A stretch of 64,000 bases of DNA from an uncultured Bacteroidales bacterium. GTDB taxonomy: Bacteria > Bacteroidota > Bacteroidia > Bacteroidales > UBA932. Shown here one piece after another: positions 1 through 64,000 of this stretch. How positions within the stretch are numbered: the stretch's first letter is position 1; the number at the start of each line of letters is the position of its first letter. Made by a program: the position numbers and the translations under genes. The DNA lies in NCBI GenBank assembly GCA_944322715.1, contig CALUPT010000007.1, positions 62,001-126,000 of the forward strand, read 5' to 3'. The notes below the pieces were generated by a model. The model saw nothing but the letters and a program-made list of their open reading frames with translations. It did no database searches and was not told the origin of the DNA.

Positions 1-2457
1 GATTCCATATCCTCCCTTGCGGTCGATGATGACAACAGGCTGTGGATAGGCACGGCAGGCTCCGGACTGTGCCGGTATGATTCTGCCACTGACAGTTTCA
101 TCAGCTATAGCTCCATGAAGTTCCGTTTCATCAAGCAGATATTTACGGATGGCGACAGGCTCTGGATATCCACGGGCAACGGCCTTTCCGCATTCTATCC
201 GGAAGATGGGGCGCTCAAGCACTATCCTTATCCGCGAGGCATGAGGGATGACAGGTTCAATGTCAATTCCTGTATAAAGTCATCCGGAGGCAATATAGTG
301 CTGGTGATGACAGACGGGCTCTGCATCTTCACCCCACCACGCAGCGTAGGGATGTCGGGAACGGTGTACCCTCCGATAATAAAGCAGCTTTCGATAAACG
401 GGGTTCCGATATCTCCTTCTGCCGTATCCGGAGAGGACTCGCCGTTGTCTCTCCCGATAGAGAAGACGGAGAAGATCTCGCTCCGCCAGAGCCGTAACCA
501 GATAGAGTTCCGCTTCGTCTCCCCGAATTATCTCGCCCCGGACAACTATTGCTACCGCTATATGCTGGAAGGTTTTGACAGACAATGGATTGAAACCGTC
601 AACGGAAATGCGTCGGCCCATTACAGCAACCTTCCTGCAGGCCACTACAGGCTCCGCATCCAGGTCTGCGATGACGATCTGTGGCAGGATCCCGTGGAAG
701 CAGGGTTGGATGTCACCATACGTCCTCCGCTTCTGCTTTCGGATGTGGCTTTGGTCATTTATGTCCTTGTCATATTCTTAGCCTCCATGGCCGGGGTATG
801 GCTGCTGAAAAGACAGTATGACAAGAGGACGCAGAGGAAGATAGCCATGCTGAGACGGAAAAACGAGAGGGATTTCTACGAGCAGAGGGTCGCTTTCTTC
901 ACGAGCATCGCCCATGAGATCAAGACTCCTCTGAGTCTTATCGCCGGCCCTGTGGAGGAGCTGATGAAGTCCGACCATCTGACAGAAGACGAGAGCCGGT
1001 ACCTGTCCCTCATAAGGCAGAACAGCCAGAGGCTTTCCACCCTTGTCAGACAACTGCTCGACTTCCGCAAGATAGACACGAGCAGTTACCGCCTGCATTA
1101 CGATGTCTGCAATATCGGGGAGCTTGTCAGCGGCCAGATCCGCCTTTTCAGCCAGTCGGCGTGGAAAAAGAGCGTCTCAGTCACCGAAGATATCCCGGCT
1201 GAAGGCCTTACCATTGTCACTGACAGGGAGGCCCTGACCAAGATAGTGAGCAACCTCCTGTCGAATGCCATGCGCTTTGCAGTGCACGAGGTGCATGTCA
1301 GGCTTGCAGCCGATGATGGAGGCGTATTGCTTGAGGTGCAGGATGACGGTCCCGGAATCCCGGAGGCCGAGAGGGAAAAGATCTTCCGGCCGTTCTATCA
1401 GGCGCAGAACAACAATACCGGAGCGGGTATCGGAATAGGGCTGAACCTGTGCAAGGTCCTCATTGACCTGCTCAAAGGCTCGATCAGGGCGGACAGCCGT
1501 CCGGATGGCAGACGCGGGGCGTTCTTCTCGGTCCATATTCCGGACTCGTCCGCAAGACTGGCCGCCATGGACAGCATTCTCCCTGAAGACGCCGCCAGAG
1601 CGGAAGCGGGTATGGATACGGCAGTGGAAGAGGAGCATGGCGGAAACGGGAAGGGAACCCATCAGTACAGCATAATGGTCGTGGATGATGAGGAGGAACT
1701 CCTCAATTTCCTGTGCGGGATATTGGGCAAGGAATATTCCGTCATCCGTGCTGCAGGCGGGGACCAGGCTCTCGAACTCCTGAAGCGGAATCTTCCGGAC
1801 CTTATAGTAAGCGACATCATGATGGCGGGGACTGACGGCATGGAACTGTGCAGGAGAATCCGCGACAACATGGAGACCAGTCACATCCCTGTCATTCTCC
1901 TCACGGCGCGGACAGGGGAGACATCGAGGATAGAGGGATTCGAGTGCGGAGCGGATGCCTATATCGAGAAGCCGTTCTCTCCGGACTATCTCAAGAAGCA
2001 GATTGCCAGCATTCTGCACAAGAGGGATGAAATCCGCAGACGCTACGACCGCAACAGCACGGACATCCGTATCCAGACCCACAACCGTCTCGATGAGGAG
2101 TTCATAGACAAATGCAGGGAGATAGTGCTCACCCATATCGGCGATCCCGACCTGTCGGTGGACTTTCTCGCACGCGAACTGGGAATGAGCCGGACGTCCA
2201 CGTTCAAGAAGCTCAAGACCATTTCCGGAATGACGCCGAACGACTTCATGAAGCATGTCCGGCTCAAGGAGGCGATGCGGCTGATGATAGAGGGGAAATA
2301 CGGCATTACCGAAATCGGATATATCACCGGTTTCAGTTCTTCATCATATTTCGCGAAGTGCTTCGCACAGGAGTTCAAGATCCTCCCTACGGAATTCGTC
2401 CGTCGTCTCGACGAAGGCACCCTCGACCGGGGGGGGGAATACCCCGCAGCGTTCTGA
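1..2457 (+). CDS. Hybrid two-component sensor histidine kinase/response regulator (HTCS), 5' end outside window
   Basis: The reading frame is open from base 1, so the N-terminus lies upstream; the first in-window ATG (115) is internal to the propeller region. In order, the visible 818 residues show part of a sensory beta-propeller (LWIGTAGSGL and LWISTGNGLSAF repeats), a Y_Y_Y domain, one membrane segment (near base 750-810), a HisKA domain whose phospho-acceptor His in SIAHEIKTPLS is encoded at 913-915, an HATPase domain (DDGPGIP and GAGIGIGLNL), a receiver with Asp in VSDIMMAGTDG at 1813-1815, and an AraC-type HTH at the end. This is the standard Bacteroidetes HTCS layout: a periplasmic sensor coupled to a DNA-binding output in one inner-membrane protein. 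Its position just upstream of the SusC/SusD operon suggests that it controls that operon. The ligand is unknown. Confidence 0.95.
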   Translation, partial: DSISSLAVDDDNRLWIGTAGSGLCRYDSATDSFISYSSMKFRFIKQIFTDGDRLWISTGNGLSAFYPEDGALKHYPYPRGMRDDRFNVNSCIKSSGGNIVLVMTDGLCIFTPPRSVGMSGTVYPPIIKQLSINGVPISPSAVSGEDSPLSLPIEKTEKISLRQSRNQIEFRFVSPNYLAPDNYCYRYMLEGFDRQWIETVNGNASAHYSNLPAGHYRLRIQVCDDDLWQDPVEAGLDVTIRPPLLLSDVALVIYVLVIFLASMAGVWLLKRQYDKRTQRKIAMLRRKNERDFYEQRVAFFTSIAHEIKTPLSLIAGPVEELMKSDHLTEDESRYLSLIRQNSQRLSTLVRQLLDFRKIDTSSYRLHYDVCNIGELVSGQIRLFSQSAWKKSVSVTEDIPAEGLTIVTDREALTKIVSNLLSNAMRFAVHEVHVRLAADDGGVLLEVQDDGPGIPEAEREKIFRPFYQAQNNNTGAGIGIGLNLCKVLIDLLKGSIRADSRPDGRRGAFFSVHIPDSSARLAAMDSILPEDAARAEAGMDTAVEEEHGGNGKGTHQYSIMVVDDEEELLNFLCGILGKEYSVIRAAGGDQALELLKRNLPDLIVSDIMMAGTDGMELCRRIRDNMETSHIPVILLTARTGETSRIEGFECGADAYIEKPFSPDYLKKQIASILHKRDEIRRRYDRNSTDIRIQTHNRLDEEFIDKCREIVLTHIGDPDLSVDFLARELGMSRTSTFKKLKTISGMTPNDFMKHVRLKEAMRLMIEGKYGITEIGYITGFSSSSYFAKCFAQEFKILPTEFVRRLDEGTLDRGGEYPAAF

Positions 2458-2462
2458 GAAAA

Positions 2463-2501
2463 ATGCGGATACCGCATCCGCTATGGGCTGATTTGCAGCC
2501 C
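2463..2501 (+). terminator. Two short hairpins after the HTCS stop codon
   Basis: ATGCGG/CCGCAT (2463-2468 with 2472-2477) and GGGCTG/CAGCCC (2485-2490 with 2496-2501) form two small stem-loops just after the stop codon. No strong T-run follows, so this is at best a weak terminator. Confidence 0.3.
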
Positions 2502-2560
2502 TGAAACGGATTTTGTCCTAAATATGGACGATTTTAGCCGTCCTCCGATGAATTCCCGTT

Positions 2561-2568
2561 TACATTTG
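2561..2568 (+). promoter_or_regulatory. Candidate Bacteroidetes -7 box (TACATTTG) for the SusC/SusD operon
   Basis: TACATTTG fits the TAnnTTTG -7 consensus of Bacteroidetes sigma-ABfr promoters and lies 74 bases before the BACON lipoprotein start. No good -33 TTG is found at the right distance, which would fit a promoter that depends on the neighbouring HTCS. Confidence 0.4.
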
Positions 2569-2635
2569 TAATGTCGGAAAAATGCAGAATCCGGCATTAC
2601 AATAGCCATTATTTTGCAATAACACACTAATAACA

Positions 2636-3826
2636 ATGTTTATGAAAAATCAATTATTGGTTTTGGGTCTGGCTGCAGGCGTCTTCTGTCTGTCAGGTTG
2701 CCGGAACGATGCGATCGAGGAGGTCGTGTCGTTCTCTGTCGGGGAACCTACGAGGACGGAATTTACCTTCCAGGCCGGGTTGGGCAGTATTTCGCTGCAG
2801 GCTTCCGGCAGTCTTGCCGTGACTGCCGAGTCCAGTGCGCCAGAATGGTGCCGGGTGGCAGTGTATGACAACAGTTCGGTGGTGTACAATGTGGATACCA
2901 ACCGTTCCGATGAGCCCCGCTCCGCTACCATCACAGTTTCGGCGGATGGTTTCCCATCAGAGACATTCGACATCAGCCAGGGACCGCTCGAGGGCCTTCT
3001 CGTGAACCCTACGGAGCTGACATTCTCGGATGAAGTGACCGAAATTTCCATCGAGGTCATAGCGGCATGCGACTATGAGGTTGTGTGGACGGAGAACGAG
3101 GATGAGGTCTTCACCGTCAAGAAAAGCGAGGATGGCAGTGTGCTGACATTCAATTCGCCTCTTCCGGGTATCTATTCCAAGAAAGGTCAGGTGAATCTCG
3201 TCCCGAAACTCGCCGAAGGCGTGACCCTGGATGGCGATGGTATAGTCGGCATTTCCCTCGACCTGCCGCGTATGGGCACATACAAGCTTCTGCTCGGGGA
3301 ATGGGAGCTCGTTTCGGACAAACGGGAAGAAGGTGTCTCTCCGACCAAGTTTACATTTGAAGAAAAAGTCTATGGCGAGAGTTATAATGTATATCTGGAG
3401 GGTATCGAGAAAGTGGAGGATGAATTCCCTATAACAATCACTCTGGAAGATGGCATGGCGCTTATCCGTGCCGGACAGCAGCTCGGTATCGCAGACAATT
3501 ACTATTATTCCGCACACTTCAATTATATCGGTACGAATGGGACAACCTATTTCGGACTTGATTTTAACTCTGATATATACTGGGCTGCGGAGCCTGAACT
3601 CGATGATGAAGCCAGGACTGTCACCCTCACCTTTGAAGACAAGGGGCAGGCTCATGGCAACAAGGTCGATATATGGAAGTTCTATGCCAGTGCGGGCGGA
3701 TATTGGGGATGGACCCGCTGCCTTTATGCTACTAAGGCGCCTTTGGTAATATCCAAGAGCTACCCGAATACCGACCCTGACGCCGGCGGAGATACAGGAT
3801 CCGATACGGGAGGAACCGATAATTAA
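2636..3826 (+). CDS. BACON-domain lipoprotein, first gene of the SusC/SusD operon
   Basis: The protein has a lipoprotein signal with lipobox LSGC (Cys about residue 22) and is probably surface- or periplasm-exposed. Residues about 35-115 resemble a BACON module (SAPEWCRV, then ATITVSADG and ISQ), a beta-sandwich common in Bacteroidetes surface lipoproteins. The rest (about 120-375) is beta-rich and I cannot assign it. The C-terminus is a Gly/Asp/Thr-rich tail. The start could be 2636 or the ATG at 2642, which gives a cleaner MKN-type signal peptide. It sits 24 bases before the SusC gene, in the place where extra substrate-binding lipoproteins are sometimes found. A ligand-binding role is inferred from position only. 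Confidence 0.75.
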   Translation: MFMKNQLLVLGLAAGVFCLSGCRNDAIEEVVSFSVGEPTRTEFTFQAGLGSISLQASGSLAVTAESSAPEWCRVAVYDNSSVVYNVDTNRSDEPRSATITVSADGFPSETFDISQGPLEGLLVNPTELTFSDEVTEISIEVIAACDYEVVWTENEDEVFTVKKSEDGSVLTFNSPLPGIYSKKGQVNLVPKLAEGVTLDGDGIVGISLDLPRMGTYKLLLGEWELVSDKREEGVSPTKFTFEEKVYGESYNVYLEGIEKVEDEFPITITLEDGMALIRAGQQLGIADNYYYSAHFNYIGTNGTTYFGLDFNSDIYWAAEPELDDEARTVTLTFEDKGQAHGNKVDIWKFYASAGGYWGWTRCLYATKAPLVISKSYPNTDPDAGGDTGSDTGGTDN

Positions 3827-3850
3827 TAACAGGCTAACTGACCAAAATAG

Positions 3851-6800
3851 ATGAAAAGATTTGTAATTTTCTTTCTGCTCTGTCTCTGGACAGCGGGCTA
3901 TGCGTATGCCCAGCAGACCAGGACCGTTACCGGTAAGGTCGTTGACGAGACCGGAGCGCCAATGGTGGGAGCGGTCATCCAGATAGTCGGCACGGACGAT
4001 GGTACCACTGTCGATATCGATGGTAACTACACCCTGAAGAATGTACCGGAAAATGCGGTGTTGAGAGCTTATTTCCTCGGCTATGTGCCGGTGGAGAAAA
4101 AGGCTGTCGCAGACCGTATAGACTTTGACCTGGTCCCTGACTCCGAGGAACTTGCCTCAGTCGTGGTGACAGGTATGCAGAGGCTCGACAGAAGGGTGTT
4201 CACCGGAGCGACGGACCAGCTCCAGGCAGAGGACATCAAACTGGATGGTGTGGGCGAGATTGCCCGAAGCCTTGAAGGCCGTTCGGCCGGAGTATCCGTC
4301 CAGAACGTATCCGGAACTTTCGGAGCGGCACCTAAGATCCGTATCCGCGGAGCATCCTCCATCTACGGCGACTCCAAGCCTATCTGGGTTGTCGATGGAG
4401 TGATCATGGAGGATGTGGTGGATGTGGATGCCAACTCCCTTTCATCCGGAGATGCCACGACCCTCATCAGTTCCGCCATCTCGGGACTCAACCCTGACGA
4501 TATAGAAAGCTTCCAGATATTGAAGGATGGTTCCGCCACCTCCATCTATGGAGCGAGGGCAATGGCGGGTGTGATTGTCGTGACGACCAAGAAGGGCCGT
4601 CCGGGAGTCACCCGCGTATCCTATACCGGAGAATATACAATGCGTCTGGTTCCGAGCTATTCGGAGTTCAACATCATGAACTCGCAGGAGCAGATGTCGG
4701 TCTATCAGGAAATGTATGACAAGGGCTGGCTCAACTATGCGGACAAGGTTATCGGTGGCGAGAGCGGTGTTTATGGCAAGATGTCACAGCTCATCAACAC
4801 CTACGACCCTGAGACCGGCTACGGAGTCATCAACACTGAGGCCGGACGCGCGGAATACCTGAAACAGGCCGAGATGCGCAACACGGACTGGTTCAGGGAA
4901 CTCTTCCGTCCGAGCGTGCAGCACAGCCATTCCGTGAGCATCACTTCCGGTTCCGAAAAGGGTTCTTACTACGCATCGCTCGGTGCGCTTGTGGATCCGG
5001 GCTGGACGGTACAGAGCAAGGTCAACCGTTATACCATGCTTCTGAACGCCACGCAGAACCTGCTCAAGGACAAGCTGACCCTCAACCTCATCGGCAACGC
5101 TTCATACCGTAAGCAGACGGCTCCGGGCTCCATGTCATCCCAGGTTGATGCAGTGTTCGGAACTGTGACCCGTGATTTCGACATCAACCCTTATTCGTAT
5201 GCGCTGCGGACTTCACGTACCCTTGACCCGAACGAGTTCTACACAAGGAACTATACCCCGTTCAACATCAAGGACGAGCTTTCCAAGAACTACATGGATC
5301 TGAATGTGTTCGACTCCAAGTTCCAGGCTGAGCTGAAATGGAACATCACTCCGAAGCTTGTCGTGTCCGCCCTCGGAGCGGTGAAATATTCCGCATCATC
5401 CACCGAGCATCACATCAAGGAGGGTTCCAACCAGGCCGAAGCCTACCGTTCGATGCCGAACTCCTCAGTCCAGGCCATGAACCCTTACCTTTATGACAAT
5501 CCGGATGTGATAGGGGAGAAATATTCCATCCTTCCTGAAGGAGGTATCTACCGCAGGAACGACTACAGGGCGACAAGCTGGGATTTCCGTGCGTCAGCTT
5601 CGTATAACGACACCTTCAAGGACAAGCATATCGTCAACGCATACGGAATGATGGAGATCAACGGTCTTGACCGCACCTCCACCTCATTCACAGGTTGGGG
5701 TATGCAGTACGAGATGGGAGAGACCCCGTATTATATCCTCGACATGTTCAAGAAGCAGCTTGAGGATGGGACACAGTACTACAGCATGTCCAATACCCGC
5801 GAGCGCAATGTCGCCTTTGCCGGTACTGCATCCTATACTTACGACTACCGCTATACCATCAACGGCACCATCCGTTACGAGGGTTCCAACCGTCTGGGAC
5901 GTTCCCGCAAGGCGCGCTGGCTTCCTACATGGAACATAGCCGGAAGGTGGTCCATCGACCAGGAGCCTTTCTTCGAGAAGGTATCCCCGACCATCTCCAC
6001 CCTCGGACTGCGTCTCTCGTACTCCCTTACCGCAGACCGCGGCCCGTCCTATGTGAGCAACTCTCTTGTGACCATCTATCCGACAAACCCGTGGAGAGGT
6101 GACACCGAATATACGGAGTCCGGACTTGCGGTCTCTTCTCCTGAGAACTCCGAGCTTACGTACGAGAAGAAGCATGAGTTCAATGTCGGACTCGACCTCG
6201 GGCTTTTCGGCAACAGAATCTCCATTTCGGCTGATGCCTATACCAGAAATAACTTCGACCTTATCGGAAACACCATCACAATGGGACTCGGAGGCGCAAT
6301 CAACAAGATGGGTAATGTGGCTGAAATGAAGTCTCACGGAGTCGAACTCTCCCTCCATACTGTCAATATCAAGAAGAAGGACTTCTCATGGGACAGCAAC
6401 CTTATCTTCGCATGGATGGACAATACCGTTACCAAGCTCAGGACAACGACACGTGTCATCGACTTCATCACAGGTACTGGCTATTCAGTGGAGGGCAAGC
6501 CTCGCGGCTCCATCTTCTCGGTGGATTATGTCGGACTCAATGAGATGGGTGTGCCTACATTCATCAACCCGTCTGACGGTAAGCTCACCACGACAGGTGT
6601 CGCATTCCAGGACATATCCACTCAGCACCTGATATATGAAGGCCCTGCCGACCCGACAATGACAGGAAGCTTCGGCAACATCTTCAAGTACAAGGGATTC
6701 ACACTGAATGTCTTCATTACCTATTCATTCGGCAACAAGGTGCGTCTCGACCCGGTATTCTCCAATGTGTATTCGGACCTGACCGCGACTCCGAGGGAAT

Positions 6801-7168
6801 TCGCAAACCGCTGGATAAATACAGGGGATGAGAAATATACTGATGTCCCTGTTATAGCCAGTTCCCGTTTCAACAACGAGACATCCAATCTGGCGATGGC
6901 ATACAGCGCATACAACTACTCCGATGTCAGGATTGCCAAGGGTGATTTCATCCGTATGAAGGAGATATCCCTGACATACGACTTCCCTAAGAGGATACTG
7001 GACAGGATCAAGCTCAATGCCCTGTCTCTGAAGTTCCAGGCTACCAACCCGTTCCTAATCTATTCGGACAAGCGTCTGCAGGGACAGGATCCTGAATTCT
7101 TCAACTCCGGAGGAGTTGCTACCCCAATGCCGAAACAGTTTACCCTTACACTCAGAATAGGTATCTAA
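3851..7168 (+). CDS. SusC/RagA family TonB-dependent outer-membrane transporter
   Basis: This 1105-residue protein has a signal peptide ending near residue 20 (GYAYAQQ). A carboxypeptidase-regulatory-like domain follows (about 24-105; VTGKVVDETGAPMVGAV). The plug (about 115-245) carries the SusC signature: IRGASSIYG, then PIWVVDGV, then LNPDDIESFQILKDGSA and TSIYGARAMAGVIVVTTKKG. A long beta-barrel ends in FTLTLRIGI. SusC proteins are outer-membrane channels powered by TonB that import substrates captured by the partner SusD lipoprotein. The SusD gene starts 4 bases after this stop. Because the locus lacks glycosidases and has two protease-like genes, the substrate is more likely peptide than glycan; this is inferred. 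Confidence 0.96.
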   Translation: MKRFVIFFLLCLWTAGYAYAQQTRTVTGKVVDETGAPMVGAVIQIVGTDDGTTVDIDGNYTLKNVPENAVLRAYFLGYVPVEKKAVADRIDFDLVPDSEELASVVVTGMQRLDRRVFTGATDQLQAEDIKLDGVGEIARSLEGRSAGVSVQNVSGTFGAAPKIRIRGASSIYGDSKPIWVVDGVIMEDVVDVDANSLSSGDATTLISSAISGLNPDDIESFQILKDGSATSIYGARAMAGVIVVTTKKGRPGVTRVSYTGEYTMRLVPSYSEFNIMNSQEQMSVYQEMYDKGWLNYADKVIGGESGVYGKMSQLINTYDPETGYGVINTEAGRAEYLKQAEMRNTDWFRELFRPSVQHSHSVSITSGSEKGSYYASLGALVDPGWTVQSKVNRYTMLLNATQNLLKDKLTLNLIGNASYRKQTAPGSMSSQVDAVFGTVTRDFDINPYSYALRTSRTLDPNEFYTRNYTPFNIKDELSKNYMDLNVFDSKFQAELKWNITPKLVVSALGAVKYSASSTEHHIKEGSNQAEAYRSMPNSSVQAMNPYLYDNPDVIGEKYSILPEGGIYRRNDYRATSWDFRASASYNDTFKDKHIVNAYGMMEINGLDRTSTSFTGWGMQYEMGETPYYILDMFKKQLEDGTQYYSMSNTRERNVAFAGTASYTYDYRYTINGTIRYEGSNRLGRSRKARWLPTWNIAGRWSIDQEPFFEKVSPTISTLGLRLSYSLTADRGPSYVSNSLVTIYPTNPWRGDTEYTESGLAVSSPENSELTYEKKHEFNVGLDLGLFGNRISISADAYTRNNFDLIGNTITMGLGGAINKMGNVAEMKSHGVELSLHTVNIKKKDFSWDSNLIFAWMDNTVTKLRTTTRVIDFITGTGYSVEGKPRGSIFSVDYVGLNEMGVPTFINPSDGKLTTTGVAFQDISTQHLIYEGPADPTMTGSFGNIFKYKGFTLNVFITYSFGNKVRLDPVFSNVYSDLTATPREFANRWINTGDEKYTDVPVIASSRFNNETSNLAMAYSAYNYSDVRIAKGDFIRMKEISLTYDFPKRILDRIKLNALSLKFQATNPFLIYSDKRLQGQDPEFFNSGGVATPMPKQFTLTLRIGI

Positions 7169-7172
7169 AGAT

Positions 7173-8837
7173 ATGAATACAAGAAATATAATAAGACTGA
7201 TATTTGCCGGCGCCGTCCTGTGCTCCCTTGCGGGCTGTTCCAAGTTCCTCGACGAACTGCCTGACAACCGTGCAGAACTGGACACATCGGAGAAGATATA
7301 CAAACTCCTTGTGTCTGCATATCCGGACAGGACATACGTGCGCATGTGCGAGACGTCATCCGACAATGTGGATGACCAGGGGGAGGACAATCCAAACTAT
7401 TCCCGCCTTGCCCTGCAGAACGCCTACTGGGACGACATGATTGATGCTGAGAACGAGAGTAACCAGAACACCTGGCAGCAGTACTACAATGCCATAGGCA
7501 ATGCCAACACCGCCCTTGAGGCGATAGAGAAACTCGGCACTCCGGAGGACCTGCTTCCGGCAAAAGGCGAGGCTCTGATCTGCCGTGCATACTGCCATTT
7601 CTGCCTTTCCATGCTCTACTGTCTCCCTTATCATCCCGAGAAGGCATCCGAGTATATGGGCATCCCTTACATGCTTGCTCCCGAGAAGACCCTCAATCCT
7701 CATTATGAGAGAGGTACTCTGGAGGATGTGTACCAGAAGATTGCAGCCGATATAGAGGAAGGGCTTCCTCTTATCGATGACAATGTATATTCTGTGCCGG
7801 AATACCATTTCAACCGGGATGCGGCCAATGCGTTTGCAGCAAGGTTCTATCTCAACTACATGAAATGGGACAAGGTCATCGAATGTGCCAATGCCGTTCT
7901 CGGCAGTGATCCGTCGATAGTCCTGAGGGACTGGACAGATGCGTCCAAGGCCGAATGGGGCAGACAGGCGTTCGACTATATCGACCCTGCGCACGAGTTC
8001 AACCTCATGCTTATCCCTCTCTTCTCCGCCAATGGCGGTGTCTACAATGCCTGGAGCAATTCCTGGGCAAGATTCACGCATACGTACCGCATCTCCAAAC
8101 AGGAGACCTATAGATCCCCGCGTCCTATGGGCGGGCCGTATGACCTGTATTCGTACAAGTCCCTTGACAGGATATTCAACTACCAGCCGTATATCAATGA
8201 CAATAACCAGAAGATATACATGCCTAAATGGCCGGACCAGTGGCAGACCATAGATCAGATTACCGGAGTGGGATACGGACGTTCCACCATGGTGGCATTC
8301 ACGACAAACGAGACCCTGCTCTGCCGCGCCGAGGCATATATCCATCTCAAGGACTATGATGCTGCGGTCAAGGATATGGATGCCTGGAGCTGCATGATGT
8401 ACAAGGTGGGACAGAACGGCATAGTGCACCTGACAAGGGAACGTATCAACGAAGTCTATGGCGACCCGTCTTCCGAGAACTATATCCCGGAATATACGCA
8501 GGAGCAGCCGACTTCCCGCAAGCCGATTCATCCTCACGGTTTCACCGTGGAGCCTGGGGAGCAGGAGAACATGATACAGTGCCTGCTGTACTGCCGCCGT
8601 ATAGAGACCATAGCAGATGGGCTCCGCTGGCAGGATGTGAAACGCTATGGAATCAATGTGGACCGATTCGACCTCATCAACTATGTGGATGAGGACACCG
8701 AAGGATACCGCGTGAAGGAGACCCTTGACTACAGGGATCTGCGCAGGGCCATCCAGCTGCCATACGATGTCATAGCGGCCGGACTTACTCCGAATCCGCG
8801 CAACGATGACCAGCCTGACCATCCTTTCCGCCAGTAA
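7173..8837 (+). CDS. SusD/RagB family outer-membrane lipoprotein
   Basis: The lipoprotein signal has lipobox LAGC (Cys22) followed by SKFLDELPDNRAELDT, the typical SusD N-terminus. Length (554 residues) and the TPR-like helical region (TWQQYYNAIGNANTALEAIEKL, read in part; LICRAYCHFCLSMLY; NRDAANAFAARFYLNYMKWDKVIECANAVL) match the family, as does the C-terminal block ETIADGLRWQDVKRYGI. SusD forms a lid over the SusC barrel and binds substrate at the cell surface. It lies 4 bases downstream of its SusC partner and 21 bases before the metallohydrolase gene. Confidence 0.95.
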   Translation: MNTRNIIRLIFAGAVLCSLAGCSKFLDELPDNRAELDTSEKIYKLLVSAYPDRTYVRMCETSSDNVDDQGEDNPNYSRLALQNAYWDDMIDAENESNQNTWQQYYNAIGNANTALEAIEKLGTPEDLLPAKGEALICRAYCHFCLSMLYCLPYHPEKASEYMGIPYMLAPEKTLNPHYERGTLEDVYQKIAADIEEGLPLIDDNVYSVPEYHFNRDAANAFAARFYLNYMKWDKVIECANAVLGSDPSIVLRDWTDASKAEWGRQAFDYIDPAHEFNLMLIPLFSANGGVYNAWSNSWARFTHTYRISKQETYRSPRPMGGPYDLYSYKSLDRIFNYQPYINDNNQKIYMPKWPDQWQTIDQITGVGYGRSTMVAFTTNETLLCRAEAYIHLKDYDAAVKDMDAWSCMMYKVGQNGIVHLTRERINEVYGDPSSENYIPEYTQEQPTSRKPIHPHGFTVEPGEQENMIQCLLYCRRIETIADGLRWQDVKRYGINVDRFDLINYVDEDTEGYRVKETLDYRDLRRAIQLPYDVIAAGLTPNPRNDDQPDHPFRQ

Positions 8838-8858
8838 TACAGAATAAAAGAAGCTATC

Positions 8859-9743
8859 ATGAAAAATACATTTAAATATCTTCTTGTGGCGTTGGCCGCA
8901 CTCATGCTGACTTCCTGCTTCAAGGATGAGCCGGACAGCAAGAGCATCTTTGACGGTCAGGAGGAAGAACTGAAGAGTGAGTTCGACCTCTGGCTCGAAC
9001 GCCATTATATCGAACCTTACAACATCAATTTCGAGTACAGGATGCCTGACCGTGAGACGCATTACAGCTATTGGGTGTCTCCTCCGCCTGTTGACAAGTG
9101 TATCCAGCTTGCCAAACTGATCAAGTATGTCGTCCTTGATGGACTGGCAGAGCTGATGGCAGATGAGGAAGACCCTCTCCTTCTGGCAAAGAGCTATTTC
9201 CCACGCCAGCTTTTCCTTGTGGGCAGTCATGAGATTTCGAGCACAGGAACAGTGGTGCTTGCATCTGCGGAAAACGGACTGCAGATAAATCTGCTCGGAG
9301 TCAATTTCTTCAACCATGAGGACGAGTCCAGCTGTGAGCAGTTTGTGGGTACCATAATCCATGAGTTCGCCCATATCCTTGATGGCAACATCGCCGTACC
9401 TATAGAGTATGACCTTGTGACCAAGGATGGATATATAGGAGACCAGTACACCACTGCTCCCGGAGATTATCTGCAGAAAGGCTTCCTGAGCAACTATGCT
9501 CGTTCATCCCCAGCCGAGGATATTGCAGTGATGGTGGCAGCCCTTGTCGGCAATGATGCCGACTGGTGGGACAGCACCCTGTCCCAGGCAGGTGAAGGCC
9601 GCGCCTTCCTTGAAAAGAAAAGGGACATCCTCATCTCATGGCTCCGCGATGAATTCAATATCGATGTCTATGAATGGCATGACATATACACCGGAAGGGT
9701 AGCCAGCATCAATCAGATTGACTGGGACAGCCTGGATGATTAG
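8859..9743 (+). CDS. Substrate import-associated zinc metallohydrolase lipoprotein
   Basis: The 294-residue lipoprotein has lipobox LTSC (Cys20) and a zinc-binding HEFAH motif at residues 168-172 (IIHEFAHILDG). A putative metallopeptidase lipoprotein of this size, next to SusC/SusD and ahead of a DUF4302 protein, matches the known family of import-associated HExxH lipoproteins (TIGR04549/Mx1-like). In the family, zinc-dependent hydrolysis of a surface substrate is predicted, but no reaction is well established. The third metal ligand is not obvious by eye. Same operon, 23 bases before the next gene. Confidence 0.85.
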   Translation: MKNTFKYLLVALAALMLTSCFKDEPDSKSIFDGQEEELKSEFDLWLERHYIEPYNINFEYRMPDRETHYSYWVSPPPVDKCIQLAKLIKYVVLDGLAELMADEEDPLLLAKSYFPRQLFLVGSHEISSTGTVVLASAENGLQINLLGVNFFNHEDESSCEQFVGTIIHEFAHILDGNIAVPIEYDLVTKDGYIGDQYTTAPGDYLQKGFLSNYARSSPAEDIAVMVAALVGNDADWWDSTLSQAGEGRAFLEKKRDILISWLRDEFNIDVYEWHDIYTGRVASINQIDWDSLDD

Positions 9744-9766
9744 CAATCTGTAATAAGGATAGAAAA

Positions 9767-10726
9767 ATGAACAGAAAAATCAGAATATCAGGACTGCTTG
9801 CAGCCGCTCTTTTTACAGCGGCTGGATGCCAGGATGACTTTTATGTATTTGAAGACTCGGCGGCAGAGCGTATCGCACAAGGGCTTGAGAAATATGACAA
9901 GGCCCTGCTCGATGGCAAGACATGGGTGATGGAGTATTTCCCGAGCGAGGAATTCAGATACGGAGGCTGGATGTATGTGCTCAGGTTCAATGAAGACCAT
10001 ACAGTCCGCGCCTGGTTCGAGGGCGAGACATTTGCCGATGACAGCTATATCGAGACCCCGTATGCCATCGAGCATTCGACAGGTCCGATGCTCAAGTTCG
10101 TCAACTACAATGACTACCTGCACTATTTCTCCTTCCCTGGCGGGAACGGAGGATTCCAGGGCTACGAGGGAGACTTCGAGTTCACCTTCATGGACATATC
10201 TCCGGAGCATGTCATAAGGCTCAGGGGAGTCAAGACGGAGAACAATTATTTCCTCTACCCTCTGCCTGAGGGATATACACCTGAGGAATATGTAGATGCC
10301 GTGCGCGAATGGCAGGCGGATGTCGCCCCGACCAGCATGAAGCTCATGATAAACGGCAAGCAGTTCGGTACTGTCACCAGAGCAAGCACATACAGGGAAG
10401 ACAGTTTCGAGCATTGCTACCAGAGCAAGCTGTGGACAGTGTCCTACACCTATCAGCAGCAGAAGACCGACAGCCAGGGTGAACCGGTGTTCGATGACCA
10501 GAGCGGGAAACCGGTATATGAGGATGTACTTGTGAATGATGTATTGTCGTTCATCGCATATCCTGATGGCACCATGAGTCTCTACGAACCTTATACGTTC
10601 AAGGGCGAGGTCGAAGGTCTTGCGGATCAGACCATCCAGACATTCAAATGGGTAAAGGGAGCGGTTTCTACGGCGGACTGTTTTGTCTGCACGGACTCCC
10701 TGCTTGAGATACGCTTCGAACAGTAA
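9767..10726 (+). CDS. DUF4302-type lipoprotein
   Basis: The lipoprotein has lipobox TAAGC (Cys21). Residues about 30-80 (SAAERIAQGLEKYDKALLDG, WVMEYFPS, YGGWMYVLRFNEDHTV) match the start of DUF4302 proteins, which are regularly encoded right after the HExxH lipoprotein in SusCD loci. The fold looks all-beta and no catalytic motif is visible. The function is unknown; a surface accessory role is inferred from the operon. The stop codon overlaps the next possible ATG by one base (TAATG at 10724-10728). Confidence 0.85.
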   Translation: MNRKIRISGLLAAALFTAAGCQDDFYVFEDSAAERIAQGLEKYDKALLDGKTWVMEYFPSEEFRYGGWMYVLRFNEDHTVRAWFEGETFADDSYIETPYAIEHSTGPMLKFVNYNDYLHYFSFPGGNGGFQGYEGDFEFTFMDISPEHVIRLRGVKTENNYFLYPLPEGYTPEEYVDAVREWQADVAPTSMKLMINGKQFGTVTRASTYREDSFEHCYQSKLWTVSYTYQQQKTDSQGEPVFDDQSGKPVYEDVLVNDVLSFIAYPDGTMSLYEPYTFKGEVEGLADQTIQTFKWVKGAVSTADCFVCTDSLLEIRFEQ

Positions 10727-13134
10727 TGCCGGGATTCAGGTCAATGAAAAGACAACTTCTTCCGTATATCGTTTTGGTACTGCTTTCGGCAGCCTGTACA
10801 GACAGGCTGCCCGAAATGCAGGAAATCCCTTCCGGGACCGCATCGGTCTCTGCCGGGGATGCTTACGTGCCGGGCGTGTTCCGTGTCAAGGTCAGCGAGG
10901 ACTCTCCTGAGCTCGACACACGGATATTTACCCGCAGCGGAGGCTCCGGCAGCGCGACATTCGACAGGGCGGCGGCACGGGCAGGGGCAGTCGGCCTCTC
11001 CCGCGTGTTCTCGGATGGGGACAGGTTCAGGGAGCGTCGCCGCAAGGCGGGGCTGCACCGCTGGTACGATGTCCGTTTCAGCGAGGATATTCCTGTTGCC
11101 GAAGCGATTGCGAAATTCGGAAAACCTGAGGGCGTGGTCTGTGTAGAGCCTGTCTGCCGTATGGTCCCGACATCGGAAAAGATATCCGGGGCCCCGCTGT
11201 ACAAGGCTCTCGGCATGACCGAATCTCCGTTCAACGATCCTCTTCACTTCAACCAGTGGTTCATGCACAATGACGGCAGCCTGCCGTATTCCGTGGCGGG
11301 GGCGGACCTGAACCTCTACCCTGCATGGACCCGCACGGCGGGAAGCCGGGAAGTGATAGTCGCGATATGCGATGGAGGCATTGACTATGAACATGAGGAC
11401 CTGAAAGCCAACATGTGGGATGACGGACAGGGACATTGCGGATACAACTGCAAGAGGAACAACCATGAAATCACTCCGAGCGACCACGGGACCCATGTCG
11501 CGGGCATAGTGGCTGCCGTCAACAACAACGGCAGAGGCTGCTGCGGCATTGCCGGAGGCGATGGAAGCCAGGGCAGCGGGGTCAGGCTCATGAGCATTCA
11601 GATATTCGACGATGAACCGACGGACAACACCGATTCATTGGAGGAACTGATGGTGTGGAGTGCCGATCACGGGGCGGTGATAAGCCAGAACAGCTGGAGT
11701 TACTCCAATCTCTCCGACCTGTCCCAGGCGGGAAAGGATGCCATCGACTATTTTATCGAACATGCCGGCTGCGGTGAGGACGGCAACCAGTTGCCTGACT
11801 CTCCAATGAAAGGTGGAGTGGTCATATTCGCTGCCGGGAATGATGGCGTGGATACTCCACAGTTTCCTGCTGCATACGACCCTGTGATTGCCGTGGCATC
11901 TTTGGGAAACGATTTCAGGAAAGCCTCTTCTTCCAACTACGGCGACTGGATAGACATAGCCGCACTCGGAGGTGACGCCAACGGAGACAGCAGGTATGCT
12001 GTCTACAGCACGGTGACCGACAACGGTTACGGCTTTGCCGCAGGTACATCGATGGCCTGCCCGCAGGTGGCCGGAATAGCCGCCCTCGCCGTATCTGAAT
12101 TCGGGGGCCCCGGGTTCACCAATACCGATCTCGTGGAGATGCTGATGGAATCCGGACGCAAGGAATTGACTGAAAGCCATAATCCGGAGTATGTCGGCCA
12201 GCTCGGCAACGGGCTGATCGATGCCGGCTACATATTCTTCAGGGATGCCGTGCCGGCCCCTGTCACGCAGGTGACGGCGACAGGACGCAGATGCAGGGTA
12301 GAGATGGAATGGAAGGCTCCCTCCGACTACAAGGGAGGGCCTCTTACCGGATATGACATCTATGTGTCCGCGACTCCGTTCTCGGCTTCCACAGTGGAGG
12401 ATATTCCCGATGAGGCCGAATGCCGTCATGTCGATGCTGTCGTGGCAGAGGATGGACAGACAGTCTCCTGCTATATTGATGGGCTTGACCCCGATACGGA
12501 ATACTGCTTTGCAGTCGTGAGCCTAAGTCCCGGAGGGACGCCGGCTGCACCGCATGTCTTCACGGCAAGGACTTCCGATACCGCTCCTGTAGCGGTGAAG
12601 CCTCTGCCTGACATATATGTCGCGGACAGTGACCGGATCGGCGTGTCATTCTCTCTCGGGGAATATTTTTCGGATGCCGACATGCCAGATGATGAACTGA
12701 CCTATTTCGTCTCCTTCCCTTCTACGGGGACAGTAATCGGGAGGACGGAAGGGGAGTTCCTGAGGCTTTTGCCTCAGAACTCCGGTGCAGTCACCCTGAC
12801 AGTCATCGCAGCCGATGCGGATGGAAAGACGGCCGGGCAGCCGATGCGCGTCATCGTGAACAGCGTCGGACCGGACATCGACCTGTATCCTAACCCGTGC
12901 GGGGATGTGCTGAACATCAGAATCCCGGGAGCGGAAGGAGTTTTCCCTGTCAGGATATACGATGTGGCCGGCGGGCTTGCCCTTTCTGCCGATGTGACCG
13001 TTTCGGATACGGAAGAGAGCCTTTCATCATCCCCGGCGGGAACCATTGATGTCTCGTCCCTTGCTCCTGGAAGATACACCTGTGAGACGGATTATTTCGG
13101 CAAGACGGTCTCGTCCATGATTATCAAGCGTTAA
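10726..13134 (+). CDS. S8 (subtilisin) family serine protease with fibronectin-like and T9SS C-terminal sorting domains
   Basis: Numbered from 10726, the catalytic triad is complete: Asp216 (VAICDGGIDYEHEDL), His254 (SDHGTHVAGIV) and Ser442 (AAGTSMACPQVAGIAAL). Before it lies an N-terminal extension (YVPGVFRVKV) that may be a propeptide. After it come an FN3-like module (about 505-620), a further beta domain, and a last about 85 residues (DLYPNPCGDVLNIRIPG through SSMIIKR) that match a type A T9SS sorting domain. A better start may be the ATG at 10744, giving a signal peptide MKRQLLPYIVLVLLSAAC. That signal carries a lipobox-like LSAAC, which is odd beside a T9SS domain. The gene overlaps its upstream neighbour by one base and is followed 5 bases later by a PorV-like gene, so secretion by T9SS is well supported. 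The target is unknown. Confidence 0.93.
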   Translation: MPGFRSMKRQLLPYIVLVLLSAACTDRLPEMQEIPSGTASVSAGDAYVPGVFRVKVSEDSPELDTRIFTRSGGSGSATFDRAAARAGAVGLSRVFSDGDRFRERRRKAGLHRWYDVRFSEDIPVAEAIAKFGKPEGVVCVEPVCRMVPTSEKISGAPLYKALGMTESPFNDPLHFNQWFMHNDGSLPYSVAGADLNLYPAWTRTAGSREVIVAICDGGIDYEHEDLKANMWDDGQGHCGYNCKRNNHEITPSDHGTHVAGIVAAVNNNGRGCCGIAGGDGSQGSGVRLMSIQIFDDEPTDNTDSLEELMVWSADHGAVISQNSWSYSNLSDLSQAGKDAIDYFIEHAGCGEDGNQLPDSPMKGGVVIFAAGNDGVDTPQFPAAYDPVIAVASLGNDFRKASSSNYGDWIDIAALGGDANGDSRYAVYSTVTDNGYGFAAGTSMACPQVAGIAALAVSEFGGPGFTNTDLVEMLMESGRKELTESHNPEYVGQLGNGLIDAGYIFFRDAVPAPVTQVTATGRRCRVEMEWKAPSDYKGGPLTGYDIYVSATPFSASTVEDIPDEAECRHVDAVVAEDGQTVSCYIDGLDPDTEYCFAVVSLSPGGTPAAPHVFTARTSDTAPVAVKPLPDIYVADSDRIGVSFSLGEYFSDADMPDDELTYFVSFPSTGTVIGRTEGEFLRLLPQNSGAVTLTVIAADADGKTAGQPMRVIVNSVGPDIDLYPNPCGDVLNIRIPGAEGVFPVRIYDVAGGLALSADVTVSDTEESLSSSPAGTIDVSSLAPGRYTCETDYFGKTVSSMIIKR

Positions 13135-13139
13135 AACAG

Positions 13140-14099
13140 ATGCGAAACAGTATCATCATATTCATATCCGCAGTCTTTCTTGCTGCACCCCAGGCTGTCA
13201 CCGCACAGTCGGGAAGTTCCGTCATGCCGTTTCTGCTGATGGATTCCGATGCGCGGACGGCAGGAATGGCCGGAGCCGGCGCGATATTGCCCGACAATCC
13301 GTCCGCAGCCCTCCACAATGCGGCCGCAATCCTGACAGGAGAGCGCAGTGGCGGGGCGGCAGTGTCTGCAGGACCATGGAACACGGCTTTCGATGTGGCG
13401 GATGTGCTCTGCAGTGCCGGCGGGTACTGGAACATCGATGGCCGCAACGGCATTGTCGCGGCAGTGCGCTATGTTCCGGGAGATAAGGTTGCCCTGACTG
13501 ATGACTGGGGCTATCCTGCGGGAGAGGCGCGTCCTTATGACCTTGCGGCGGAGATAGGATATGCCAGAGGCTTCGGAGAGCATTTTTCGGTAGCCCTGAC
13601 CGCACGCTATCTCCGTTCCGACCTCGGACTCGGGGAGGCTCCGATGCAGGGTGTGTCTTTCGACCTTGCAGGAGTCTACCGTCACGGGATTGCCTTCCGC
13701 GATGGGGCGCAGTGGAGCGTGGGACTGAAGATAGCGGATTTGGGCCCGTCGGTGAAGTCCGGGACGGGAGCAGGGTATGCCCTTCCGATGCGGGCGACGG
13801 CCAGCGGACATGTCAGACTGCCTTTCTCGGAGGATCATGTCCTTAATGTGGTTGCCGATATCGGCTGCCGGTTCTCTCCGGCATCTTTCGAGGCTGCCGC
13901 AGGAGCGGAATACGTGTTCCTCCGCCATGGGATTGTCCGTGCCGGCTTTCATGCAGGGGATGCCCTCTCCGGCGGGAACTATGCGGCGGCAGGATGCGGA
14001 TTCATCGCCGGACCTGTCAGCTGCAGCGCCTCCTGGCGTTTTGCGGGTGACGGCCCTCTCGACAACACCATCTGTTTCACTTTGGCCCTGCTGTTATGA
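13140..14099 (+). CDS. PorV-like outer-membrane protein (T9SS shuttle family)
   Basis: The 319-residue protein has a signal peptide (about 1-22, ending AVTAQ) and then a stretch MPFLLMDSDARTAGMAGAGA, followed by an NPSAALHNAA block. This resembles the N-terminus of PorV/PorQ-family (FadL-like beta-barrel) proteins. The rest alternates in a barrel-like way and ends with a hydrophobic LALLL. In Porphyromonas, PorV carries T9SS cargo from the translocon to the attachment complex. Here the gene lies 5 bases after a T9SS-type protease, so it may be a dedicated cargo partner. It could also be a general PorV paralogue. A 112-base gap separates it from the fimbrillin array. Confidence 0.7.
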   Translation: MRNSIIIFISAVFLAAPQAVTAQSGSSVMPFLLMDSDARTAGMAGAGAILPDNPSAALHNAAAILTGERSGGAAVSAGPWNTAFDVADVLCSAGGYWNIDGRNGIVAAVRYVPGDKVALTDDWGYPAGEARPYDLAAEIGYARGFGEHFSVALTARYLRSDLGLGEAPMQGVSFDLAGVYRHGIAFRDGAQWSVGLKIADLGPSVKSGTGAGYALPMRATASGHVRLPFSEDHVLNVVADIGCRFSPASFEAAAGAEYVFLRHGIVRAGFHAGDALSGGNYAAAGCGFIAGPVSCSASWRFAGDGPLDNTICFTLALLL

Positions 14100-14211
14100 A
14101 AATAAAATGATATTCGCCATAATATGTATTTTTTTATCCTTATACCAGAAGAATAATTAGGAAATTTGTTCAACTCCATAAATTGATTAAACACTAATAA
14201 CTGATACACTT

Positions 14212-17037
14212 ATGAAAGCACCGAGACTCTTGACATTTCTGCTTGCGGCTGCGGTTCTCCCTGCATGTCAGAAAGAAGAACTGGCCGGTCCGGAGTACGA
14301 TATGGATGCCGTTGCATTCCGCGGTACTGCGACCTTTGCCGCTTCAGGTTCATCGGAAGAGGCCTTTGACCTGCTCTGGGAAGCCGATGTGGACCGTATC
14401 GGTCTGTTCACGCTTGCCGGAGGCGAGGTAGAACTGGCCAATGTCTATTATGCCGCATACTCCAGCGAGTCTGGAAGCGTGGATTTCCTCAGCCCATCCC
14501 GAAACAAGGGGATAAAATGGGATGAGACCAGTGCGGTAGTGCGTGACATCTATGCCTATTATCCGTACAAGGCTTCCAACAACGACTATACCTCCATCCC
14601 TGTCTCCATTTCCGCAAGGCAGACCGGCAAGGCTGGAGATGCAAGGGCGGTGAAGAAAAACATCAGCCTGTATTCATCGGCAACGGATGTAGCCTCTTCG
14701 GCGGAAACGGTGCCTCTCTCGTTCGAGAGCACCGCTGCCATTATCAGGCTCGACATCAGTTCGAATGTGCCGATACCGTCCGTAAAGGAACTCACGCTTT
14801 CCGCTGACCAGGGAGTGAGCCTTGCATCGGAAGGAGGTTCCCTCGATATTTCCGCGGGGACTCTCACGTGGAATTCTTCCGTCGCGCCATCGAATGTCAT
14901 TGAATATACGTTCCGGGAACCGGTGAGCATCAGCAGTTCTCCTGTCACTGTCTATCTTGCGGTCAATGCCCTGTCCCAGGGTATAGTCCTCGACCTCGAC
15001 ATTGAGTACGGAAACGACAAGGCCCTCTATCTCGGTGAACTGACGGTGCCGGAAGGAGGCATAAAGGCAGGGACCGTAACCACATATCCTGTGGATTTCG
15101 AGTATGAGGGTGCAGAAGGTTACGAGAATGCCATCGACCTGAGTGCAAACGGTACTGCAAACACCTATATCGTTTCCAAAGCGGGAGCGACTTACCGTTT
15201 CGATGCCACTGTCAAGGGCAACGGCATCCCGCGCACATTCACATGGACAGAGAGCGACGGCACGGAGATCACCCGTTCCTATTCGGACCTCGACATCAAT
15301 CCTGTGGATGTACGTCTCGTATGGTACAACTCGCCGAAGACTGCCGATGGGTATTCCGACAAGAGTCCGGTGGACCTCAGTTCTGTGATGTATGAGCTTG
15401 GTACGATATACTTCACTACACCAGAGCCGTTTGTCCCTGGTAACGTGCTGCTCGCGGCATACAATGAAAGCGGCGAGATTCTCTGGAGCTGGAACATCTG
15501 GGCTGCGGAGAACTATGATCCGGAGACTACGGCGAAGACGGCCGGCCGTTATACCGTTATGGACAGGAATCTCGGCGCCGTCGCAGGCCCTGAGGTGATG
15601 AACAGTTCCGACATCCGTGAGGCAGCCTGGGCAGTCGGCAACTATTACCAGTGGGGCCGCAAGGATCCGTTCCCGGCTCCTGCAGAATACAGCGATGATG
15701 GATTGGATGGCGGAAAGGAAATGTACTGGGGTCTTCCTACCCACACACAGATAGCAGATTATATGCAGGATTATTCATCCAAATCATGGGGTTCTGCAGA
15801 CCTCATCTTCGGAAGCGAGCCTGCGGACAACGGACGCCAGCTCTCATCCGTGCTCGGCAGCAGTTTTACCGTGGACCAGGCGGTGGAGGAATCCATCAAA
15901 TATCCTTATCGCTGGATGTTCTGGTCAGGAACGGATAGCGGTAACGACAATTACAACTGGACCAGAAGCAGCCTTTCCGGAACGGCAAACGCCAAGGCAT
16001 GGCGTTATCTCTGGGGCAATCCTATAGTTGACCCTGAATACGGCACCGATGAGTCCGACAACGTGAAGACCATCTATGACCCGTGCCCTCCTGGCTGGAA
16101 AGTGATGCCGCGCGAGGCCTATGCTTTCGCAGCAGCCAGTACGACTGCCCTGTCCCACGGGCGGTACAACGAGCATACCGGATTATATTTCCCTGCAACG
16201 GGCCAGAGACAGGCAGGTTTCGGAGGAAGCCAGATCCGATCCCTTGGAGGACTGTCCATATTCCTCGAGACTTCGAATGTTTCGGACAACGAGCAGTGGC
16301 AGGGCAACGAGGGCGGAGTCAGCGATTATAACTCGTATATAGGCGCCGGCTACAATGTCCGCTGTGTCAAGGAAGAGGCAGGAAGTCTCTCCCTGTCCCA
16401 TGCGGGTCCTGCGTGCGTGCTCATAGGCGACTCCATCACGAGGACATGGAACAGTTATGTCCCGACATTCTTCCCTGACCACAACTGTGTGGCCTACGGA
16501 GCGGATGGTACCACCACCAACAATTTCGTGGGCAGGTTCTTCTCCCAGGCGATCGCCAACGACCCTAAGGTCGTGCATATAATGGGCGGTATCAACGATA
16601 TGGCCGGCAATGACGGATCAATCCCTACGGAAGAGGAAATCTTCGAAAACTTCAAGACCATGGCGGAGCAGGCCGCAAGCTGGGGCATCAAGGTGATGAT
16701 AGGCTCCACTCCTCCTGCGGGCAGGATAGGCTGGCAGAATGATGAATGGAATGCCGAGCATCCTGTTATCCCGCGTGTGCAGAATCTCAACAAAATGCTG
16801 AAGGCATACTGCGAAGAGCGCGGCTTCACCTATGTGGACTACTATTCTGAGCTTGTGGATGAGACAGGTGCCCTGAAACAGCAGTACAGGAACGATGATG
16901 TCCATCCTAATACCGGCTGTTTCGAGACTGTGATGGGCCCTATCTTCCTCGATGCCCTTCAGAAGACCATGCATGTCGAGGGGTCGGCCGGCACGGGAGG
17001 CAATGTGGATGATTTCGAAAAAGAGCCATGGAACTGA
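14212..17037 (+). CDS. Fimbrillin-like lipoprotein with FISUMP-type domain and C-terminal SGNH hydrolase (array member 1 of 8)
   Basis: This 941-residue lipoprotein (Cys19, VLPAC) opens the paralogue array. Its N-terminal half is fimbrillin-like (WEADVDRIGLF, DIYAYYPYKAS). The central module is the WYNSPKTA type (ITRSYSDLDINPVDVRLVWY). The Fibrobacter-succinogenes-major-paralogous domain follows (YYQWGRKDPFPAP, YDPCPPGWKVMP, YNVRCVKEE). Residues about 733-930 form an SGNH/GDSL hydrolase with Ser741 in LIGDSITRTWNSY, MGGINDMAGN, and the DDVHPN Asp/His block, so the catalytic set looks complete. SGNH enzymes are mostly esterases or deacetylases. The C-terminus is GGNVDDFEKEPWN. Its signal peptide differs from the MKYTPY type of members 2-8. 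Surface location is expected; the enzyme's substrate cannot be told. Confidence 0.88.
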   Translation: MKAPRLLTFLLAAAVLPACQKEELAGPEYDMDAVAFRGTATFAASGSSEEAFDLLWEADVDRIGLFTLAGGEVELANVYYAAYSSESGSVDFLSPSRNKGIKWDETSAVVRDIYAYYPYKASNNDYTSIPVSISARQTGKAGDARAVKKNISLYSSATDVASSAETVPLSFESTAAIIRLDISSNVPIPSVKELTLSADQGVSLASEGGSLDISAGTLTWNSSVAPSNVIEYTFREPVSISSSPVTVYLAVNALSQGIVLDLDIEYGNDKALYLGELTVPEGGIKAGTVTTYPVDFEYEGAEGYENAIDLSANGTANTYIVSKAGATYRFDATVKGNGIPRTFTWTESDGTEITRSYSDLDINPVDVRLVWYNSPKTADGYSDKSPVDLSSVMYELGTIYFTTPEPFVPGNVLLAAYNESGEILWSWNIWAAENYDPETTAKTAGRYTVMDRNLGAVAGPEVMNSSDIREAAWAVGNYYQWGRKDPFPAPAEYSDDGLDGGKEMYWGLPTHTQIADYMQDYSSKSWGSADLIFGSEPADNGRQLSSVLGSSFTVDQAVEESIKYPYRWMFWSGTDSGNDNYNWTRSSLSGTANAKAWRYLWGNPIVDPEYGTDESDNVKTIYDPCPPGWKVMPREAYAFAAASTTALSHGRYNEHTGLYFPATGQRQAGFGGSQIRSLGGLSIFLETSNVSDNEQWQGNEGGVSDYNSYIGAGYNVRCVKEEAGSLSLSHAGPACVLIGDSITRTWNSYVPTFFPDHNCVAYGADGTTTNNFVGRFFSQAIANDPKVVHIMGGINDMAGNDGSIPTEEEIFENFKTMAEQAASWGIKVMIGSTPPAGRIGWQNDEWNAEHPVIPRVQNLNKMLKAYCEERGFTYVDYYSELVDETGALKQQYRNDDVHPNTGCFETVMGPIFLDALQKTMHVEGSAGTGGNVDDFEKEPWN

Positions 17038-17039
17038 CC

Positions 17040-17089
17040 TGTCATTCTGAGCGACAACATTGTCATTCTGAGCGCAGCGAAGAATCTGA
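17040..17089 (+). repeat. Intergenic TGTCATTCTGAGCG repeat, one short and one full copy
   Basis: A short copy (TGTCATTCTGAGCG, from 17040) and a full copy (17061-17089, continuing into CAGCGAAGAATCTGA) start 2 bases after the stop codon of array member 1 and end 22 bases before member 2. Confidence 0.75.
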
Positions 17090-17111
17090 TAAAACGAAAA
17101 AATAAAATACT

Positions 17112-19430
17112 ATGAAATATACACCATATATCGCAATTCTGGCCATGCTGCTGGCGACCGCATGCGCCAAGGAAGAACTCAAGGAGGAGCAGCAGCTCCC
17201 CCTTCCGGAGAACGGAATCCGTTTTTCCGGCACCATGGGTGCTGCCACTCCGGCAGACTCTCCGTCCACCCGTACCGTATATGAGGATCAGTCCGACAGG
17301 ATAGCCGTACAGTGGGAGTTGGGGGATGAAATAGGCCTTTTCTGTGAAGTAGGGGAAGGCGCCGGGAACCTCGAACTCACCGCGGCCAACTACGGTTACC
17401 GCAACAAGACGGTTGCAGATTCAAAGACAGCGGATTTCTCCGAATATCTTCTGCCGGGAGAGGTCGCCTGCTGGAGCGATGAGACCACTCCGCATGACTT
17501 CTATGCCTACTACCCGTATAGTGAGACTGCCTCCGGGACTGAAGCCGACCCGAGGGCTGTCCCTGTAGAACTGCCTGCAGTCCAGTCCTGGATTTCAACG
17601 GCTCCTATGGACTATTTCTCGGATATAGACTTCATGTATGCCGAGGCTCTTGACCAGACGCAGACGGCGGTGGGCGAAGACAAGCCTGTCAATCTCAATT
17701 TCCAGCACCTCTTCCCTGTGCTCCAGATGAATGTCCGGACCACACGCTTTGCCAGAATCGATGCCATCATCTTCAGCTGTAGGGAGACGGGTGAGGCGGT
17801 CTCTCTCGGGAAAGGCTCCACTGTAGACCTTACGACAAGAGAGATTACGGCTGCCAATGCCACAAACGAGATCCGTATAGAGGGGAGCATGAGTTCCATG
17901 ATAAGCAGCTTTTCCACTTTCCAGATGCTCGTCTCTCCGGGACATGCGGGCATGACGTTCGATGTCATACTCGAAATCAACGGAAATGAATACAAGAGAC
18001 AGGCACCGCTTGTAGTGCCTGAAGGCGGTCTTCTCGGAGGCAAGACGTATGTCGTGACTGTCGATAATCTTGAGATAGCCGAGGAAGATGCGGAACCGTT
18101 GACTGACCTTAGCGAAGAGGAACCGGCCAATACCTACTATGTGACTGAGGCGGACAGACTCTATCGTTTCCGGGCCGACATCAGGGGCAACGGGAAAGGC
18201 GTTCTGGACGGAGAACCTGCTGAAATAGACCCTAAGGGAGTCCTTGTCCTCTGGTACAGCCGTGTCCAGTTCGGTTACGGACCATGGACATATACGGAAC
18301 CTTCGATCAGTTTCGCGACCCTGAGTCTTGAACCTGACGGATATGTCTACTTCAAGACACCTGAGACATTCATCCCTGGCCAGATGGTGATAGCCGTCTT
18401 CGACAGGGAGGTGGACTACGACACGATAGAGGTGAACGCCGAGCGTCAGATCACCAATGCGAATATCCTCTGGAGCTGGAACATAATCTTTGCGGAGGGA
18501 TATGATCCCGACAATGTCGAAAACCAGATACAGAAGGGAGGATACATTTTCATGGACCGCGACCTCGGTGCGATAATCGACCCTCTGGAGGCTGTCTCCG
18601 GGACGAATGTGAATGAGGTCCAGCTCGCATCATCCTGCGGCAATGTTTACCAGTGGGGCCGCAAGGATCCGTTCCCGGGTGTCCCGGACTATACCAGTGC
18701 CAACCATACCTACATGACCAGCCTCTGGTTCGCTCCTGGATTCACTCCGGTTACTGCACTTCAGGTGGGACCGTATGAAGCACATGGAAGAAGAACGGAG
18801 GGCAATATATTCGCTAACAATGCCGATCTCCTGTGTATCAATATAGCAGGAAAGACATTGTCACCTGCCGAGGTTTTCGATATCGGGACATCTGCTCCAT
18901 ACCTGTGGATTCAGGCAGATGGCAACCTGTTCACCGATGAGAGCGCAAAGGCAGTCTGGGGCAATCCTGACCATTCCCTGGCGGTAGGGGACAAGACCAT
19001 GTACGACCCTTGTCCTCCGGGATGGAAGGTGATGAGCCGTGCTGCATGGAACGCCTTTACTGAAAACGGGACGGCTGTAGCCAAACTCGGAATCAAATCC
19101 GGAGATACCTATTTGGGAGGCAGGGGAATCTGGTATATGGATTCATGGTTCCCTTGCATAGGAGACCAGTACAGCCACAATTCAAACGGTAATCCTCAGG
19201 GAGGGACGACCAACACATACTCCAGCCATTGGCTCGACGGGTCGTTTGATGCCGCTGTCGTATTCTTCAACGCTACCGGCAAGAAGACAGGAGATGATGT
19301 TCCTGCAGGCAGCGGCTCTGCAGGCAGGACAGACAGAAGTGCTGCGGTACGCTGCATGAAGGTCATTCCTGGTCCTGTAATGCCGGGCGGCGAGGATATC
19401 GATCCTATCGAGAAGGAGGAATGGAAATGA
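17112..19430 (+). CDS. Fimbrillin-like lipoprotein with FISUMP-type domain (array member 2 of 8)
   Basis: The protein has 772 residues and lipidation Cys18 (LLATACAKEE) after the array-wide MKYTPYI start. The N-terminal half has TRTVYEDQSD, WELGDEIGLFC, HDFYAYYPYSET, DFMYAEAL and LVSPGHAGMTFDV, all conserved in paralogues and typical of fimbrillin-like (Mfa-type) folds. The central module is of the YY-VTEADRLYRF/LVLWYSRVQ type. The C-terminal domain carries VYQWGRKDPFPG, WGNP, YDPCPPGWKVMS and VRCMK. The tail after VRCMK is short (MPGGEDIDPIEKEEWK). There is no SGNH domain. It is probably a surface lipoprotein, possibly a pilin or tip adhesin; no assembly genes are adjacent. Confidence 0.87.
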   Translation: MKYTPYIAILAMLLATACAKEELKEEQQLPLPENGIRFSGTMGAATPADSPSTRTVYEDQSDRIAVQWELGDEIGLFCEVGEGAGNLELTAANYGYRNKTVADSKTADFSEYLLPGEVACWSDETTPHDFYAYYPYSETASGTEADPRAVPVELPAVQSWISTAPMDYFSDIDFMYAEALDQTQTAVGEDKPVNLNFQHLFPVLQMNVRTTRFARIDAIIFSCRETGEAVSLGKGSTVDLTTREITAANATNEIRIEGSMSSMISSFSTFQMLVSPGHAGMTFDVILEINGNEYKRQAPLVVPEGGLLGGKTYVVTVDNLEIAEEDAEPLTDLSEEEPANTYYVTEADRLYRFRADIRGNGKGVLDGEPAEIDPKGVLVLWYSRVQFGYGPWTYTEPSISFATLSLEPDGYVYFKTPETFIPGQMVIAVFDREVDYDTIEVNAERQITNANILWSWNIIFAEGYDPDNVENQIQKGGYIFMDRDLGAIIDPLEAVSGTNVNEVQLASSCGNVYQWGRKDPFPGVPDYTSANHTYMTSLWFAPGFTPVTALQVGPYEAHGRRTEGNIFANNADLLCINIAGKTLSPAEVFDIGTSAPYLWIQADGNLFTDESAKAVWGNPDHSLAVGDKTMYDPCPPGWKVMSRAAWNAFTENGTAVAKLGIKSGDTYLGGRGIWYMDSWFPCIGDQYSHNSNGNPQGGTTNTYSSHWLDGSFDAAVVFFNATGKKTGDDVPAGSGSAGRTDRSAAVRCMKVIPGPVMPGGEDIDPIEKEEWK

Positions 19431-19450
19431 TAATGAAAAAACACAAGACT

Positions 19451-21742
19451 ATGAAATATACACCATATATAACCATCCTGGCCATGCTGCTTGCGGCAGC
19501 CTGTGCCAAAGAGAATATCGTAGAGGATGGACAGCAGGGCCTTCCCGATGATGCGGTGACATTCTCCGCCTCGATGGCTTCCCGTCAGGACGGTGAGTCC
19601 GGTCCTGACACACGCACGGTCTACAAGGACGGGACTGATATCATCAATGTGGAATGGGCGGCAGGTGACAGGATAGGAGTCTTCTGCATGTTCGGGGAGC
19701 AGGTCACTGCAGCCAATGTCGGCTACAGTACCGGGACGGCAGGCAAGACAGCCACATTCACTTGCTTCGATGATGAGGCCATAAGCTGGGAGGACATGAC
19801 ATCTGTCCATGACTTCTTTGCCTACTATCCATATACGGAGACAGCCGAGGGCGCGCAGGCGGACTTCCATGCCGTCCCTGTGTCCCTGCCTGCAGTCCAG
19901 ACCTACGATGGGTCTGACCCGATGGGGCATCTTTCCGACCACGGTTTTATCTATGCCGTGGCGAAAGACCAGACCAGAGAAAAGATAGGAAACGGAAACG
20001 TACCTCTGAAGTTCTCCCATCTTTTCCCTGTGCTGGAGGTGCGCATCACCGCCGACAGGTTCGCCACTGTTGACAAGATTGTCTTCCGCAGCAAGAATGA
20101 GTCTTCCCTGATGTCATTCACTGGCGGAAGTGTGGATATAGAAACCGGAGCGCTTGACCTTACGGCAGCTACAGGCGGCTCATCCATCAGTCTCGAAGGC
20201 AGTATGCCCGTGCAGATGGGGAGGCCGATGCCATTCCATCTGCTGGTGCCTCCGGGACATGGCGGAGAGGAATTCGTAATAGAAGCCGTCATAAATGACA
20301 AGACCGTGACCCTTGCCGAGCGGACTGCTCCTGCAGAGGGCTTCGCTGCCGGCAAGGCATATTATGTGAATGCAACGATGACGATAGATGAGTCCGATGC
20401 CGAGCCGGTGACCGACCTGAGTGCAAACGGCACTGCCAACACCTACTATGTCACCAAGGCAAATACCATCTACAGTTTCGATGTCACTGTCAAAGGCAAC
20501 GGCGAGGATCAGTACGCCCTTGAAGAGACGGCTATTGCTCCTCAGAGCCTGCTTGTGCTCTGGTACACCTGCCTGCAGACATCCGCCGAACCGTGGGCAC
20601 AGAACGAGCCTGTTGTCATATCGACCCTGACTCTCGGGACGGATGGCAGGGCATATTTCAGGACCCCTGAGACTTTCGTACCGGGCAATGTGGTGATAGT
20701 CGCCCTTGACAAAGTGCTCGGTTATGACGATGTGCAGGCCGATCCGACAACCCGTGTCATCTCCAATGCCGAGATCCTCTGGAGCTGGAACCTTGTCGTG
20801 GCCAAAGGTTATGACCCTATGGCTGCGGAAAACCAGTTTGCCAAGGGAGGCTATGTCTTCATGACCAGGGAGCTCGGTGCCCTTATCGACCCAGAAGATG
20901 CGGTGATTGATGGCAATACGAATATGATTGCATTGGCCAGTACAGCCGGTAATACCTACCAGTGGGGCAGAAAAGACCCGTTCCCGGGGATTCCTGACTA
21001 TAGAAGCGGTAGTATCAATGGCTTCGCCGGTCTCTGGTTTACCCCTGTTTACACCCCGATACCAGCCCTTGACAGAGGTACATTCGGCAATAGCGGGAAG
21101 CAGGCATATAACCAGATTCTCGGAAATACCGTCGAGACGGTTACTCTTGATGCAAAGAGTGCATCATATTCCACTACGGCAGAGTACATCGGTCAGATGA
21201 CCAAAAATCCTCATCTGTGGTACAATAGGAATGGTGCATTCCCTGGACCAGACGGCGCCAATGTATGGGGAAATCCTCAGCGGGCGGACATCTTGGGTGT
21301 CAAGACCATCTACGACCCTTGTCCACCGGGCTACAAGGTGATGAGCGAGGCCGCATGGATGACACTGACAGAAAATCTGGCTCCTGAGACTCTTTCAGTG
21401 CCGGATCCGGGAAGAGGAATCCTGCTTGACGAGACCCTGTATTTCCCTATCAAGGGATATGAGGCTTTCCGCAATACAGATGCAGCGCCAAGTGGAGGTA
21501 CCTCACTTGGAAGCGGTGGCGGGTCATCCGGACTCTGGTCCGACGGCTCGAATGGAGGTCATTACTGTTTCTTTCAGGCCACAAGCAAGACTTATATCAT
21601 GACTTACTGTGAAGACAGGGCCGGAATCAATGCCTTCAAAGGCTGCGGTGTCCGCTGCATAAAGGAATCCTACAGCGGAGTGAACACCGGCACTGAAGGC
21701 GATGATGACCTCATCAATCTCGGCAAGGAGGAATGGAACTAG
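19451..21742 (+). CDS. Fimbrillin-like lipoprotein with FISUMP-type domain (array member 3 of 8)
   Basis: The frame is open from an ATG at 19421, but that overlaps the previous stop. The ATG at 19451 aligns with the MKYTPYI start of the paralogues and gives 763 residues with lipidation Cys18 (LLAAACAKEN). Fimbrillin-like blocks are TRTVYKDG, WAAGDRIGVFC, HDFFAYYPYTET, FSHLFPVLEV and LVPPGHGGEEFV. The central module is the WYTCLQTSAEPW type, very close to member 4. The C-terminal domain has YQWGRKDPFPGIPDY, YDPCPPGYKVMSE and GVRCIKES. The tail ends INLGKEEWN. It is the only copy whose tail lacks the PGG element (GTEGDDD instead). Surface lipoprotein of unknown role. Confidence 0.87.
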   Translation: MKYTPYITILAMLLAAACAKENIVEDGQQGLPDDAVTFSASMASRQDGESGPDTRTVYKDGTDIINVEWAAGDRIGVFCMFGEQVTAANVGYSTGTAGKTATFTCFDDEAISWEDMTSVHDFFAYYPYTETAEGAQADFHAVPVSLPAVQTYDGSDPMGHLSDHGFIYAVAKDQTREKIGNGNVPLKFSHLFPVLEVRITADRFATVDKIVFRSKNESSLMSFTGGSVDIETGALDLTAATGGSSISLEGSMPVQMGRPMPFHLLVPPGHGGEEFVIEAVINDKTVTLAERTAPAEGFAAGKAYYVNATMTIDESDAEPVTDLSANGTANTYYVTKANTIYSFDVTVKGNGEDQYALEETAIAPQSLLVLWYTCLQTSAEPWAQNEPVVISTLTLGTDGRAYFRTPETFVPGNVVIVALDKVLGYDDVQADPTTRVISNAEILWSWNLVVAKGYDPMAAENQFAKGGYVFMTRELGALIDPEDAVIDGNTNMIALASTAGNTYQWGRKDPFPGIPDYRSGSINGFAGLWFTPVYTPIPALDRGTFGNSGKQAYNQILGNTVETVTLDAKSASYSTTAEYIGQMTKNPHLWYNRNGAFPGPDGANVWGNPQRADILGVKTIYDPCPPGYKVMSEAAWMTLTENLAPETLSVPDPGRGILLDETLYFPIKGYEAFRNTDAAPSGGTSLGSGGGSSGLWSDGSNGGHYCFFQATSKTYIMTYCEDRAGINAFKGCGVRCIKESYSGVNTGTEGDDDLINLGKEEWN

Positions 21743-21744
21743 AC

Positions 21745-21773
21745 TGTCATTCCGGACGAAGCGAAGAATCTGA
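21745..21773 (+). repeat. Intergenic TGTCATTC...GAAGAATCTGA repeat
   Basis: One full copy, TGTCATTCCGGACGAAGCGA followed by AGAATCTGA, begins 3 bases after the stop of array member 3. It differs from the others by CCGGACG in place of CTGAGCG. Confidence 0.75.
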
Positions 21774-21799
21774 ATAAATGAATAAAACTCTATTGTAAT

Positions 21800-24067
21800 A
21801 TGAAATATATACCATATATAACCGTTCTGACCATCCTGCTGTCGGCCGGATGTGCCAAACAGGAAACGATGGTGGAACAGCATCCTGCGATTCCGGAAAA
21901 TGCGGTAAGCTTTTCCGGAACCCTGCGGGGTGAATGGCAGCCGGCTGCCCCTGATACCAGGACATCATACGAGGACAAGGAGACTTCCGTTTCCGTCAAC
22001 TGGCTTGAAGGAGACCAGGTCGGTATCTTCTGCAATGTGGAAGAGGTGCAGACAGCAGCCAACTTCGGATATGCCACCACGCAGGCAGGAGCCACCACTG
22101 CATTTACGGCCCTTTCAACAAAAGACATTGTGCTGTGGAATAGTGAGACCGCTCTTCATGACTTCTATGCCTACTATCCGTATGCGGAGACGGCAGACGG
22201 AACAACGGCTGATTTCAAGGCTGTCCCTGTGACCCTCCCTGCTGTTCAGGAATATGATGAAGCCGCACCTATGGCGCACCTTGCCGAAAACGGTTTCATA
22301 TATGGTTCTGCAACAGGACAGGACTGGGAAACGGTAGGCGACGGTTCTGTCCCTCTCGAATTCAGGCATCTGTTCCCTCTCATAGAGGTCCGTCTCACTG
22401 CCGACAGGTTCGCCGTGGTGGATGCCATTACTTTCCGCTGTGAAAATGCTGATGAGAAGGTCTCTCTGGATGAAGGTGCCACAGTGGACCTGACTACAGG
22501 CACACTCAGCTGTGACAATGCAACGGGAACTCCTCAGACCTCCCTGCAGGGCGGACTGACTGCATTGATGAATAAACCAGTTTCCGCCTACATGCTCCTT
22601 TCTCCGGGACATGCGGGACAGAAATTCTTTGTGGATGTGACGATAGGAGAATCCGAATACAAGGAAGTCAAGGAACTTACCGTTCCTGAAGGCGGTCTTC
22701 AGGGAGGTACCACATATATTGTCAATGTGGATCTGGCGGTGAACGAATCCGATGCGGAACCTGTGACCGACCTGAGCGCAAACGGTACGGCCAACAGTTA
22801 TTATGTCACTATACCTGGCACCCTCTACAGTTTCGATGCCACTGTCAAGGGCAACGGCGAGGAGTTGTATGCACTTGAAGAGACGTCCATTGAGCCGAAG
22901 AGCCTGCTCGTGCTCTGGTACACGTGTCTGCAGACATCTTCTGAACCGTGGGCGCGGAATGAACCTATCCTCGTGGAGACCCTGACTCTCGGTCCTGACG
23001 GCAGGGCATACTTCAAGACACCGGTAGCATTCGTCCCTGGAAATGTGGTGATTGTCGCGCTTGACAAGGAACTCGACTATGACGATGTGACCGCAGATGA
23101 AGCCACGCGAGTCATTTCCGAGGCCAATATTCTCTGGAGCTGGAACCTTGTGGTGGCCGAGGGATATGACCCAATGGCTGCGGAAAACCAGTATGACAAG
23201 GGTGGATATACATTCATGTCCCGCGACCTCGGGGCGGTCATCGACCCTGAGGATGCCGTGCTTGGCGGAACGACCAATATGTATGCTCTGGCCGGTACGG
23301 CCGGCAACTGCTACCAGTGGGGCCGCAAGGACCCGTTCCCTGCTTTCCCGTGTTATGACAGCGGTAAAGATGGAGGGCTGTCATTCACACCTGCATACAC
23401 TCTGATTCCTGCCCTTGACAGAGGGACGGTTCCGGCGGACGGAACCGGCAGACCGGCATATAACCAGATTTTCGGGAATAAAGCCGAATCCATTTCTGTC
23501 GATGTAGGCGGCAATACCTACAATACTACTGCTGAATTCGTGCAGGAGCAGACGAGAAATCCTCACATCTGGCTCAAGATGTGGAATATCCCGGGAGATG
23601 ACAGGGCAGAGTTGTGGGGTGGCGGCAATGCCGGAGTCAAGACCATCCATGACCCTTGTCCTCCGGGATATATGGTGATGACCAAGGCGGCATGGAATGC
23701 CCTGACGGACAACCAGACTACGACTCAGGCTGTGATTGTGGACCACAGGAGAGGAATCCTGTTGGACGGCTCATGCTATTTCCCTGTCTACGGTAACATT
23801 CCTTACCGTACAAAAGATGGTATATGCCAGGGAGACAGGGGATGTTTTAACCATACATCCAATGGAGGCCGTACAGGACTGTGGACTTCTGAGATGACTG
23901 CCGTTTCCTTCTATGGAGGAGGGAAAAACCCTGGTGATGCAGCCGTCTTTACTACAGTCGACAACCCTGATCTGTTTGGCGGTTGCAGTGTCCGCTGTAT
24001 CAGACAGACAGCCGGACCGGCAGTCTCAGGCGGCAGCGTAGTCGACCTCGACCGCGAAAACTGGTAA
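21800..24067 (+). CDS. Fimbrillin-like lipoprotein with FISUMP-type domain (array member 4 of 8)
   Basis: The protein has 755 residues and lipidation Cys18 (LLSAGCAKQE). Conserved blocks are TRTSYEDKE, WLEGDQVGIFC, HDFYAYYPYAET, FRHLFPLIEV and LLSPGHAGQKFFV. The central module is of the WYTCLQTSSEPW type, the closest relative of member 3, with runs such as GRAYFKTP and FVPGNVVIVALDKEL shared almost unchanged. The C-terminal domain (about 440-735) has CYQWGRKDPFPAFPCY, HDPCPPGYMVMTK and SVRCIRQT. The tail is VSGGSVVDLDRENW. The WYTCLQTS module and the rest do not always group with the same paralogues, suggesting exchange between copies. Confidence 0.87.
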   Translation: MKYIPYITVLTILLSAGCAKQETMVEQHPAIPENAVSFSGTLRGEWQPAAPDTRTSYEDKETSVSVNWLEGDQVGIFCNVEEVQTAANFGYATTQAGATTAFTALSTKDIVLWNSETALHDFYAYYPYAETADGTTADFKAVPVTLPAVQEYDEAAPMAHLAENGFIYGSATGQDWETVGDGSVPLEFRHLFPLIEVRLTADRFAVVDAITFRCENADEKVSLDEGATVDLTTGTLSCDNATGTPQTSLQGGLTALMNKPVSAYMLLSPGHAGQKFFVDVTIGESEYKEVKELTVPEGGLQGGTTYIVNVDLAVNESDAEPVTDLSANGTANSYYVTIPGTLYSFDATVKGNGEELYALEETSIEPKSLLVLWYTCLQTSSEPWARNEPILVETLTLGPDGRAYFKTPVAFVPGNVVIVALDKELDYDDVTADEATRVISEANILWSWNLVVAEGYDPMAAENQYDKGGYTFMSRDLGAVIDPEDAVLGGTTNMYALAGTAGNCYQWGRKDPFPAFPCYDSGKDGGLSFTPAYTLIPALDRGTVPADGTGRPAYNQIFGNKAESISVDVGGNTYNTTAEFVQEQTRNPHIWLKMWNIPGDDRAELWGGGNAGVKTIHDPCPPGYMVMTKAAWNALTDNQTTTQAVIVDHRRGILLDGSCYFPVYGNIPYRTKDGICQGDRGCFNHTSNGGRTGLWTSEMTAVSFYGGGKNPGDAAVFTTVDNPDLFGGCSVRCIRQTAGPAVSGGSVVDLDRENW

Positions 24068-24070
24068 TCC

Positions 24071-24093
24071 TGTCATTCTGATCGAAGAATCTG
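24071..24093 (+). repeat. Intergenic TGTCATTCTG...GAAGAATCTG repeat, shortened
   Basis: TGTCATTCTGATCGAAGAAT then CTG, a copy with a 6-base internal deletion relative to the full unit. It begins 3 bases after the stop of array member 4. Confidence 0.65.
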
Positions 24094-24118
24094 TAAAAAT
24101 GAATAAAACTATTACGAC

Positions 24119-26416
24119 ATGAAATATACACCATATATAACCGTTCTGACTGTCCTGCTTGCTGCCGCATGCGCCAAGCAGGAGACGGTCGGGGAACAGC
24201 AGCCGGCTCTTCCGGAGAATGCAGTCAGCTTTTCGGGAACAGTGTCAAGGGGAGGCAGTCCGATGGATGCCTCTCCTGACACCAGAACGATATATGAAGA
24301 TATGTCTGAGAAGCTGGCAGTGACATGGGCAGAGGGAGATGAGGTAGGAATCTTCTGCGAGACGGGGGAGGAAAATGCTTCCGTTGCCTCCAACTATGGC
24401 TACAGGACGGCAGCCGCCGGAGCGACTTCTGCTTTCGTGCCTATGGACAGCTACAATCAGGTCATAACCTGGGCGGACATGACGACCGCACATGACTTCT
24501 ATGCGTACTATCCGTATTCACCGGCGCAGGAAGGCTCCACGGTTGACAGGCACAAGGTTCCTGTCAGCCTGCCGTCTGTCCAGACATTCGATGCCGCCGA
24601 CCCTCTGGGACATCTGGCGGACATCGACTTCATGTACGCCAGTGCCGTGGACAGGACCGCTGACGGAGGAATGGTCTCGTTCGATTTCAGTTATCTGTTT
24701 TCCGTGCTTGAAGTGAGATTGACGACTTCCTTGCTCGCCACGGTAGATGCCATTGAACTGAGTTGTACGGAAGACGCGGAAGCCGTTGCATTTGAAGGCG
24801 CGACTGTCGACATTGAGACAGGCGCTCTCGACATGACGGGAGCCTCCGTGTCCAGCACCATACGTCTTGAAGGCAGCCAGGAGACAAGTATTGGGGACTA
24901 TGTGTCCTTCTTCATGCTCATCTCTCCTGGTCATGCCGGCAAGACATTCGACATCACTGCCGAGATAGGCGGCACACCATACACTGTCGTTTCAGGGAAG
25001 GCTGCTCCCGAGGCTGGGTTCGCTGCCGGCAAGACATACGTGCTGGATGCAGGTCAGGTGGAAGTGGATATTGAAGATGCCACTCCTTTCGTTGACCTTA
25101 GCGCGGGCGGTACCGCCAACAGCTATTATGTGACCGCACCGGACATGCTGTACAGGTTCCGTGCAGATGTCAAGGGCAATGGAGTCGATCCTGCCGATGG
25201 CGATGTCACCATGGCACCGGAAGCCGCACTTGTCCTATGGTACACCTGTTTCCAGACAAACCACAGCCCATGGCTGCAGGAATCACCGATCGTTATCGGT
25301 TCATTGGAATTAGAGTCTGATGGATACATTTACTTCCGGACACCGGAGACTTTCGTGAACGGAAATGTGGTTGTCATCGCTCTTGATGAGGATCTTGACT
25401 ATGCTGAAATCCAGGCCCAGGACCGTCAGATTACCAATGCAAACGTGCTGTGGAGCTGGAATCTCGTAGTCACCGAAGGGTATGACCCGAACAGTGTCGC
25501 CAGCCAGTTCACCAAGGGTGGCTATACTTTCATGAGCAGGGATCTCGGTGCTATCATCGATCCGGAGCAGGCCCTGATCGGAGGGACCTGGAACAGGACA
25601 GCCCTTGCCGCAGCAATAGGCAACTGCTACCAGTGGGGACGAAAGGACCCGTTCCCGTCCCTGCCTGATGTCAATTCATATATAGCGAGCTATACCACCA
25701 ATCTGCATTTTACTCCTGCATATACCCCTATTCCTGCACTGGATCTGGGCAGATTTGGAATGACGACACCTGACAGGTCTGCAGACCACCAGATTCTGGG
25801 GACGACGGATGAGACCATCTGCATGACTGTACCGGCTGATGTCACCACCCCTGAAGCCTGTATCGGGCTGCTTACGGAGAATCCCCATATCTGGATGACA
25901 CTTTCCGGAGAAGGGTATCTTGTGCCGGATGATGCAGGAAAGGCTGTATGGGGGAATCCTGAGAATTCCGGGATCGGAGAGAAGACCATGTATGACCCTT
26001 GCCCTCCAGGATGGAAAGTGATGAGCAGGGATGCATGGCTGGCTCTGACAGACAACCTCAGCAGCACGGTCGCAAAGACGGATGGTGTAGATGGAATCCT
26101 TGTGGATGACAGGTATTATTTCCCTGTGACAGGAGGCCGGTGGCGCAACAGTAAAGGATATGCCAGCGGTTATGCTGCAAGCTGCGGGATACAGGCAGAG
26201 TCAGGCTACTGGTTCGATTCCCGGACAGATAACGGATACGGCAATTTCCGCACTGCCGTCAATTTCGCGGCTGAAGGAGGGGACCGTAGCGTCACATGCA
26301 GCACCCCGACTACAACATACGGGACAGACGGTGCAAGTGTCCGCTGCATCAAGATAAATCCTGGTACGGCAGTCCCTGGCGGAGAGCTTGACAACTTCGA
26401 CAAGAAGGACTGGTAA
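24119..26416 (+). CDS. Fimbrillin-like lipoprotein with FISUMP-type domain (array member 5 of 8)
   Basis: The protein has 765 residues and lipidation Cys18 (LLAAACAKQE). Fimbrillin-like blocks are TRTIYEDMSE, WAEGDEVGIFC, HDFYAYYPYSPA, DFMYASAV and LISPGHAGKTFDI. The central module is of the LVLWYTCFQTNHSPW type. The C-terminal domain has CYQWGRKDPFPSLPD, NPHIW, YDPCPPGWKVMS and SVRCIKIN. The tail is VPGGELDNFDKKDW. No SGNH domain is present. Its leader (AATAAAACTATTACGACATG) is nearly the same as that of member 8. Confidence 0.87.
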   Translation: MKYTPYITVLTVLLAAACAKQETVGEQQPALPENAVSFSGTVSRGGSPMDASPDTRTIYEDMSEKLAVTWAEGDEVGIFCETGEENASVASNYGYRTAAAGATSAFVPMDSYNQVITWADMTTAHDFYAYYPYSPAQEGSTVDRHKVPVSLPSVQTFDAADPLGHLADIDFMYASAVDRTADGGMVSFDFSYLFSVLEVRLTTSLLATVDAIELSCTEDAEAVAFEGATVDIETGALDMTGASVSSTIRLEGSQETSIGDYVSFFMLISPGHAGKTFDITAEIGGTPYTVVSGKAAPEAGFAAGKTYVLDAGQVEVDIEDATPFVDLSAGGTANSYYVTAPDMLYRFRADVKGNGVDPADGDVTMAPEAALVLWYTCFQTNHSPWLQESPIVIGSLELESDGYIYFRTPETFVNGNVVVIALDEDLDYAEIQAQDRQITNANVLWSWNLVVTEGYDPNSVASQFTKGGYTFMSRDLGAIIDPEQALIGGTWNRTALAAAIGNCYQWGRKDPFPSLPDVNSYIASYTTNLHFTPAYTPIPALDLGRFGMTTPDRSADHQILGTTDETICMTVPADVTTPEACIGLLTENPHIWMTLSGEGYLVPDDAGKAVWGNPENSGIGEKTMYDPCPPGWKVMSRDAWLALTDNLSSTVAKTDGVDGILVDDRYYFPVTGGRWRNSKGYASGYAASCGIQAESGYWFDSRTDNGYGNFRTAVNFAAEGGDRSVTCSTPTTTYGTDGASVRCIKINPGTAVPGGELDNFDKKDW

Positions 26417-26417
26417 T

Positions 26418-26468
26418 TGTCATTCCGATTGGAGCAATGTCATTCTGAGCGTCAGCGAAGAATCTGAT
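26418..26468 (+). repeat. Intergenic TGTCATTC repeat, one degenerate and one full copy
   Basis: A degenerate copy (TGTCATTCCGATTGGAGCAA, from 26418) is followed by a full copy (26438-26468, TGTCATTCTGAGCGTCAGCG then AAGAATCTGA). The first starts one base after the stop of array member 5. Confidence 0.7.
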
Positions 26469-26497
26469 GAATTGAATAAAACATAATGTCAAACGAT

Positions 26498-29368
26498 ATG
26501 AAATACAGACAATATCTTACCGCGCTTGCCGTCCTTCTTGCGACGGCATGCGCCAAAGAGGAAATAACAGAGGAGCCGAGGCCCGCTCTGCCGGAGGACG
26601 CCGTCATGTTCTCCGGCTCGGTGGAGCGGCTGGCCGGCACAAAGACATCGTATGAAGATACCGATGAATCCATCATAGTGTCATGGGCCGAGAAGGACAG
26701 GATAGGGGTGTTCTGCGAAGTGGATGGTTCGGCTACGGCAGCCAATTACGGCTATCAGAACGGAACCGCAGGGCAGACAGCCTCGTTCTCTGCCATCGAT
26801 GCCGGCAAGGTCATCAGAAAGGCCGAGGGTTCCCATACATTCTATGCCTACTATCCTTATACGGCGGGTGATCAGCTGAATGCGGATGCCGTGCCTGTGA
26901 CCCTTCCTGCCGAACAGAAATTCGACCCTGCCCTTCCGCAGGGACAGTTCTCCGCCCTTGACTTCATGTATGCCAAGGCGGAGGGCGTGACATTCTCCCT
27001 GGAAGGACAGGAGGACCAGGTGGTGCCTCTGACCTTCTCCCACCTTTTCTCCGTCCTCGAAGTAAGGATTGCAACTACAAGGCCTGCCATTGTGGACAAG
27101 CTGATATTCAGCTGTGATGAGACAGCAGAGGCCGTCTCTCTCGGAGCCGGCTCTACCGTCAGCCTCAAGACAGGGGAAATCACTGCGGCAGAGACATCCA
27201 ATACTGTTACTCTGACCGGCAGCCAGGGTACGATGCCCGGCAGCCTGACCTCGTGGCAGATGTTCATTACTCCCGGGCATGCGGGCAAGACATTTACCGT
27301 CAAGGCTGTCATAAACGGCAATGAATACACTGTTGCGGAAGCCAAGGCCGCTCCGGAAGGAGGTTTCCTTGCCGGAGACACCTACCGTCTGACCAATGAC
27401 AATCTGGAGGTCAATGCGGCAGATGCCACGACAACCGACCTCAGCATCAACGGTACGGCAAATACCTATATCATTTCCGAGGCCGCCACGACCTATACGT
27501 TCAACGCAAAGGTCATGGGCAACGGCGTGCCGCGCACATTCACATGGACAGAGAGCGATGGAACGGAGATTACCCGCTCCTATTCGGATCTCAACATCGA
27601 GCCTGAAGATGTGAAGGTGGTGTGGTACAACACTCCAAAGACAGCCGGAGGCTATGTCAACGAGTGCCCGATTATCCTTGAGAGCGTCTCATACGACAAG
27701 GCTACAGGTCTCGTGACCTTCATTACCCCTCAGCCGTTCGTGACCGGAAATGTCCTGCTCGCCGCGTATGATGCCGCCGGGACGATCCTCTGGAGCTGGA
27801 ACATCTGGGCTGCAGGAGAGGGTTACAGTGCCGATGCAACGGCAAGGAATGTGGGCAGGTACGTGATGATGGACCGCAACCTCGGCGCCGCCGCCGGCCC
27901 GGAGGTGATGAATACAGCGGATGATGCCAAGGCTGTAGGACATTATTACCAGTGGGGCCGCAAGGATCCGTTCCCTGCCATGGCTGAATACGCGAAATCC
28001 CCTACCGGAGTCATTGCGACTTCCGGAGGTAATACCGGCAGCTGGGGATTGCCATCACACACTCCGATAGATGAACTCAAGAGCGCTAATCAGACTCTGG
28101 AATTTAACGACCTGATTTTCGGTACTGATGCAATCGCAAACTGCTGTCAGTTGAAGACTGAAATAGGCGACAGTTTCACTACAGAACAGAGTCTGCCTGT
28201 GTCCATCAAGTATCCTTACAAATGGATGTCTTACGAAGGCAGTGATGCAAGATGGAACGAATATGTCTGGTCGGCACCGTATAATATGCTGTCATCGCCG
28301 GAAGAAAGATTTTCATGGCGCTATCTCTGGGGTAATCCTAATCCGAATGCAAGTGTAGAGCAGACAGACAATGTCAAGACCATCTATGACCCTTGTCCTC
28401 CGGGCTGGAAAGTCATGCCGCGCCTTGCATGGGAGTTTGTGGATGATGGTCTCGAGACATTGACAAACGGATATTACAGTCCTGTGTACGACCTTTATTT
28501 CCCGTTCACCGGACAGAGGCAGGCCGGTTTTGGAGGCAGCCTGATACAGGCTGTGGATATGCAGTATCTCCATACATGCAATGTCGGCGGGACTGCCCAG
28601 TGGGAGGTAATCAGGAATATGCTGACCAATAATCTGACCTACACCGCCGCAGGTCACAATGTCCGCTGCGTCAAGGAGGATATGGTTGTAGCAGACCTTC
28701 CTCACAGGGGCCCGCTTTGCGTGCTCATCGGTGATTCGATTACAAGAACATGGAACTCGTATGATGGAGGCTTCTTCTCTTCCAACAATCTCCTTGCAAA
28801 GGGGGCCGATGGACAGACGAGCCAGCAGATCCTCGACAGGTTCTACAGCGATGTGATCACCAACACCCCTCCGGCGGTGCATATAATGTGCGGAATCAAC
28901 GACATAGCCAACAATGACGGGGCGAACCGTACCAATGAAGGCATTTTCGCTAATATCAAGGCTATGGCTGAAATGGCCGCAGGTTACGGGATCAAGGTGA
29001 TGATCGGTTCGACCCCTCCTGCCAACTATATCTGGTGGGTGGACAATGCAGAGCAGTGGAACGAGGAGCATCCGGACACGGCACAGCGCGTAATCGATCT
29101 GAATGAAGACCTCAAGGCATATTGCAAAGAGAACGGCTTCATCTATGTAGACTACTGGACTGCGCTTGCTGACACGGATGAAGACAATCTCAACGGTCTC
29201 AAGGAAGAATATCAGGTGGATTCGGTGCATCCTAATACCAAATGCTTCCAGGAGGTGATGGGACCGATTTTCCTGGATGCCCTTGACGAGGCTCTTGAAA
29301 TCCCTGGCTCGGCTGCACCTGGCGGTCAGCTCGATGATTTCGACAGAGAGGATATTACACTTAACTGA
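26498..29368 (+). CDS. Fimbrillin-like lipoprotein with FISUMP-type domain and C-terminal SGNH hydrolase (array member 6 of 8)
   Basis: An ATG at 26486 is in frame, but the ATG at 26498 matches the MKY start of the paralogues and gives 956 residues with lipidation Cys18 (LLATACAKEE). Fimbrillin-like blocks are TKTSYEDTDE, WAEKDRIGVFC, HTFYAYYPYTAG, DFMYAKAEG and FITPGHAGKTFTV. The central module is of the WYNTPKTAGG type, nearly the same as member 1. The C-terminal domain has YYQWGRKDPFPAM, YDPCPPGWKVMP and NVRCVKED. An SGNH hydrolase follows: Ser747 in LIGDSITRTWNSY, MCGINDIANN, and a DSVHPN block. The domain joins directly after VRCVKE, as in member 1. The tail is PGGQLDDFDREDITLN. Only 8 bases separate it from member 7. 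Confidence 0.88.
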   Translation: MKYRQYLTALAVLLATACAKEEITEEPRPALPEDAVMFSGSVERLAGTKTSYEDTDESIIVSWAEKDRIGVFCEVDGSATAANYGYQNGTAGQTASFSAIDAGKVIRKAEGSHTFYAYYPYTAGDQLNADAVPVTLPAEQKFDPALPQGQFSALDFMYAKAEGVTFSLEGQEDQVVPLTFSHLFSVLEVRIATTRPAIVDKLIFSCDETAEAVSLGAGSTVSLKTGEITAAETSNTVTLTGSQGTMPGSLTSWQMFITPGHAGKTFTVKAVINGNEYTVAEAKAAPEGGFLAGDTYRLTNDNLEVNAADATTTDLSINGTANTYIISEAATTYTFNAKVMGNGVPRTFTWTESDGTEITRSYSDLNIEPEDVKVVWYNTPKTAGGYVNECPIILESVSYDKATGLVTFITPQPFVTGNVLLAAYDAAGTILWSWNIWAAGEGYSADATARNVGRYVMMDRNLGAAAGPEVMNTADDAKAVGHYYQWGRKDPFPAMAEYAKSPTGVIATSGGNTGSWGLPSHTPIDELKSANQTLEFNDLIFGTDAIANCCQLKTEIGDSFTTEQSLPVSIKYPYKWMSYEGSDARWNEYVWSAPYNMLSSPEERFSWRYLWGNPNPNASVEQTDNVKTIYDPCPPGWKVMPRLAWEFVDDGLETLTNGYYSPVYDLYFPFTGQRQAGFGGSLIQAVDMQYLHTCNVGGTAQWEVIRNMLTNNLTYTAAGHNVRCVKEDMVVADLPHRGPLCVLIGDSITRTWNSYDGGFFSSNNLLAKGADGQTSQQILDRFYSDVITNTPPAVHIMCGINDIANNDGANRTNEGIFANIKAMAEMAAGYGIKVMIGSTPPANYIWWVDNAEQWNEEHPDTAQRVIDLNEDLKAYCKENGFIYVDYWTALADTDEDNLNGLKEEYQVDSVHPNTKCFQEVMGPIFLDALDEALEIPGSAAPGGQLDDFDREDITLN

Positions 29369-29376
29369 TCACTGCC

Positions 29377-31737
29377 ATGAAATATACATCATATCTTACA
29401 ATGCTGGCTGTCCTGCTTGCGGCAGCCTGTACAAAGGACGACATTACAGAGACTGTCACGCAGCCTGCTCCGGAGAATGCCATCAGCTTCTCCGGGCAGA
29501 TGAAGCCTGCCGATGGCGATGCGTCTGCACCGGGTACCCGTACCACGTACGGTGACAACGGGAAGGCAATCACCGTGGAGTGGGCCGAGGGTGACGAGAT
29601 AGGAGTCTTCGCCAAGGCCGGGGATGAGCTTATCGCTTCCAACTACGGTTACAGGACCCGTTCTGCAGGCAAGGAGACCACATTCGGTTTCATGATCTAT
29701 GATGATGCCGTCTGCTGGGCCGATGAGACGACCGGGCATGATTTCTATGCCTATTATCCTTATTCCAAGACAACAGGAGATGACGTGCCGGACTATACCG
29801 CCGTTCCTGTGACACTTCCGGCAGAGCAGGTTTATGACCCTGCCGACCCTCAGGGACAGTTCGCTGCCCTGGACTTCATGTATGCGGCTGCCACAGGGCA
29901 GACACAGGCGGCTGTCGGACAGGGGAGCGTGCCTCTGCAGTTCTCCCATCTGTTCTCCATACTGGAGGTGAAGGTCACTACCGACAGGTTCGCCACCATC
30001 GATGGGATTGTGCTTCGCTGCAAGGACAGCGGAGAGATACTGTCATACGGTGATGGTACTACAGTCGATCTCTCGACAGGAACCGTAACTCCGGCAGAAA
30101 CAGGCAACGGTGCTGAAATCATAGTTGCAGGTACGCAGAGTACGAAGGTCAGTTCCTACACTACCTGGCAGATGATGATATCTTCCGGCCATGCGGACAA
30201 GGAGTTCGAGGTATTGGCGATGATCAATGACAAGGAACAGCTTGCTGCTTCCTTTACCGTGCCTGCCGCCGGACTTGCCGCAGGGAAGACCTACTGCGTG
30301 ACCGTCGATGGCATGAAGATAGCTGATGAGGATGCGGAGACGATAGTCGACCTCAGTGCTGACGGTACCGCCAACTGCTACTATGTCACCCAGCCTAATA
30401 CCCTCTACCGTTTCAACGCATCCGTGAAAGGCAACGGAGAAGCCTTGTCGATTGACGGCCTTTCATATAGCGAGGCCGATCTCAAAATAGCCCCGGAATC
30501 GGCGCTTGTATTGTGGTACAACTGTCTCCAGACATCATATTCCCCATGGCAGCAGCGCGAACCGATTGTTGTGGCATCATTGGGGCTTGAGGAGGATGGA
30601 TATGTCTATTTCAGGACTCCTGAGACATTTGTTCCGGGTAATGTCGTGGTGATTGCCCTCGATGAGAAGCTCGGATACGAGGATGTGGAAGCAGAAGGTT
30701 CGATGGAAACAGTATGGCAGATAAGCAATGCCAATGTGCTCTGGAGCTGGAATCTTGTTGTGACAGAGTACGATCCGAATGATGCAGCAAACCAGATTAC
30801 CCATGGAGGCTATACGATAATGGACCGTAATCTCGGGGCTGTTGTACATTGGGAGAATACAACGAGGACGCCGATGGCTATGTTGGAATCCATAGACCTG
30901 GCGTGGACTACCGGCAACTGCTACCAGTGGGGCCGTAAGGATCCGTTCCCTGGAACTCCTGACTATATGAGCAACACTGCAACCTATATGTCCTGCCTGT
31001 GGTTCTCCCCTGCGTTTACGCCGGTGAATGCTCTTGACCGTGGCACATATATCGCTCCGAGTTATATTGCAGGCCGGAATGCCGACCATCAGATATTCGG
31101 AACCACGACTGAGACGGTATGTCTGGATATCCGCACCTCGGACTATACAAGCGGTCAGATATTCAGACTCCAGTCTGCCAACCCGCATCTGTGGATATAC
31201 AGGAACAATAACGGTGATGCGACCAACAAAATGTTCAGTGATCCCGAAGGGCTTGCCGCCTGGGGCAATCCGTCACAGGATGTTGTAGGCCAGAAGACCA
31301 TCTATGATCCTTGTCCTCCGGGCTGGAAAGTGATGACCAAGGCTGCGTGGATGGGTATTACTGACAGTCAGACTGCGGCTCCGGAATTCCGTGCGGACCA
31401 GACAGGGCGAGGAGTCTTCCTTTACGGCAAGTTCTTCCCGCTTGCAGGAAATGCGACATTATGGCACAATTCCAATGCAGCTCCGGATGGGAATGTACGC
31501 GGCGGCGGCCACGCCCTCTACTTTGTAGACGGTCCTGATGCAGGCATGACTTCTGCACATGTGGTCGGATTCGGTACCTCATCCAATTTCTTCGACGCAG
31601 GTGGGGACATGACAATCACCCAGGTCGCAAACGACACCAACAGTGACAGGGGTGCTGCCGTACGCTGTATGAAGATACCTTCAGGACAGGCTGTCCCTGG
31701 CGGAGACATCGATGGCTTCGAAGGAGTCGACTGGTAG
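29377..31737 (+). CDS. Fimbrillin-like lipoprotein with FISUMP-type domain (array member 7 of 8)
   Basis: The protein has 786 residues and lipidation Cys18 (LLAAACTKDD). Fimbrillin-like blocks are TRTTYGDNG, WAEGDEIGVFA, HDFYAYYPYSKT, DFMYAAATGQ, FSHLFSILEV and MISSGHADKEFEV. The central module is of the LVLWYNCLQTSYSPW type, with an insertion (ALSIDGLSYSEADLK) absent from the others. The C-terminal domain has CYQWGRKDPFPGTPDY, NPHLW, YDPCPPGWKVMTK and AVRCMKIP. The tail is VPGGDIDGFEGVDW. It starts 8 bases after member 6, with no repeat between, so the two are likely co-transcribed. Confidence 0.87.
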   Translation: MKYTSYLTMLAVLLAAACTKDDITETVTQPAPENAISFSGQMKPADGDASAPGTRTTYGDNGKAITVEWAEGDEIGVFAKAGDELIASNYGYRTRSAGKETTFGFMIYDDAVCWADETTGHDFYAYYPYSKTTGDDVPDYTAVPVTLPAEQVYDPADPQGQFAALDFMYAAATGQTQAAVGQGSVPLQFSHLFSILEVKVTTDRFATIDGIVLRCKDSGEILSYGDGTTVDLSTGTVTPAETGNGAEIIVAGTQSTKVSSYTTWQMMISSGHADKEFEVLAMINDKEQLAASFTVPAAGLAAGKTYCVTVDGMKIADEDAETIVDLSADGTANCYYVTQPNTLYRFNASVKGNGEALSIDGLSYSEADLKIAPESALVLWYNCLQTSYSPWQQREPIVVASLGLEEDGYVYFRTPETFVPGNVVVIALDEKLGYEDVEAEGSMETVWQISNANVLWSWNLVVTEYDPNDAANQITHGGYTIMDRNLGAVVHWENTTRTPMAMLESIDLAWTTGNCYQWGRKDPFPGTPDYMSNTATYMSCLWFSPAFTPVNALDRGTYIAPSYIAGRNADHQIFGTTTETVCLDIRTSDYTSGQIFRLQSANPHLWIYRNNNGDATNKMFSDPEGLAAWGNPSQDVVGQKTIYDPCPPGWKVMTKAAWMGITDSQTAAPEFRADQTGRGVFLYGKFFPLAGNATLWHNSNAAPDGNVRGGGHALYFVDGPDAGMTSAHVVGFGTSSNFFDAGGDMTITQVANDTNSDRGAAVRCMKIPSGQAVPGGDIDGFEGVDW

Positions 31738-31740
31738 GAA

Positions 31741-31768
31741 TGTCATTCCGAGCGTAGCGAAGAATCTG
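31741..31768 (+). repeat. Intergenic TGTCATTCCGAGCG...AAGAATCTG repeat
   Basis: One full copy (TGTCATTCCGAGCGTAGCGA then AGAATCTG) begins 3 bases after the stop of array member 7 and ends 30 bases before the start of member 8. Confidence 0.75.
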
Positions 31769-31798
31769 TTAAAATCAAATGAATCAAAATTATACGAC

Positions 31799-34009
31799 AT
31801 GAAATATACACCGTATATAACCATTCTGGCCGTGTTGCTGGCGACAGCATGCGCCAAGGAAGAAATAATCGGGGAGCAGCAGCCGGCGCTGCCGGAAAAT
31901 GCTGTCCGCTTCTCCGGATTGCTGGGACAGGAGGGGCAGGCGGATGCCGCCCCCGGTACCCGTACCTCATACGAGGATGTCGACAATTCCATCAAGGTGC
32001 TGTGGACTGACACTGACGAGATAGGTGTCTTCTGCGAAGCCGGGGAAGTGCGGGCAGCATCAAATTATGGATATCGTAACGCGGTTGCAGGGGCTACCGC
32101 CTCTTTCTCTGCCATAGATGCGGATAAGGTGATTACATGGAACAATGGGGAGACGCACGATTTCTATGCATACTACCCGTATTCAGGGGGGGACATTTCT
32201 CCTGAGGCTGTCCCTGTGACCTTGCCTGCGGAGCAGTCTTCCGATGCGGCCGATCCTGATGCCGGATTTGCCGCCCTGGATTTTATGTATGCAGTTTCGA
32301 AAGGCGTCACCAGTGCTTCCGATGGCAGGCTGGATGAGCCGGTCGCCCTGAAATTCTCCCATCTCTTTGCAGTAGTGGATGTGAAGATTACCGCATCCCT
32401 GACAGCAGTCGTGGATGAGCTTGTATTCAGTTGTTCGGATGAGACTGCGGCATTGTCTGTCGGGGAGGGTTCTTCGGTCGATGTCAGGACCGGTTCCCTT
32501 TCAGTCATGAACCCATCCAACGTCATTACCCTTACAGGCAGCCGTAATGTGATGCCCGGCAGCGCGACTTCTTTCCGTTTCCTTGTCAATCCCGGACATG
32601 CGGACAAGGAGTTCACGATAACTGCGAAAATCAACGGCAAGGGCTATCCTGTGGCGACAAAGACCGCGCCTTCTGCAGGACTTGAGGCCGGCAAGGTGTA
32701 TCATATCACTCCTGAGCAGCTTGCCATCTCCCCTGAGGATGCCCTTACGGTGAACCTGAGCGCAAACGGCACGGCAAACACCTATATCGTCTCTTACCCT
32801 GCGACTACATACACCTTCGATGCCACTGTAAAGGGCAACGGCGTGGAACGGTCGTTCACATGGTCGGAGTCGGATGGTACGGAGATAACCCGGGGCTACA
32901 CTTCTGCAGACCTTGAAATAGCCCCTGCTTCCGTAGGGCTCGTGTGGTACAACACCCCTAAGACTGCAGATGGTTATGTGAACGTGAGTCCTGTGACCCT
33001 TGAAAGTGTCTCCTACAATCCGGAGACAGGCATGGCCAGCTTCACGACACCTGCCGGATTCGTGGTCGGAAATGTCCTGCTCGCCGCGTATGATGCCGAG
33101 GGCATTGTACTCTGGAGCTGGAATATCTGGGCTGCTGGCGAGGGCTATGATGCCGACGCCGCTTCCAGACCGGTTGCCAACGGTTATGTAATGATGGACC
33201 GCAACCTCGGTGCAGCCGCAGGCCCTGAAGTCCGGGGAACATCGGATGAAGCCAAGGCGATAGGCAACTACTACCAGTGGGGCCGCAAGGATCCGTTCCC
33301 GGCCGCAGCGGAATATAGCCCGAACAGTGGTGTAGTCACTATGTATGTCAATGAGACAAGAACATGGGGATTGCCGACTCATACTCCAGTTGAGGCTTTC
33401 AGACAGACTTCAGACAAACAGACATTGGATTTCACTGATCTGATTTTCGGGACAGATGCAGCATCCAACTGCCGTCCGTTGTCGACTATTCTCGGAACCG
33501 GTTTTACAGTAGATGAGGCAGTGGCGGAATCTGTACAATATCCTTATCGTTGGATGTCATGGTCAGGAAGCAACAGTGATAAGGATAACTATAACTGGAC
33601 CCGCAGTGATCTTTCAGGAATGGAGAATGGCAGGTCATGGAAATATCTGTGGGGTAATCCGGACAAGGATCCTCAAGATGAGGCGAGCGACAATGACAAG
33701 ACCATCTTTGACCCTTGTCCTCCGGGCTGGAAAGTAATGCCTCGGGCCGCATGGAGTTTCGCCGACCTCAATGATGTCTCCGGCTGGCACGGCTATTACA
33801 GTTCATCAATGGATATCTATGTTCCGGACAGTGGACAGCGTCAAGGCGGATATGGAGGAAGTATGATAAATTCCATCGATAACGGAACAGCATTCATTAC
33901 CACAGCCAATGTCGCTGAAACTGCCCCTTACAGGACAGATGGAGGATCGACTACTTCATACAATTCATACGTGGGTGCGGGATACCAGGTACGCTGCGTG
34001 AAAGAATAG
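31799..34009 (+). CDS. Fimbrillin-like lipoprotein with FISUMP-type domain (array member 8 of 8)
   Basis: The frame is open from 31712, inside the previous gene and across the intergenic repeat. The ATG at 31799 aligns with the MKYTPYI start and gives 736 residues with lipidation Cys18 (LLATACAKEE). Conserved blocks are TRTSYEDVDN, WTDTDEIGVFC, HDFYAYYPYSGG, DFMYAVSKG and LVNPGHADKEFTI. The central module is of the WYNTPKTADGYVN type seen otherwise only in the two SGNH-bearing copies. The C-terminal domain has YYQWGRKDPFPAAAEY, FDPCPPGWKVMPR and YQVRCVKE, and the protein stops right there. It therefore lacks both the SGNH domain and the short C-terminal motif shared by the other seven, ending exactly at the SGNH junction of members 1 and 6. 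Confidence 0.87.
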   Translation: MKYTPYITILAVLLATACAKEEIIGEQQPALPENAVRFSGLLGQEGQADAAPGTRTSYEDVDNSIKVLWTDTDEIGVFCEAGEVRAASNYGYRNAVAGATASFSAIDADKVITWNNGETHDFYAYYPYSGGDISPEAVPVTLPAEQSSDAADPDAGFAALDFMYAVSKGVTSASDGRLDEPVALKFSHLFAVVDVKITASLTAVVDELVFSCSDETAALSVGEGSSVDVRTGSLSVMNPSNVITLTGSRNVMPGSATSFRFLVNPGHADKEFTITAKINGKGYPVATKTAPSAGLEAGKVYHITPEQLAISPEDALTVNLSANGTANTYIVSYPATTYTFDATVKGNGVERSFTWSESDGTEITRGYTSADLEIAPASVGLVWYNTPKTADGYVNVSPVTLESVSYNPETGMASFTTPAGFVVGNVLLAAYDAEGIVLWSWNIWAAGEGYDADAASRPVANGYVMMDRNLGAAAGPEVRGTSDEAKAIGNYYQWGRKDPFPAAAEYSPNSGVVTMYVNETRTWGLPTHTPVEAFRQTSDKQTLDFTDLIFGTDAASNCRPLSTILGTGFTVDEAVAESVQYPYRWMSWSGSNSDKDNYNWTRSDLSGMENGRSWKYLWGNPDKDPQDEASDNDKTIFDPCPPGWKVMPRAAWSFADLNDVSGWHGYYSSSMDIYVPDSGQRQGGYGGSMINSIDNGTAFITTANVAETAPYRTDGGSTTSYNSYVGAGYQVRCVKE

Positions 34010-34043
34010 AATAACTTGATATATTTAGTTAATTTTTATCATA

Positions 34044-35342
34044 ATGGACAAAAGCAGAAGAAGTTTTCTGAAAAAAGCCGGCGCAGGAGTGGCTCTTTTC
34101 ACGATATTGCCGAGAAATGTCCTCGGTGCGATGAACGGCGACAAACGCTATGTAGCCCCGAGTGACCAGCTGACGAAAGGCATAATCGGTGTCGGAGGGA
34201 TAGGCAAGTCCGGCTATCATTTCACCAGCGATGAGCGGTGCCGGCTTGTGGCGGTCTGCGATGCGGATTCGGATCACCTCAAGGGTGCGGTTGAACTCGG
34301 CAAGAAAAAGTTCGGCCAGACCTTACAGGCCTATAAAGATTACCGTGACCTTATACACGACCCCAATGTGGATATAGTGCACATTGCCACCCCTCCTCAC
34401 TGGCACGGTCTGATGGCGGTCGAGGCTGCCCGCGCAGGGAAGGACATCTTCTGCGAGAAGCCGATGACAAGGACCATAGGCGAGGGAAAGCTGGTCAAGG
34501 AAGCCGTAAGGAGAAACGGGCGAATATTCCGTCTGAACACCTGGTTCCGGTTCACCGACACTTTCTATGGCCTTGCCACTACGGTAGAGCCGCTGAAGAA
34601 ACTCGTGGACAGCGGACAGCTCGGCTGGCCTCTGACTGTCCGTATTTCAGGGGCCACGGGCTTTACGTGGAAATTCTTCTGGACGGGTCACGAGAACCTT
34701 GTCCCCCAGGCTGTACCTGCTGCTCTCGACTACGACATGTGGCTTGGCCCGGCACCGTACAAGCCGTACAACCCGCACCGCGTACACCAGACCTTCAGGG
34801 GCTACTGGGACTATGATGGCGGCGGGCTTGCAGACATGGGACAGCATTATATCGACCCTGTGCAGTATTTCCTCGGCAAGGATGACACCTTCCCTGTCAA
34901 GGTGGAGGTGGATGCCCCTCAGCAGCATCCTGATGCTGTCGGGATTTGGCGCAGCATCACCTATACGTATGATGATGGCTGCAAGATCATTCTCGAGGGC
35001 GAAGGCTTTGAAAGCAAGGGCAAGGTTCCTTATATCGAAGGTCCTAAGGGCAAGGTCTACAAAGGATTCGAGTGCACCATCCCTAATGTGATGGATCTGA
35101 TTGCCGAGATGCCTGATCCTGTTCCTCAGAACACGGATTTCATCGACTGTGTGCGCACCCGCAAGCATTTTGCCCTCAATGAGGACAACGGCTACCACAG
35201 TTCTACGATAGTGAACATGGGTGTGTGCGCCCTGAGACTCGGCAGGACTTTGAATTTCGACCCTGTAAGCCAGTTCTTTGTCGGGGATGATGAGGCCAAC
35301 CGGCTGATCGACCAGCCGATGCGCGGCACCTGGGGGCTGTAG
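34044..35342 (+). CDS. Tat-exported Gfo/Idh/MocA family oxidoreductase
   Basis: The 432-residue protein starts with a twin-arginine signal (MDKSRRSFLKKAGAGVALF), so it is folded in the cytoplasm and exported with cofactor bound. The Rossmann NAD(P) motif is GIIGVGGIGKSG (about 48-59). The family block CEKPMTR follows at about 138-144, and the C-terminal alpha/beta domain has DMWLGPAPYKPYNPHR and GGGLADMGQHYID. Family members oxidise or reduce sugars and cyclitols, and exported ones are linked to 3-keto-glycoside chemistry. The next gene encodes a DUF1080 (3-keto-disaccharide hydrolase) domain, supporting a shared pathway. The substrate is unknown. Confidence 0.92.
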   Translation: MDKSRRSFLKKAGAGVALFTILPRNVLGAMNGDKRYVAPSDQLTKGIIGVGGIGKSGYHFTSDERCRLVAVCDADSDHLKGAVELGKKKFGQTLQAYKDYRDLIHDPNVDIVHIATPPHWHGLMAVEAARAGKDIFCEKPMTRTIGEGKLVKEAVRRNGRIFRLNTWFRFTDTFYGLATTVEPLKKLVDSGQLGWPLTVRISGATGFTWKFFWTGHENLVPQAVPAALDYDMWLGPAPYKPYNPHRVHQTFRGYWDYDGGGLADMGQHYIDPVQYFLGKDDTFPVKVEVDAPQQHPDAVGIWRSITYTYDDGCKIILEGEGFESKGKVPYIEGPKGKVYKGFECTIPNVMDLIAEMPDPVPQNTDFIDCVRTRKHFALNEDNGYHSSTIVNMGVCALRLGRTLNFDPVSQFFVGDDEANRLIDQPMRGTWGL

Positions 35343-35348
35343 CGGTTC

Positions 35349-35399
35349 TGTCATTCCGAGTGGCACCCTGTCATTCTGAACGAAGTGAAGAATCTGATG
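35349..35399 (+). repeat. Intergenic TGTCATTC repeat, one short and one full copy
   Basis: A short copy (TGTCATTCCGAG, from 35349) and a full copy (35369-35399, TGTCATTCTGAACGAAGTGA then AGAATCTGATG) start 6 bases after the oxidoreductase stop and precede the DUF1080 gene. Confidence 0.75.
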
Positions 35400-35424
35400 T
35401 AGAAATGAATAAAAATTATATACA

Positions 35425-38286
35425 ATGAAAAAGAAACTGTTTATAACATTGTCAGCGCTGCTTTGCGCATTCATGTCCGCTGCTTTTTCCGCAGATGCCC
35501 AGGATGCGCGGCAGCGTAGCGTGACAACGATTGTACAGGATGCCCTTGCCCTCCTGCCTGCCAAGACAGAGGCCGAACTGCTTCCGCTTGTACAGGATAT
35601 CGCATCTTCCGCTCCGGAATCCGTGGAGATTTTGGGAGGGATGCTTGTTCCTGCCGACAAGGGGCAGAACAGCAAGGTGGAGTATGCCGTTAACGGTGTG
35701 GTCAATTATGCCGGCTCTGCTGCAGGGGCTGCCGACCGTGCGGATATATGCGCCGGCCTTGTTTCTGCGATAGGGAAGTGTTCTGATCCGGCCAACAGGT
35801 CATTCCTGCTTTCCCGGCTGGCTCTGATTGCCGGTTCTGACCAGATTCCGGTGTTCGTGGAATATGCCGGGGATCCGCAGTATGCATCGGAGGCTGTAGG
35901 TGCTCTGATAAATATCGAAGGAAGTGATGAGGCCATCATGGGCCTGTTCGAGGCAGATGCCGTCTCCCATCCTCTGCTTGCGTATGCGGCTGCGGAGAAG
36001 GGTCTTGAAGCTGCCGAACCGTATCTGCTTTCATGGATGGAGGCTCTCGGCGGGAATGCCGATGCGGATTCGGATGCCACCAGCGCTTCCGATACTCCGG
36101 ATCTTGCAACCTATTCGCATGCCCTTGCCCTGTGCGGTACGGAGGCTTCGATGAAGGCCCTGCAGAAGGTTTCCGAAGATGATTATATGATCCTGCTCGG
36201 ACGCCTTGCCGTGACCAATCCCAAAAAGGCCGCTTCGGCTGCCAGGAAATATCTGAAGAATGCCGACAGCAATGTGCGTTGTGCAGCCCTGTCTGTAATG
36301 GCGACTGCCTATGGCGCTGATGTTAAGGACCTCCTGCTTTCCGCCCTCAAGGATGGGGACCGTGAATATCGGATGACGGCTCTCGACTATGCGGCATCAT
36401 ATACGGAGGATGCGGAACTTTGCTCGAAGATTGCGGCCATGTTCCCTAAACTCGGTACCGGGGCAAGGATCGATGTGCTCAACTGGGCAGGGGCCAATGC
36501 AGTGACGGCTCTGACCGATGTCGTCCTTGCATGCATTCCTTCCGTTGATTCTGAATCCGCCGCTTCAGGGGCCGTTTCCGGAGATTCCGTTCCTTCGGAT
36601 ATGGAACAGCTCGCTGTGGCTGCCATCGCTGCGGCCGGGAATATCGGCGGAGAACAGGCTGCTGATGCCCTTGTAGCCCAGTTGGGAGGTTCAGAGGCTT
36701 GTGCGAAGGCTGCATACAAGGCTCTCCTTTCTTTCAACGGGGATATCGAACCGCAGATTTCAGAGGCATTGGAGGCTGGCAGCCAGTCTGCAGTCTATGC
36801 CATGAAGATAGCTTCTGCACGCCGTATGGTGGGACTTTCTCCTGAAATATTCGCGCTTGTGGATTCGGGTGACGGTGCAGTCAGGGAAGCCGCTCTCAAG
36901 GCTTTGCCGGGCGTGGTGACTTCCGCTGATACGGAGGCCATCGATGCCCTCCTTGCGAAGGCAGATCCTGTTGAGACAGGCTTGCTCCAGAAGGCTTTCT
37001 GCTCTGCCATCAGCCGTCTGTCCGCGGATGAGAAATATGATGTGGCGGTAGGTTTTGCAGAAAAGGCAGATGACATTACGAGATATTATCCTGTTATCGC
37101 TTTCACCGCTTCGGCTGATGCCGTAGCCATGCTCGACAAGGAGTATGCCGTCAATCCGGAGCCTGCTTTCAAGGCTCTGCTGACTGTCGCCGATCCTGCT
37201 GCAGCGGATGTGCTTTTCCGCATAGCAGATGAAGATGCATCCAAGAAGGATGCCGCCCTTTCCCGTTTCATTGACCTCGTGTCCGCATCCGGCAAGGGAG
37301 ACCTCTATAAGGTGGAGAAACTCGATGCGGCTCTGGCGCTTGCTCCATCCGCAAATGTGCAGAAAAAGGCCATCTATGTGCTGGCCGGTATTCCGGTCCG
37401 TCCTGCTTTTGGTCTTGTTGCCGGGTATCTTGACGATCCGCAGACGGCATACGCTGCTGCATACGCTGTCAAGAACATAGCGGCCAAGACAGAAGATGAA
37501 CTTGATTACTATGCCCTGACTTCCGCCCTTGACAAGGCCAAGGCTGTTTATGCAAAGGGAACCAGCGCGGATGATGGGTATGCAGTGGATGAGATCAACA
37601 TGATCCTTTCTGGTCTTCAGCCGCCTGCCGAGAAGTTCGTCCTTCCGGAGGATGAGGCAGAGGCCGGATATGAGGTCCTGTTCGACGGTACCGACATGTC
37701 CGCATGGACCGGTAACCTGAGGAACTATTCTCTGGTCAACGGCACTATCTATGTCACTGCCAATTACGGTAACGGAGGCAATCTCTATACCAAGAAAGAG
37801 TATGGCGATTTCATCTTCCGTTTCGAGTTCTGCTTCGAGAAGCCAGGCGTGAACAACGGAGTCGGTATCAGGACACCACAGGATGTTGATGCCGCATATT
37901 ACGGAATGTGCGAGTGCCAGATTCTCGACCATGATGATCCTATCTATAAGGGGCTTGCCGAATATCAGGTCCATGGCTCAGCCTACGGTATCATTCCTGC
38001 GAAGCGTATTGTACACAAGCCTCTCGGGACTTGGAACCAGGAAGAAATCAAGGTGGTGGGAGACCGTATCACCGTGACCCTGAATGGTGAAGTTATCCTT
38101 GACGGCAATCTGCGCGAGGCCTGCAAGGGACACAATGTCGCTCCGGATGGAAGCAGCACCAACCCTTACACCATCGACCACAGGAATCATCCGGGAATGT
38201 TCAACAAGAGCGGACATATCAGTTTCTGCGGCCACGGGGCAGGCATCCGTTTCCGCAACATCCGTGTCCTCGACCTCTCGAAGTAG
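35425..38286 (+). CDS. Exported HEAT-repeat protein with C-terminal DUF1080 (3-keto-disaccharide hydrolase) domain
   Basis: The 953-residue protein has a signal peptide (about 1-25, ending FSADAQ). Residues about 30-730 are Ala-rich helical repeats of HEAT/armadillo type (NVRCAALSVMATAYG, YRMTALDYAASYTED, AVREAALKALPGVV). Residues about 745-953 match DUF1080: EVLFDGTDMSAWTG, GDFIFRFEFCFEKPGVNNGVG (in part), CECQILDHD, YQVHGSAYGI and GAGIRFRNIRVLDL. DUF1080 domains bind or hydrolyse glycosides, including 3-keto-disaccharides. The pairing with the upstream Tat oxidoreductase suggests oxidation to a 3-keto sugar followed by cleavage outside the cytoplasm. The HEAT part may serve as a binding scaffold. 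A weaker alternative is a pure binding protein. Confidence 0.88.
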   Translation: MKKKLFITLSALLCAFMSAAFSADAQDARQRSVTTIVQDALALLPAKTEAELLPLVQDIASSAPESVEILGGMLVPADKGQNSKVEYAVNGVVNYAGSAAGAADRADICAGLVSAIGKCSDPANRSFLLSRLALIAGSDQIPVFVEYAGDPQYASEAVGALINIEGSDEAIMGLFEADAVSHPLLAYAAAEKGLEAAEPYLLSWMEALGGNADADSDATSASDTPDLATYSHALALCGTEASMKALQKVSEDDYMILLGRLAVTNPKKAASAARKYLKNADSNVRCAALSVMATAYGADVKDLLLSALKDGDREYRMTALDYAASYTEDAELCSKIAAMFPKLGTGARIDVLNWAGANAVTALTDVVLACIPSVDSESAASGAVSGDSVPSDMEQLAVAAIAAAGNIGGEQAADALVAQLGGSEACAKAAYKALLSFNGDIEPQISEALEAGSQSAVYAMKIASARRMVGLSPEIFALVDSGDGAVREAALKALPGVVTSADTEAIDALLAKADPVETGLLQKAFCSAISRLSADEKYDVAVGFAEKADDITRYYPVIAFTASADAVAMLDKEYAVNPEPAFKALLTVADPAAADVLFRIADEDASKKDAALSRFIDLVSASGKGDLYKVEKLDAALALAPSANVQKKAIYVLAGIPVRPAFGLVAGYLDDPQTAYAAAYAVKNIAAKTEDELDYYALTSALDKAKAVYAKGTSADDGYAVDEINMILSGLQPPAEKFVLPEDEAEAGYEVLFDGTDMSAWTGNLRNYSLVNGTIYVTANYGNGGNLYTKKEYGDFIFRFEFCFEKPGVNNGVGIRTPQDVDAAYYGMCECQILDHDDPIYKGLAEYQVHGSAYGIIPAKRIVHKPLGTWNQEEIKVVGDRITVTLNGEVILDGNLREACKGHNVAPDGSSTNPYTIDHRNHPGMFNKSGHISFCGHGAGIRFRNIRVLDLSK

Positions 38287-38394
38287 CGGAGGCCTTCCGT
38301 CCGGACAGTGTACTTTGCTCTTTCGAGGAGGAAAGTCCCTCTGTCCGAAGTGGCGGACGCCATACGAAACTGCAGTTCTCCGCACAACATTTAT
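38287..38394 (+). ncRNA. Structured 3' region or small RNA candidate after the DUF1080 gene
   Basis: A nested stem can be drawn: CGGACAG (38302-38308) with CTGTCCG (38341-38347), enclosing ACTTT (38312-38316) with AAAGT (38332-38336) and CTC/GAG (38318-38320 with 38325-38327). A strong terminator follows at 38395-38429. No convincing protein is encoded. It could be the folded 3' UTR of the preceding gene or a small RNA released from it. A GAGGAAAGTCC-like string recalls RNase P RNA, but the element is far too short for that. Confidence 0.3.
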
Positions 38395-38429
38395 GAGGGC
38401 GGGTCTGACTTTGACCCGCCCTCCTTTTT
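38395..38429 (+). terminator. Strong rho-independent terminator
   Basis: A perfect 11-base-pair stem, GAGGGCGGGTC (38395-38405) with GACCCGCCCTC (38413-38423), has a 7-base loop and is followed by CTTTTT. It ends the oxidoreductase/DUF1080 transcript. Confidence 0.9.
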
Positions 38430-38604
38430 CTGTTCCCTGGCGAGACCGTCGTTTCCCGGTTAGGCTGTCGTTTCCCGGTGAGACCAGTCTTTGCGATGGT
38501 GTTCTTGTAGTCGTTCTCGATCATCATATCTTGTTCGTATTGGTTTATCTGTCCCGAGGAGGGATGGACATCGGCCATCACAGTCACAAAGAGCAGCCAT
38601 AATA
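38430..38604. other. Intergenic stretch without a gene
   Basis: This stretch lies between the terminator and the ferredoxin promoter. GTCGTTTCCCGGT occurs twice here (about 38449 and 38468). Frames crossing it have no recognisable product and unlikely composition. I see no RNA gene. Confidence 0.5.
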
Positions 38605-38635
38605 TTTGATAATTCGGATTTATCATATAAATTTG
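38605..38635 (+). promoter_or_regulatory. Bacteroidetes-type promoter of the ferredoxin gene
   Basis: TTTG (38605-38608), 19 bases, TAAATTTG (38628-38635) matches the -33/-7 consensus of the main Bacteroidetes sigma factor. The predicted transcript starts near 38641 and has a leader of about 40 bases. Confidence 0.7.
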
Positions 38636-38680
38636 TCGGTCGTTTTGTTTGACACATTAACAAATTAAAGGAATAGAATT

Positions 38681-38851
38681 ATGGCTTACAAAATTTCAGA
38701 GGACTGCGTTGCTTGCGGTACCTGCATCAACGAGTGCCCGCAGGGTGCTATTTCAGAAGGAGATATCTATAAGATTGATCCGGCTCTTTGTGTAGACTGC
38801 GGTACTTGTGCCGATGTCTGCCCGATGGGTGCTATCGCTCCGGAGGCTTAA
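38681..38851 (+). CDS. 2[4Fe-4S] ferredoxin
   Basis: This is a 56-residue bacterial-type ferredoxin. The first cluster ligands are Cys9, 12, 15 and 19 (CVACGTCINECP) and the second are Cys37, 40, 43 and 47 (CVDCGTCADVCP). Both motifs are complete and each is followed by the expected Pro and GAI. Such ferredoxins are low-potential electron carriers in the cytoplasm. The pyruvate:ferredoxin oxidoreductase encoded about 5 kb away is a likely electron donor. The gene stands alone, with its own promoter (38605-38635) and terminator (38900-38929). Confidence 0.97.
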   Translation: MAYKISEDCVACGTCINECPQGAISEGDIYKIDPALCVDCGTCADVCPMGAIAPEA

Positions 38852-38899
38852 TTTTCCGGCTGTATTATAGCGGAGGCTTGCCTCCTGTATGACGTTGAA

Positions 38900-38929
38900 G
38901 GGACATGAGCATAAGACATGTCCCTTTTT
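38900..38929 (+). terminator. Rho-independent terminator of the ferredoxin gene
   Basis: GGGACATG (38900-38907) pairs with CATGTCCC (38917-38924) and is followed by TTTTT. Confidence 0.85.
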
Positions 38930-38939
38930 CAGTGCACAG

Positions 38940-38980
38940 AAAAAGGCTGCACCGGAACATTTGGCTCCGATACAGCCTTA
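38940..38980 (-). terminator. Rho-independent terminator of the M16 peptidase gene
   Basis: Read on the minus strand, AAGGCTGTATCGG pairs with CCGGTGCAGCCTT (one G-T pair and one mismatch) and runs into TTTT. It faces the ferredoxin terminator, insulating the convergent genes. Confidence 0.75.
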
Positions 38981-38999
38981 TTGTAAGGCCGGGATGCGG

Positions 39000-41813
39000 C
39001 TATTCTGCCGGTCCCATTACGATTTCAATGAAGTTGCCCTGTTCCAGGATGCTCTGGAGAACGGATTTGATGTTCTCTGCATTGATTTCAGGGAGGGCAG
39101 CCTCGTAAAGGGCATCGAAGTCCTCTCCATCATAGTTGTACCAGTTCTGGATGTTGCTGAGCCAGTAACCGTTGCTGATCCTGGATTCCGGTATCTTCTT
39201 CTTGAAGTTCTCGATAACCATTGATATCTGTTCTGCTGTCGGACCGTTGTATGCAAGGTCTTCCAGCCCCTTTATCGCGAGTTCGCGCAGCTTGTCGGAC
39301 TGTTCCGGGTTGGTGTTGAAATATACCTGGATCATTGCCCTGTCTTCAGGCAGTCTCTGCATGTTCATGTATGCGGAAGCCCCGTATGTCCCCCCTTCCT
39401 CTTCCCGGAGAGTCTCTGTATAGATCATGTCGAGGATATAGGAGGCTGCATCCAACATTACGGCTGTCCTGACGCTGTATGGGATGTATGCCGTCCATAC
39501 CTGCAGGACAGTGTTCATAGGGGTTTCCATTTTCGTGGAGAAGACATCCTTTTTCTCTCCTTTGGCTATTCTCGGGGCATTGTCCACCCATTCAGTGGCT
39601 TTCTTCCCTTTTGGGAGCGACCCGAAGTATTTCTCCACCATTGGCTTGAGTGTGGCAGGATCCACATTGCCGACAATGTAGACAGTGCTGCCGGCTGCAT
39701 CCTTGAAAAGCTGGTCCCGGTACACCCTTTCGATTGTCTCCATCGATGCCTTTTCGAGAGTCGCTTCCGAGAGACTGACATTTCTCGGATTGTCTCCGTA
39801 CAGAACCTTGTTTAACCTGTTCCGGAATATGAAGTTCGGCTGGGTCTGGAGGTTAGGCAGCAGGGCCTTGATCTGTTCGATACCGAGGAGGTATTCATCG
39901 AAATCGAATCTCGGATCGGTGAATTTCAGATACATGAGCTGCAGGGCGGTTTCCAGGTCTTTCGGAGATGCGCTGGCTGAGATGCCATGCCTGAAATTGC
40001 CGAGATTCAGCGATACGCTGACAGACTTGCCGGCGAGCATTTTCGAGAGCGTCGTGCTCGGGAATTTCGAGATTCCGGAATTCCTTTCGAACAGTGAAAT
40101 GATATTGTCTTCGAATGATGGCAGGTCTTCCGTGTCCACTATGCTGAGGCCGCCATCCTTGACAAGCTGGATCATGACCTGGTCTTTCTTGAATTCCGTA
40201 GGGTACACTACGACCCTGACTCCGTTCTTGAGAGTCCATTCGGTGGCTCCGTATATGGTCACGGTTTCCTTTTTCACCTTTGAGCCTTTCAGGGCAGCAG
40301 GGTCGAGAAGCGGCTCATTGACATGTTCTTCTTCGTTGGCCTTGATCTCGGATGCCTTGACTTCGGCTATGGCATTGAGAAAGTCGGCTTCTGATGGATG
40401 CACAAGGCCTTCCTTTTCCGGAGCCTTGTAGATGATGACCATATTCGTGTCCGGAGCCATCTGCGCCGCTACATTGTTCAGAAGTCCGGAATTGATCTGT
40501 CCGCAGAACATTTCGGCATATTCGTATGCCGTGGCAGGTTCCATGTAGGCCTGGTTGTCGAAGAAGTTGGCGATGTATTCGTCGATGAATTCCGCGTTGT
40601 TCCTTGTGTCGGCCGCATCTGCCGCCCTTTCGAATGCCCGGAGGATGTTGTCCTTGGCTCTTGCGACCTCTGCATCCGAGAAACCGTACCTCTTCATTTT
40701 CTCGACCTCGGTGAGGAAAGCCTTGAACGCCGGTATGCCTTCTCCATCCTTGCATGATATTGAGCCGAATGTAGTCTGGCATGTCTCGCAGAGATTGTCA
40801 AAGCCGAGGCCTGCCGACATGAAAGGAGCATCGGGAGTGGATGCCATGTCGTTGAACCTTTCCGCCATGATAACGGAGATGTAGGTGTCCACGAGATCAA
40901 GCAGCATGCCTACATCCGTGCTGTTGAGTTCCTCCGGCCTTGCAGGACTCTTCCACAGGATTTCAATGCCCGTGGAAGTCGCTTCCGGGTCGGTTATTAT
41001 TCCCACTACAGGTTCGCTGTTGTCAGGGATTACCGGCATTACCTTTGGTTTAGGGTTTTCTGCTGCAGGTATGTCGCTGAACAGCTCCCTGATCTTGTTC
41101 TCTATGTAGTCAACATCGATGTCTCCTACGACTATGACTGCCTGCAGGTCAGGCCTGTACCATGTCCTGTAGAAGTTGACGAGGCTTTCTGGCCTGAAGT
41201 TCTCGAGGTTGTCCTGGCTGCCGATGAGGGTGCACGTGGCATATTTGGAGTCTCCGTAGTAGTAAGGCAGGGATTTCTCATGCATCCTCCATGTTGCGTT
41301 GTTCCTGGACCTCTTCTCCTCAATGATCACGCCCCTTTCCTTGTCTATCTCTATCGGATCGCAGGTGACATAGTGGGAATAGTCGTGCATGATCAGCAGA
41401 CAGGTGTCCACAATGCCAGTCCTCGATACCGGAATGTTGTTGAGCATGTATGTGGTCTGCTCTACTCCCGTCGATGCGTTGATGTTGCGGCCGAATTCCG
41501 CTCCTATGCTCTGGAGGTAGTCCAGCATCTGTTTGCCCGGCAGGTTCTCGGTGCCGTTGAAGCACATGTGTTCGAGGAAGTGTGCAAGTCCGTCCTGGTC
41601 GGGTGTCTCCTGGATTGCGCCGACATTGGTCGCAAGGTAGAACTCGGCCCGGCCTTCAGGCCTGTCGTTGTGTCTGATATAATAGGTGAGCCCGTTGTCC
41701 AGCTTGCCTTTGCGGACTGCCGGATCGTTCGGAAGCTGCTGGATCTGCGGCTGTTGTCCGAAGACAATGGCTGCAGAGAACAGCGCAGCGATGAATGTAA
41801 GGATACGTTTCAT
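39000..41813 (-). CDS. M16 family zinc metallopeptidase (insulinase/PqqL-like), exported
   Basis: The 937-residue protein has a signal peptide (about 1-19, IVFGQ). The inverted zinc motif His78-x-x-Glu81-His82 lies in GLAHFLEHMCFNGTENLPG, with a downstream Glu in KERGVIIEEKRSR as the likely third ligand. Two M16 halves are visible: the active N-terminal one, and a C-terminal inactive one with KMETPMNTVLQVWTAYIPYS and REEEGGTYGASAYMN. The length and the exported signal match PqqL-like periplasmic peptidases that degrade short peptides. It is a single-gene unit with its own terminator. Confidence 0.95.
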   Translation of the reverse strand: MKRILTFIAALFSAAIVFGQQPQIQQLPNDPAVRKGKLDNGLTYYIRHNDRPEGRAEFYLATNVGAIQETPDQDGLAHFLEHMCFNGTENLPGKQMLDYLQSIGAEFGRNINASTGVEQTTYMLNNIPVSRTGIVDTCLLIMHDYSHYVTCDPIEIDKERGVIIEEKRSRNNATWRMHEKSLPYYYGDSKYATCTLIGSQDNLENFRPESLVNFYRTWYRPDLQAVIVVGDIDVDYIENKIRELFSDIPAAENPKPKVMPVIPDNSEPVVGIITDPEATSTGIEILWKSPARPEELNSTDVGMLLDLVDTYISVIMAERFNDMASTPDAPFMSAGLGFDNLCETCQTTFGSISCKDGEGIPAFKAFLTEVEKMKRYGFSDAEVARAKDNILRAFERAADAADTRNNAEFIDEYIANFFDNQAYMEPATAYEYAEMFCGQINSGLLNNVAAQMAPDTNMVIIYKAPEKEGLVHPSEADFLNAIAEVKASEIKANEEEHVNEPLLDPAALKGSKVKKETVTIYGATEWTLKNGVRVVVYPTEFKKDQVMIQLVKDGGLSIVDTEDLPSFEDNIISLFERNSGISKFPSTTLSKMLAGKSVSVSLNLGNFRHGISASASPKDLETALQLMYLKFTDPRFDFDEYLLGIEQIKALLPNLQTQPNFIFRNRLNKVLYGDNPRNVSLSEATLEKASMETIERVYRDQLFKDAAGSTVYIVGNVDPATLKPMVEKYFGSLPKGKKATEWVDNAPRIAKGEKKDVFSTKMETPMNTVLQVWTAYIPYSVRTAVMLDAASYILDMIYTETLREEEGGTYGASAYMNMQRLPEDRAMIQVYFNTNPEQSDKLRELAIKGLEDLAYNGPTAEQISMVIENFKKKIPESRISNGYWLSNIQNWYNYDGEDFDALYEAALPEINAENIKSVLQSILEQGNFIEIVMGPAE

Positions 41814-42064
41814 GATAAGTTGTTATATGTTTGTCAATATTTTCAAATCCCATTGGTCCCTCGGTGGGACCTGCCGTTTGCACCGGTTTTCAGCCGGACC
41901 GGCGGGTATTCCATAAAAATCGGACCAAATCTTACAAAAATAGGAATTATTTGGATATGGTACCGAATTTTATTGACGAATCTGCACGAATCTACAAGAA
42001 GCAACGCAAACCGGAACATACGGAAACGGAACCATAAAATTTTCGGAATGAATTTTAATTCTTG

Positions 42065-42072
42065 TAACTTTG
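42065..42072 (+). promoter_or_regulatory. Candidate -7 box (TAACTTTG) of the short LysR-type gene
   Basis: TAACTTTG fits the TAnnTTTG consensus and lies 25 bases before the ATG at 42098. The -33 position has TTTTC rather than TTTG. Confidence 0.5.
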
Positions 42073-42097
42073 CGGTATCACGTTGCAGTCAGCCGTT

Positions 42098-42613
42098 ATG
42101 GAAGATTTCAGGATGAAGCTTTTCGAAGCCGTGTATGAGTCGGGCAGTTTCACAAAGGCTGCCGGCGTGCTCGGCATCAGCCAGCCGGCGGTGAGCCAGA
42201 ACATATCGGAACTTGAGAAGAGTGCCGGATGCAGCCTGTTCGCCAGAGCCGGCGGCAGGGTATCCGTCACTCCGCAAGGGGAGATTTTCCACCGTTTCGC
42301 GCGTAAGGTAAACTCGGCATACCATGATATGGATGCGGTATTCTGCACGAAGCTGCCCGCGGGCTCCTCATTCAGAATATATGCGGATCCTCCTGCAAGA
42401 CATTATCTTATGCATGATGTCCTGTCCTCTCTCGGGATATTGTACCCCGACTGCGGTTTCGTGCTGTCCGACATGCAGGAAGGCGCTGACATTTGCATAA
42501 TGTCAACGCCCTCTTGTCAGTCAGGATGCCTTGTGTCAAGTTTTTATGTCCTTCCTCCGGATCATTTCCTTTCTAAGGTAATCCGGCCTATGATATCATC
42601 TATTCTGGAATGA
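42098..42613 (+). CDS. Shortened LysR-type transcriptional regulator (HTH with little effector domain)
   Basis: The start is taken at ATG 42098 (MEDFRMKLFEAVYESG); a TTG at 42083 is also in frame. Residues 1-60 are a typical LysR winged HTH (GSFTKAAGVLGISQPAVSQN, then ISELEKSAGCSLFAR, VTPQGEIFHRFA). A full LysR protein has about 300 residues, but this one has 171. Only about 80 residues follow the linker helix, too few for the usual two-lobed effector domain. The remnant (YLMHDVLSSLGILYPDCGFVL, in part) may be a shrunken first lobe. The frame is clean with no sign of a recent frameshift. The gene converges on the esterase gene with a 6-base gap. Confidence 0.85.
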   Translation: MEDFRMKLFEAVYESGSFTKAAGVLGISQPAVSQNISELEKSAGCSLFARAGGRVSVTPQGEIFHRFARKVNSAYHDMDAVFCTKLPAGSSFRIYADPPARHYLMHDVLSSLGILYPDCGFVLSDMQEGADICIMSTPSCQSGCLVSSFYVLPPDHFLSKVIRPMISSILE

Positions 42614-42619
42614 CTGTAT

Positions 42620-43660
42620 CTATCTGTTCCTTTGGGCTTCGAGCCAGCGTGCGAGTGAATCGTAGAATTCATCCCTTGCATAGCTGAACCCGTCATTGCC
42701 TTCTCCTACATATTTCTCGGCCGAGAAGCCCCAGCCGTGTCCTCCGTAAGGATAGATGTGCATCTCCACAGGGACCTTGCAGGACAGCAGGGAGCGGTAG
42801 AGCCTTATGCTGTTCTCTGCAGGTACTGTCGTGTCATCGCTGCACAGGGCCATGAACACCGGAGCATTGTCGGAAGATACCTGGTTTTCGAGGGAATACC
42901 TCTTTTCAAGCATATTGTACAGTCTTTTCGCCTTGTCCCATTCCTTCCATGTCTTCCCGTTCCTGCCTGTAAAGGAATTTTCTTCCCCGATCAGCTGGTC
43001 ATGTGTTCCCATGTGCGTGACAGTCGTGTCGAATGTGACTACAGGATAGATGAATACGGAGAAATCAGGTCTGGTCGCGGCATCGGCATACATGAGGGAA
43101 GTTGTCACGGCAAGATGTCCTCCTGCGGAGAATCCCATGACTCCGATCTGGCTGACACCCCATTTCCCGGCATTCTCCCTGCAGTAGCGGAATGTGTTCT
43201 GTATATCGGCCAGCGGAACTTCCCAGTGTCCGTTAGGAAGGCGGTATTTGACGATGGCTGCGGTGATGCCTCTCTCGGCCAGCCATTCCGCCACATATAC
43301 GCCCTCATTGTATGAGGACACGATGCTGTATCCTCCTCCCGGGCATACTATTACCATCTGCCCGTTCGGCTTCTTCGGAAAATAGAGGTCGAACCTTGCA
43401 TTGACATTGATGTTGCCGATGTTTCCCGCACCGTTTATTTCCTCCGGACCTGTGAGTCCGTTGCTCTCTTCCATCCTGAATCCTGCGCAGGTGACTTTGT
43501 CGGCGACCACCGGATCGGTGTTGTCAACAAGTTTCTCCCCGTACAGGAGCACTGTCTCGTCTGGCCTGAAGTCCGTCTTGGGCTGCGCCATTACATCCTG
43601 GGCTGCGGCCGATACGAATATCCCGGCCATTGCAGCTGCAATCATTGTTTTCGTTTTCAT
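42620..43660 (-). CDS. Exported alpha/beta hydrolase (acetyl esterase/lipase type)
   Basis: The 346-residue protein has a signal peptide (about 1-20, VSAAAQ). The oxyanion motif is CPGGGYS (about 109-115). The nucleophile elbow is GFSAGGHLAV. The likely Asp is in LCSDDTTVPAENS and the His in YPYGGHGWGF near the end. This is the pattern of BD-FAE/acetyl-xylan-esterase-like hydrolases, common in polysaccharide-degrading Bacteroidetes. A carbohydrate-ester substrate is likely but unproven. A segment after the signal peptide (residues about 27-85) carries no motif I recognise. Confidence 0.9.
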   Translation of the reverse strand: MKTKTMIAAAMAGIFVSAAAQDVMAQPKTDFRPDETVLLYGEKLVDNTDPVVADKVTCAGFRMEESNGLTGPEEINGAGNIGNINVNARFDLYFPKKPNGQMVIVCPGGGYSIVSSYNEGVYVAEWLAERGITAAIVKYRLPNGHWEVPLADIQNTFRYCRENAGKWGVSQIGVMGFSAGGHLAVTTSLMYADAATRPDFSVFIYPVVTFDTTVTHMGTHDQLIGEENSFTGRNGKTWKEWDKAKRLYNMLEKRYSLENQVSSDNAPVFMALCSDDTTVPAENSIRLYRSLLSCKVPVEMHIYPYGGHGWGFSAEKYVGEGNDGFSYARDEFYDSLARWLEAQRNR

Positions 43661-43703
43661 TCCTTCCTGGCTAAATTATAAGCAATTTAATCTGGTGTCA
43701 GAT

Positions 43704-43734
43704 AAAAAAGGGCCGGCTGCATAGCAACCAGCCC
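43704..43734 (-). terminator. Rho-independent terminator of the pyruvate:ferredoxin oxidoreductase gene
   Basis: On the minus strand an 11-base-pair stem with two G-T pairs (GGGCTGGTTGC with GCAGCCGGCCC) and a 3-base loop is followed by TTTTTT. Confidence 0.88.
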
Positions 43735-43758
43735 TGGAATCACATCATCAGTCAAGGA

Positions 43759-46700
43759 TTATTCCTTGCCTGCGAGTCTCTTGTAGGTGTTGAGACGGAT
43801 CTTGGCGAACTCCTCTGTCTTCTGAAGCAGTTCGTCCGCTGTCTCAGGGAACATCTTGTAGAGCGATGCGAACCTCACCTCTCCTTTCAGGAAATCCTGG
43901 AACTTGGTCCAGTCCGGCTCCTTGCTGTCGAGAGAGAACGGATTCTTCCCTTCCTCCTCAAGGACAGGATTGTATCTGTAGAGATGCCAGTAACCGCATT
44001 CTACAGCGAGTTTCTCCTCCTTCTGGCTCAGACCCATACCTGCTTTCAGCCCGTGGTTGATACAAGGCGAGTAAGCAATGATAAGGGATGGACCATCGTA
44101 TGCCTCCGCTTCCTTGATGGCATTGAAGAACTGTGCCGGATTTGCTCCCATGGCTACCTGTGCCACATATACATATCCATAGCTGATAGCCATCATTCCG
44201 AGGTCTTTCTTGCGGATTTTCTTTCCTGAAGCGGCGAACTTCGCAATGGCTCCTGCAGGAGTTGACTTTGATGACTGTCCGCCGGTATTGGAATATACCT
44301 CGGTGTCGAGCACGAGAACATTCACATTCTCTCCGGAAGCGAGGACATGGTCGAGTCCGCCGTATCCGATGTCGTATGCCCAGCCGTCACCTCCGAATAT
44401 CCACTGGCTGCGGGATGGGATGAAGTGCCTGTATTCGAGAAGCGCCTTGCATGTGTCGCAGTTGCACTCTTCCATGAGAGGAACGAGTTCGTCAGCTACC
44501 TCACGGGTCGCTTTCGCATCGTTGCGGTTCTCTAACCATTTGGTGAAGAGAGCCTTCATCTGATCGGTGCAGCAGCTGCATGAGAGTCCCTGCTCCATCA
44601 GCCTTGCTACCGTAGCACGTGCCCTGTCCGAGCCGAGCTTCATTCCGAGTCCGTATTCGGCATTGTCCTCGAACAGCGAGTTTGCCCATGCCGGTCCGTG
44701 CCCGTTGGCGTTGGTGCAGTAAGGAGATGCCGGGAATGATGCCCCGTAGATTGAAGAGCATCCAGTCGCGTTGGCAATCATCATATGGTCTCCGAAAAGC
44801 TGGGTGATGGTCTTGATGTAAGGCGTCTCGCCGCATCCTGCACATGCGCCCGAGAACTCGAACAGAGGCTGTGAGAACTGTGCGTTCTTCACGTTCTGGA
44901 ACTTGTTCTGTACGGTGTCCTTATAGCCGATGTTGGAGTGCAGCCAGTTGAAGTTGGCCTGCTCTGCCTCCTGGGATTCCGCAGGAACCATGACGAGAGC
45001 CTTGTCCTTTGCAGGGCAGACATCGGCACAGTTGCCGCATCCCGTACAGTCGGCAGGGGATACCTGCATTGTGAATGTATAGTCCTTGAATACAGCCTTG
45101 CCCTGGGCCTTCTTGATGCCTGCAGGAGCGGATGCCGCCTCTTCGGCTGTCATGAGGAACGGACGGATGGCTGCATGAGGGCAGACGAATGAGCAGGTGT
45201 TGCACTGGATACAGTTCTCTGCCTTCCACTCAGGCACGAACACTGCAACTCCGCGTTTCTCGTATGCCGCCGTCCCGTCCGGGATCGTACCATCGGCTGC
45301 ATCCTTGAATGCGCTTACAGGAAGCTGGTCGCCGCACTGTGCGTTCACGATGTCTGCAACCTGCTTTACGAATTCCGGAGCGAGCCTGTCCTTGTTAGGG
45401 TTCTCGAACTTGCCGGTAATCTCTTTCCATTCCGCCGGTACGTTCACCTTGATGTATTCTCCGCCCCTGTCTACGGCTGCATAGTTCATCTTCACGACAT
45501 TCTCTCCCTTCTTGCCGTAGCTCTTGTCTATGGCCTTCTTCATGTATGTCACTGCATCCTCGTACGGGATGATGCCGGTGATCTTGAAGAATGCCGACTG
45601 GAGAATGGTGTTGGTCCTTCCTCCGAGACCGATCTCGGAAGCGATCTTCGTGGCGTTGATGATGTAGAGGGAGATGTTCTTCTTTCCGATGACTGACTTC
45701 ACGTAGTCAGGAATCCTCTTGAGCGTCTCTTCCTCGTCCCAAATGCTGTTGAGCAGGAGGGTGCCGTTCTGCTTGATGCCCTTGAGCACATCGTATTTGT
45801 GCAGGTAGGATGGTACATGGCAGGCTACGAAGTCAGGTGTGGATACGAGGTAAGGGGCCTTGATCGGCTGGTCTCCGAAACGGAGGTGCGAACAGGTGTA
45901 TCCGCCGGATTTCTTGGAGTCGTAGTCGAAATATCCCTGGCAGTATTTGTCGGTATGGTCGCCTATGATCTTGATGGTGTTCTTGTTGGCACCGACCGTA
46001 CCATCGGAGCCGAGTCCGTAGAACTTGCACTCTGTAGTGCCCGGCTTGACGATGGATATTTCCTCCTTGACAGGGAGAGACTTGAATGTCACGTCATCAA
46101 CTATGCCGATGGTGAACCCGTTCTTCGGTTCTGCCAGTTCAAGATTCTCATAAACTGCAACGATCTGTGCAGGCGAAGTGTCCTTGGATGAAAGTCCGTA
46201 ACGGCCTCCGATTACGAGCGGAGCGTTTTCGATACCCTGGAAGAGTGCCTTTACATCGAGGTAGAGAGGCTCTCCGAGAGCTCCCGGCTCCTTGGTCCTG
46301 TCGAGGACCGCGATCCTCTTGACGCTCTTCGGAAGGACTTTCATGAAATATTTGGCCGAGAAAGGTCTGTAGAGACGGACAACAATGAGTCCGACCTTCT
46401 TGCCCTGGGTGGCGAGATGGTCGATGGTCTCCTTGATGGTCTCCGTGACGGATCCCATGGCTATGATGATGTTCTCTGCATCCGGGGCGCCGTAGTAGTC
46501 GAACGGACGGTAGTCCCTTCCGGTAGCTTCGCTGATCTCGCCCATGTATCTTGCAACGATGTCAGGCACGGCCTCGTAGTATTCGTTGCATGCCTCGCGG
46601 GCCTGGAAATATACATCCCCGTTCTGGGCTGTTCCCCTCGTTACGGGAGCATCCGGATTGAGAGCCTTTGCCCTGAATCTTGCGAGGGACTTGGTGCTGA

Positions 46701-47289
46701 TCATATCCCTGAGCTTGTCCTCATCGATAAGCTCGATCTTCTGGATTTCGTGCGATGTGCGGAATCCGTCGAAGAAGTGGATGAACGGAACGCTCGACTT
46801 GATGGTGGACAGATGCGCCACGGCAGCCATGTCGAGGGCTTCCTGTACGGAAGCGGATGCCAGCATTGCGAATCCTGTCTGGCGGCATGCCATCACATCC
46901 TGGTGGTCTCCGAAGATGGAGAGGGCGTGTGATGCAAGGGCGCGCGCCGATACATGGAATACCGCAGGAAGCAGTTCTCCGGCGATCTTGTACATGTTCG
47001 GGATCATCAGAAGCAGACCCTGTGATGCCGTGAATGTGGTTGTGAGCGCTCCGGCCTGAAGCGAACCGTGTACGGCGCCGGCCGCACCTCCTTCACTTTG
47101 CATTTCGGTAACCTTCACAGTCTCTCCGAAGAGATTCTTCTTTCCCTGAGCTGCCCACTCATCGACATATTCTGCCATAGTCGATGACGGTGTGATAGGG
47201 TAGATCGCAGCGTGCTCGCTGAAAAGATAAGCGATGTGGGCAGCTGCGTAGTTACCGTCACAAGTGATAAATTTTTTCTCGTTTGCCAT
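43759..47289 (-). CDS. nifJ: Pyruvate:ferredoxin (flavodoxin) oxidoreductase
   Basis: The 1176-residue homodimer-type PFOR converts pyruvate and CoA to acetyl-CoA and CO2, passing electrons to ferredoxin. In order: the N-terminal pyruvate-binding domain (YPITPSSTMAEYVDEWA), the transketolase-like domain II, the gamma-type domain (FYGLGSDGTVGANKNTIKI), two 4Fe-4S clusters (CIQCNTCSFVCP and CTGCGNCADVCP), a third cluster region (CAGCGETPY), and the TPP-binding domain (GDGWAYDIGYGGLDH with YSNTGGQ). All domains are complete. It is cytoplasmic, central to anaerobic energy metabolism, and monocistronic with its own terminator. Confidence 0.98.
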   Translation of the reverse strand: MANEKKFITCDGNYAAAHIAYLFSEHAAIYPITPSSTMAEYVDEWAAQGKKNLFGETVKVTEMQSEGGAAGAVHGSLQAGALTTTFTASQGLLLMIPNMYKIAGELLPAVFHVSARALASHALSIFGDHQDVMACRQTGFAMLASASVQEALDMAAVAHLSTIKSSVPFIHFFDGFRTSHEIQKIELIDEDKLRDMISTKSLARFRAKALNPDAPVTRGTAQNGDVYFQAREACNEYYEAVPDIVARYMGEISEATGRDYRPFDYYGAPDAENIIIAMGSVTETIKETIDHLATQGKKVGLIVVRLYRPFSAKYFMKVLPKSVKRIAVLDRTKEPGALGEPLYLDVKALFQGIENAPLVIGGRYGLSSKDTSPAQIVAVYENLELAEPKNGFTIGIVDDVTFKSLPVKEEISIVKPGTTECKFYGLGSDGTVGANKNTIKIIGDHTDKYCQGYFDYDSKKSGGYTCSHLRFGDQPIKAPYLVSTPDFVACHVPSYLHKYDVLKGIKQNGTLLLNSIWDEEETLKRIPDYVKSVIGKKNISLYIINATKIASEIGLGGRTNTILQSAFFKITGIIPYEDAVTYMKKAIDKSYGKKGENVVKMNYAAVDRGGEYIKVNVPAEWKEITGKFENPNKDRLAPEFVKQVADIVNAQCGDQLPVSAFKDAADGTIPDGTAAYEKRGVAVFVPEWKAENCIQCNTCSFVCPHAAIRPFLMTAEEAASAPAGIKKAQGKAVFKDYTFTMQVSPADCTGCGNCADVCPAKDKALVMVPAESQEAEQANFNWLHSNIGYKDTVQNKFQNVKNAQFSQPLFEFSGACAGCGETPYIKTITQLFGDHMMIANATGCSSIYGASFPASPYCTNANGHGPAWANSLFEDNAEYGLGMKLGSDRARATVARLMEQGLSCSCCTDQMKALFTKWLENRNDAKATREVADELVPLMEECNCDTCKALLEYRHFIPSRSQWIFGGDGWAYDIGYGGLDHVLASGENVNVLVLDTEVYSNTGGQSSKSTPAGAIAKFAASGKKIRKKDLGMMAISYGYVYVAQVAMGANPAQFFNAIKEAEAYDGPSLIIAYSPCINHGLKAGMGLSQKEEKLAVECGYWHLYRYNPVLEEEGKNPFSLDSKEPDWTKFQDFLKGEVRFASLYKMFPETADELLQKTEEFAKIRLNTYKRLAGKE

Positions 47290-47414
47290 AATCGTTAAAG
47301 TTTATGAGACTTGGTTATATCTTGTTTAAATGTTTTCTGTCTCCATGCCGTGGCCGGTCACGAAATCTTTGCGAATTTATACAATTTTTCCGTATAATCC
47401 GAAGAAATTCCGAT

Positions 47415-47455
47415 AAAACTACAGGAGGGCGCGTCGTTATGATGCACCCTCCTGT
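47415..47455 (-). terminator. Rho-independent terminator of fabD
   Basis: On the minus strand ACAGGAGGG pairs with CCCTCCTGT around a 17-base loop and is followed by AGTTTTA. Confidence 0.75.
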
Positions 47456-47460
47456 ACAGG

Positions 47461-48354
47461 TCATTGTTCAATGGTCGTGATTCCCTCGATTGTGACCGTG
47501 TCTCCCGCCGTCTTCCTGATGAGGCCCTGAAGCACGTTCCCCGGGCCGATTTCCATGAAGTAGCCGGCTCCATCGGCGATCATGTTCTTCACGCTCTGTG
47601 TCCATTTGACAGGTGAGGTCAGCTGCGCGAGAAGGTTCTTCTTGATGGTATCCGGGTCCGTGGATGGCTGTGCGGTCACATTCTGGTAGACAGGGCATAC
47701 CGGTGTCTTGAAGGATGTGGTCTCGATGCCTTCGGCAAGCTCCACCCTCGCAGGCTCCATGAGAGGGGAGTGGAAGGCGCCTCCCACCTGAAGTACGAGC
47801 GCCCTCTTCGCTCCTGCGGCCTTGCATTTCTCACAGGCTTCGTTTACGGCCTCCACTTCTCCTGAAATCACTATCTGTCCGTTACAGTTGTAGTTGGCAG
47901 GGACTACCACGCCGCTGCAGCCGGCGCAGATCTCCTCTACCTTTTCGTCAGGGAGTGCAATGATGGCTGCCATTGTGGACGGCTTGATTTCGCAGGCCTT
48001 CTGCATTGCCCTTGCGCGGATGCTCACAAGCCTGAGTGCATCCTCGAAGTCCATAGCCCCTGCTGCCGCAAGTGCGGAGAACTCTCCGAGAGAGTGTCCT
48101 GCAACCATGTCCGGACTGAACCCGTCATAGCATTTTGCGAGCACTACGGAGTGCAGGAATACCGCAGGTTGTGTCACCTTTGTGGCCTTGAGGTCTTCCG
48201 GTGTCCCTTCAAACATGATATCGGTGATTCTGAATCCGAGGATCTCATTAGCTTTTTCAAGCATTTCCTTTGCGGTGGCATTGGTGTCGTAGAGAGCCTT
48301 TGCCATGCCCGGGAACTGTGACCCCTGTCCCGGGAAAACGTATGCTTTCTTCAT
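47461..48354 (-). CDS. fabD: Malonyl-CoA:ACP transacylase
   Basis: The 297-residue enzyme moves malonyl from CoA to acyl carrier protein, the entry step of fatty-acid elongation in the cytoplasm. The N-terminal FPGQGSQFPGM motif, the nucleophile Ser88 in AGHSLGEFSAL, Arg in VSIRARAMQ, the catalytic His in GGAFHSPLM and the terminal GPGNVL block are all present. Length is normal. The gene stands apart from other fab genes. Confidence 0.97.
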   Translation of the reverse strand: MKKAYVFPGQGSQFPGMAKALYDTNATAKEMLEKANEILGFRITDIMFEGTPEDLKATKVTQPAVFLHSVVLAKCYDGFSPDMVAGHSLGEFSALAAAGAMDFEDALRLVSIRARAMQKACEIKPSTMAAIIALPDEKVEEICAGCSGVVVPANYNCNGQIVISGEVEAVNEACEKCKAAGAKRALVLQVGGAFHSPLMEPARVELAEGIETTSFKTPVCPVYQNVTAQPSTDPDTIKKNLLAQLTSPVKWTQSVKNMIADGAGYFMEIGPGNVLQGLIRKTAGDTVTIEGITTIEQ

Positions 48355-48377
48355 AGTGTCTTGAGTTTTTAACTTGG

Positions 48378-48385
48378 CAAAAGTA
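48378..48385 (-). promoter_or_regulatory. Candidate -7 box of fabD
   Basis: Minus-strand TACTTTTG fits TAnnTTTG, 23 bases upstream of the fabD start. No clear -33 TTG is seen. Confidence 0.4.
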
Positions 48386-48448
48386 CAAAATTTTCCCGAC
48401 TAAGCAGCAGATTTATCGCCGGACAGTATCTTTTTACTGAAAAATGAT

Positions 48449-48456
48449 TATTTTTG
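48449..48456 (+). promoter_or_regulatory. Candidate -7 box upstream of tRNA-Arg
   Basis: TATTTTTG fits TAnnTTTG and lies 93 bases before the mature tRNA. The -33 element is not clear. Confidence 0.4.
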
Positions 48457-48549
48457 CAGTCCGTTTCGGAAAATGGCCGGTGTTTTCCTTCCATGTCTTT
48501 CTGAAACGGCCCTGCCGGCCGGGCGGAAGTGCGGCGGTCCAGGAGGAAT

Positions 48550-48621
48550 GCTCCCGTAGTTTAATGGATAGAATTTCGGATTCCGGTTCCGACGGTTGCG
48601 GTTCGATTCCGCACGGGAGTA
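48550..48621 (+). tRNA. tRNA-Arg (anticodon CCG)
   Basis: The cloverleaf can be drawn. The acceptor stem is GCTCCCG with CGGGAGT (first pair G-T), and the discriminator is A. The D-arm has AATGGAT. The anticodon stem TCGGA/TCCGA holds loop TTCCGGT with anticodon CCG. The T-arm has GGTTCGATTCC. CCA is not encoded. Confidence 0.93.
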
Positions 48622-48638
48622 CGAGCAAAGCAGCCATA

Positions 48639-48815
48639 TTGCAACTTAGGTCCCGGCTTGATGAACTGTGCAACCGGTACAGGCAGGTGAAAGACTCTGC
48701 GCTGGTTGGTGCGCTGTCTGGACATGCGGAGGGGTCGAGGGCGTTCGCCCGTTACAGGACTATAGACGAACAGATGAAGGAAGAACTGGTCAGGCTGCTG
48801 GAGAAGAAGCCATAG
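48639..48815 (+). CDS. Possible small protein directly after tRNA-Arg
   Basis: An open frame runs through the tRNA and continues to a stop at 48813-48815. After the tRNA it reads like a real small helical protein (LRSRLDELCNRYRQVKDSA, then ARYRTIDEQMKEELVRLLEKK). No ATG lies in frame at the right place; a TTG at 48639 would give about 58 residues. It could be the conserved end of a lost gene or a genuine small protein. I do not recognise it. Confidence 0.3.
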   Translation: MQLRSRLDELCNRYRQVKDSALVGALSGHAEGSRAFARYRTIDEQMKEELVRLLEKKP

Positions 48816-48818
48816 CCC

Positions 48819-49367
48819 CTATTTCTTCTCTTTCCGCTTTATCGTGTGCTTCAGTTTGAGTACGGCGAAGTTCAGCTCTATCTCGGTCTCCGTCTCGTCT
48901 GTCTTCATGTCGTCCCCGAACAGGTCTGCCATTATCTCTCCGGACTTCTCCATCAGGGTCTTCTGCCGGAACTTGTCCGGATTGGCGGACATCTCTCCTA
49001 TCGTCCGGGACAGTTCGCGAAGTTTGGCGAACGCCTCGATTATCGCTATCGTGGTGTTCGTCGCCCGTTCGCCCTTCAGGATTGTGGCGAGCATATAAAG
49101 CCCTTTCTCTGTGAATGCTTTCGGAGGAACCGGGGAGTATTTCAGTTCGGGGTTATCAAAATTTTTGATAACCTCATGTTTTTCCTCTTTGGTAAGCGGC
49201 AGGACATATCCGTCCGGGAACTTGTCCGGATTGTTCCTGACCGCCTGGTTTATCTCCCTTGTCTCTACCCCGTACAGGGTGGCCACATTGCTGTCGAGGA
49301 TGACCTTCTGCCCTCGGAGCTCTATGATGAACTCCTCCACGCTGTTGAATTTCACTATATCTGACAT
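48819..49367 (-). CDS. ORF6N-domain protein (phage-type DNA-binding)
   Basis: The 182-residue protein has an N-terminal ORF6N domain (about 8-95): RGQKVILDSNVATLYGVET, then REINQAVRNNPDKFPDGYV, and AFTEKGLYMLATILKGERA. The C-terminus is charged and helical and ends in KLKHTIKRKEKK. ORF6N domains occur in phage antirepressor-like and mobile-element proteins, and are scattered in Bacteroidales chromosomes. It lies alone between tRNA-Arg and tRNA-Val, a common site for integrated elements, but no integrase or attachment repeat is visible. DNA binding is predicted; the target is unknown. Confidence 0.9.
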   Translation of the reverse strand: MSDIVKFNSVEEFIIELRGQKVILDSNVATLYGVETREINQAVRNNPDKFPDGYVLPLTKEEKHEVIKNFDNPELKYSPVPPKAFTEKGLYMLATILKGERATNTTIAIIEAFAKLRELSRTIGEMSANPDKFRQKTLMEKSGEIMADLFGDDMKTDETETEIELNFAVLKLKHTIKRKEKK

Positions 49368-49564
49368 GTTATTTTGATATTTTTAAGGCAGGTTTGTACG
49401 ACCGGCTTATCTCTCATGCAGCAGCTGGCTCTCCTTGAAAGTCCCTGTAACTTCCTGCCCGGTAATCTTTCATTTGTAAAATGATGTGCTTGATTGTTTT
49501 GCAAAATTACAAAAAATGCAGAAGATACGGAGTGCCTTGTGGCGACTGGCATGGAAAAGACAAA

Positions 49565-49599
49565 CAAAAAAAGCAGCTACATTTCTGTAACTGCTTTTT
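49565..49599 (-). terminator. Bidirectional terminator next to tRNA-Val
   Basis: AAAAAGCAG and CTGCTTTTT flank TACA/TGTA in an almost perfect palindrome. It can end the tRNA-Val transcript on the minus strand. Confidence 0.75.
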
Positions 49600-49605
49600 G
49601 CCGTG

Positions 49606-49680
49606 TGGGAGCAGAGGGAGTCGAACCCCCGACCCTCTGCTTGTAAGGCAGACGCTCTGAACCAACTGAGCTATGCTCCC
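49606..49680 (-). tRNA. tRNA-Val (anticodon TAC)
   Basis: On the minus strand, the acceptor is GGGAGCA with TGCTCCC and discriminator A. The D-arm is GCTCAGTTGGTTCAGAGC. The anticodon stem TCTGC/GCAGA holds loop CTTACAA with anticodon TAC. The T-arm is GGGGGTTCGACTCCC. CCA is not encoded. Confidence 0.95.
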
Positions 49681-49707
49681 TTTTTTCGTTTCTTGTGGCT
49701 TATTACT

Positions 49708-49777
49708 GCGTCAGACTTCGTGTCCTCACTCCTCACAACCAACAGGTTGCTGCGTCGTTCGTCACTCGTCTTCCTTG
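49708..49777. repeat. 70-base direct repeat, copy 1
   Basis: The copy runs from GCGTCAGACTTCGTGTCCTC to CACTCGTCTTCCTTG. It matches copy 2 (49830-49899) at all but one visible position (CCAACAGG against CCAGCAGG). The two starts are 122 bases apart, and both copies are preceded by TTCGTTTCTT about 25 bases upstream. Confidence 0.85.
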
Positions 49778-49829
49778 TCCTAAACCAAAATAAACTTCAA
49801 AATTCTTTCGTTTCTTTTTCCGTATTGCA

Positions 49830-49899
49830 GCGTCAGACTTCGTGTCCTCACTCCTCACAACCAGCAGGTTGCTGCGTCGTTCGTCACTCGTCTTCCTTG
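49830..49899. repeat. 70-base direct repeat, copy 2
   Basis: Second copy of the repeat at 49708-49777, with one base difference. The 49681-50097 interval otherwise holds no gene that I can support. Confidence 0.85.
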
Positions 49900-50097
49900 C
49901 ACTGCGGAAAAACAAACTTCAAAAAGATTCTTTCCGAAATTCCGTCTGTTAAAGAACTGGCCTTTGGGGAGGTTTTCTCCGAAAAGGACTGCAAAGATAC
50001 GCAAGAAATTTTATTCTGCAAATTTTTATGAGGCAGAGTCAGATTTTTAGGATGCAAGAATGAAATGAATGCTGCCAGCACTTGCCGTATTATCGGT

Positions 50098-50475
50098 TCA
50101 GACAGTCTGCCGGATCTCTTTCCCGAATGGCAGACATGACAGTAACGCCATCTGGAAATGCTTGATGCCTAATGGTATGCCGATTATCGTGATGCAGAAC
50201 ACAAGCCCGAAAAACAGGTGCGTAAGGGCTATTTCCCACCAGCCGCAGCATATCCATATAACATTCATGATGACTGACAGGCAGCCTGTACTGTTTGCCC
50301 CGTTCACTATTTCCCTGCCGAAGGGCCACAGGGCATAGTTGCCGAACTTGAAGAGCTGTATCCCGAACGGGATGCCTATAATGGTGATGCAGAGCAGCAG
50401 GCCTGCAATGAAGTACATGATGGCGGTGATCAGGCCGCCGAAAATGATCCAAAAAATGTTTCCGATTACGTTCAT
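50098..50475 (-). CDS. YccF-family inner-membrane protein
   Basis: The 125-residue protein has two copies of a hydrophobic hairpin with the family motif CITIIGIPFG and CITIIGIPLG, followed by QLFKFGNYALWPFG and KHFQMALLSCLPFG. This matches the YccF domain, two repeats with about four membrane segments. The function is not established. Its ATG overlaps the stop of the DUF4491 gene by 3 bases (within TCAT on the plus strand), so the two are translationally coupled. Confidence 0.92.
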   Translation of the reverse strand: MNVIGNIFWIIFGGLITAIMYFIAGLLLCITIIGIPFGIQLFKFGNYALWPFGREIVNGANSTGCLSVIMNVIWICCGWWEIALTHLFFGLVFCITIIGIPLGIKHFQMALLSCLPFGKEIRQTV

Positions 50476-50753
50476 GTCCTGTCTTTTTTAGGAAACCAGC
50501 CTTTCTCCACCCTTTTCTTCTGCTGGAAAAGTTCCAGAATCGACCAGAAACAGGAAAAAGCCGCGACACCCGATATGGTGGACCATACAAGGTCCTCGAG
50601 GAAGAGCGAAAGTACGGCAAATCCTAAACCTGCCAGCAGGAATGCCCACCAGCAGCGTGTTCCGAAATGATATTCGGCCTTTATCACGACGGGATGGAAA
50701 ATTCCGATTATCAGAAAAGTCGCGAGACCTACCAGGATGCCAGCAATATTCAT
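50472..50753 (-). CDS. DUF4491-family small membrane protein
   Basis: The start is set at 50753 (MNIAGILVGLATFLIIGIF); an ATG at 50780 is in frame but falls on the promoter box. The 93-residue protein has about three membrane segments. FHPVVIKAEYHFGTRCWWAF and SLFLEDLVWSTISGVAAFSCFW are characteristic of DUF4491 proteins of Bacteroidetes. The function is unknown. It is the first gene of a two-gene unit with the YccF gene. Confidence 0.88.
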   Translation of the reverse strand: MNIAGILVGLATFLIIGIFHPVVIKAEYHFGTRCWWAFLLAGLGFAVLSLFLEDLVWSTISGVAAFSCFWSILELFQQKKRVEKGWFPKKDRT

Positions 50754-50777
50754 CTTTTTTAAATTCTTGTCGGTTGG

Positions 50778-50785
50778 CAAAGATA
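50778..50785 (-). promoter_or_regulatory. -7 box of the DUF4491-YccF unit
   Basis: Minus-strand TATCTTTG fits TAnnTTTG. It forms one arm of a perfect 10-base inverted repeat with the FKBP promoter box (GCAAAGATAA and TTATCTTTGC). Confidence 0.6.
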
Positions 50786-50799
50786 ATGAAAAATCCGAT

Positions 50800-50807
50800 T
50801 ATCTTTG
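50800..50807 (+). promoter_or_regulatory. -7 box of the FKBP isomerase gene
   Basis: TATCTTTG fits TAnnTTTG, 28 bases before the FKBP start, divergent from the box at 50778-50785. Confidence 0.6.
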
Positions 50808-50835
50808 CAAACCTTAATTTTGTCGTGGATAGTTT

Positions 50836-51441
50836 ATGGACAGGAACAGTTATGCTTTGGGCATGAGCATTGCCCACAATATGCTTTCTTCCGGAGTGAA
50901 GGACATTTCTTTTGAGGATTTTGCCGCAGGTCTGAAAGCGGTGCTTTCCGGTGCGGAACCGGAGGTAAGTTTCGAGGAGGCATCCCGGCTGCTGGACAAG
51001 TATTTCGCCGATATTGAGAAGAAACAGAAGGCGGAGTCTGCGGCGGTGAATGCCGCGGTGAAGCGTGAAGGGGAGGAGTTCCTTGCGGCAAATGCGGGAA
51101 AGGATGGTGTGAAAGTTCTTCCGAGCGGTCTCCAGTATAAGGTGATCCGGGAAGGGACAGGCAGGAAGCCTGGGCGGACGGACAAGGTCAAGTGCCATTA
51201 TGAAGGCCGTTTCATCAACGGAAGCAAGTTCGACAGTTCGTATGACCGTCGGCAGCCGGCTGTGTTCGGACTGGATCAGGTGATTTCAGGCTGGACCGAG
51301 GGTCTGCAGCTGATGTCGGAAGGGTCGGAATATGAATTCTATATACCGTACACCCTCGGTTACGGAGAGTCCGGGGCTCCTGGCGCCATTCCTCCGTACA
51401 GCGCGCTGGTGTTTACCGTAGAGCTTATAGAAGTCCTGTAG
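50836..51441 (+). CDS. FKBP-type peptidyl-prolyl cis-trans isomerase
   Basis: The 201-residue protein has an N-terminal helical dimerisation-type domain (about 1-85; YALGMSIAHNMLSSGVKDIS). An FKBP catalytic domain follows (about 95-201; VLPSGLQYKVIREGTGRKPG, VKCHYEGRFINGSKFDSS, GWTEGLQLMSEGSEYEFYIP, GAIPPYSALVFTVELIEV). This is the Mip/FkpA layout. No signal peptide is visible, so a cytoplasmic folding role is likely unless export is non-standard. The next gene starts 15 bases later. Confidence 0.95.
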   Translation: MDRNSYALGMSIAHNMLSSGVKDISFEDFAAGLKAVLSGAEPEVSFEEASRLLDKYFADIEKKQKAESAAVNAAVKREGEEFLAANAGKDGVKVLPSGLQYKVIREGTGRKPGRTDKVKCHYEGRFINGSKFDSSYDRRQPAVFGLDQVISGWTEGLQLMSEGSEYEFYIPYTLGYGESGAPGAIPPYSALVFTVELIEVL

Positions 51442-51456
51442 GAAACATGCCGGACG

Positions 51457-52422
51457 ATGACGCGAAGAAGAGGGGGCGTTATGGATACAGTCTCGGAAAA
51501 CAAGGGAATGCCGGAGGCCGGACTGCTGCTTGCGGATGCAGGCGGCAGCAAGACTGACTGGATACTTGTCTGCGGCGGGAAAGCCTCAAAGTTTACTGCG
51601 GCAGGAATGAATCTGGCGGTTATGGGGAAGGAGGCTGTCCTGGCCGCAGTCCTGTCCGCGGCTGAAAGCATGGGCGACATGGCGGCCAGGGTAAGGGATA
51701 TCCGGTATTACGGGGCCGGTGTCATCGGTTCGGGTCATGTCATTGAACTGGATGCCGTGCTGAAGAACGTCTTTCCCGGAGCATCCGTGTCATACGGGTC
51801 GGATCTTCTCCTTGCGGCGGAGGCCGGACTGGGAAACGGCAGCGGGATAATCTGTATCCTCGGGACGGGCTCCAACAGCGGAATGTATGACGGCAGGAAG
51901 ATAGTTTCCAATATCCGTCCCGGCGGATATATTCTCGGGGATGAAGGCGGCGGGAGCGCTCTCGGCAGGATGCTGCTGTCAGACTATGTGAAGGGCAGGC
52001 TTCCTGAAAGCATCATGGAGAAATTCTCCGCGGCATATCCGGGCCTTTCCTACAGTGTCGTGGTGGAACACGTTTACAGGGGCGGCAATCCGGCAGGTTA
52101 TCTCGCTTCGTTCGCCCCGTTCGTGCTTTCATGCCGGGGAGACGGCTATGCCGATGGCCTGATAGACAGGAATCTCAGGAATTTCGTGGAACGTTCGGTC
52201 CTCCCTTATGGCCGTGCGGACTGTGACATTGCGGTATCTGGCTCCATGGGAGTCGAATGCAGGAAGGAACTGGAACGTCTCGGAAGAGAATACGGCCTGC
52301 ATTTCATCCGTTTCGTGAAGAGTCCGGCGGATGTCCTGGCGCAGAGAATACTGGAGGCGGTTCCATGCCCGGAGGAGCGGCAGACAGGGAAGTCCGGCGG
52401 GGATGGCCCGGAGGAATATTGA
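51457..52422 (+). CDS. BadF/BadG-type ATPase family, N-acetylglucosamine kinase-like
   Basis: This is a 321-residue protein of the ASKHA fold. The phosphate-1 motif is LLADAGGSKTDWILV. The phosphate-2 region is IICILGTGSNSGMYDG, followed by GGYILGDEGGGSALGRMLL, and the adenosine region is DIAVSGSMGVECRKEL. The pattern fits eukaryote-like GlcNAc kinases in the BadF/BadG family. These phosphorylate amino sugars for recycling; the exact sugar cannot be read. The start may instead be the ATG at 51481 (MDTVSENKG). The gene ends 5 bases before recR. Confidence 0.88.
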   Translation: MTRRRGGVMDTVSENKGMPEAGLLLADAGGSKTDWILVCGGKASKFTAAGMNLAVMGKEAVLAAVLSAAESMGDMAARVRDIRYYGAGVIGSGHVIELDAVLKNVFPGASVSYGSDLLLAAEAGLGNGSGIICILGTGSNSGMYDGRKIVSNIRPGGYILGDEGGGSALGRMLLSDYVKGRLPESIMEKFSAAYPGLSYSVVVEHVYRGGNPAGYLASFAPFVLSCRGDGYADGLIDRNLRNFVERSVLPYGRADCDIAVSGSMGVECRKELERLGREYGLHFIRFVKSPADVLAQRILEAVPCPEERQTGKSGGDGPEEY

Positions 52423-52427
52423 CAGTT

Positions 52428-53069
52428 ATGGCATATAAGGAAAAATATCCATCAGTGCTGCTCGAGGAGGCGGTCGATGCTATCAGTTCCCTGCCAGGAG
52501 TGGGGAGGAAAGGGGCGTTGAGGCTTGCCCTGCATCTGCTGAAGCAGCCACAGGAGAATGTACGCCATTTCGCTTCTGCCGTGAGCCGTCTCAGGGACGA
52601 GGTGAAATATTGCAGGGAATGCAGCATGATTTCGGATGGGGATGTCTGCTCCATCTGTTCGGACAGAAGCCGCGACCACAGGACGCTGTGCGTGGTGGAG
52701 AGTGTCAGGGATGTGATGAGCATAGAGAATACGGGACAGTACAGGGGCGTGTACCATGTACTGGGCGGCATTATCTCTCCGATAGATGGTATCGGACCTT
52801 CCGACCTGACCATTTCGCGTTTGGTCGAAAGGGTGCGGGATCTTGTGCAGGACGGCGGGAGCGCCCCACGGGATGTCGAAGTGATATTCGCATTGAGCGG
52901 GGATGTGGAAGGCGAGACAACGGCATTCTACATCTACAGACAGATTTCCGGACTCGGGGTCAGGGTCTCATCCATTGCGAGGGGCCTGGGTTTCGGGGAT
53001 GACCTGGAATATGCGGATGAACTGACGCTCGGCCGCTCCATAGTGAACAGACAGGAATTCCGGCCATAG
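52428..53069 (+). CDS. recR: Recombination mediator protein RecR
   Basis: The frame is open from 52257, but the true start is ATG 52428 (MAYKEKYPSVLLEEAVDAIS), giving 213 residues, about normal for RecR. The N-terminal HhH region is LPGVGRKGALRLALHLL. The zinc finger is CRECSMISDGDVCSIC. The Toprim domain has CVVESVRDVMSIENTG and HVLGGIISPIDGIGP, and the C-terminal block is SSIARGLGFGDDLEYADELTL. With RecF/RecO it loads RecA on gapped DNA. Confidence 0.97.
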   Translation: MAYKEKYPSVLLEEAVDAISSLPGVGRKGALRLALHLLKQPQENVRHFASAVSRLRDEVKYCRECSMISDGDVCSICSDRSRDHRTLCVVESVRDVMSIENTGQYRGVYHVLGGIISPIDGIGPSDLTISRLVERVRDLVQDGGSAPRDVEVIFALSGDVEGETTAFYIYRQISGLGVRVSSIARGLGFGDDLEYADELTLGRSIVNRQEFRP

Positions 53070-53115
53070 AACCGGTTTTTTAACGGTATTGCCGGTGAGA
53101 GTATAATATTAAGGT

Positions 53116-53670
53116 ATGACGATAATAGAGATTGTGCTGATGGCTCTGTCGTTGAGCGTTGATACTCTTGCGGTGTCGATGTGCGGCAGCGTAACGCTTG
53201 GAAAGACGGATTTCCGGAAGACGGCCGGTGTCGCTCTGGCATTTGCTGTCATGCAGGCCGCATTCCTGTCTGCCGGATGGCTTTTGGGCAGTTCCATAGT
53301 AAGGTATGTCGAAAGCATTGCCGGAGCCATCGGGTTTATTCTTCTGTTATATATTGGTGTCAACATGATCCGAGGTGCACTGAAAGCCGGAAGCGGGGAA
53401 TCGGTGAACCTGTCCGGAATCCGCTCCCTGATTCTTGCGTCAGTGGCGACCAGTATAGATGCCGCTGCCGTGGGAGTGTCTCTTGCCATGACGGAACCGG
53501 ACATGAAGACCATTGTCATTTCGATAGTGTCCGTGTTTGTCATTACAGCCGCAGCGGCGGTTACCGGAGTTCTGGGCGGCTGCAGGATCGGCAGCAGATT
53601 CGGCAAGCCTGCACAGATAGCAGGAGGCATTGTCCTTATAGCCATAGGCCTCAATATCCTGATAGGTTAG
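53116..53670 (+). CDS. mntP: Manganese efflux pump MntP
   Basis: The 184-residue protein has six membrane segments. The family motifs are ALSLSVDTLAVSMCGS (first helix, acidic Asp) and LASVATSIDAAAVGVSLAM (fourth helix), a duplicated DUF204 layout. It exports Mn2+ from the cytoplasm. No yybP-ykoY-type manganese riboswitch fits into the 46-base upstream gap. Confidence 0.94.
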   Translation: MTIIEIVLMALSLSVDTLAVSMCGSVTLGKTDFRKTAGVALAFAVMQAAFLSAGWLLGSSIVRYVESIAGAIGFILLLYIGVNMIRGALKAGSGESVNLSGIRSLILASVATSIDAAAVGVSLAMTEPDMKTIVISIVSVFVITAAAAVTGVLGGCRIGSRFGKPAQIAGGIVLIAIGLNILIG

Positions 53671-53708
53671 CCATCCGGCATGATGTGGTCCATGATTGTC
53701 ATGAAAAT

Positions 53709-53740
53709 TTTGTCATTACGGCAATAATTTGTTACTTTTG
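53709..53740 (+). promoter_or_regulatory. Bacteroidetes-type promoter of corA
   Basis: TTTG (53709-53712), 20 bases, TACTTTTG (53733-53740) is a full match to the consensus. The predicted start near 53747 leaves a leader of about 124 bases. Confidence 0.7.
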
Positions 53741-53746
53741 CAGGCT

Positions 53747-53870
53747 TTCTTTCAGTTGGACAGGGAAAGGGAGGCGTAGTGCCGGAAAGAAATGCAATGG
53801 AACGGGCTGCAGATGCGGACCTGAAGTCTAATCCTCCGACGACCGGGCCGGACTAAAACAGGCAAATAGG
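53747..53870 (+). ncRNA. Possible structured leader (cis-regulatory RNA) of corA
   Basis: TAGTGCCGG (53777-53785) can pair with CCGGACTA (53848-53855, one bulge). GGAGG (53770-53774) can pair with CCTCC (53833-53837). The two helices cross, so they would make a pseudoknot. The interval has no open frame of note. It fits no riboswitch class I can recall, including the M-box and cobalamin classes. Confidence 0.35.
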
Positions 53871-54818
53871 ATGATATCGATCTACTATAAGGCTGCAGGA
53901 CAGATAGAGGTTGCCCAGTCGGTGACGGATTTCCAGAACATGAACAGACAGGATGTCGTTTGGATCGACCTCTATTCTCCGGAAGGGGAGGAGAAGAGAG
54001 GGGCCGAGGCATTTCTCGGGACCACTATCCAGAGCAGGGCGCAGGCCGAGGAGATCGAGAGTTCTTCACGTTTTTCCGAAACGGACCATGCCATATTCGC
54101 CAATACCAACTTCCTGATACCGGGTCCTGAGGAGTATTCCATGGAGAGCGTCTCTTTCATCCTGACAGACAGCGTGCTTACCACTGTGAGGGAATGTCCG
54201 TTGAGGAGCTTCACCGACCTGCAGCGCAGAATGCAGGCCTTCCCGAAATTCTATCCATCCGGCAATGTCGTCTTCGTGAGCATCCTGGAGCAGAGAGTCG
54301 ACCTTGATGCGGATATGATCGAGTTGATGTCCAAGGAGATAGCCCAGTACAACAGAAAAGTCAGCCTGGGAGAGGACATCAACGAGGAGTTCCTGCTCGA
54401 CATCAACCAGCTGCAGGAGAACACGATGTTGGTGAGGGAGAACATAGTGGACAAGCAGAGGGTCGTGTCCAACCTTTTGAAGACCGATCTTTTCCCGCAG
54501 GAGTTGCGCAGCAAGCTGAATGTCCTTCTGAAGGATATCTCATCCCTTATCAACCATACGAATTTCAGTTTCGAGAGACTTGAATACCTGCAGAATACGG
54601 TGATAGGTCTTATCAATTTGGACCAGAACAAGATAATGAAGGTGTTCACCCTCGTTTCGCTTCTGTTGATGCCGCCGACCCTCATAGCCAGTTTCTACGG
54701 CATGAACGTGAATCTTCCCATGAGCGGACAATGGTGGGACTGGGTGGCGATTCTCGCTCTCATGCTCGTATCATTCGCCCTGATACTCCTGATCTTCAAG
54801 AAAAGGAAAATGCTTTAA
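53871..54818 (+). CDS. corA: CorA family magnesium/divalent-cation transporter
   Basis: The 315-residue protein has a cytoplasmic N-terminal domain and long stalk helices (about 130-250). Two C-terminal membrane segments follow; the first (KVFTLVSLLLMPPTLIASFY) ends in the selectivity signature YGMNVN, with MSGQWWDW in the loop. The C-terminus is basic (FKKRKML). It forms pentameric Mg2+ channels in the inner membrane. It has its own promoter and a long leader. The downstream gene starts 19 bases later and may be co-transcribed. Confidence 0.95.
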   Translation: MISIYYKAAGQIEVAQSVTDFQNMNRQDVVWIDLYSPEGEEKRGAEAFLGTTIQSRAQAEEIESSSRFSETDHAIFANTNFLIPGPEEYSMESVSFILTDSVLTTVRECPLRSFTDLQRRMQAFPKFYPSGNVVFVSILEQRVDLDADMIELMSKEIAQYNRKVSLGEDINEEFLLDINQLQENTMLVRENIVDKQRVVSNLLKTDLFPQELRSKLNVLLKDISSLINHTNFSFERLEYLQNTVIGLINLDQNKIMKVFTLVSLLLMPPTLIASFYGMNVNLPMSGQWWDWVAILALMLVSFALILLIFKKRKML

Positions 54819-54837
54819 CAGTAAATGACCGTGATCT

Positions 54838-55776
54838 ATGAAAAAAGTGACCGTTCTTGTCCCATGCTATAACGAGGAGGAGGCGCTTCCCCTGTTTTAT
54901 GAAAGAATCTGCGGGACCATATCCTCTTTGGATGGTTATGAGTGGGAACTGCTGTTCATCAACGATGGAAGCAGGGACAGGACATTGCAGATCATGAGAA
55001 ATCTCCATGCCAGGGATTCGAGGGTATCGTATGTGGACCTTTCGAGAAATTACGGCAAGGAGAAGGCGATGCTTGCCGGATTCGACTATGCGGCGGGAGA
55101 CTGCACGATAATAATGGATGCTGACCTGCAGGACCCTCCGGAACTGATTCCGCAAATGCTCGGATACTGGGAGGAAGGGTATGAGGATGTATATGCCAAA
55201 AGGAACAGCCGCGGAAGGGAAAGCCTTTCGAGACGGTTCTTCTCGCTGATGTTTTACAGTATACTGCAGAAGACCACCAGGATAGAGGTCCTGCAGAATG
55301 TGGGCGATTTCCGGCTTCTGGACAGATGCTGCACCGATGCAATGAAGAACCTCCGCGAGGCCGAACGTTATACGAAAGGAATGTTCTGCTGGATAGGCTT
55401 CCGCAAGAAAGAGATTGTCTTCGACAGGGGAGACCGTGTGGCCGGAAAGTCTTCCTGGAATTTCTTCTCCCTGCTGGCGCTTGCAATAGAGGGCATTACC
55501 TCTTTTTCCATAGCCCCGCTGCGGATTTCCACCGTCAGCGGTGCGATAATTTCTCTTGCGGCCTTCATCTATATGATATTCGTCTTCGTGAAGACCCTCA
55601 TACTGGGAGATCCTGTCCAGGGTTTCCCGACAACGATAATCATTATCCTTTTCTTAGGCGGAGTCCAGCTCCTCTCCATAGGCCTGCTGGGGGAATACAT
55701 CGGCCGGATATTCATAGAGACCAAGCACAGACCGGTATATATCGCCCGTGAGCATAACGGTACACTGATAAAATGA
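54838..55776 (+). CDS. Family 2 glycosyltransferase, GtrB/polyprenyl-phosphate hexose synthase type
   Basis: The 312-residue protein has a GT-A domain: VLVPCYNEEEALPLFY, LFINDGSRDRT, the nucleotide-binding IIMDADLQDPPE, and FRLLDRCCTDAM. Two C-terminal membrane segments follow (about 225-255 and 265-290), ending GEYIGRIFIETKHRPVYI. This is the GtrB/DPM1 form, which moves a sugar from a nucleotide donor to undecaprenyl phosphate. It is followed by a GT-C-like membrane protein and GtrA, the classic three-gene set for surface polymer glycosylation. Confidence 0.94.
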   Translation: MKKVTVLVPCYNEEEALPLFYERICGTISSLDGYEWELLFINDGSRDRTLQIMRNLHARDSRVSYVDLSRNYGKEKAMLAGFDYAAGDCTIIMDADLQDPPELIPQMLGYWEEGYEDVYAKRNSRGRESLSRRFFSLMFYSILQKTTRIEVLQNVGDFRLLDRCCTDAMKNLREAERYTKGMFCWIGFRKKEIVFDRGDRVAGKSSWNFFSLLALAIEGITSFSIAPLRISTVSGAIISLAAFIYMIFVFVKTLILGDPVQGFPTTIIIILFLGGVQLLSIGLLGEYIGRIFIETKHRPVYIAREHNGTLIK

Positions 55777-55806
55777 TGTCGTCCTGCCTGCCATGAATGA
55801 GATACA

Positions 55807-57288
55807 ATGGATGCAATGAAAAAATACGGATTTTTTGAAAACAGGTTCTTCCCCGCAGTGTTCCTGCTGCTGTCTTTCGCTTTCCTGCTGGTGTTTTCCT
55901 TTTCGACATCGCCTCTTTATGCATATACAGGTTTCGACAGCGCCACATTCAGGACGATAGGGCTTGGCATATTGCAGGGGAAACTTCCGTATGCGGATCT
56001 TTTCGACCATAAGGGACCGCTGGCATTCTATTTCAATGCCGCGGGGATAGGCATTATTCCGGGTGACTGGGGGATCTTCCTGATGCAGGTCCTGTTCATG
56101 GCGGTTTCCGCATATCTCATATACAGGACGGACTGTCTTTTCACTGACAGGAAAACAGCCTTCATTTGTGTCCTGTTGCTGTTTTTCCCGTTCGTCGACT
56201 TCATCGTGGAGGGCAACCAGTGCGAGGAGTGGATGATGCCGTTCGTTACGCTTTCGGTCTATCTTGTCCTGTCTTGGATGATGCGCGGCGAGGGGCTGCA
56301 GCATTCTCCGTGGTGCAGCCTGTTCTACGGCATCAGCTTTTCCGTGCTGTTCTTCATCCGTCCGAACGATGCGGTGATGAGCATTGGCTCCATAATGCTC
56401 GGGGTATTTCTGGTCCTGATGGCCAGGAAAATGTACGGAAACGCGGCTCTGAATGTCCTGGCCTTTCTGGCCGGCTGTGCGGCGGTGGCGTGCCCGATAA
56501 TGCTGTATTTCAGTTCAATGGGGATTCTGGATGACATGCTGTTCGGAACGGTTTTCTACAATATCAGATATGCGGATGAGATACCGTTTCTGTCGATGAG
56601 CTGGGGAATAATAGCGGTCTGCGCGATCATTGTCGGAGGCCTTATATGGCTTGCAGCCAGAGACAGGAAAACGGCTGTCATGAACTATGTCCTGATACCT
56701 TACCTTGTCCTTACTCTCGTGTTCATAGGCAAGAGGGACTACTGGCACTATCTCATTCCAATGCTTCCGTACGTATCCCTGTTTTTTGTATTCTGCCTCA
56801 GATACAGGCTCAGGCCCGTGGTTATAGCCATATCGGTCCTGTTCTTTTCAGGCAGTTATTACCAGGACAGGATGCTGGTCAGGAATATCCTGGTCAACAA
56901 GGAGATAAAGGAAATATATGTCCAGACGGACAGGCTTTTCTCCCTTGTGCCGGAGGAGGAACGCAATTCGGTGTGGAACCACGACATGTTTTCGTTCGGT
57001 GAGAGCCATCCGCGTGTCTTCTCCCTTGTCGGGGCGTACTTTCATGCCGGGGTGACCCCGGGGAACAGGGTGTTCATTCCCTTTCACAGGGTCAATTTCG
57101 GAGAGGAGGAGACCCTTGCGGCCAATGCTCCGGAATGGGTGATGGCCCTGAATCCGGATGCGGATGATCCGGATTCCCGGTACCTGAGGGAAAACTACAC
57201 TCTCGCAGCAAGTACGGATGACAGCTGCCCGTGCAGGATAGGGTTATACAGGAGGTCGGATGGAACGTCTGAAGAGACTCTCAGGTAA
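55807..57288 (+). CDS. Multi-pass GT-C-type glycosyltransferase
   Basis: The 493-residue protein has about 9-10 membrane segments. Near the N-terminus TGFDSATFRTIGLGILQGK, then LPYADLFDHKGPLAFYF is the pattern of ArnT/PMT-like (GT39/GT-C) transferases, with the first acidic residue in GFDSA and DHKGP in the first large loop. The C-terminal about 130 residues are soluble (YVQTDRLFSLVPEEERNSVW). It would use a polyprenyl-phosphate sugar made by the upstream enzyme and translocated by GtrA. The acceptor is unknown. It overlaps gtrA by 29 bases. Confidence 0.82.
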   Translation: MDAMKKYGFFENRFFPAVFLLLSFAFLLVFSFSTSPLYAYTGFDSATFRTIGLGILQGKLPYADLFDHKGPLAFYFNAAGIGIIPGDWGIFLMQVLFMAVSAYLIYRTDCLFTDRKTAFICVLLLFFPFVDFIVEGNQCEEWMMPFVTLSVYLVLSWMMRGEGLQHSPWCSLFYGISFSVLFFIRPNDAVMSIGSIMLGVFLVLMARKMYGNAALNVLAFLAGCAAVACPIMLYFSSMGILDDMLFGTVFYNIRYADEIPFLSMSWGIIAVCAIIVGGLIWLAARDRKTAVMNYVLIPYLVLTLVFIGKRDYWHYLIPMLPYVSLFFVFCLRYRLRPVVIAISVLFFSGSYYQDRMLVRNILVNKEIKEIYVQTDRLFSLVPEEERNSVWNHDMFSFGESHPRVFSLVGAYFHAGVTPGNRVFIPFHRVNFGEEETLAANAPEWVMALNPDADDPDSRYLRENYTLAASTDDSCPCRIGLYRRSDGTSEETLR

Positions 57289-57655
57289 GGTTTTCGGGTC
57301 TGAATTCGTCCGTTTTGCGGCAGTCGGTGTCATTGCGACCGCCGTCCATTACGGACTGTACCTGCTGCTGAAACTGTTTGTCGGGGTCAACATGGCTTAT
57401 ACCATCGGCTATCTTGTCAGTCTCGGCTGTAATTTCGTGCTTACGGCAAAGTTCACTTTCCGGACAGGCGTGTCGGCTTTGAGGGGGACAGGTTTCGTCC
57501 TCAGCCATGCGGTCAACTATTGCCTGCATATATTGCTCCTGAACCTGTTCCTGAAACTCGGCGTCCCTTCAGGGATTGCTCCGGTACCGGTGTACTGCAT
57601 TGCTGTCCCGGTCAATTTTCTTTTGGTCAGGACGGTGTTCAGGAAACTGCGTTGA
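57260..57655 (+). CDS. GtrA family flippase-like membrane protein
   Basis: The 131-residue protein has four membrane segments, starting FVRFAAVGVIATAVHYGLYL, and has the conserved YLVSLGCNFVLTAKFTFR. The final FLLVRTVFRKLR is also typical. GtrA proteins are proposed to flip undecaprenyl-phosphate sugars to the periplasmic side. The 29-base overlap with the preceding gene indicates coupled expression. Confidence 0.92.
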   Translation: MERLKRLSGKVFGSEFVRFAAVGVIATAVHYGLYLLLKLFVGVNMAYTIGYLVSLGCNFVLTAKFTFRTGVSALRGTGFVLSHAVNYCLHILLLNLFLKLGVPSGIAPVPVYCIAVPVNFLLVRTVFRKLR

Positions 57656-57684
57656 ACGGTTGTCTCATAAATTTATTGAATCAC

Positions 57685-57715
57685 TTGTTTTTATGATAAT
57701 TTATCCATATTTTTG
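57685..57715 (+). promoter_or_regulatory. Bacteroidetes-type promoter of rpsA
   Basis: TTG (57685-57687), 20 bases, TATTTTTG (57708-57715) is a full consensus match. The expected start falls inside the hairpin at 57715-57744. Confidence 0.65.
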
Positions 57716-57744
57716 CCCGCCTTTTGGATATGGCGGGCATTTTT
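57715..57744 (+). terminator. Hairpin with T-run between gtrA and rpsA
   Basis: GCCCGCC (57715-57721) pairs with GGCGGGC (57732-57738) over a 10-base loop, followed by ATTTTT. It would end the glycosylation-cluster transcript, or act as an early element of the rpsA leader. Confidence 0.75.
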
Positions 57745-57803
57745 GTCTGCCGTTCACGGGCAAGAAATAATGTTTAACCCCTAGTTTGTTTATTTATTCA
57801 ATT

Positions 57804-59672
57804 ATGGAAGAAATCAAACCGGCAGTTGCAGAGGAGTCTCCGGCAGTGGAGGCAGCCGAGGCACGTGTAGAGGCCGCTGCAACGGAAGAATCCCAGAATG
57901 TGGCATTGAATGCCTCTGTCGATCCGGACAAGTTCGACTGGGATGCATTCGAGAATGACGGCGATGTCTATGGTCAGGAAGACCGCAAGGCTGTCGCCGA
58001 GGAGTATGACAAGACCCTTTCAAAGGTAGTCGAGAACGAGGTCGTAGAGGGCGTCGTGACGGCCATCACCAAGAGGGAGGTCATTGTCAATATCGGCTAC
58101 AAGAGCGAAGGCGTCATCATGGCTCCGGAGTTCCGCTACAACCCTGACCTCAAGGTAGGAGACAAGGTGGAAGTGTATGTGGAGAATGCGGAGGACAGGA
58201 AAGGCCAGCTTATCCTTTCACACAAGAAGGCACGCGCGCTCCGCTCATGGGATATGGTCAACGAGGCATACAACAACAACGAGATCGTCAAGGGTTATGT
58301 CAAGACCCGCACCAAGGGCGGCATGATCGTGGATATCTTCGGTATCGAGGCGTTCCTCCCTGGTTCGCAGATCGATATCAAGCCTATCCGCGACTACGAC
58401 CAGTTCGTGGACACCACAATGGATTTCAAGATTGTCAAGATCAACCAGGAGTTCAGGAACGTGGTGGTTTCGCACAAGGCTCTCATCGAGGCGGAGCTCG
58501 AGCAGCAGAAGAGCGAGATCATCAGCAAGCTCGAGAAAGGCCAGGTACTCGAAGGTACTGTCAAGAACATCACCAACTACGGAGTATTCGTGGACCTTGG
58601 CGGTGTCGACGGACTTATCCATATCACTGACCTTTCATGGGGCAGGATCAACCATCCGGAGGAAGTCGTACAGCTCGACCAGAAGATACGTGTCGTAATC
58701 CTCGACTTCGATGAGTCCAAGAAGAGGATCGCCCTCGGTCTCAAGCAGCTTACCGTACATCCGTGGGATGCCCTCGATCCGAACCTCAAGGTGGGTGACA
58801 AGGTGAAGGGCAAGGTAGTCCTTATCGCCGACTATGGCGCATTCGTAGAGATAGAGCCGGGCGTCGAGGGTCTTATCCATGTATCCGAGATGTCATGGTC
58901 GCCGCGTCTGCGCATCGCCCAGGATTTCCTGAAGGTAGGAGACGAAGTGGAGGCTCAGATCCTCACCCTCGACAGAGATGAGAAGAAGATGTCTCTCGGT
59001 CTGAAACAGCTCGTACCGAATCCATGGGAGAATATCCGCGAGAAATATCCTGTCGGATCGAAACATACTGCAATTGTGCGCAACATCACCAACTTCGGCG
59101 TGTTTGCGGAACTCGAGGAAGGCATCGAGGGTCTTGTACATATCAGTGACATCTCCTGGACCAAGATCAAGCATCCATCGGAGTTCGTCAAGGTCGGAGA
59201 CAAGATCGATGTGGTCATTCTCGACTTCGATGAGGACAACCACAAACTCAGTCTCGGACACAAGCAGCTCCTCCCTAACCCGTGGGATGAGATCGAGACC
59301 AACTTCGCCGTAGGAACTGTCGTTGACGGTACTGTGGCAAGCATTTCCGACAAGGGAGCCACTGTCACCTTCCCTGGAGACATCGAGGCTACCTGCTTCA
59401 GCAAGGAGCTTGTGAAAGAGGACGGCACAATGCCTGCAGCAGGCGATACCCTTCCTTTCAAGGTCGTTGAGCTCAGGAGAAGCACCAAGAAGATCGTGGT
59501 TTCACATGTGAAGACCTACACCGGAGAGGAGGTCAAGGCAAGCAAGCCTGCTTCCGAGTCCGACAGCACCAAGAAGGCGGTCAAGAAGATCAATTCCAAT
59601 ATCGAGAAGACGACTCTCGGTGACATCGATGCTCTTGCTGCCCTCAAGGACAAGCTCGAGAAAGGTGAGTAG
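57804..59672 (+). CDS. rpsA: 30S ribosomal protein S1
   Basis: The start is ATG 57804 (MEEIKPAVAEES); an upstream ATG at 57786 is in frame but atypical. The 622-residue protein has an acidic N-terminus and six S1 RNA-binding domains. The repeats start at VVEGVVTAITKREVIV, IVKGYVKTRTKGGMIV, VLEGTVKNITNYGVFV, KVKGKVVLIADYGAFV, HTAIVRNITNFGVFA and VVDGTVASISDKGATV. S1 brings mRNA to the 30S subunit, which is important in Bacteroidetes where Shine-Dalgarno sites are little used. It is followed 3 bases later by the RNase Z gene. Confidence 0.97.
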   Translation: MEEIKPAVAEESPAVEAAEARVEAAATEESQNVALNASVDPDKFDWDAFENDGDVYGQEDRKAVAEEYDKTLSKVVENEVVEGVVTAITKREVIVNIGYKSEGVIMAPEFRYNPDLKVGDKVEVYVENAEDRKGQLILSHKKARALRSWDMVNEAYNNNEIVKGYVKTRTKGGMIVDIFGIEAFLPGSQIDIKPIRDYDQFVDTTMDFKIVKINQEFRNVVVSHKALIEAELEQQKSEIISKLEKGQVLEGTVKNITNYGVFVDLGGVDGLIHITDLSWGRINHPEEVVQLDQKIRVVILDFDESKKRIALGLKQLTVHPWDALDPNLKVGDKVKGKVVLIADYGAFVEIEPGVEGLIHVSEMSWSPRLRIAQDFLKVGDEVEAQILTLDRDEKKMSLGLKQLVPNPWENIREKYPVGSKHTAIVRNITNFGVFAELEEGIEGLVHISDISWTKIKHPSEFVKVGDKIDVVILDFDEDNHKLSLGHKQLLPNPWDEIETNFAVGTVVDGTVASISDKGATVTFPGDIEATCFSKELVKEDGTMPAAGDTLPFKVVELRRSTKKIVVSHVKTYTGEEVKASKPASESDSTKKAVKKINSNIEKTTLGDIDALAALKDKLEKGE

Positions 59673-59675
59673 CAG

Positions 59676-60608
59676 ATGAATTTCACTCTGAATATATTGG
59701 GCACGGCTTCGGCCCTGCCCACTGTAAACAGATATCCCAGCGCTCAGGTACTTGATGTACGTGGGCGCTTGTTTTTGATTGACTGCGGTGAAGGGGCGCA
59801 GATGCAGATGCGCAGGATGGGGCTTTCGTATCTGAAAGTGGAAGTGATCTGTCTTTCCCATATCCACGGGGATCATCTTTTCGGACTTTCAGGCCTGCTT
59901 TCCACGATGGGACTGATGGGCAGGAAGACCCCTCTGACGATATTCGCTCCGCGTTCTTTCGGACCGGTGCTGAAGTTCTACCTGTCGTATTTCGGAGAAG
60001 GGTTCCGGTTTCCGGTAGAACATCATGTCCTGTCGATGAAGGAGCCGGAAAAGGTGCTTGACACCAAGGCTGTGGAAATGTATGCCTTTCCTCTCAACCA
60101 CAGGATAGAGACTTTCGGCTTCCTGTTCAGGGAAAAGGAGCCTCAGAGGAACATCCGTAAGGATGCCATAGACAAATACGGCTTGGGAATCGCGGAAATG
60201 GGCAGACTCAAGAACGGCGGGGATATCGTGCGTCCGGATGGGACTGTCATCGCCAACGGAGATGTGACATACAGACCGTATGATCCGCGTTCTTATGCCT
60301 ATTGCAGCGATACAGCCCCTTTCCCGGAACTTTCCGGATGGGTGCAAGGGGTCGATCTGCTGTATCATGAGGCGACATTTCCTGCAGGCATGGAGGAAAT
60401 GGCTGCAGCGACATTCCATTCGACTACGGTCCAGGCCGCCGGGTGTGCAGCTATGGCCGGCGTGAAACGGCTTATAGTCGGCCATTATTCATCCAGAGTC
60501 AAGGATATCCGTCCTCTTTTGGATGAGATGACACCGGTTTTCCCGAAGACGATGCTTGCAAAGGAAGGCGATGTCATCGACATTCCTCTCAGACGGTACC
60601 ATGGGTAG
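59676..60608 (+). CDS. rnz: Ribonuclease Z (tRNA 3' processing endonuclease)
   Basis: The 310-residue metallo-beta-lactamase-fold enzyme has the zinc motif His62-x-His64-x-Asp66-His67 (LSHIHGDHLFGL). Other family blocks are GTASALPTVNRYPSAQVL, LIDCGEGAQMQMRRMGL, AYCSDTAPF, LLYHEATF and IVGHYSSR. It cuts tRNA precursors after the discriminator base. Both tRNA genes in this window lack an encoded CCA, so such an activity is expected. It is probably co-transcribed with rpsA. Confidence 0.96.
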   Translation: MNFTLNILGTASALPTVNRYPSAQVLDVRGRLFLIDCGEGAQMQMRRMGLSYLKVEVICLSHIHGDHLFGLSGLLSTMGLMGRKTPLTIFAPRSFGPVLKFYLSYFGEGFRFPVEHHVLSMKEPEKVLDTKAVEMYAFPLNHRIETFGFLFREKEPQRNIRKDAIDKYGLGIAEMGRLKNGGDIVRPDGTVIANGDVTYRPYDPRSYAYCSDTAPFPELSGWVQGVDLLYHEATFPAGMEEMAAATFHSTTVQAAGCAAMAGVKRLIVGHYSSRVKDIRPLLDEMTPVFPKTMLAKEGDVIDIPLRRYHG

Positions 60609-60619
60609 ATTTTACAGGG

Positions 60620-60650
60620 TTGTTTTGTCGCATCTGTTTTTGTATTTTTG
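60620..60650 (+). promoter_or_regulatory. Bacteroidetes-type promoter of the glucosaminidase gene
   Basis: TTG (60620-60622), 20 bases, TATTTTTG (60643-60650) matches the consensus, 50 bases before the start codon. Confidence 0.65.
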
Positions 60651-60700
60651 TCCCGGTCCGGGATACGGGTTTCCCGACGGAAATTGTAAATTTTGACTGA

Positions 60701-61795
60701 ATGAAAAGAATTTTGCCTGTAAACCTTGCTGCATTTGTCCTTGTGGCAACGGTTTGGCTGTCGTCCGGGTCTGCGGTGAAGGCGGATTCCTCTCCGCAGG
60801 AGAAATATATCGGGAACTGGTACAGGGTTGCCGTGTCGGAAATGTACCGCAGCGGGGTGCCTGCAAGCATCACACTTGCCCAGGGGCTCCTCGAGTCCGG
60901 AAGCGGACAGTCCGAGCTCGCAGTCCATGCCAACAACCATTTCGGCATCAAGTGCCATGACTGGAAAGGGCAGAAGGCGTATTATGACGATGACAGGAAA
61001 GGGGAATGTTTCCGGAAATATACTCATGCGGAGGCATCGTTCAAGGACCATTCGGATTTTCTGAGGTACAGGGACAGATACAAGCCGCTTTTCGATTTGG
61101 ACAGGACGGACTACAAGGGATGGGCATACGGGCTCAAGAAGGCCGGTTATGCCACAGATCCGGCGTATCCGAGGAAACTGATAGACCTTATCGAAAGATA
61201 TGACCTGGACAGGTTCGATTCGTATTCACTGTCGGACATCGGGTCTTCGGCCGTTTCGGCATCAGGAAAACCCGCCGGACCGGACAGGATGGCCCGGCGG
61301 GCTGAACGCAGGATGGAAAGGGAGGCCAGACGTGCTGCAAGACAGGCAAAAAAAGCCGGAATGTCCACTCCGTCCGGCATTCCGGAACCTCCGGCTCTGA
61401 TCGAGACCCCTGTCCCTGTCGGGACTGGCGATTTCGAGAAGTTCAGTTTCTCCATGTCGAGGCAGTTGTATTCGCAGAACAGGGTGCCTTTCGTATATTC
61501 AGTGGAGGGGGAGACCTATTCGAGCATAGCAAGGGCGTACAATCTGTTCCTCGGAGAGATATTGAGGTTCAACGATGCGGGGCAGGATACCGAATTGAAG
61601 CCCGGGTCGGTGGTCTATCTGCAGGCGAAGAAGAACCGCGCGGCAAGGCTGGTGGACAAGTATGTGGCGGAAGGAGGGGAGACTCTGCGGGACATAGCGC
61701 AGCGTTTTGCCGTGAAGCTCTCGAGTCTGGAGAAGATGAACGGAATCGATGCATCGTATGTCATACGGCCGGAAGACACCATTGTGCTGAGGTAG
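60701..61795 (+). CDS. Exported peptidoglycan glucosaminidase with two LysM domains
   Basis: The 364-residue protein has a signal peptide (about 1-29, ending AVKAD). A GH73-type glucosaminidase domain follows (about 35-170; SGVPASITLAQGLLESGSG with the likely catalytic Glu, NNHFGIKCHDW, FRKYTHAEASFKDHSDFL, YATDPAYPRKLIDLIERY). A basic linker (about 200-225, REARRAARQAKKAG) leads to two LysM repeats (about 268-310 and 318-364). It cuts glycan strands in the periplasm and binds peptidoglycan through LysM. The mltG gene 155 bases downstream fits a cell-wall pair. Confidence 0.93.
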   Translation: MKRILPVNLAAFVLVATVWLSSGSAVKADSSPQEKYIGNWYRVAVSEMYRSGVPASITLAQGLLESGSGQSELAVHANNHFGIKCHDWKGQKAYYDDDRKGECFRKYTHAEASFKDHSDFLRYRDRYKPLFDLDRTDYKGWAYGLKKAGYATDPAYPRKLIDLIERYDLDRFDSYSLSDIGSSAVSASGKPAGPDRMARRAERRMEREARRAARQAKKAGMSTPSGIPEPPALIETPVPVGTGDFEKFSFSMSRQLYSQNRVPFVYSVEGETYSSIARAYNLFLGEILRFNDAGQDTELKPGSVVYLQAKKNRAARLVDKYVAEGGETLRDIAQRFAVKLSSLEKMNGIDASYVIRPEDTIVLR

Positions 61796-61806
61796 GGATA
61801 AAACAT

Positions 61807-61928
61807 TGTCATTCTGAACGGGACACTGTCATTCTGAACTGGACATTGTCATTCTGAACGAAGTGAAGAATCTGATGCTGTAAACCGGAATGAAACACCG
61901 GATCCTTCGCTGGTGCTCAGGATGACAG
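61807..61928. repeat. Cluster of TGTCATTCTGAAC repeats with an inverted partner
   Basis: Two short copies (61807, 61827) and one full copy (61847-61875, TGTCATTCTGAACGAAGTGA then AGAATCTGA) are spaced exactly 20 bases apart. A copy in the opposite orientation lies at 61900-61928 (GGATCCTTCGCTGGTGCTCA then GGATGACA), so the full and inverted copies can form a long stem. This is the same family as the array repeats. Confidence 0.8.
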
Positions 61929-61950
61929 CGGGGAGAAAAAGTGATTTGAT

Positions 61951-63009
61951 ATGAAGAAGAAAAAGTTAACGGTCATTGCAGTATCCGCGGCAGCCGTTCT
62001 GGTTGCCGGAGTGTGCCTGTGGGTGGGACTGAGGTACATGGCTGACAACAGGCTGCCGAATTTCGGAAAGGATTATGTCCTGTATGTATATCCGGACACT
62101 GACGCCGGTGCCGTCATCGATTCCATAGCGGCAGGTGCGGATGTCAGAAGAAAAGGAAGTCTTGTCAGATGCGTCAGGAAAGAACGCCTGGCTGAGAGAC
62201 TGCAGCCGGGGCGGTATGAAATCTCTCCGTCGATGTCCGCCGTATATGCGGTGAGGATGCTGTGCAACGGCTGGCAGAGTCCGCAGAAACTGACTCTTTC
62301 CGGGACAATCCGCAGCAAGGGCCGTCTGGCCTCATTGATCGGAAGGCAGATGATGGCGGATTCCATTGTCATCGATTCTCTGCTGGACTGCAATGATTTC
62401 CTGCAGCAGTTCGGCTTTGATTCTACAAATGTCTTCGCTCTGTTTCTGCCGGATACATATTATATGTACTGGACGGCATCGCCGCAGGAGATTTTTGCGA
62501 GGTTCAGGAAGGAGTATGATGCTTTCTGGACGCCCGGGCGTATTGACAGGGCGGAGGCTCTCGGTCTGGACAGAATGGAGGTGTCGGTACTCGCTTCGAT
62601 TGTCAACGGGGAGACCTTGCGGAAATCCGAATATCCGCAGATAGCAGGGGTGTACCTGAACCGTCTGGAAAGGGGAATGAAACTGCAGGCCGACCCGACA
62701 GTGGCATTCTGCTTCAATTACGGGCCGGACAGGATACTGAAGAAGCATACGAGGGTGGATTCTCCGTACAATACGTACAGATATGCCGGACTTCCTCCGG
62801 CACCCATCAATGTCCCTCCGAAGGCCTGTATCGATGCCGTCCTCAATCCGGATACCCATGATTACCTGTATTTCTGCGCCAGTCCGGACTTCGATGGCAC
62901 GCACCGTTTCGCATCTTCCTACAGCGAACACCTCCGCAATGCCCGCGCTTTCCAGCGCGCCCTCACCGCCCGCCAGCGGGACAAGGCATCAAATGCCCGG
63001 GATGAATGA
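61951..63009 (+). CDS. mltG: Endolytic murein transglycosylase MltG
   Basis: The 352-residue protein has an N-terminal cytoplasmic KKKK stretch and one membrane anchor (about 5-28). A LysM-like region and the YceG catalytic domain follow. The conserved LASIVNGETLRKSEYP holds the catalytic Glu, followed by IAGVYLNRLERGMKLQADPT, DSPYNTYRYAGLPPAPINVP and YLYFCASPDFDGTHRF. It cuts nascent glycan strands at the outer face of the inner membrane, setting chain length. Length is normal. Confidence 0.96.
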   Translation: MKKKKLTVIAVSAAAVLVAGVCLWVGLRYMADNRLPNFGKDYVLYVYPDTDAGAVIDSIAAGADVRRKGSLVRCVRKERLAERLQPGRYEISPSMSAVYAVRMLCNGWQSPQKLTLSGTIRSKGRLASLIGRQMMADSIVIDSLLDCNDFLQQFGFDSTNVFALFLPDTYYMYWTASPQEIFARFRKEYDAFWTPGRIDRAEALGLDRMEVSVLASIVNGETLRKSEYPQIAGVYLNRLERGMKLQADPTVAFCFNYGPDRILKKHTRVDSPYNTYRYAGLPPAPINVPPKACIDAVLNPDTHDYLYFCASPDFDGTHRFASSYSEHLRNARAFQRALTARQRDKASNARDE

Positions 63010-63054
63010 TGTGAGACGGCTTTCACGGCAGTTACGGCCAATGCCATCTCCGTT

Positions 63055-63621
63055 CTATTCTCCGGTATCTGCCTGTTGCGCCTGCAGGCTGCATAGTTTG
63101 CGGGCTATGATTCGGGCGGAGCAGGCGACAAGTTCGGGGCACGGGCGTTTTCTGTAATATTCCGGCGTGCGTTCGGATGGTACCGGAGGTTCCATCATGC
63201 TGCGGCTCCCGGTCTGGGCGTCTGCCGGACTGCAGTCCCCATCCGGCTGCGCCGTATCCGGTTTCGGCCTGAGCCCGAGCAGTTCGGCGCAGATGATGCT
63301 GCCGTTCTCCTTGCGGAATTCCCCGGCGAGTTCCTGTACAAGAGCATAGTTCGCAGTCCTTTCCGCCATGTTCTTCGGGTGGATGGCCGGGGAGATGAAT
63401 CCGGCCGCCATTCCCATTGCGCTGACGGTGCCGCAGACTTCCCGCATCCGGGCCATCCCTCCTCCGAATCCCGAGGCTATGGTCGCCACTGTCTGTTCAT
63501 CAGCTTCGAATATGTCGCAGAATGCCAGCATTACCGCCTGGCAGCAGTTGTATCCGTCGAGGAAGTTCTGTCTTGCGCGCCGCGCCCTTTCCTCTATGTC
63601 TATTCCCGTTTTCAGATTCAT
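63055..63621 (-). CDS. C_GCAxxG_C_C family probable redox protein
   Basis: The 188-residue protein starts with RARQNFLDGYNCCQAVMLAF (in part Cys-Cys), then TIASGFGGGMARMREVCGTV and SAMGMAAGF. These are the cysteine and glycine blocks of the C_GCAxxG_C_C family. A Cys in GSIICAELLG and a late Cys in RPCPELVACSARI complete the pattern. Residues about 130-155 are a Pro/Ser/Gln-rich insertion. A redox or metal-linked role is proposed for the family but not proven. Cytoplasmic. It lies 9 bases downstream of the RelA/SpoT gene on the same strand. Confidence 0.88.
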   Translation of the reverse strand: MNLKTGIDIEERARRARQNFLDGYNCCQAVMLAFCDIFEADEQTVATIASGFGGGMARMREVCGTVSAMGMAAGFISPAIHPKNMAERTANYALVQELAGEFRKENGSIICAELLGLRPKPDTAQPDGDCSPADAQTGSRSMMEPPVPSERTPEYYRKRPCPELVACSARIIARKLCSLQAQQADTGE

Positions 63622-63630
63622 ATTTGTTAT

Positions 63631-64000
63631 TTATTGTCTGGTGACCTTGTTGACGAATTTCAGCGCACGTATCTGCGAGATTACCTTGTCCAGTTCCAGA
63701 CTGCCCGGCACCGAGATTTTCAGCGTGATGTCGTACACTCCAGTCCTGTCGTTTTCCGACACGTTGAAACTGCGGATGGAAGCCCGGAATGAGCCGACCA
63801 CCTCCATGATTCCGTTGATGACGGCCGCCTCGTGGTCTGCAATCACCCTTAGCGTGGTCTGGAAACTCCCTGAACTCGGGTTGTCGCTCCAGCGTACCTT
63901 CTGTATCCTGTACGGATACCGGTCCATCAGACGGGCGGCATTCGGGCAGGATATCCTGTGTATCTTGATGCCATCCTTTATGGACACGAATCCGAACACA
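63631..64000 (-). CDS. RelA/SpoT family (p)ppGpp synthetase/hydrolase, C-terminal part only
   Basis: Only the last about 123 residues are inside the window; the 5' part lies beyond the right edge. Visible are the end of the zinc-finger/CC region (IKIHRISCPNAARLMDRYPYRI would be one run; key residues are His and Cys in HRISCPNA) and a C-terminal ACT domain (LRVIADHEAAVINGIMEVVG, then YDITLKISVPGSLELDKVI). This is the regulatory end of Rel/SpoT long-form enzymes, which make and break the alarmone (p)ppGpp. The internal ATG near 63999 is not a start. Confidence 0.93.
   Translation of the reverse strand, partial: VFGFVSIKDGIKIHRISCPNAARLMDRYPYRIQKVRWSDNPSSGSFQTTLRVIADHEAAVINGIMEVVGSFRASIRSFNVSENDRTGVYDITLKISVPGSLELDKVISQIRALKFVNKVTRQ

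What the first reader, a model, noticed from the sequence alone, without database searches (positions are those of the whole stretch)
14212..34009. Eight-gene tandem array of fimbrillin-like/FISUMP-type lipoproteins
Eight consecutive same-strand genes (20 kb) encode large paralogous lipoproteins. All share a fimbrillin-like N-terminal half (TRTxYED, GDxIGxFC, HDFYAYYPY, PGHAG blocks) and a C-terminal domain with WGRKDPFP, DPCPPGxKVM and VRCxK. No pilus assembly or anchoring gene is adjacent. Each domain family is known, but such a long run of full-length two-domain copies suggests a surface-variation or multi-component surface structure that is not obviously described.
Basis: partly seen in the sequence, partly recalled or inferred. 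Interest (0 to 1): 0.85.

Follow-up and report, generated by a model that had tools for sequence, protein, structure and literature searches.

The report
Recombining array of fimbrillin-like surface lipoproteins
A gut-type Bacteroidales carries eight side-by-side genes for sticky-looking cell-surface proteins, two with an added esterase, inside a nutrient-uptake operon; related species carry 3 to 8 copies whose halves have been swapped repeatedly by recombination, which suggests a repertoire under pressure to diversify.

Summary
The eight paralogous lipoprotein genes are real (14212-34009). All have a Pfam-supported fimbrillin (Mfa_like_1) domain, then an Ig-like linker and a ~300-aa C-terminal domain that resembles FISUMP only weakly. 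(1) Genes 1 and 6 end in a GDSL/SGNH hydrolase with its catalytic motifs intact. (2) The array directly follows a co-directional BACON-SusC-SusD-Mx1 peptidase-DUF4302-subtilase-PorV-like gene set; in 400 congeneric genomes, all 6 with that PorV orthologue also have the array. (3) Related species have 3, 7 or 8 copies. Six genes keep one-to-one orthologues, but alleles are mosaic: stretches of 97-100% DNA identity (exact runs to 859 bp) switch to 50-75% identity, often in or beside the Ig linker, while flanking genes stay near 78% with no 120-bp block above 92.5%. The single gene replacing g3/g4 in two species has a g3-like N-half and g4-like C-half. No reverse transcriptase (genome) and no inverted repeats (array): neither a DGR nor inversion-based variation. 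Best reading: co-expressed surface capture proteins with a type V tip-pilin-like build, serving a Sus-type uptake system, diversified by homologous recombination. Ligands and function are inferred. New variant of a known kind.

The parts
115..2457 (+). hybrid two-component sensor/regulator (HisKA, HATPase_c, receiver, AraC-type HTH)
   Evidence: Pfam; orthologue before the same operon in G124 (76%), G362 (70%), more distant in G182 and G335/G392
2636..3826 (+). BACON-domain protein
   Evidence: PF13004 E 5e-10
3851..7168 (+). SusC-like TonB-dependent transporter
   Evidence: Plug + CarboxypepD_reg; 91-94% in G124/G182/G362, 66-70% in G214/G335/G392
7173..8837 (+). SusD-like lipoprotein
   Evidence: PF14322 E 1e-38
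8859..9743 (+). putative zinc metallopeptidase (Peptidase_Mx1)
   Evidence: PF15890 E 3e-63
9767..10726 (+). DUF4302 protein
   Evidence: PF14135 E 6e-36
10726..13134 (+). S8 subtilase with a T9SS-type C-terminal domain
   Evidence: Peptidase_S8 E 8e-38, Por_Secre_tail 25.9 bits; one of two TIGR04183 hits in the genome
13140..14099 (+). PorV-family outer-membrane barrel
   Evidence: NF033709 180 bits over cut-off 90; orthologues in 6 of 400 congeneric genomes, all with the array
14212..17037 (+). array gene 1: fimbrillin-like + Ig-like linker + C-terminal FISUMP-like domain + SGNH hydrolase
   Evidence: PF13149 47.6 bits, PF13472 71 bits; GDS / GIND / DVHP motifs
17112..19430 (+). array gene 2: fimbrillin-like + Ig-like + FISUMP-like
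   Evidence: PF13149 77.9 bits
19451..21742 (+). array gene 3 (start corrected from 19421)
   Evidence: PF13149 80.9 bits; conserved MKYTPY start
21800..24067 (+). array gene 4
   Evidence: PF13149 79.3 bits; C-terminal half is the closest match of the single g3/g4 gene of G124/G182
24119..26416 (+). array gene 5
   Evidence: PF13149 89.7 bits; weak Fib_succ_major E 0.043
26498..29368 (+). array gene 6 with C-terminal SGNH hydrolase (start corrected from 26486)
   Evidence: PF13149 85.5, PF13472 57.5 bits; AlphaFold model and Foldseek
29377..31737 (+). array gene 7
   Evidence: PF13149 94.8 bits
31799..34009 (+). array gene 8 (start corrected from 31712); A-type C-terminal domain without the hydrolase
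   Evidence: PF13149 96.6 bits; FISUMP-like half groups with genes 1 and 6
34044..35342 (+). GFO/IDH/MocA oxidoreductase, 34 bp after gene 8
   Evidence: PF19051 E 4e-138; follows g8 in G124, L105 and G362, not in G182
35425..38286 (+). HEAT-repeat + 3-keto-disaccharide hydrolase-domain protein
   Evidence: PF06439 E 1e-36
17061..17088 (+). 28-bp dispersed repeat TGTCATTCYGANCGNAGCGAAGAATCTG at the g1/g2 junction; further copies at 21745, 26438, 31741, 35369, and a degenerate one near 24070

Best explanation
The array encodes outer-membrane lipoproteins that are displayed on the cell surface and expressed together as the distal part of a Sus-type nutrient-acquisition operon. Each has a type V fimbrillin-like N-domain (spacer or stalk), an Ig-like linker and a C-terminal FISUMP-like, probably lectin-like, ligand-binding domain; two add a surface SGNH esterase. 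Together they would capture, and partly deacylate, a complex host- or diet-derived glycoconjugate or glycoprotein, while the Mx1 and S8 peptidases clip it and SusCD imports the products. The array grew by tandem duplication from a shorter array that began with a hydrolase-bearing member. It is diversified by ordinary homologous recombination, both between paralogues and with DNA from related species. Crossovers cluster in or beside the Ig segment, so N-domains and C-domains are reassorted. Shown here: the domains, the gene neighbourhood and its co-occurrence, the copy-number differences and the mosaic alleles. Inferred: surface location, co-expression, ligand binding, substrate, esterase activity and the selective pressure.
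For: Domains. SGNH motifs GDS, GIND and DxVHP in g1 and g6 of every species where that gene was read in that script; the hydrolase region is 35-38% identical to solved Bacteroides GDSL hydrolases and also matches P. vulgatus sialate O-acetylesterase. Lipobox Cys followed by [AQT]-K-acidic residues (CAKEE, CQKEE, CTKDD) resembles the surface-export signal K-(D/E)2 of PMC5080379; strict match in 5 of 8. Operon logic: gaps after corrected starts are about 8-85 bp in the array, with no inverted repeats and no full Bacteroidales consensus promoter match before 38.6 kb. Neighbourhood: all 6 genomes with a PorV orthologue at E<1e-60 among 400 congeners have the array, even where the array is on the opposite strand (G335, G392); the next hits drop to E 1e-26. 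Mosaicism among G000, G124, G182: 107 of 381 array blocks of 120 bp are >=97% identical against 0 of 241 flank blocks (maximum 92.5%), Fisher p 2e-26; exact tracts up to 859 bp. dS is 0.8-2.2 in SusC-PorV but 0-0.1 in parts of g1, g7, g8. MaxChi: 15 of 19 array comparisons have a breakpoint at p<=0.004 against 1 of 18 flank comparisons; 9 of the 15 lie in or within 5 codons of the Ig segment. The single g3/g4 gene of G124/G182 switches from g3-like to g4-like at codon 336, inside Ig. L105 g4 is g4-like, then g3-like, with a g5-like tail. N- and C-domain trees disagree for g34, G124 g8, g6 and g8.
Against: No ligand, expression or surface data exist; the organism is known here only from a genome assembly. 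The C-terminal fold is not identified: no Foldseek match below E 0.15. G214 has the array without subtilase or PorV-like gene, and in G335/G392 the array is a separate transcription unit, so the linkage is not one fixed operon. Breakpoint counts are not independent, since one event can show in two pairs. The array-bearing records whose titles are shown are MAGs, and assembler chimerism cannot be excluded without reads. Crossovers near the Ig segment could partly reflect its higher DNA conservation.
Confidence: 0.5

Rival explanations
1. Alternative tip adhesins: the eight proteins are tip pilins that cap type V pili whose stalk and anchor are encoded elsewhere in the genome; the recombining C-terminal domain sets adhesion specificity.
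For: Fimbrillin N-domain plus extra C-terminal domain is the described tip-pilin build (PMC12632263). A separate run of fimbrillin-like lipoproteins of 359-432 aa exists at G000:C4 (L223) and one clostripain-family protease is present. A basic residue (TRT/TKT) lies between the first two strands of the model, where type V pilins are cleaved, in 7 of 8.
Against: Array sits with SusCD/peptidase genes, not with stalk genes; it is found in 8 of 400 congeners; gene 1, the member always first, lacks the TRT motif; two members end in an esterase.
Confidence: 0.25
2. Heteropolymeric pilus or surface coat built from the eight subunits themselves by donor-strand exchange.
For: Eight fimbrillin-type proteins in one probable operon; 1:1 orthologues kept in a fixed order in three species.
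Against: All have large C-terminal domains where a stalk pilin has its donor strand; copy number falls to 3 in relatives; no stalk-like single-domain member in the array.
Confidence: 0.1
3. Phase or antigenic variation by switching one copy on at a time, or by inversion.
For: Tandem paralogues and mosaic alleles.
Against: No inverted repeats of 18 bp or more in 13.0-38.6 kb, tight intergenic gaps, no internal consensus promoters, all eight ORFs intact with lipobox signals.
Confidence: 0.04
4. Diversity-generating retroelement target array.
For: Tip-pilin-like proteins with C-terminal ligand-binding domains are DGR targets in Bacteroides (PMC12632263).
Against: No RVT_1 match anywhere in the own genome, while the control genomes ring; variation is in long identical-or-divergent blocks.
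Confidence: 0.01
5. The mosaic pattern is an artefact of metagenome assembly or binning that stitched alleles of co-occurring species.
For: Array-bearing records with titles shown are MAGs.
Against: Shared blocks usually carry scattered differences (97-99%), patterns switch several times and return to divergent sequence on both sides within contigs of 137-192 kb, and different pairs share different blocks.
Confidence: 0.1

Closest known systems
Bacteroidales type V pili (FimA/Mfa1 fimbrillins and tip pilins such as Mfa3 and the BACOVA_04980/04982 group)
   Same: Lipoprotein precursor, fimbrillin (Mfa_like_1) fold, TR/TK residue after the first strand, extra C-terminal domain as in tip pilins
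   Different: Eight tip-like members and no stalk or anchor in the locus; two carry a hydrolase; placed with SusCD and peptidases
Sus-like nutrient acquisition loci, including SusCD loci with a DUF4302 gene such as B. thetaiotaomicron BT3958-BT3961 (PMC10434189)
   Same: SusC, SusD and DUF4302 together; here also an HTCS regulator, an Mx1 peptidase and accessory surface lipoproteins downstream
   Different: Accessory part is a 3-8 gene fimbrillin/FISUMP-like array plus a subtilase/PorV-like pair
FISUMP / Fib_succ_major proteins
   Same: CPPGW...VRC-type signature; a 544-aa protein in the same genome has Mfa_like_1 + Fib_succ_major above cut-off
   Different: Array C-domains are about 300 aa and fall below the Pfam cut-off; profile comparison aligns only 19 columns at 90.8% probability
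SGNH/GDSL hydrolases incl. P. vulgatus sialate O-acetylesterase (6xpm, 7pzh) and 3p94, 4iyj
   Same: Fold and catalytic motifs
   Different: Fused to the end of a fimbrillin-like lipoprotein
DGR-diversified Bacteroides tip pilins
   Same: Variable C-terminal domain on a fimbrillin base
   Different: No reverse transcriptase; variation by block recombination

Membership tests
Fimbrillin-like (Mfa_like_1) lipoproteins | PF13149 match above curated cut-off | tested here: met
   8 of 8, 47.6-96.6 bits over 27
Fimbrillin-like (Mfa_like_1) lipoproteins | Fimbrillin fold in a structure model | tested here: met
   Model of gene 6, residues about 65-310 mostly pLDDT 75-93; Foldseek to 3t2l E 4e-13, 3ufi 4e-12, 4k4k 4e-12, Mfa3 5e-06
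Type V pilus (as a system) | Stalk and anchor pilins in the locus | tested here: not met
   No fimbrillin-only gene beside the array; a separate fimbrillin run is at G000:C4
Type V pilus (as a system) | Arg-directed N-terminal cleavage site | tested here: inconclusive
   TRT in 6, TKT in 1, absent in gene 1; cleavage itself not testable
Type V pilus (as a system) | Assembly into filaments | not testable with these tools
   Needs microscopy
FISUMP (Fib_succ_major) | PF09603 above cut-off | tested here: not met
   Only gene 5, 14.5 bits against 33.9
FISUMP (Fib_succ_major) | Remote similarity by profile or fold | tested here: inconclusive
   hhalign 90.8% over 19 columns; best viral-library fold hit is a FISUMP protein but E 0.15
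C-type lectin-like fold | Significant structural match of the C-domain | tested here: inconclusive
   Model pLDDT 80, pTM 0.85; most of the 40 weak PDB hits are C-type lectin-like domains but best E 0.96
SGNH/GDSL hydrolase (genes 1 and 6) | Pfam match and GDS, GxND, DxxHP motifs | tested here: met
   PF13472 71.1 and 57.5 bits; motifs present
Sus-type operon | Adjacent SusC and SusD pair | tested here: met
   3851-7168 and 7173-8837
Type IX secretion | SprA translocon in the genome | tested here: not met
   No SprA_N in G000 or congener G254, present in 93 of 99 order genomes
Diversity-generating retroelement | Reverse transcriptase | tested here: not met
   No RVT_1 in the own genome, controls positive
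Surface-exposed lipoprotein (LES) | K-(D/E)2 after the lipobox Cys | tested here: inconclusive
   Strict in g1, g2, g6, g7, g8; KEN or KQE in g3, g4, g5 (consensus from Capnocytophaga, PMC5080379)

The most novel reading that the evidence does not exclude
The array is a retroelement-free combinatorial diversification system: a conserved Ig-like segment works as the crossover hub through which several Bacteroidales species exchange and reassort N-terminal fimbrillin and C-terminal ligand-binding domains of co-expressed surface proteins, giving each lineage a different set of 3-8 binding specificities linked to one uptake system.
Probability: 0.35. Interest if true: 0.75.

Novelty: new variant of a known kind. 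Interest (0 to 1): 0.52.

Why it matters
It ties three separate themes of Bacteroidales surface biology (type V pilin folds, Sus-type uptake operons and surface esterases) into one locus, and shows that tip-pilin-like proteins can be diversified by plain domain-swapping recombination between species, without a retroelement. It offers a defined case for asking what drives exchange of surface-binding domains in the gut: ligand choice, host immunity or phages.

Tried and rejected
Chance or mis-called ORFs: rejected, since all eight have domains and conserved orthologues. DGR: rejected, no reverse transcriptase. Invertible or shufflon-type switching: no inverted repeats of 18 bp or more. Positive selection by point mutation: dN/dS is below 1 in every domain where it could be computed, mostly 0.05-0.4. 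Type IX secretion of the array proteins: no SprA in genome or tested congener; the first SprA test was uninformative because its controls were silent. NCBIfam gave no hit for the five array proteins scanned. Fold searches of the C-terminal domain gave no significant match. The paper on DGR-diversified Bacteroides tip pilins is not held. Literature search for fimbrillin plus FISUMP found nothing.
Full report
WHAT IS THERE. The window is bases 62001-126000 of contig C7 of a 2.52-Mb genome. Eight consecutive plus-strand genes fill 14212-34009. Every product has a lipoprotein signal and matches Pfam Mfa_like_1 above the curated cut-off (47.6-96.6 bits). They align over their full common length, with a fimbrillin-like region (to about residue 310), an Ig-like segment (about 315-440) and a ~300-residue C-terminal domain carrying YQWGRKDP, DPCPPG and VRC. 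'Ig-like' is my label for an all-beta segment in the model of gene 6, not a Pfam assignment. That model matches Bacteroides 'putative cell adhesion' structures and P. gingivalis Mfa3 over the fimbrillin part (sequence-profile support for 3ufi, 4k4k and 4eps).

Genes 1 and 6 are about 190 residues longer because they end in a GDSL/SGNH hydrolase with GDS, GIND and DxVHP motifs, closest by structure to Bacteroides GDSL hydrolases and also similar to sialate O-acetylesterase. Gene 1 lacks the TRT motif and gene 6 has TKT. The C-terminal domain fails the Fib_succ_major cut-off; profile comparison with a true FISUMP protein of the same genome aligns only the CPPGW stretch. A separate model of that domain is good (pLDDT 80, pTM 0.85), but fold searches return only non-significant hits, dominated by C-type lectin-like domains in the PDB and topped by a FISUMP protein in the viral library. 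I regard a lectin-like ligand-binding role as likely, not shown.

NEIGHBOURHOOD. Upstream on the same strand are a hybrid two-component regulator, a BACON protein, SusC, SusD, a Peptidase_Mx1 protein, a DUF4302 protein, an S8 subtilase with a T9SS-type tail and a PorV-family protein. Downstream, 34 bp after gene 8, are a GFO/IDH/MocA oxidoreductase and a 3-keto-disaccharide hydrolase-domain protein. With corrected starts (MKYxxY) the array genes are separated by about 8-85 bp. The full Bacteroidales promoter consensus has no match before 38605 and there are no inverted repeats of 18 bp or more in 13.0-38.6 kb. This fits one long transcription unit; it is an inference, not a measurement.

RELATIVES. 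Of 400 congeneric genomes searched, 8 (own included) have a full-length match at E<=1e-60. Reading them gives: G000, 8 genes; G124 and G182, 7 (one gene in place of g3/g4); L105 (taken as the same contig as G401; incomplete upstream), g3, g4, g6, g7, g8 without g5; G362, 3; G214, 3; G392, 3; G335, 4 including one truncated. Two Alistipes records also hold partial arrays (L106: 3 genes; L108: at least 5). In the complete arrays the first gene carries the hydrolase or matches gene 1 over its full length. A PorV orthologue at E<1e-60 occurs in exactly six of 400 congeners, all with the array; the next best hits fall to E 1e-26. In G335 and G392 the array lies on the opposite strand but still beside the PorV-like gene. 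G214 has the SusCD-Mx1-DUF4302 genes directly before the array, without subtilase or PorV-like gene.

MOSAIC ALLELES. Between G000, G124 and G182 the SusC-to-PorV genes differ fairly evenly: mean 78% nucleotide identity in 120-bp blocks, maximum 92.5%. In the array, 107 of 381 blocks are at least 97% identical while 27 are below 65% (Fisher p 2e-26 for the high blocks). Different pairs share different blocks: G124 and G182 are 97-100% identical through g2 and the g3/g4 gene; G000 and G124 share the C-half of g1, nearly all of g7, the N-half of g8 and the following oxidoreductase gene. Exact runs reach 859 bp. Synonymous divergence falls from about 1 to 0-0.1 in these parts, so protein constraint is not the cause. 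A maximum chi-square test with block permutation finds a breakpoint at p<=0.004 in 15 of 19 array comparisons and 1 of 18 flank comparisons; 9 of the 15 best cuts lie in or within 5 codons of the Ig segment. In g8, G000 and G124 share 90% of codons up to codon 441 and 35% afterwards. The single g3/g4 gene of G124 and G182 is g3-like up to codon 336 and g4-like afterwards, a crossover inside Ig. L105 g4 is g4-like, then g3-like, with a g5-like tail. Older swaps show in trees of the separate domains: the N-domains of g6 and g8 group with g5, their C-domains with g1. Within-genome identical tracts between paralogues also occur (G182 g1/g8 111 bp; L105 g3/g4 103 bp). These tests are not fully independent, since one event may be counted in two pairs.

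HOW IT PROBABLY WORKS. Surface export is suggested by the K-acidic motif after the lipobox Cys (signal described in PMC5080379). [quoted passage not shown] a separate run of fimbrillin-like genes is at G000:C4. The recurrent association with SusCD and peptidases makes a capture-and-process role for a glycoconjugate or glycoprotein the better bet, with the SGNH members removing acyl groups. Use as alternative pilus tips is the main rival. Recombination needs no dedicated enzyme here: no reverse transcriptase exists in the genome, no inverted repeats were found, and the Ig segment is the best conserved between paralogues at the DNA level (0.588 against 0.52 for the other two). A 28-bp dispersed repeat at most junctions of the G000 array could aid unequal exchange, but only one copy was found in each of G124 and G182.

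LIMITS. Array-bearing records whose titles are shown are metagenome-assembled genomes, so assembler chimerism must be excluded with long reads. Mosaicism was not compared with other surface loci of the same genomes.

VERDICT. The finding is a new variant of a known kind: tip-pilin-like lipoproteins in a Sus-type locus, multiplied and reassorted by recombination.

Noticed in passing
10726-14099 (and G000:C6:71187-74816 in locus L089): The genome has only two T9SS-type sorting tails (on S8-type proteins) and two PorV-family genes, in two adjacent pairs, yet no SprA_N match; 93 of 99 order-level genomes have SprA. A subtilase-tail/PorV-like pair without the T9SS translocon is odd.
   Followed up: partly
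17061, 21745, ~24070, 26438, 31741, 35369, 61847: Dispersed 28-bp repeat TGTCATTCYGANCGNAGCGAAGAATCTG sits at most array junctions; its translation (NVIPSVAKNL) creates the false N-terminal extension of the g8 ORF.
   Followed up: partly
C-termini of array genes 1-5 and 7, gene 6 in part: Short acidic tail of the type GGxxDxFxKExW after the last domain, kept in Alistipes and other relatives, mostly on the hydrolase-bearing members there; role unknown.
   Followed up: partly
G000:C4:3600-9700 (locus L223): Run of five fimbrillin-like lipoproteins of 359-432 aa, likely a conventional type V pilus locus of the same genome.
   Followed up: partly
34044-38286: Oxidoreductase and 3-keto-disaccharide hydrolase genes after the array follow it in G124, L105 and G362 but not in G182; the oxidoreductase is 95% identical at DNA level to G124, above its surroundings.
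   Followed up: partly
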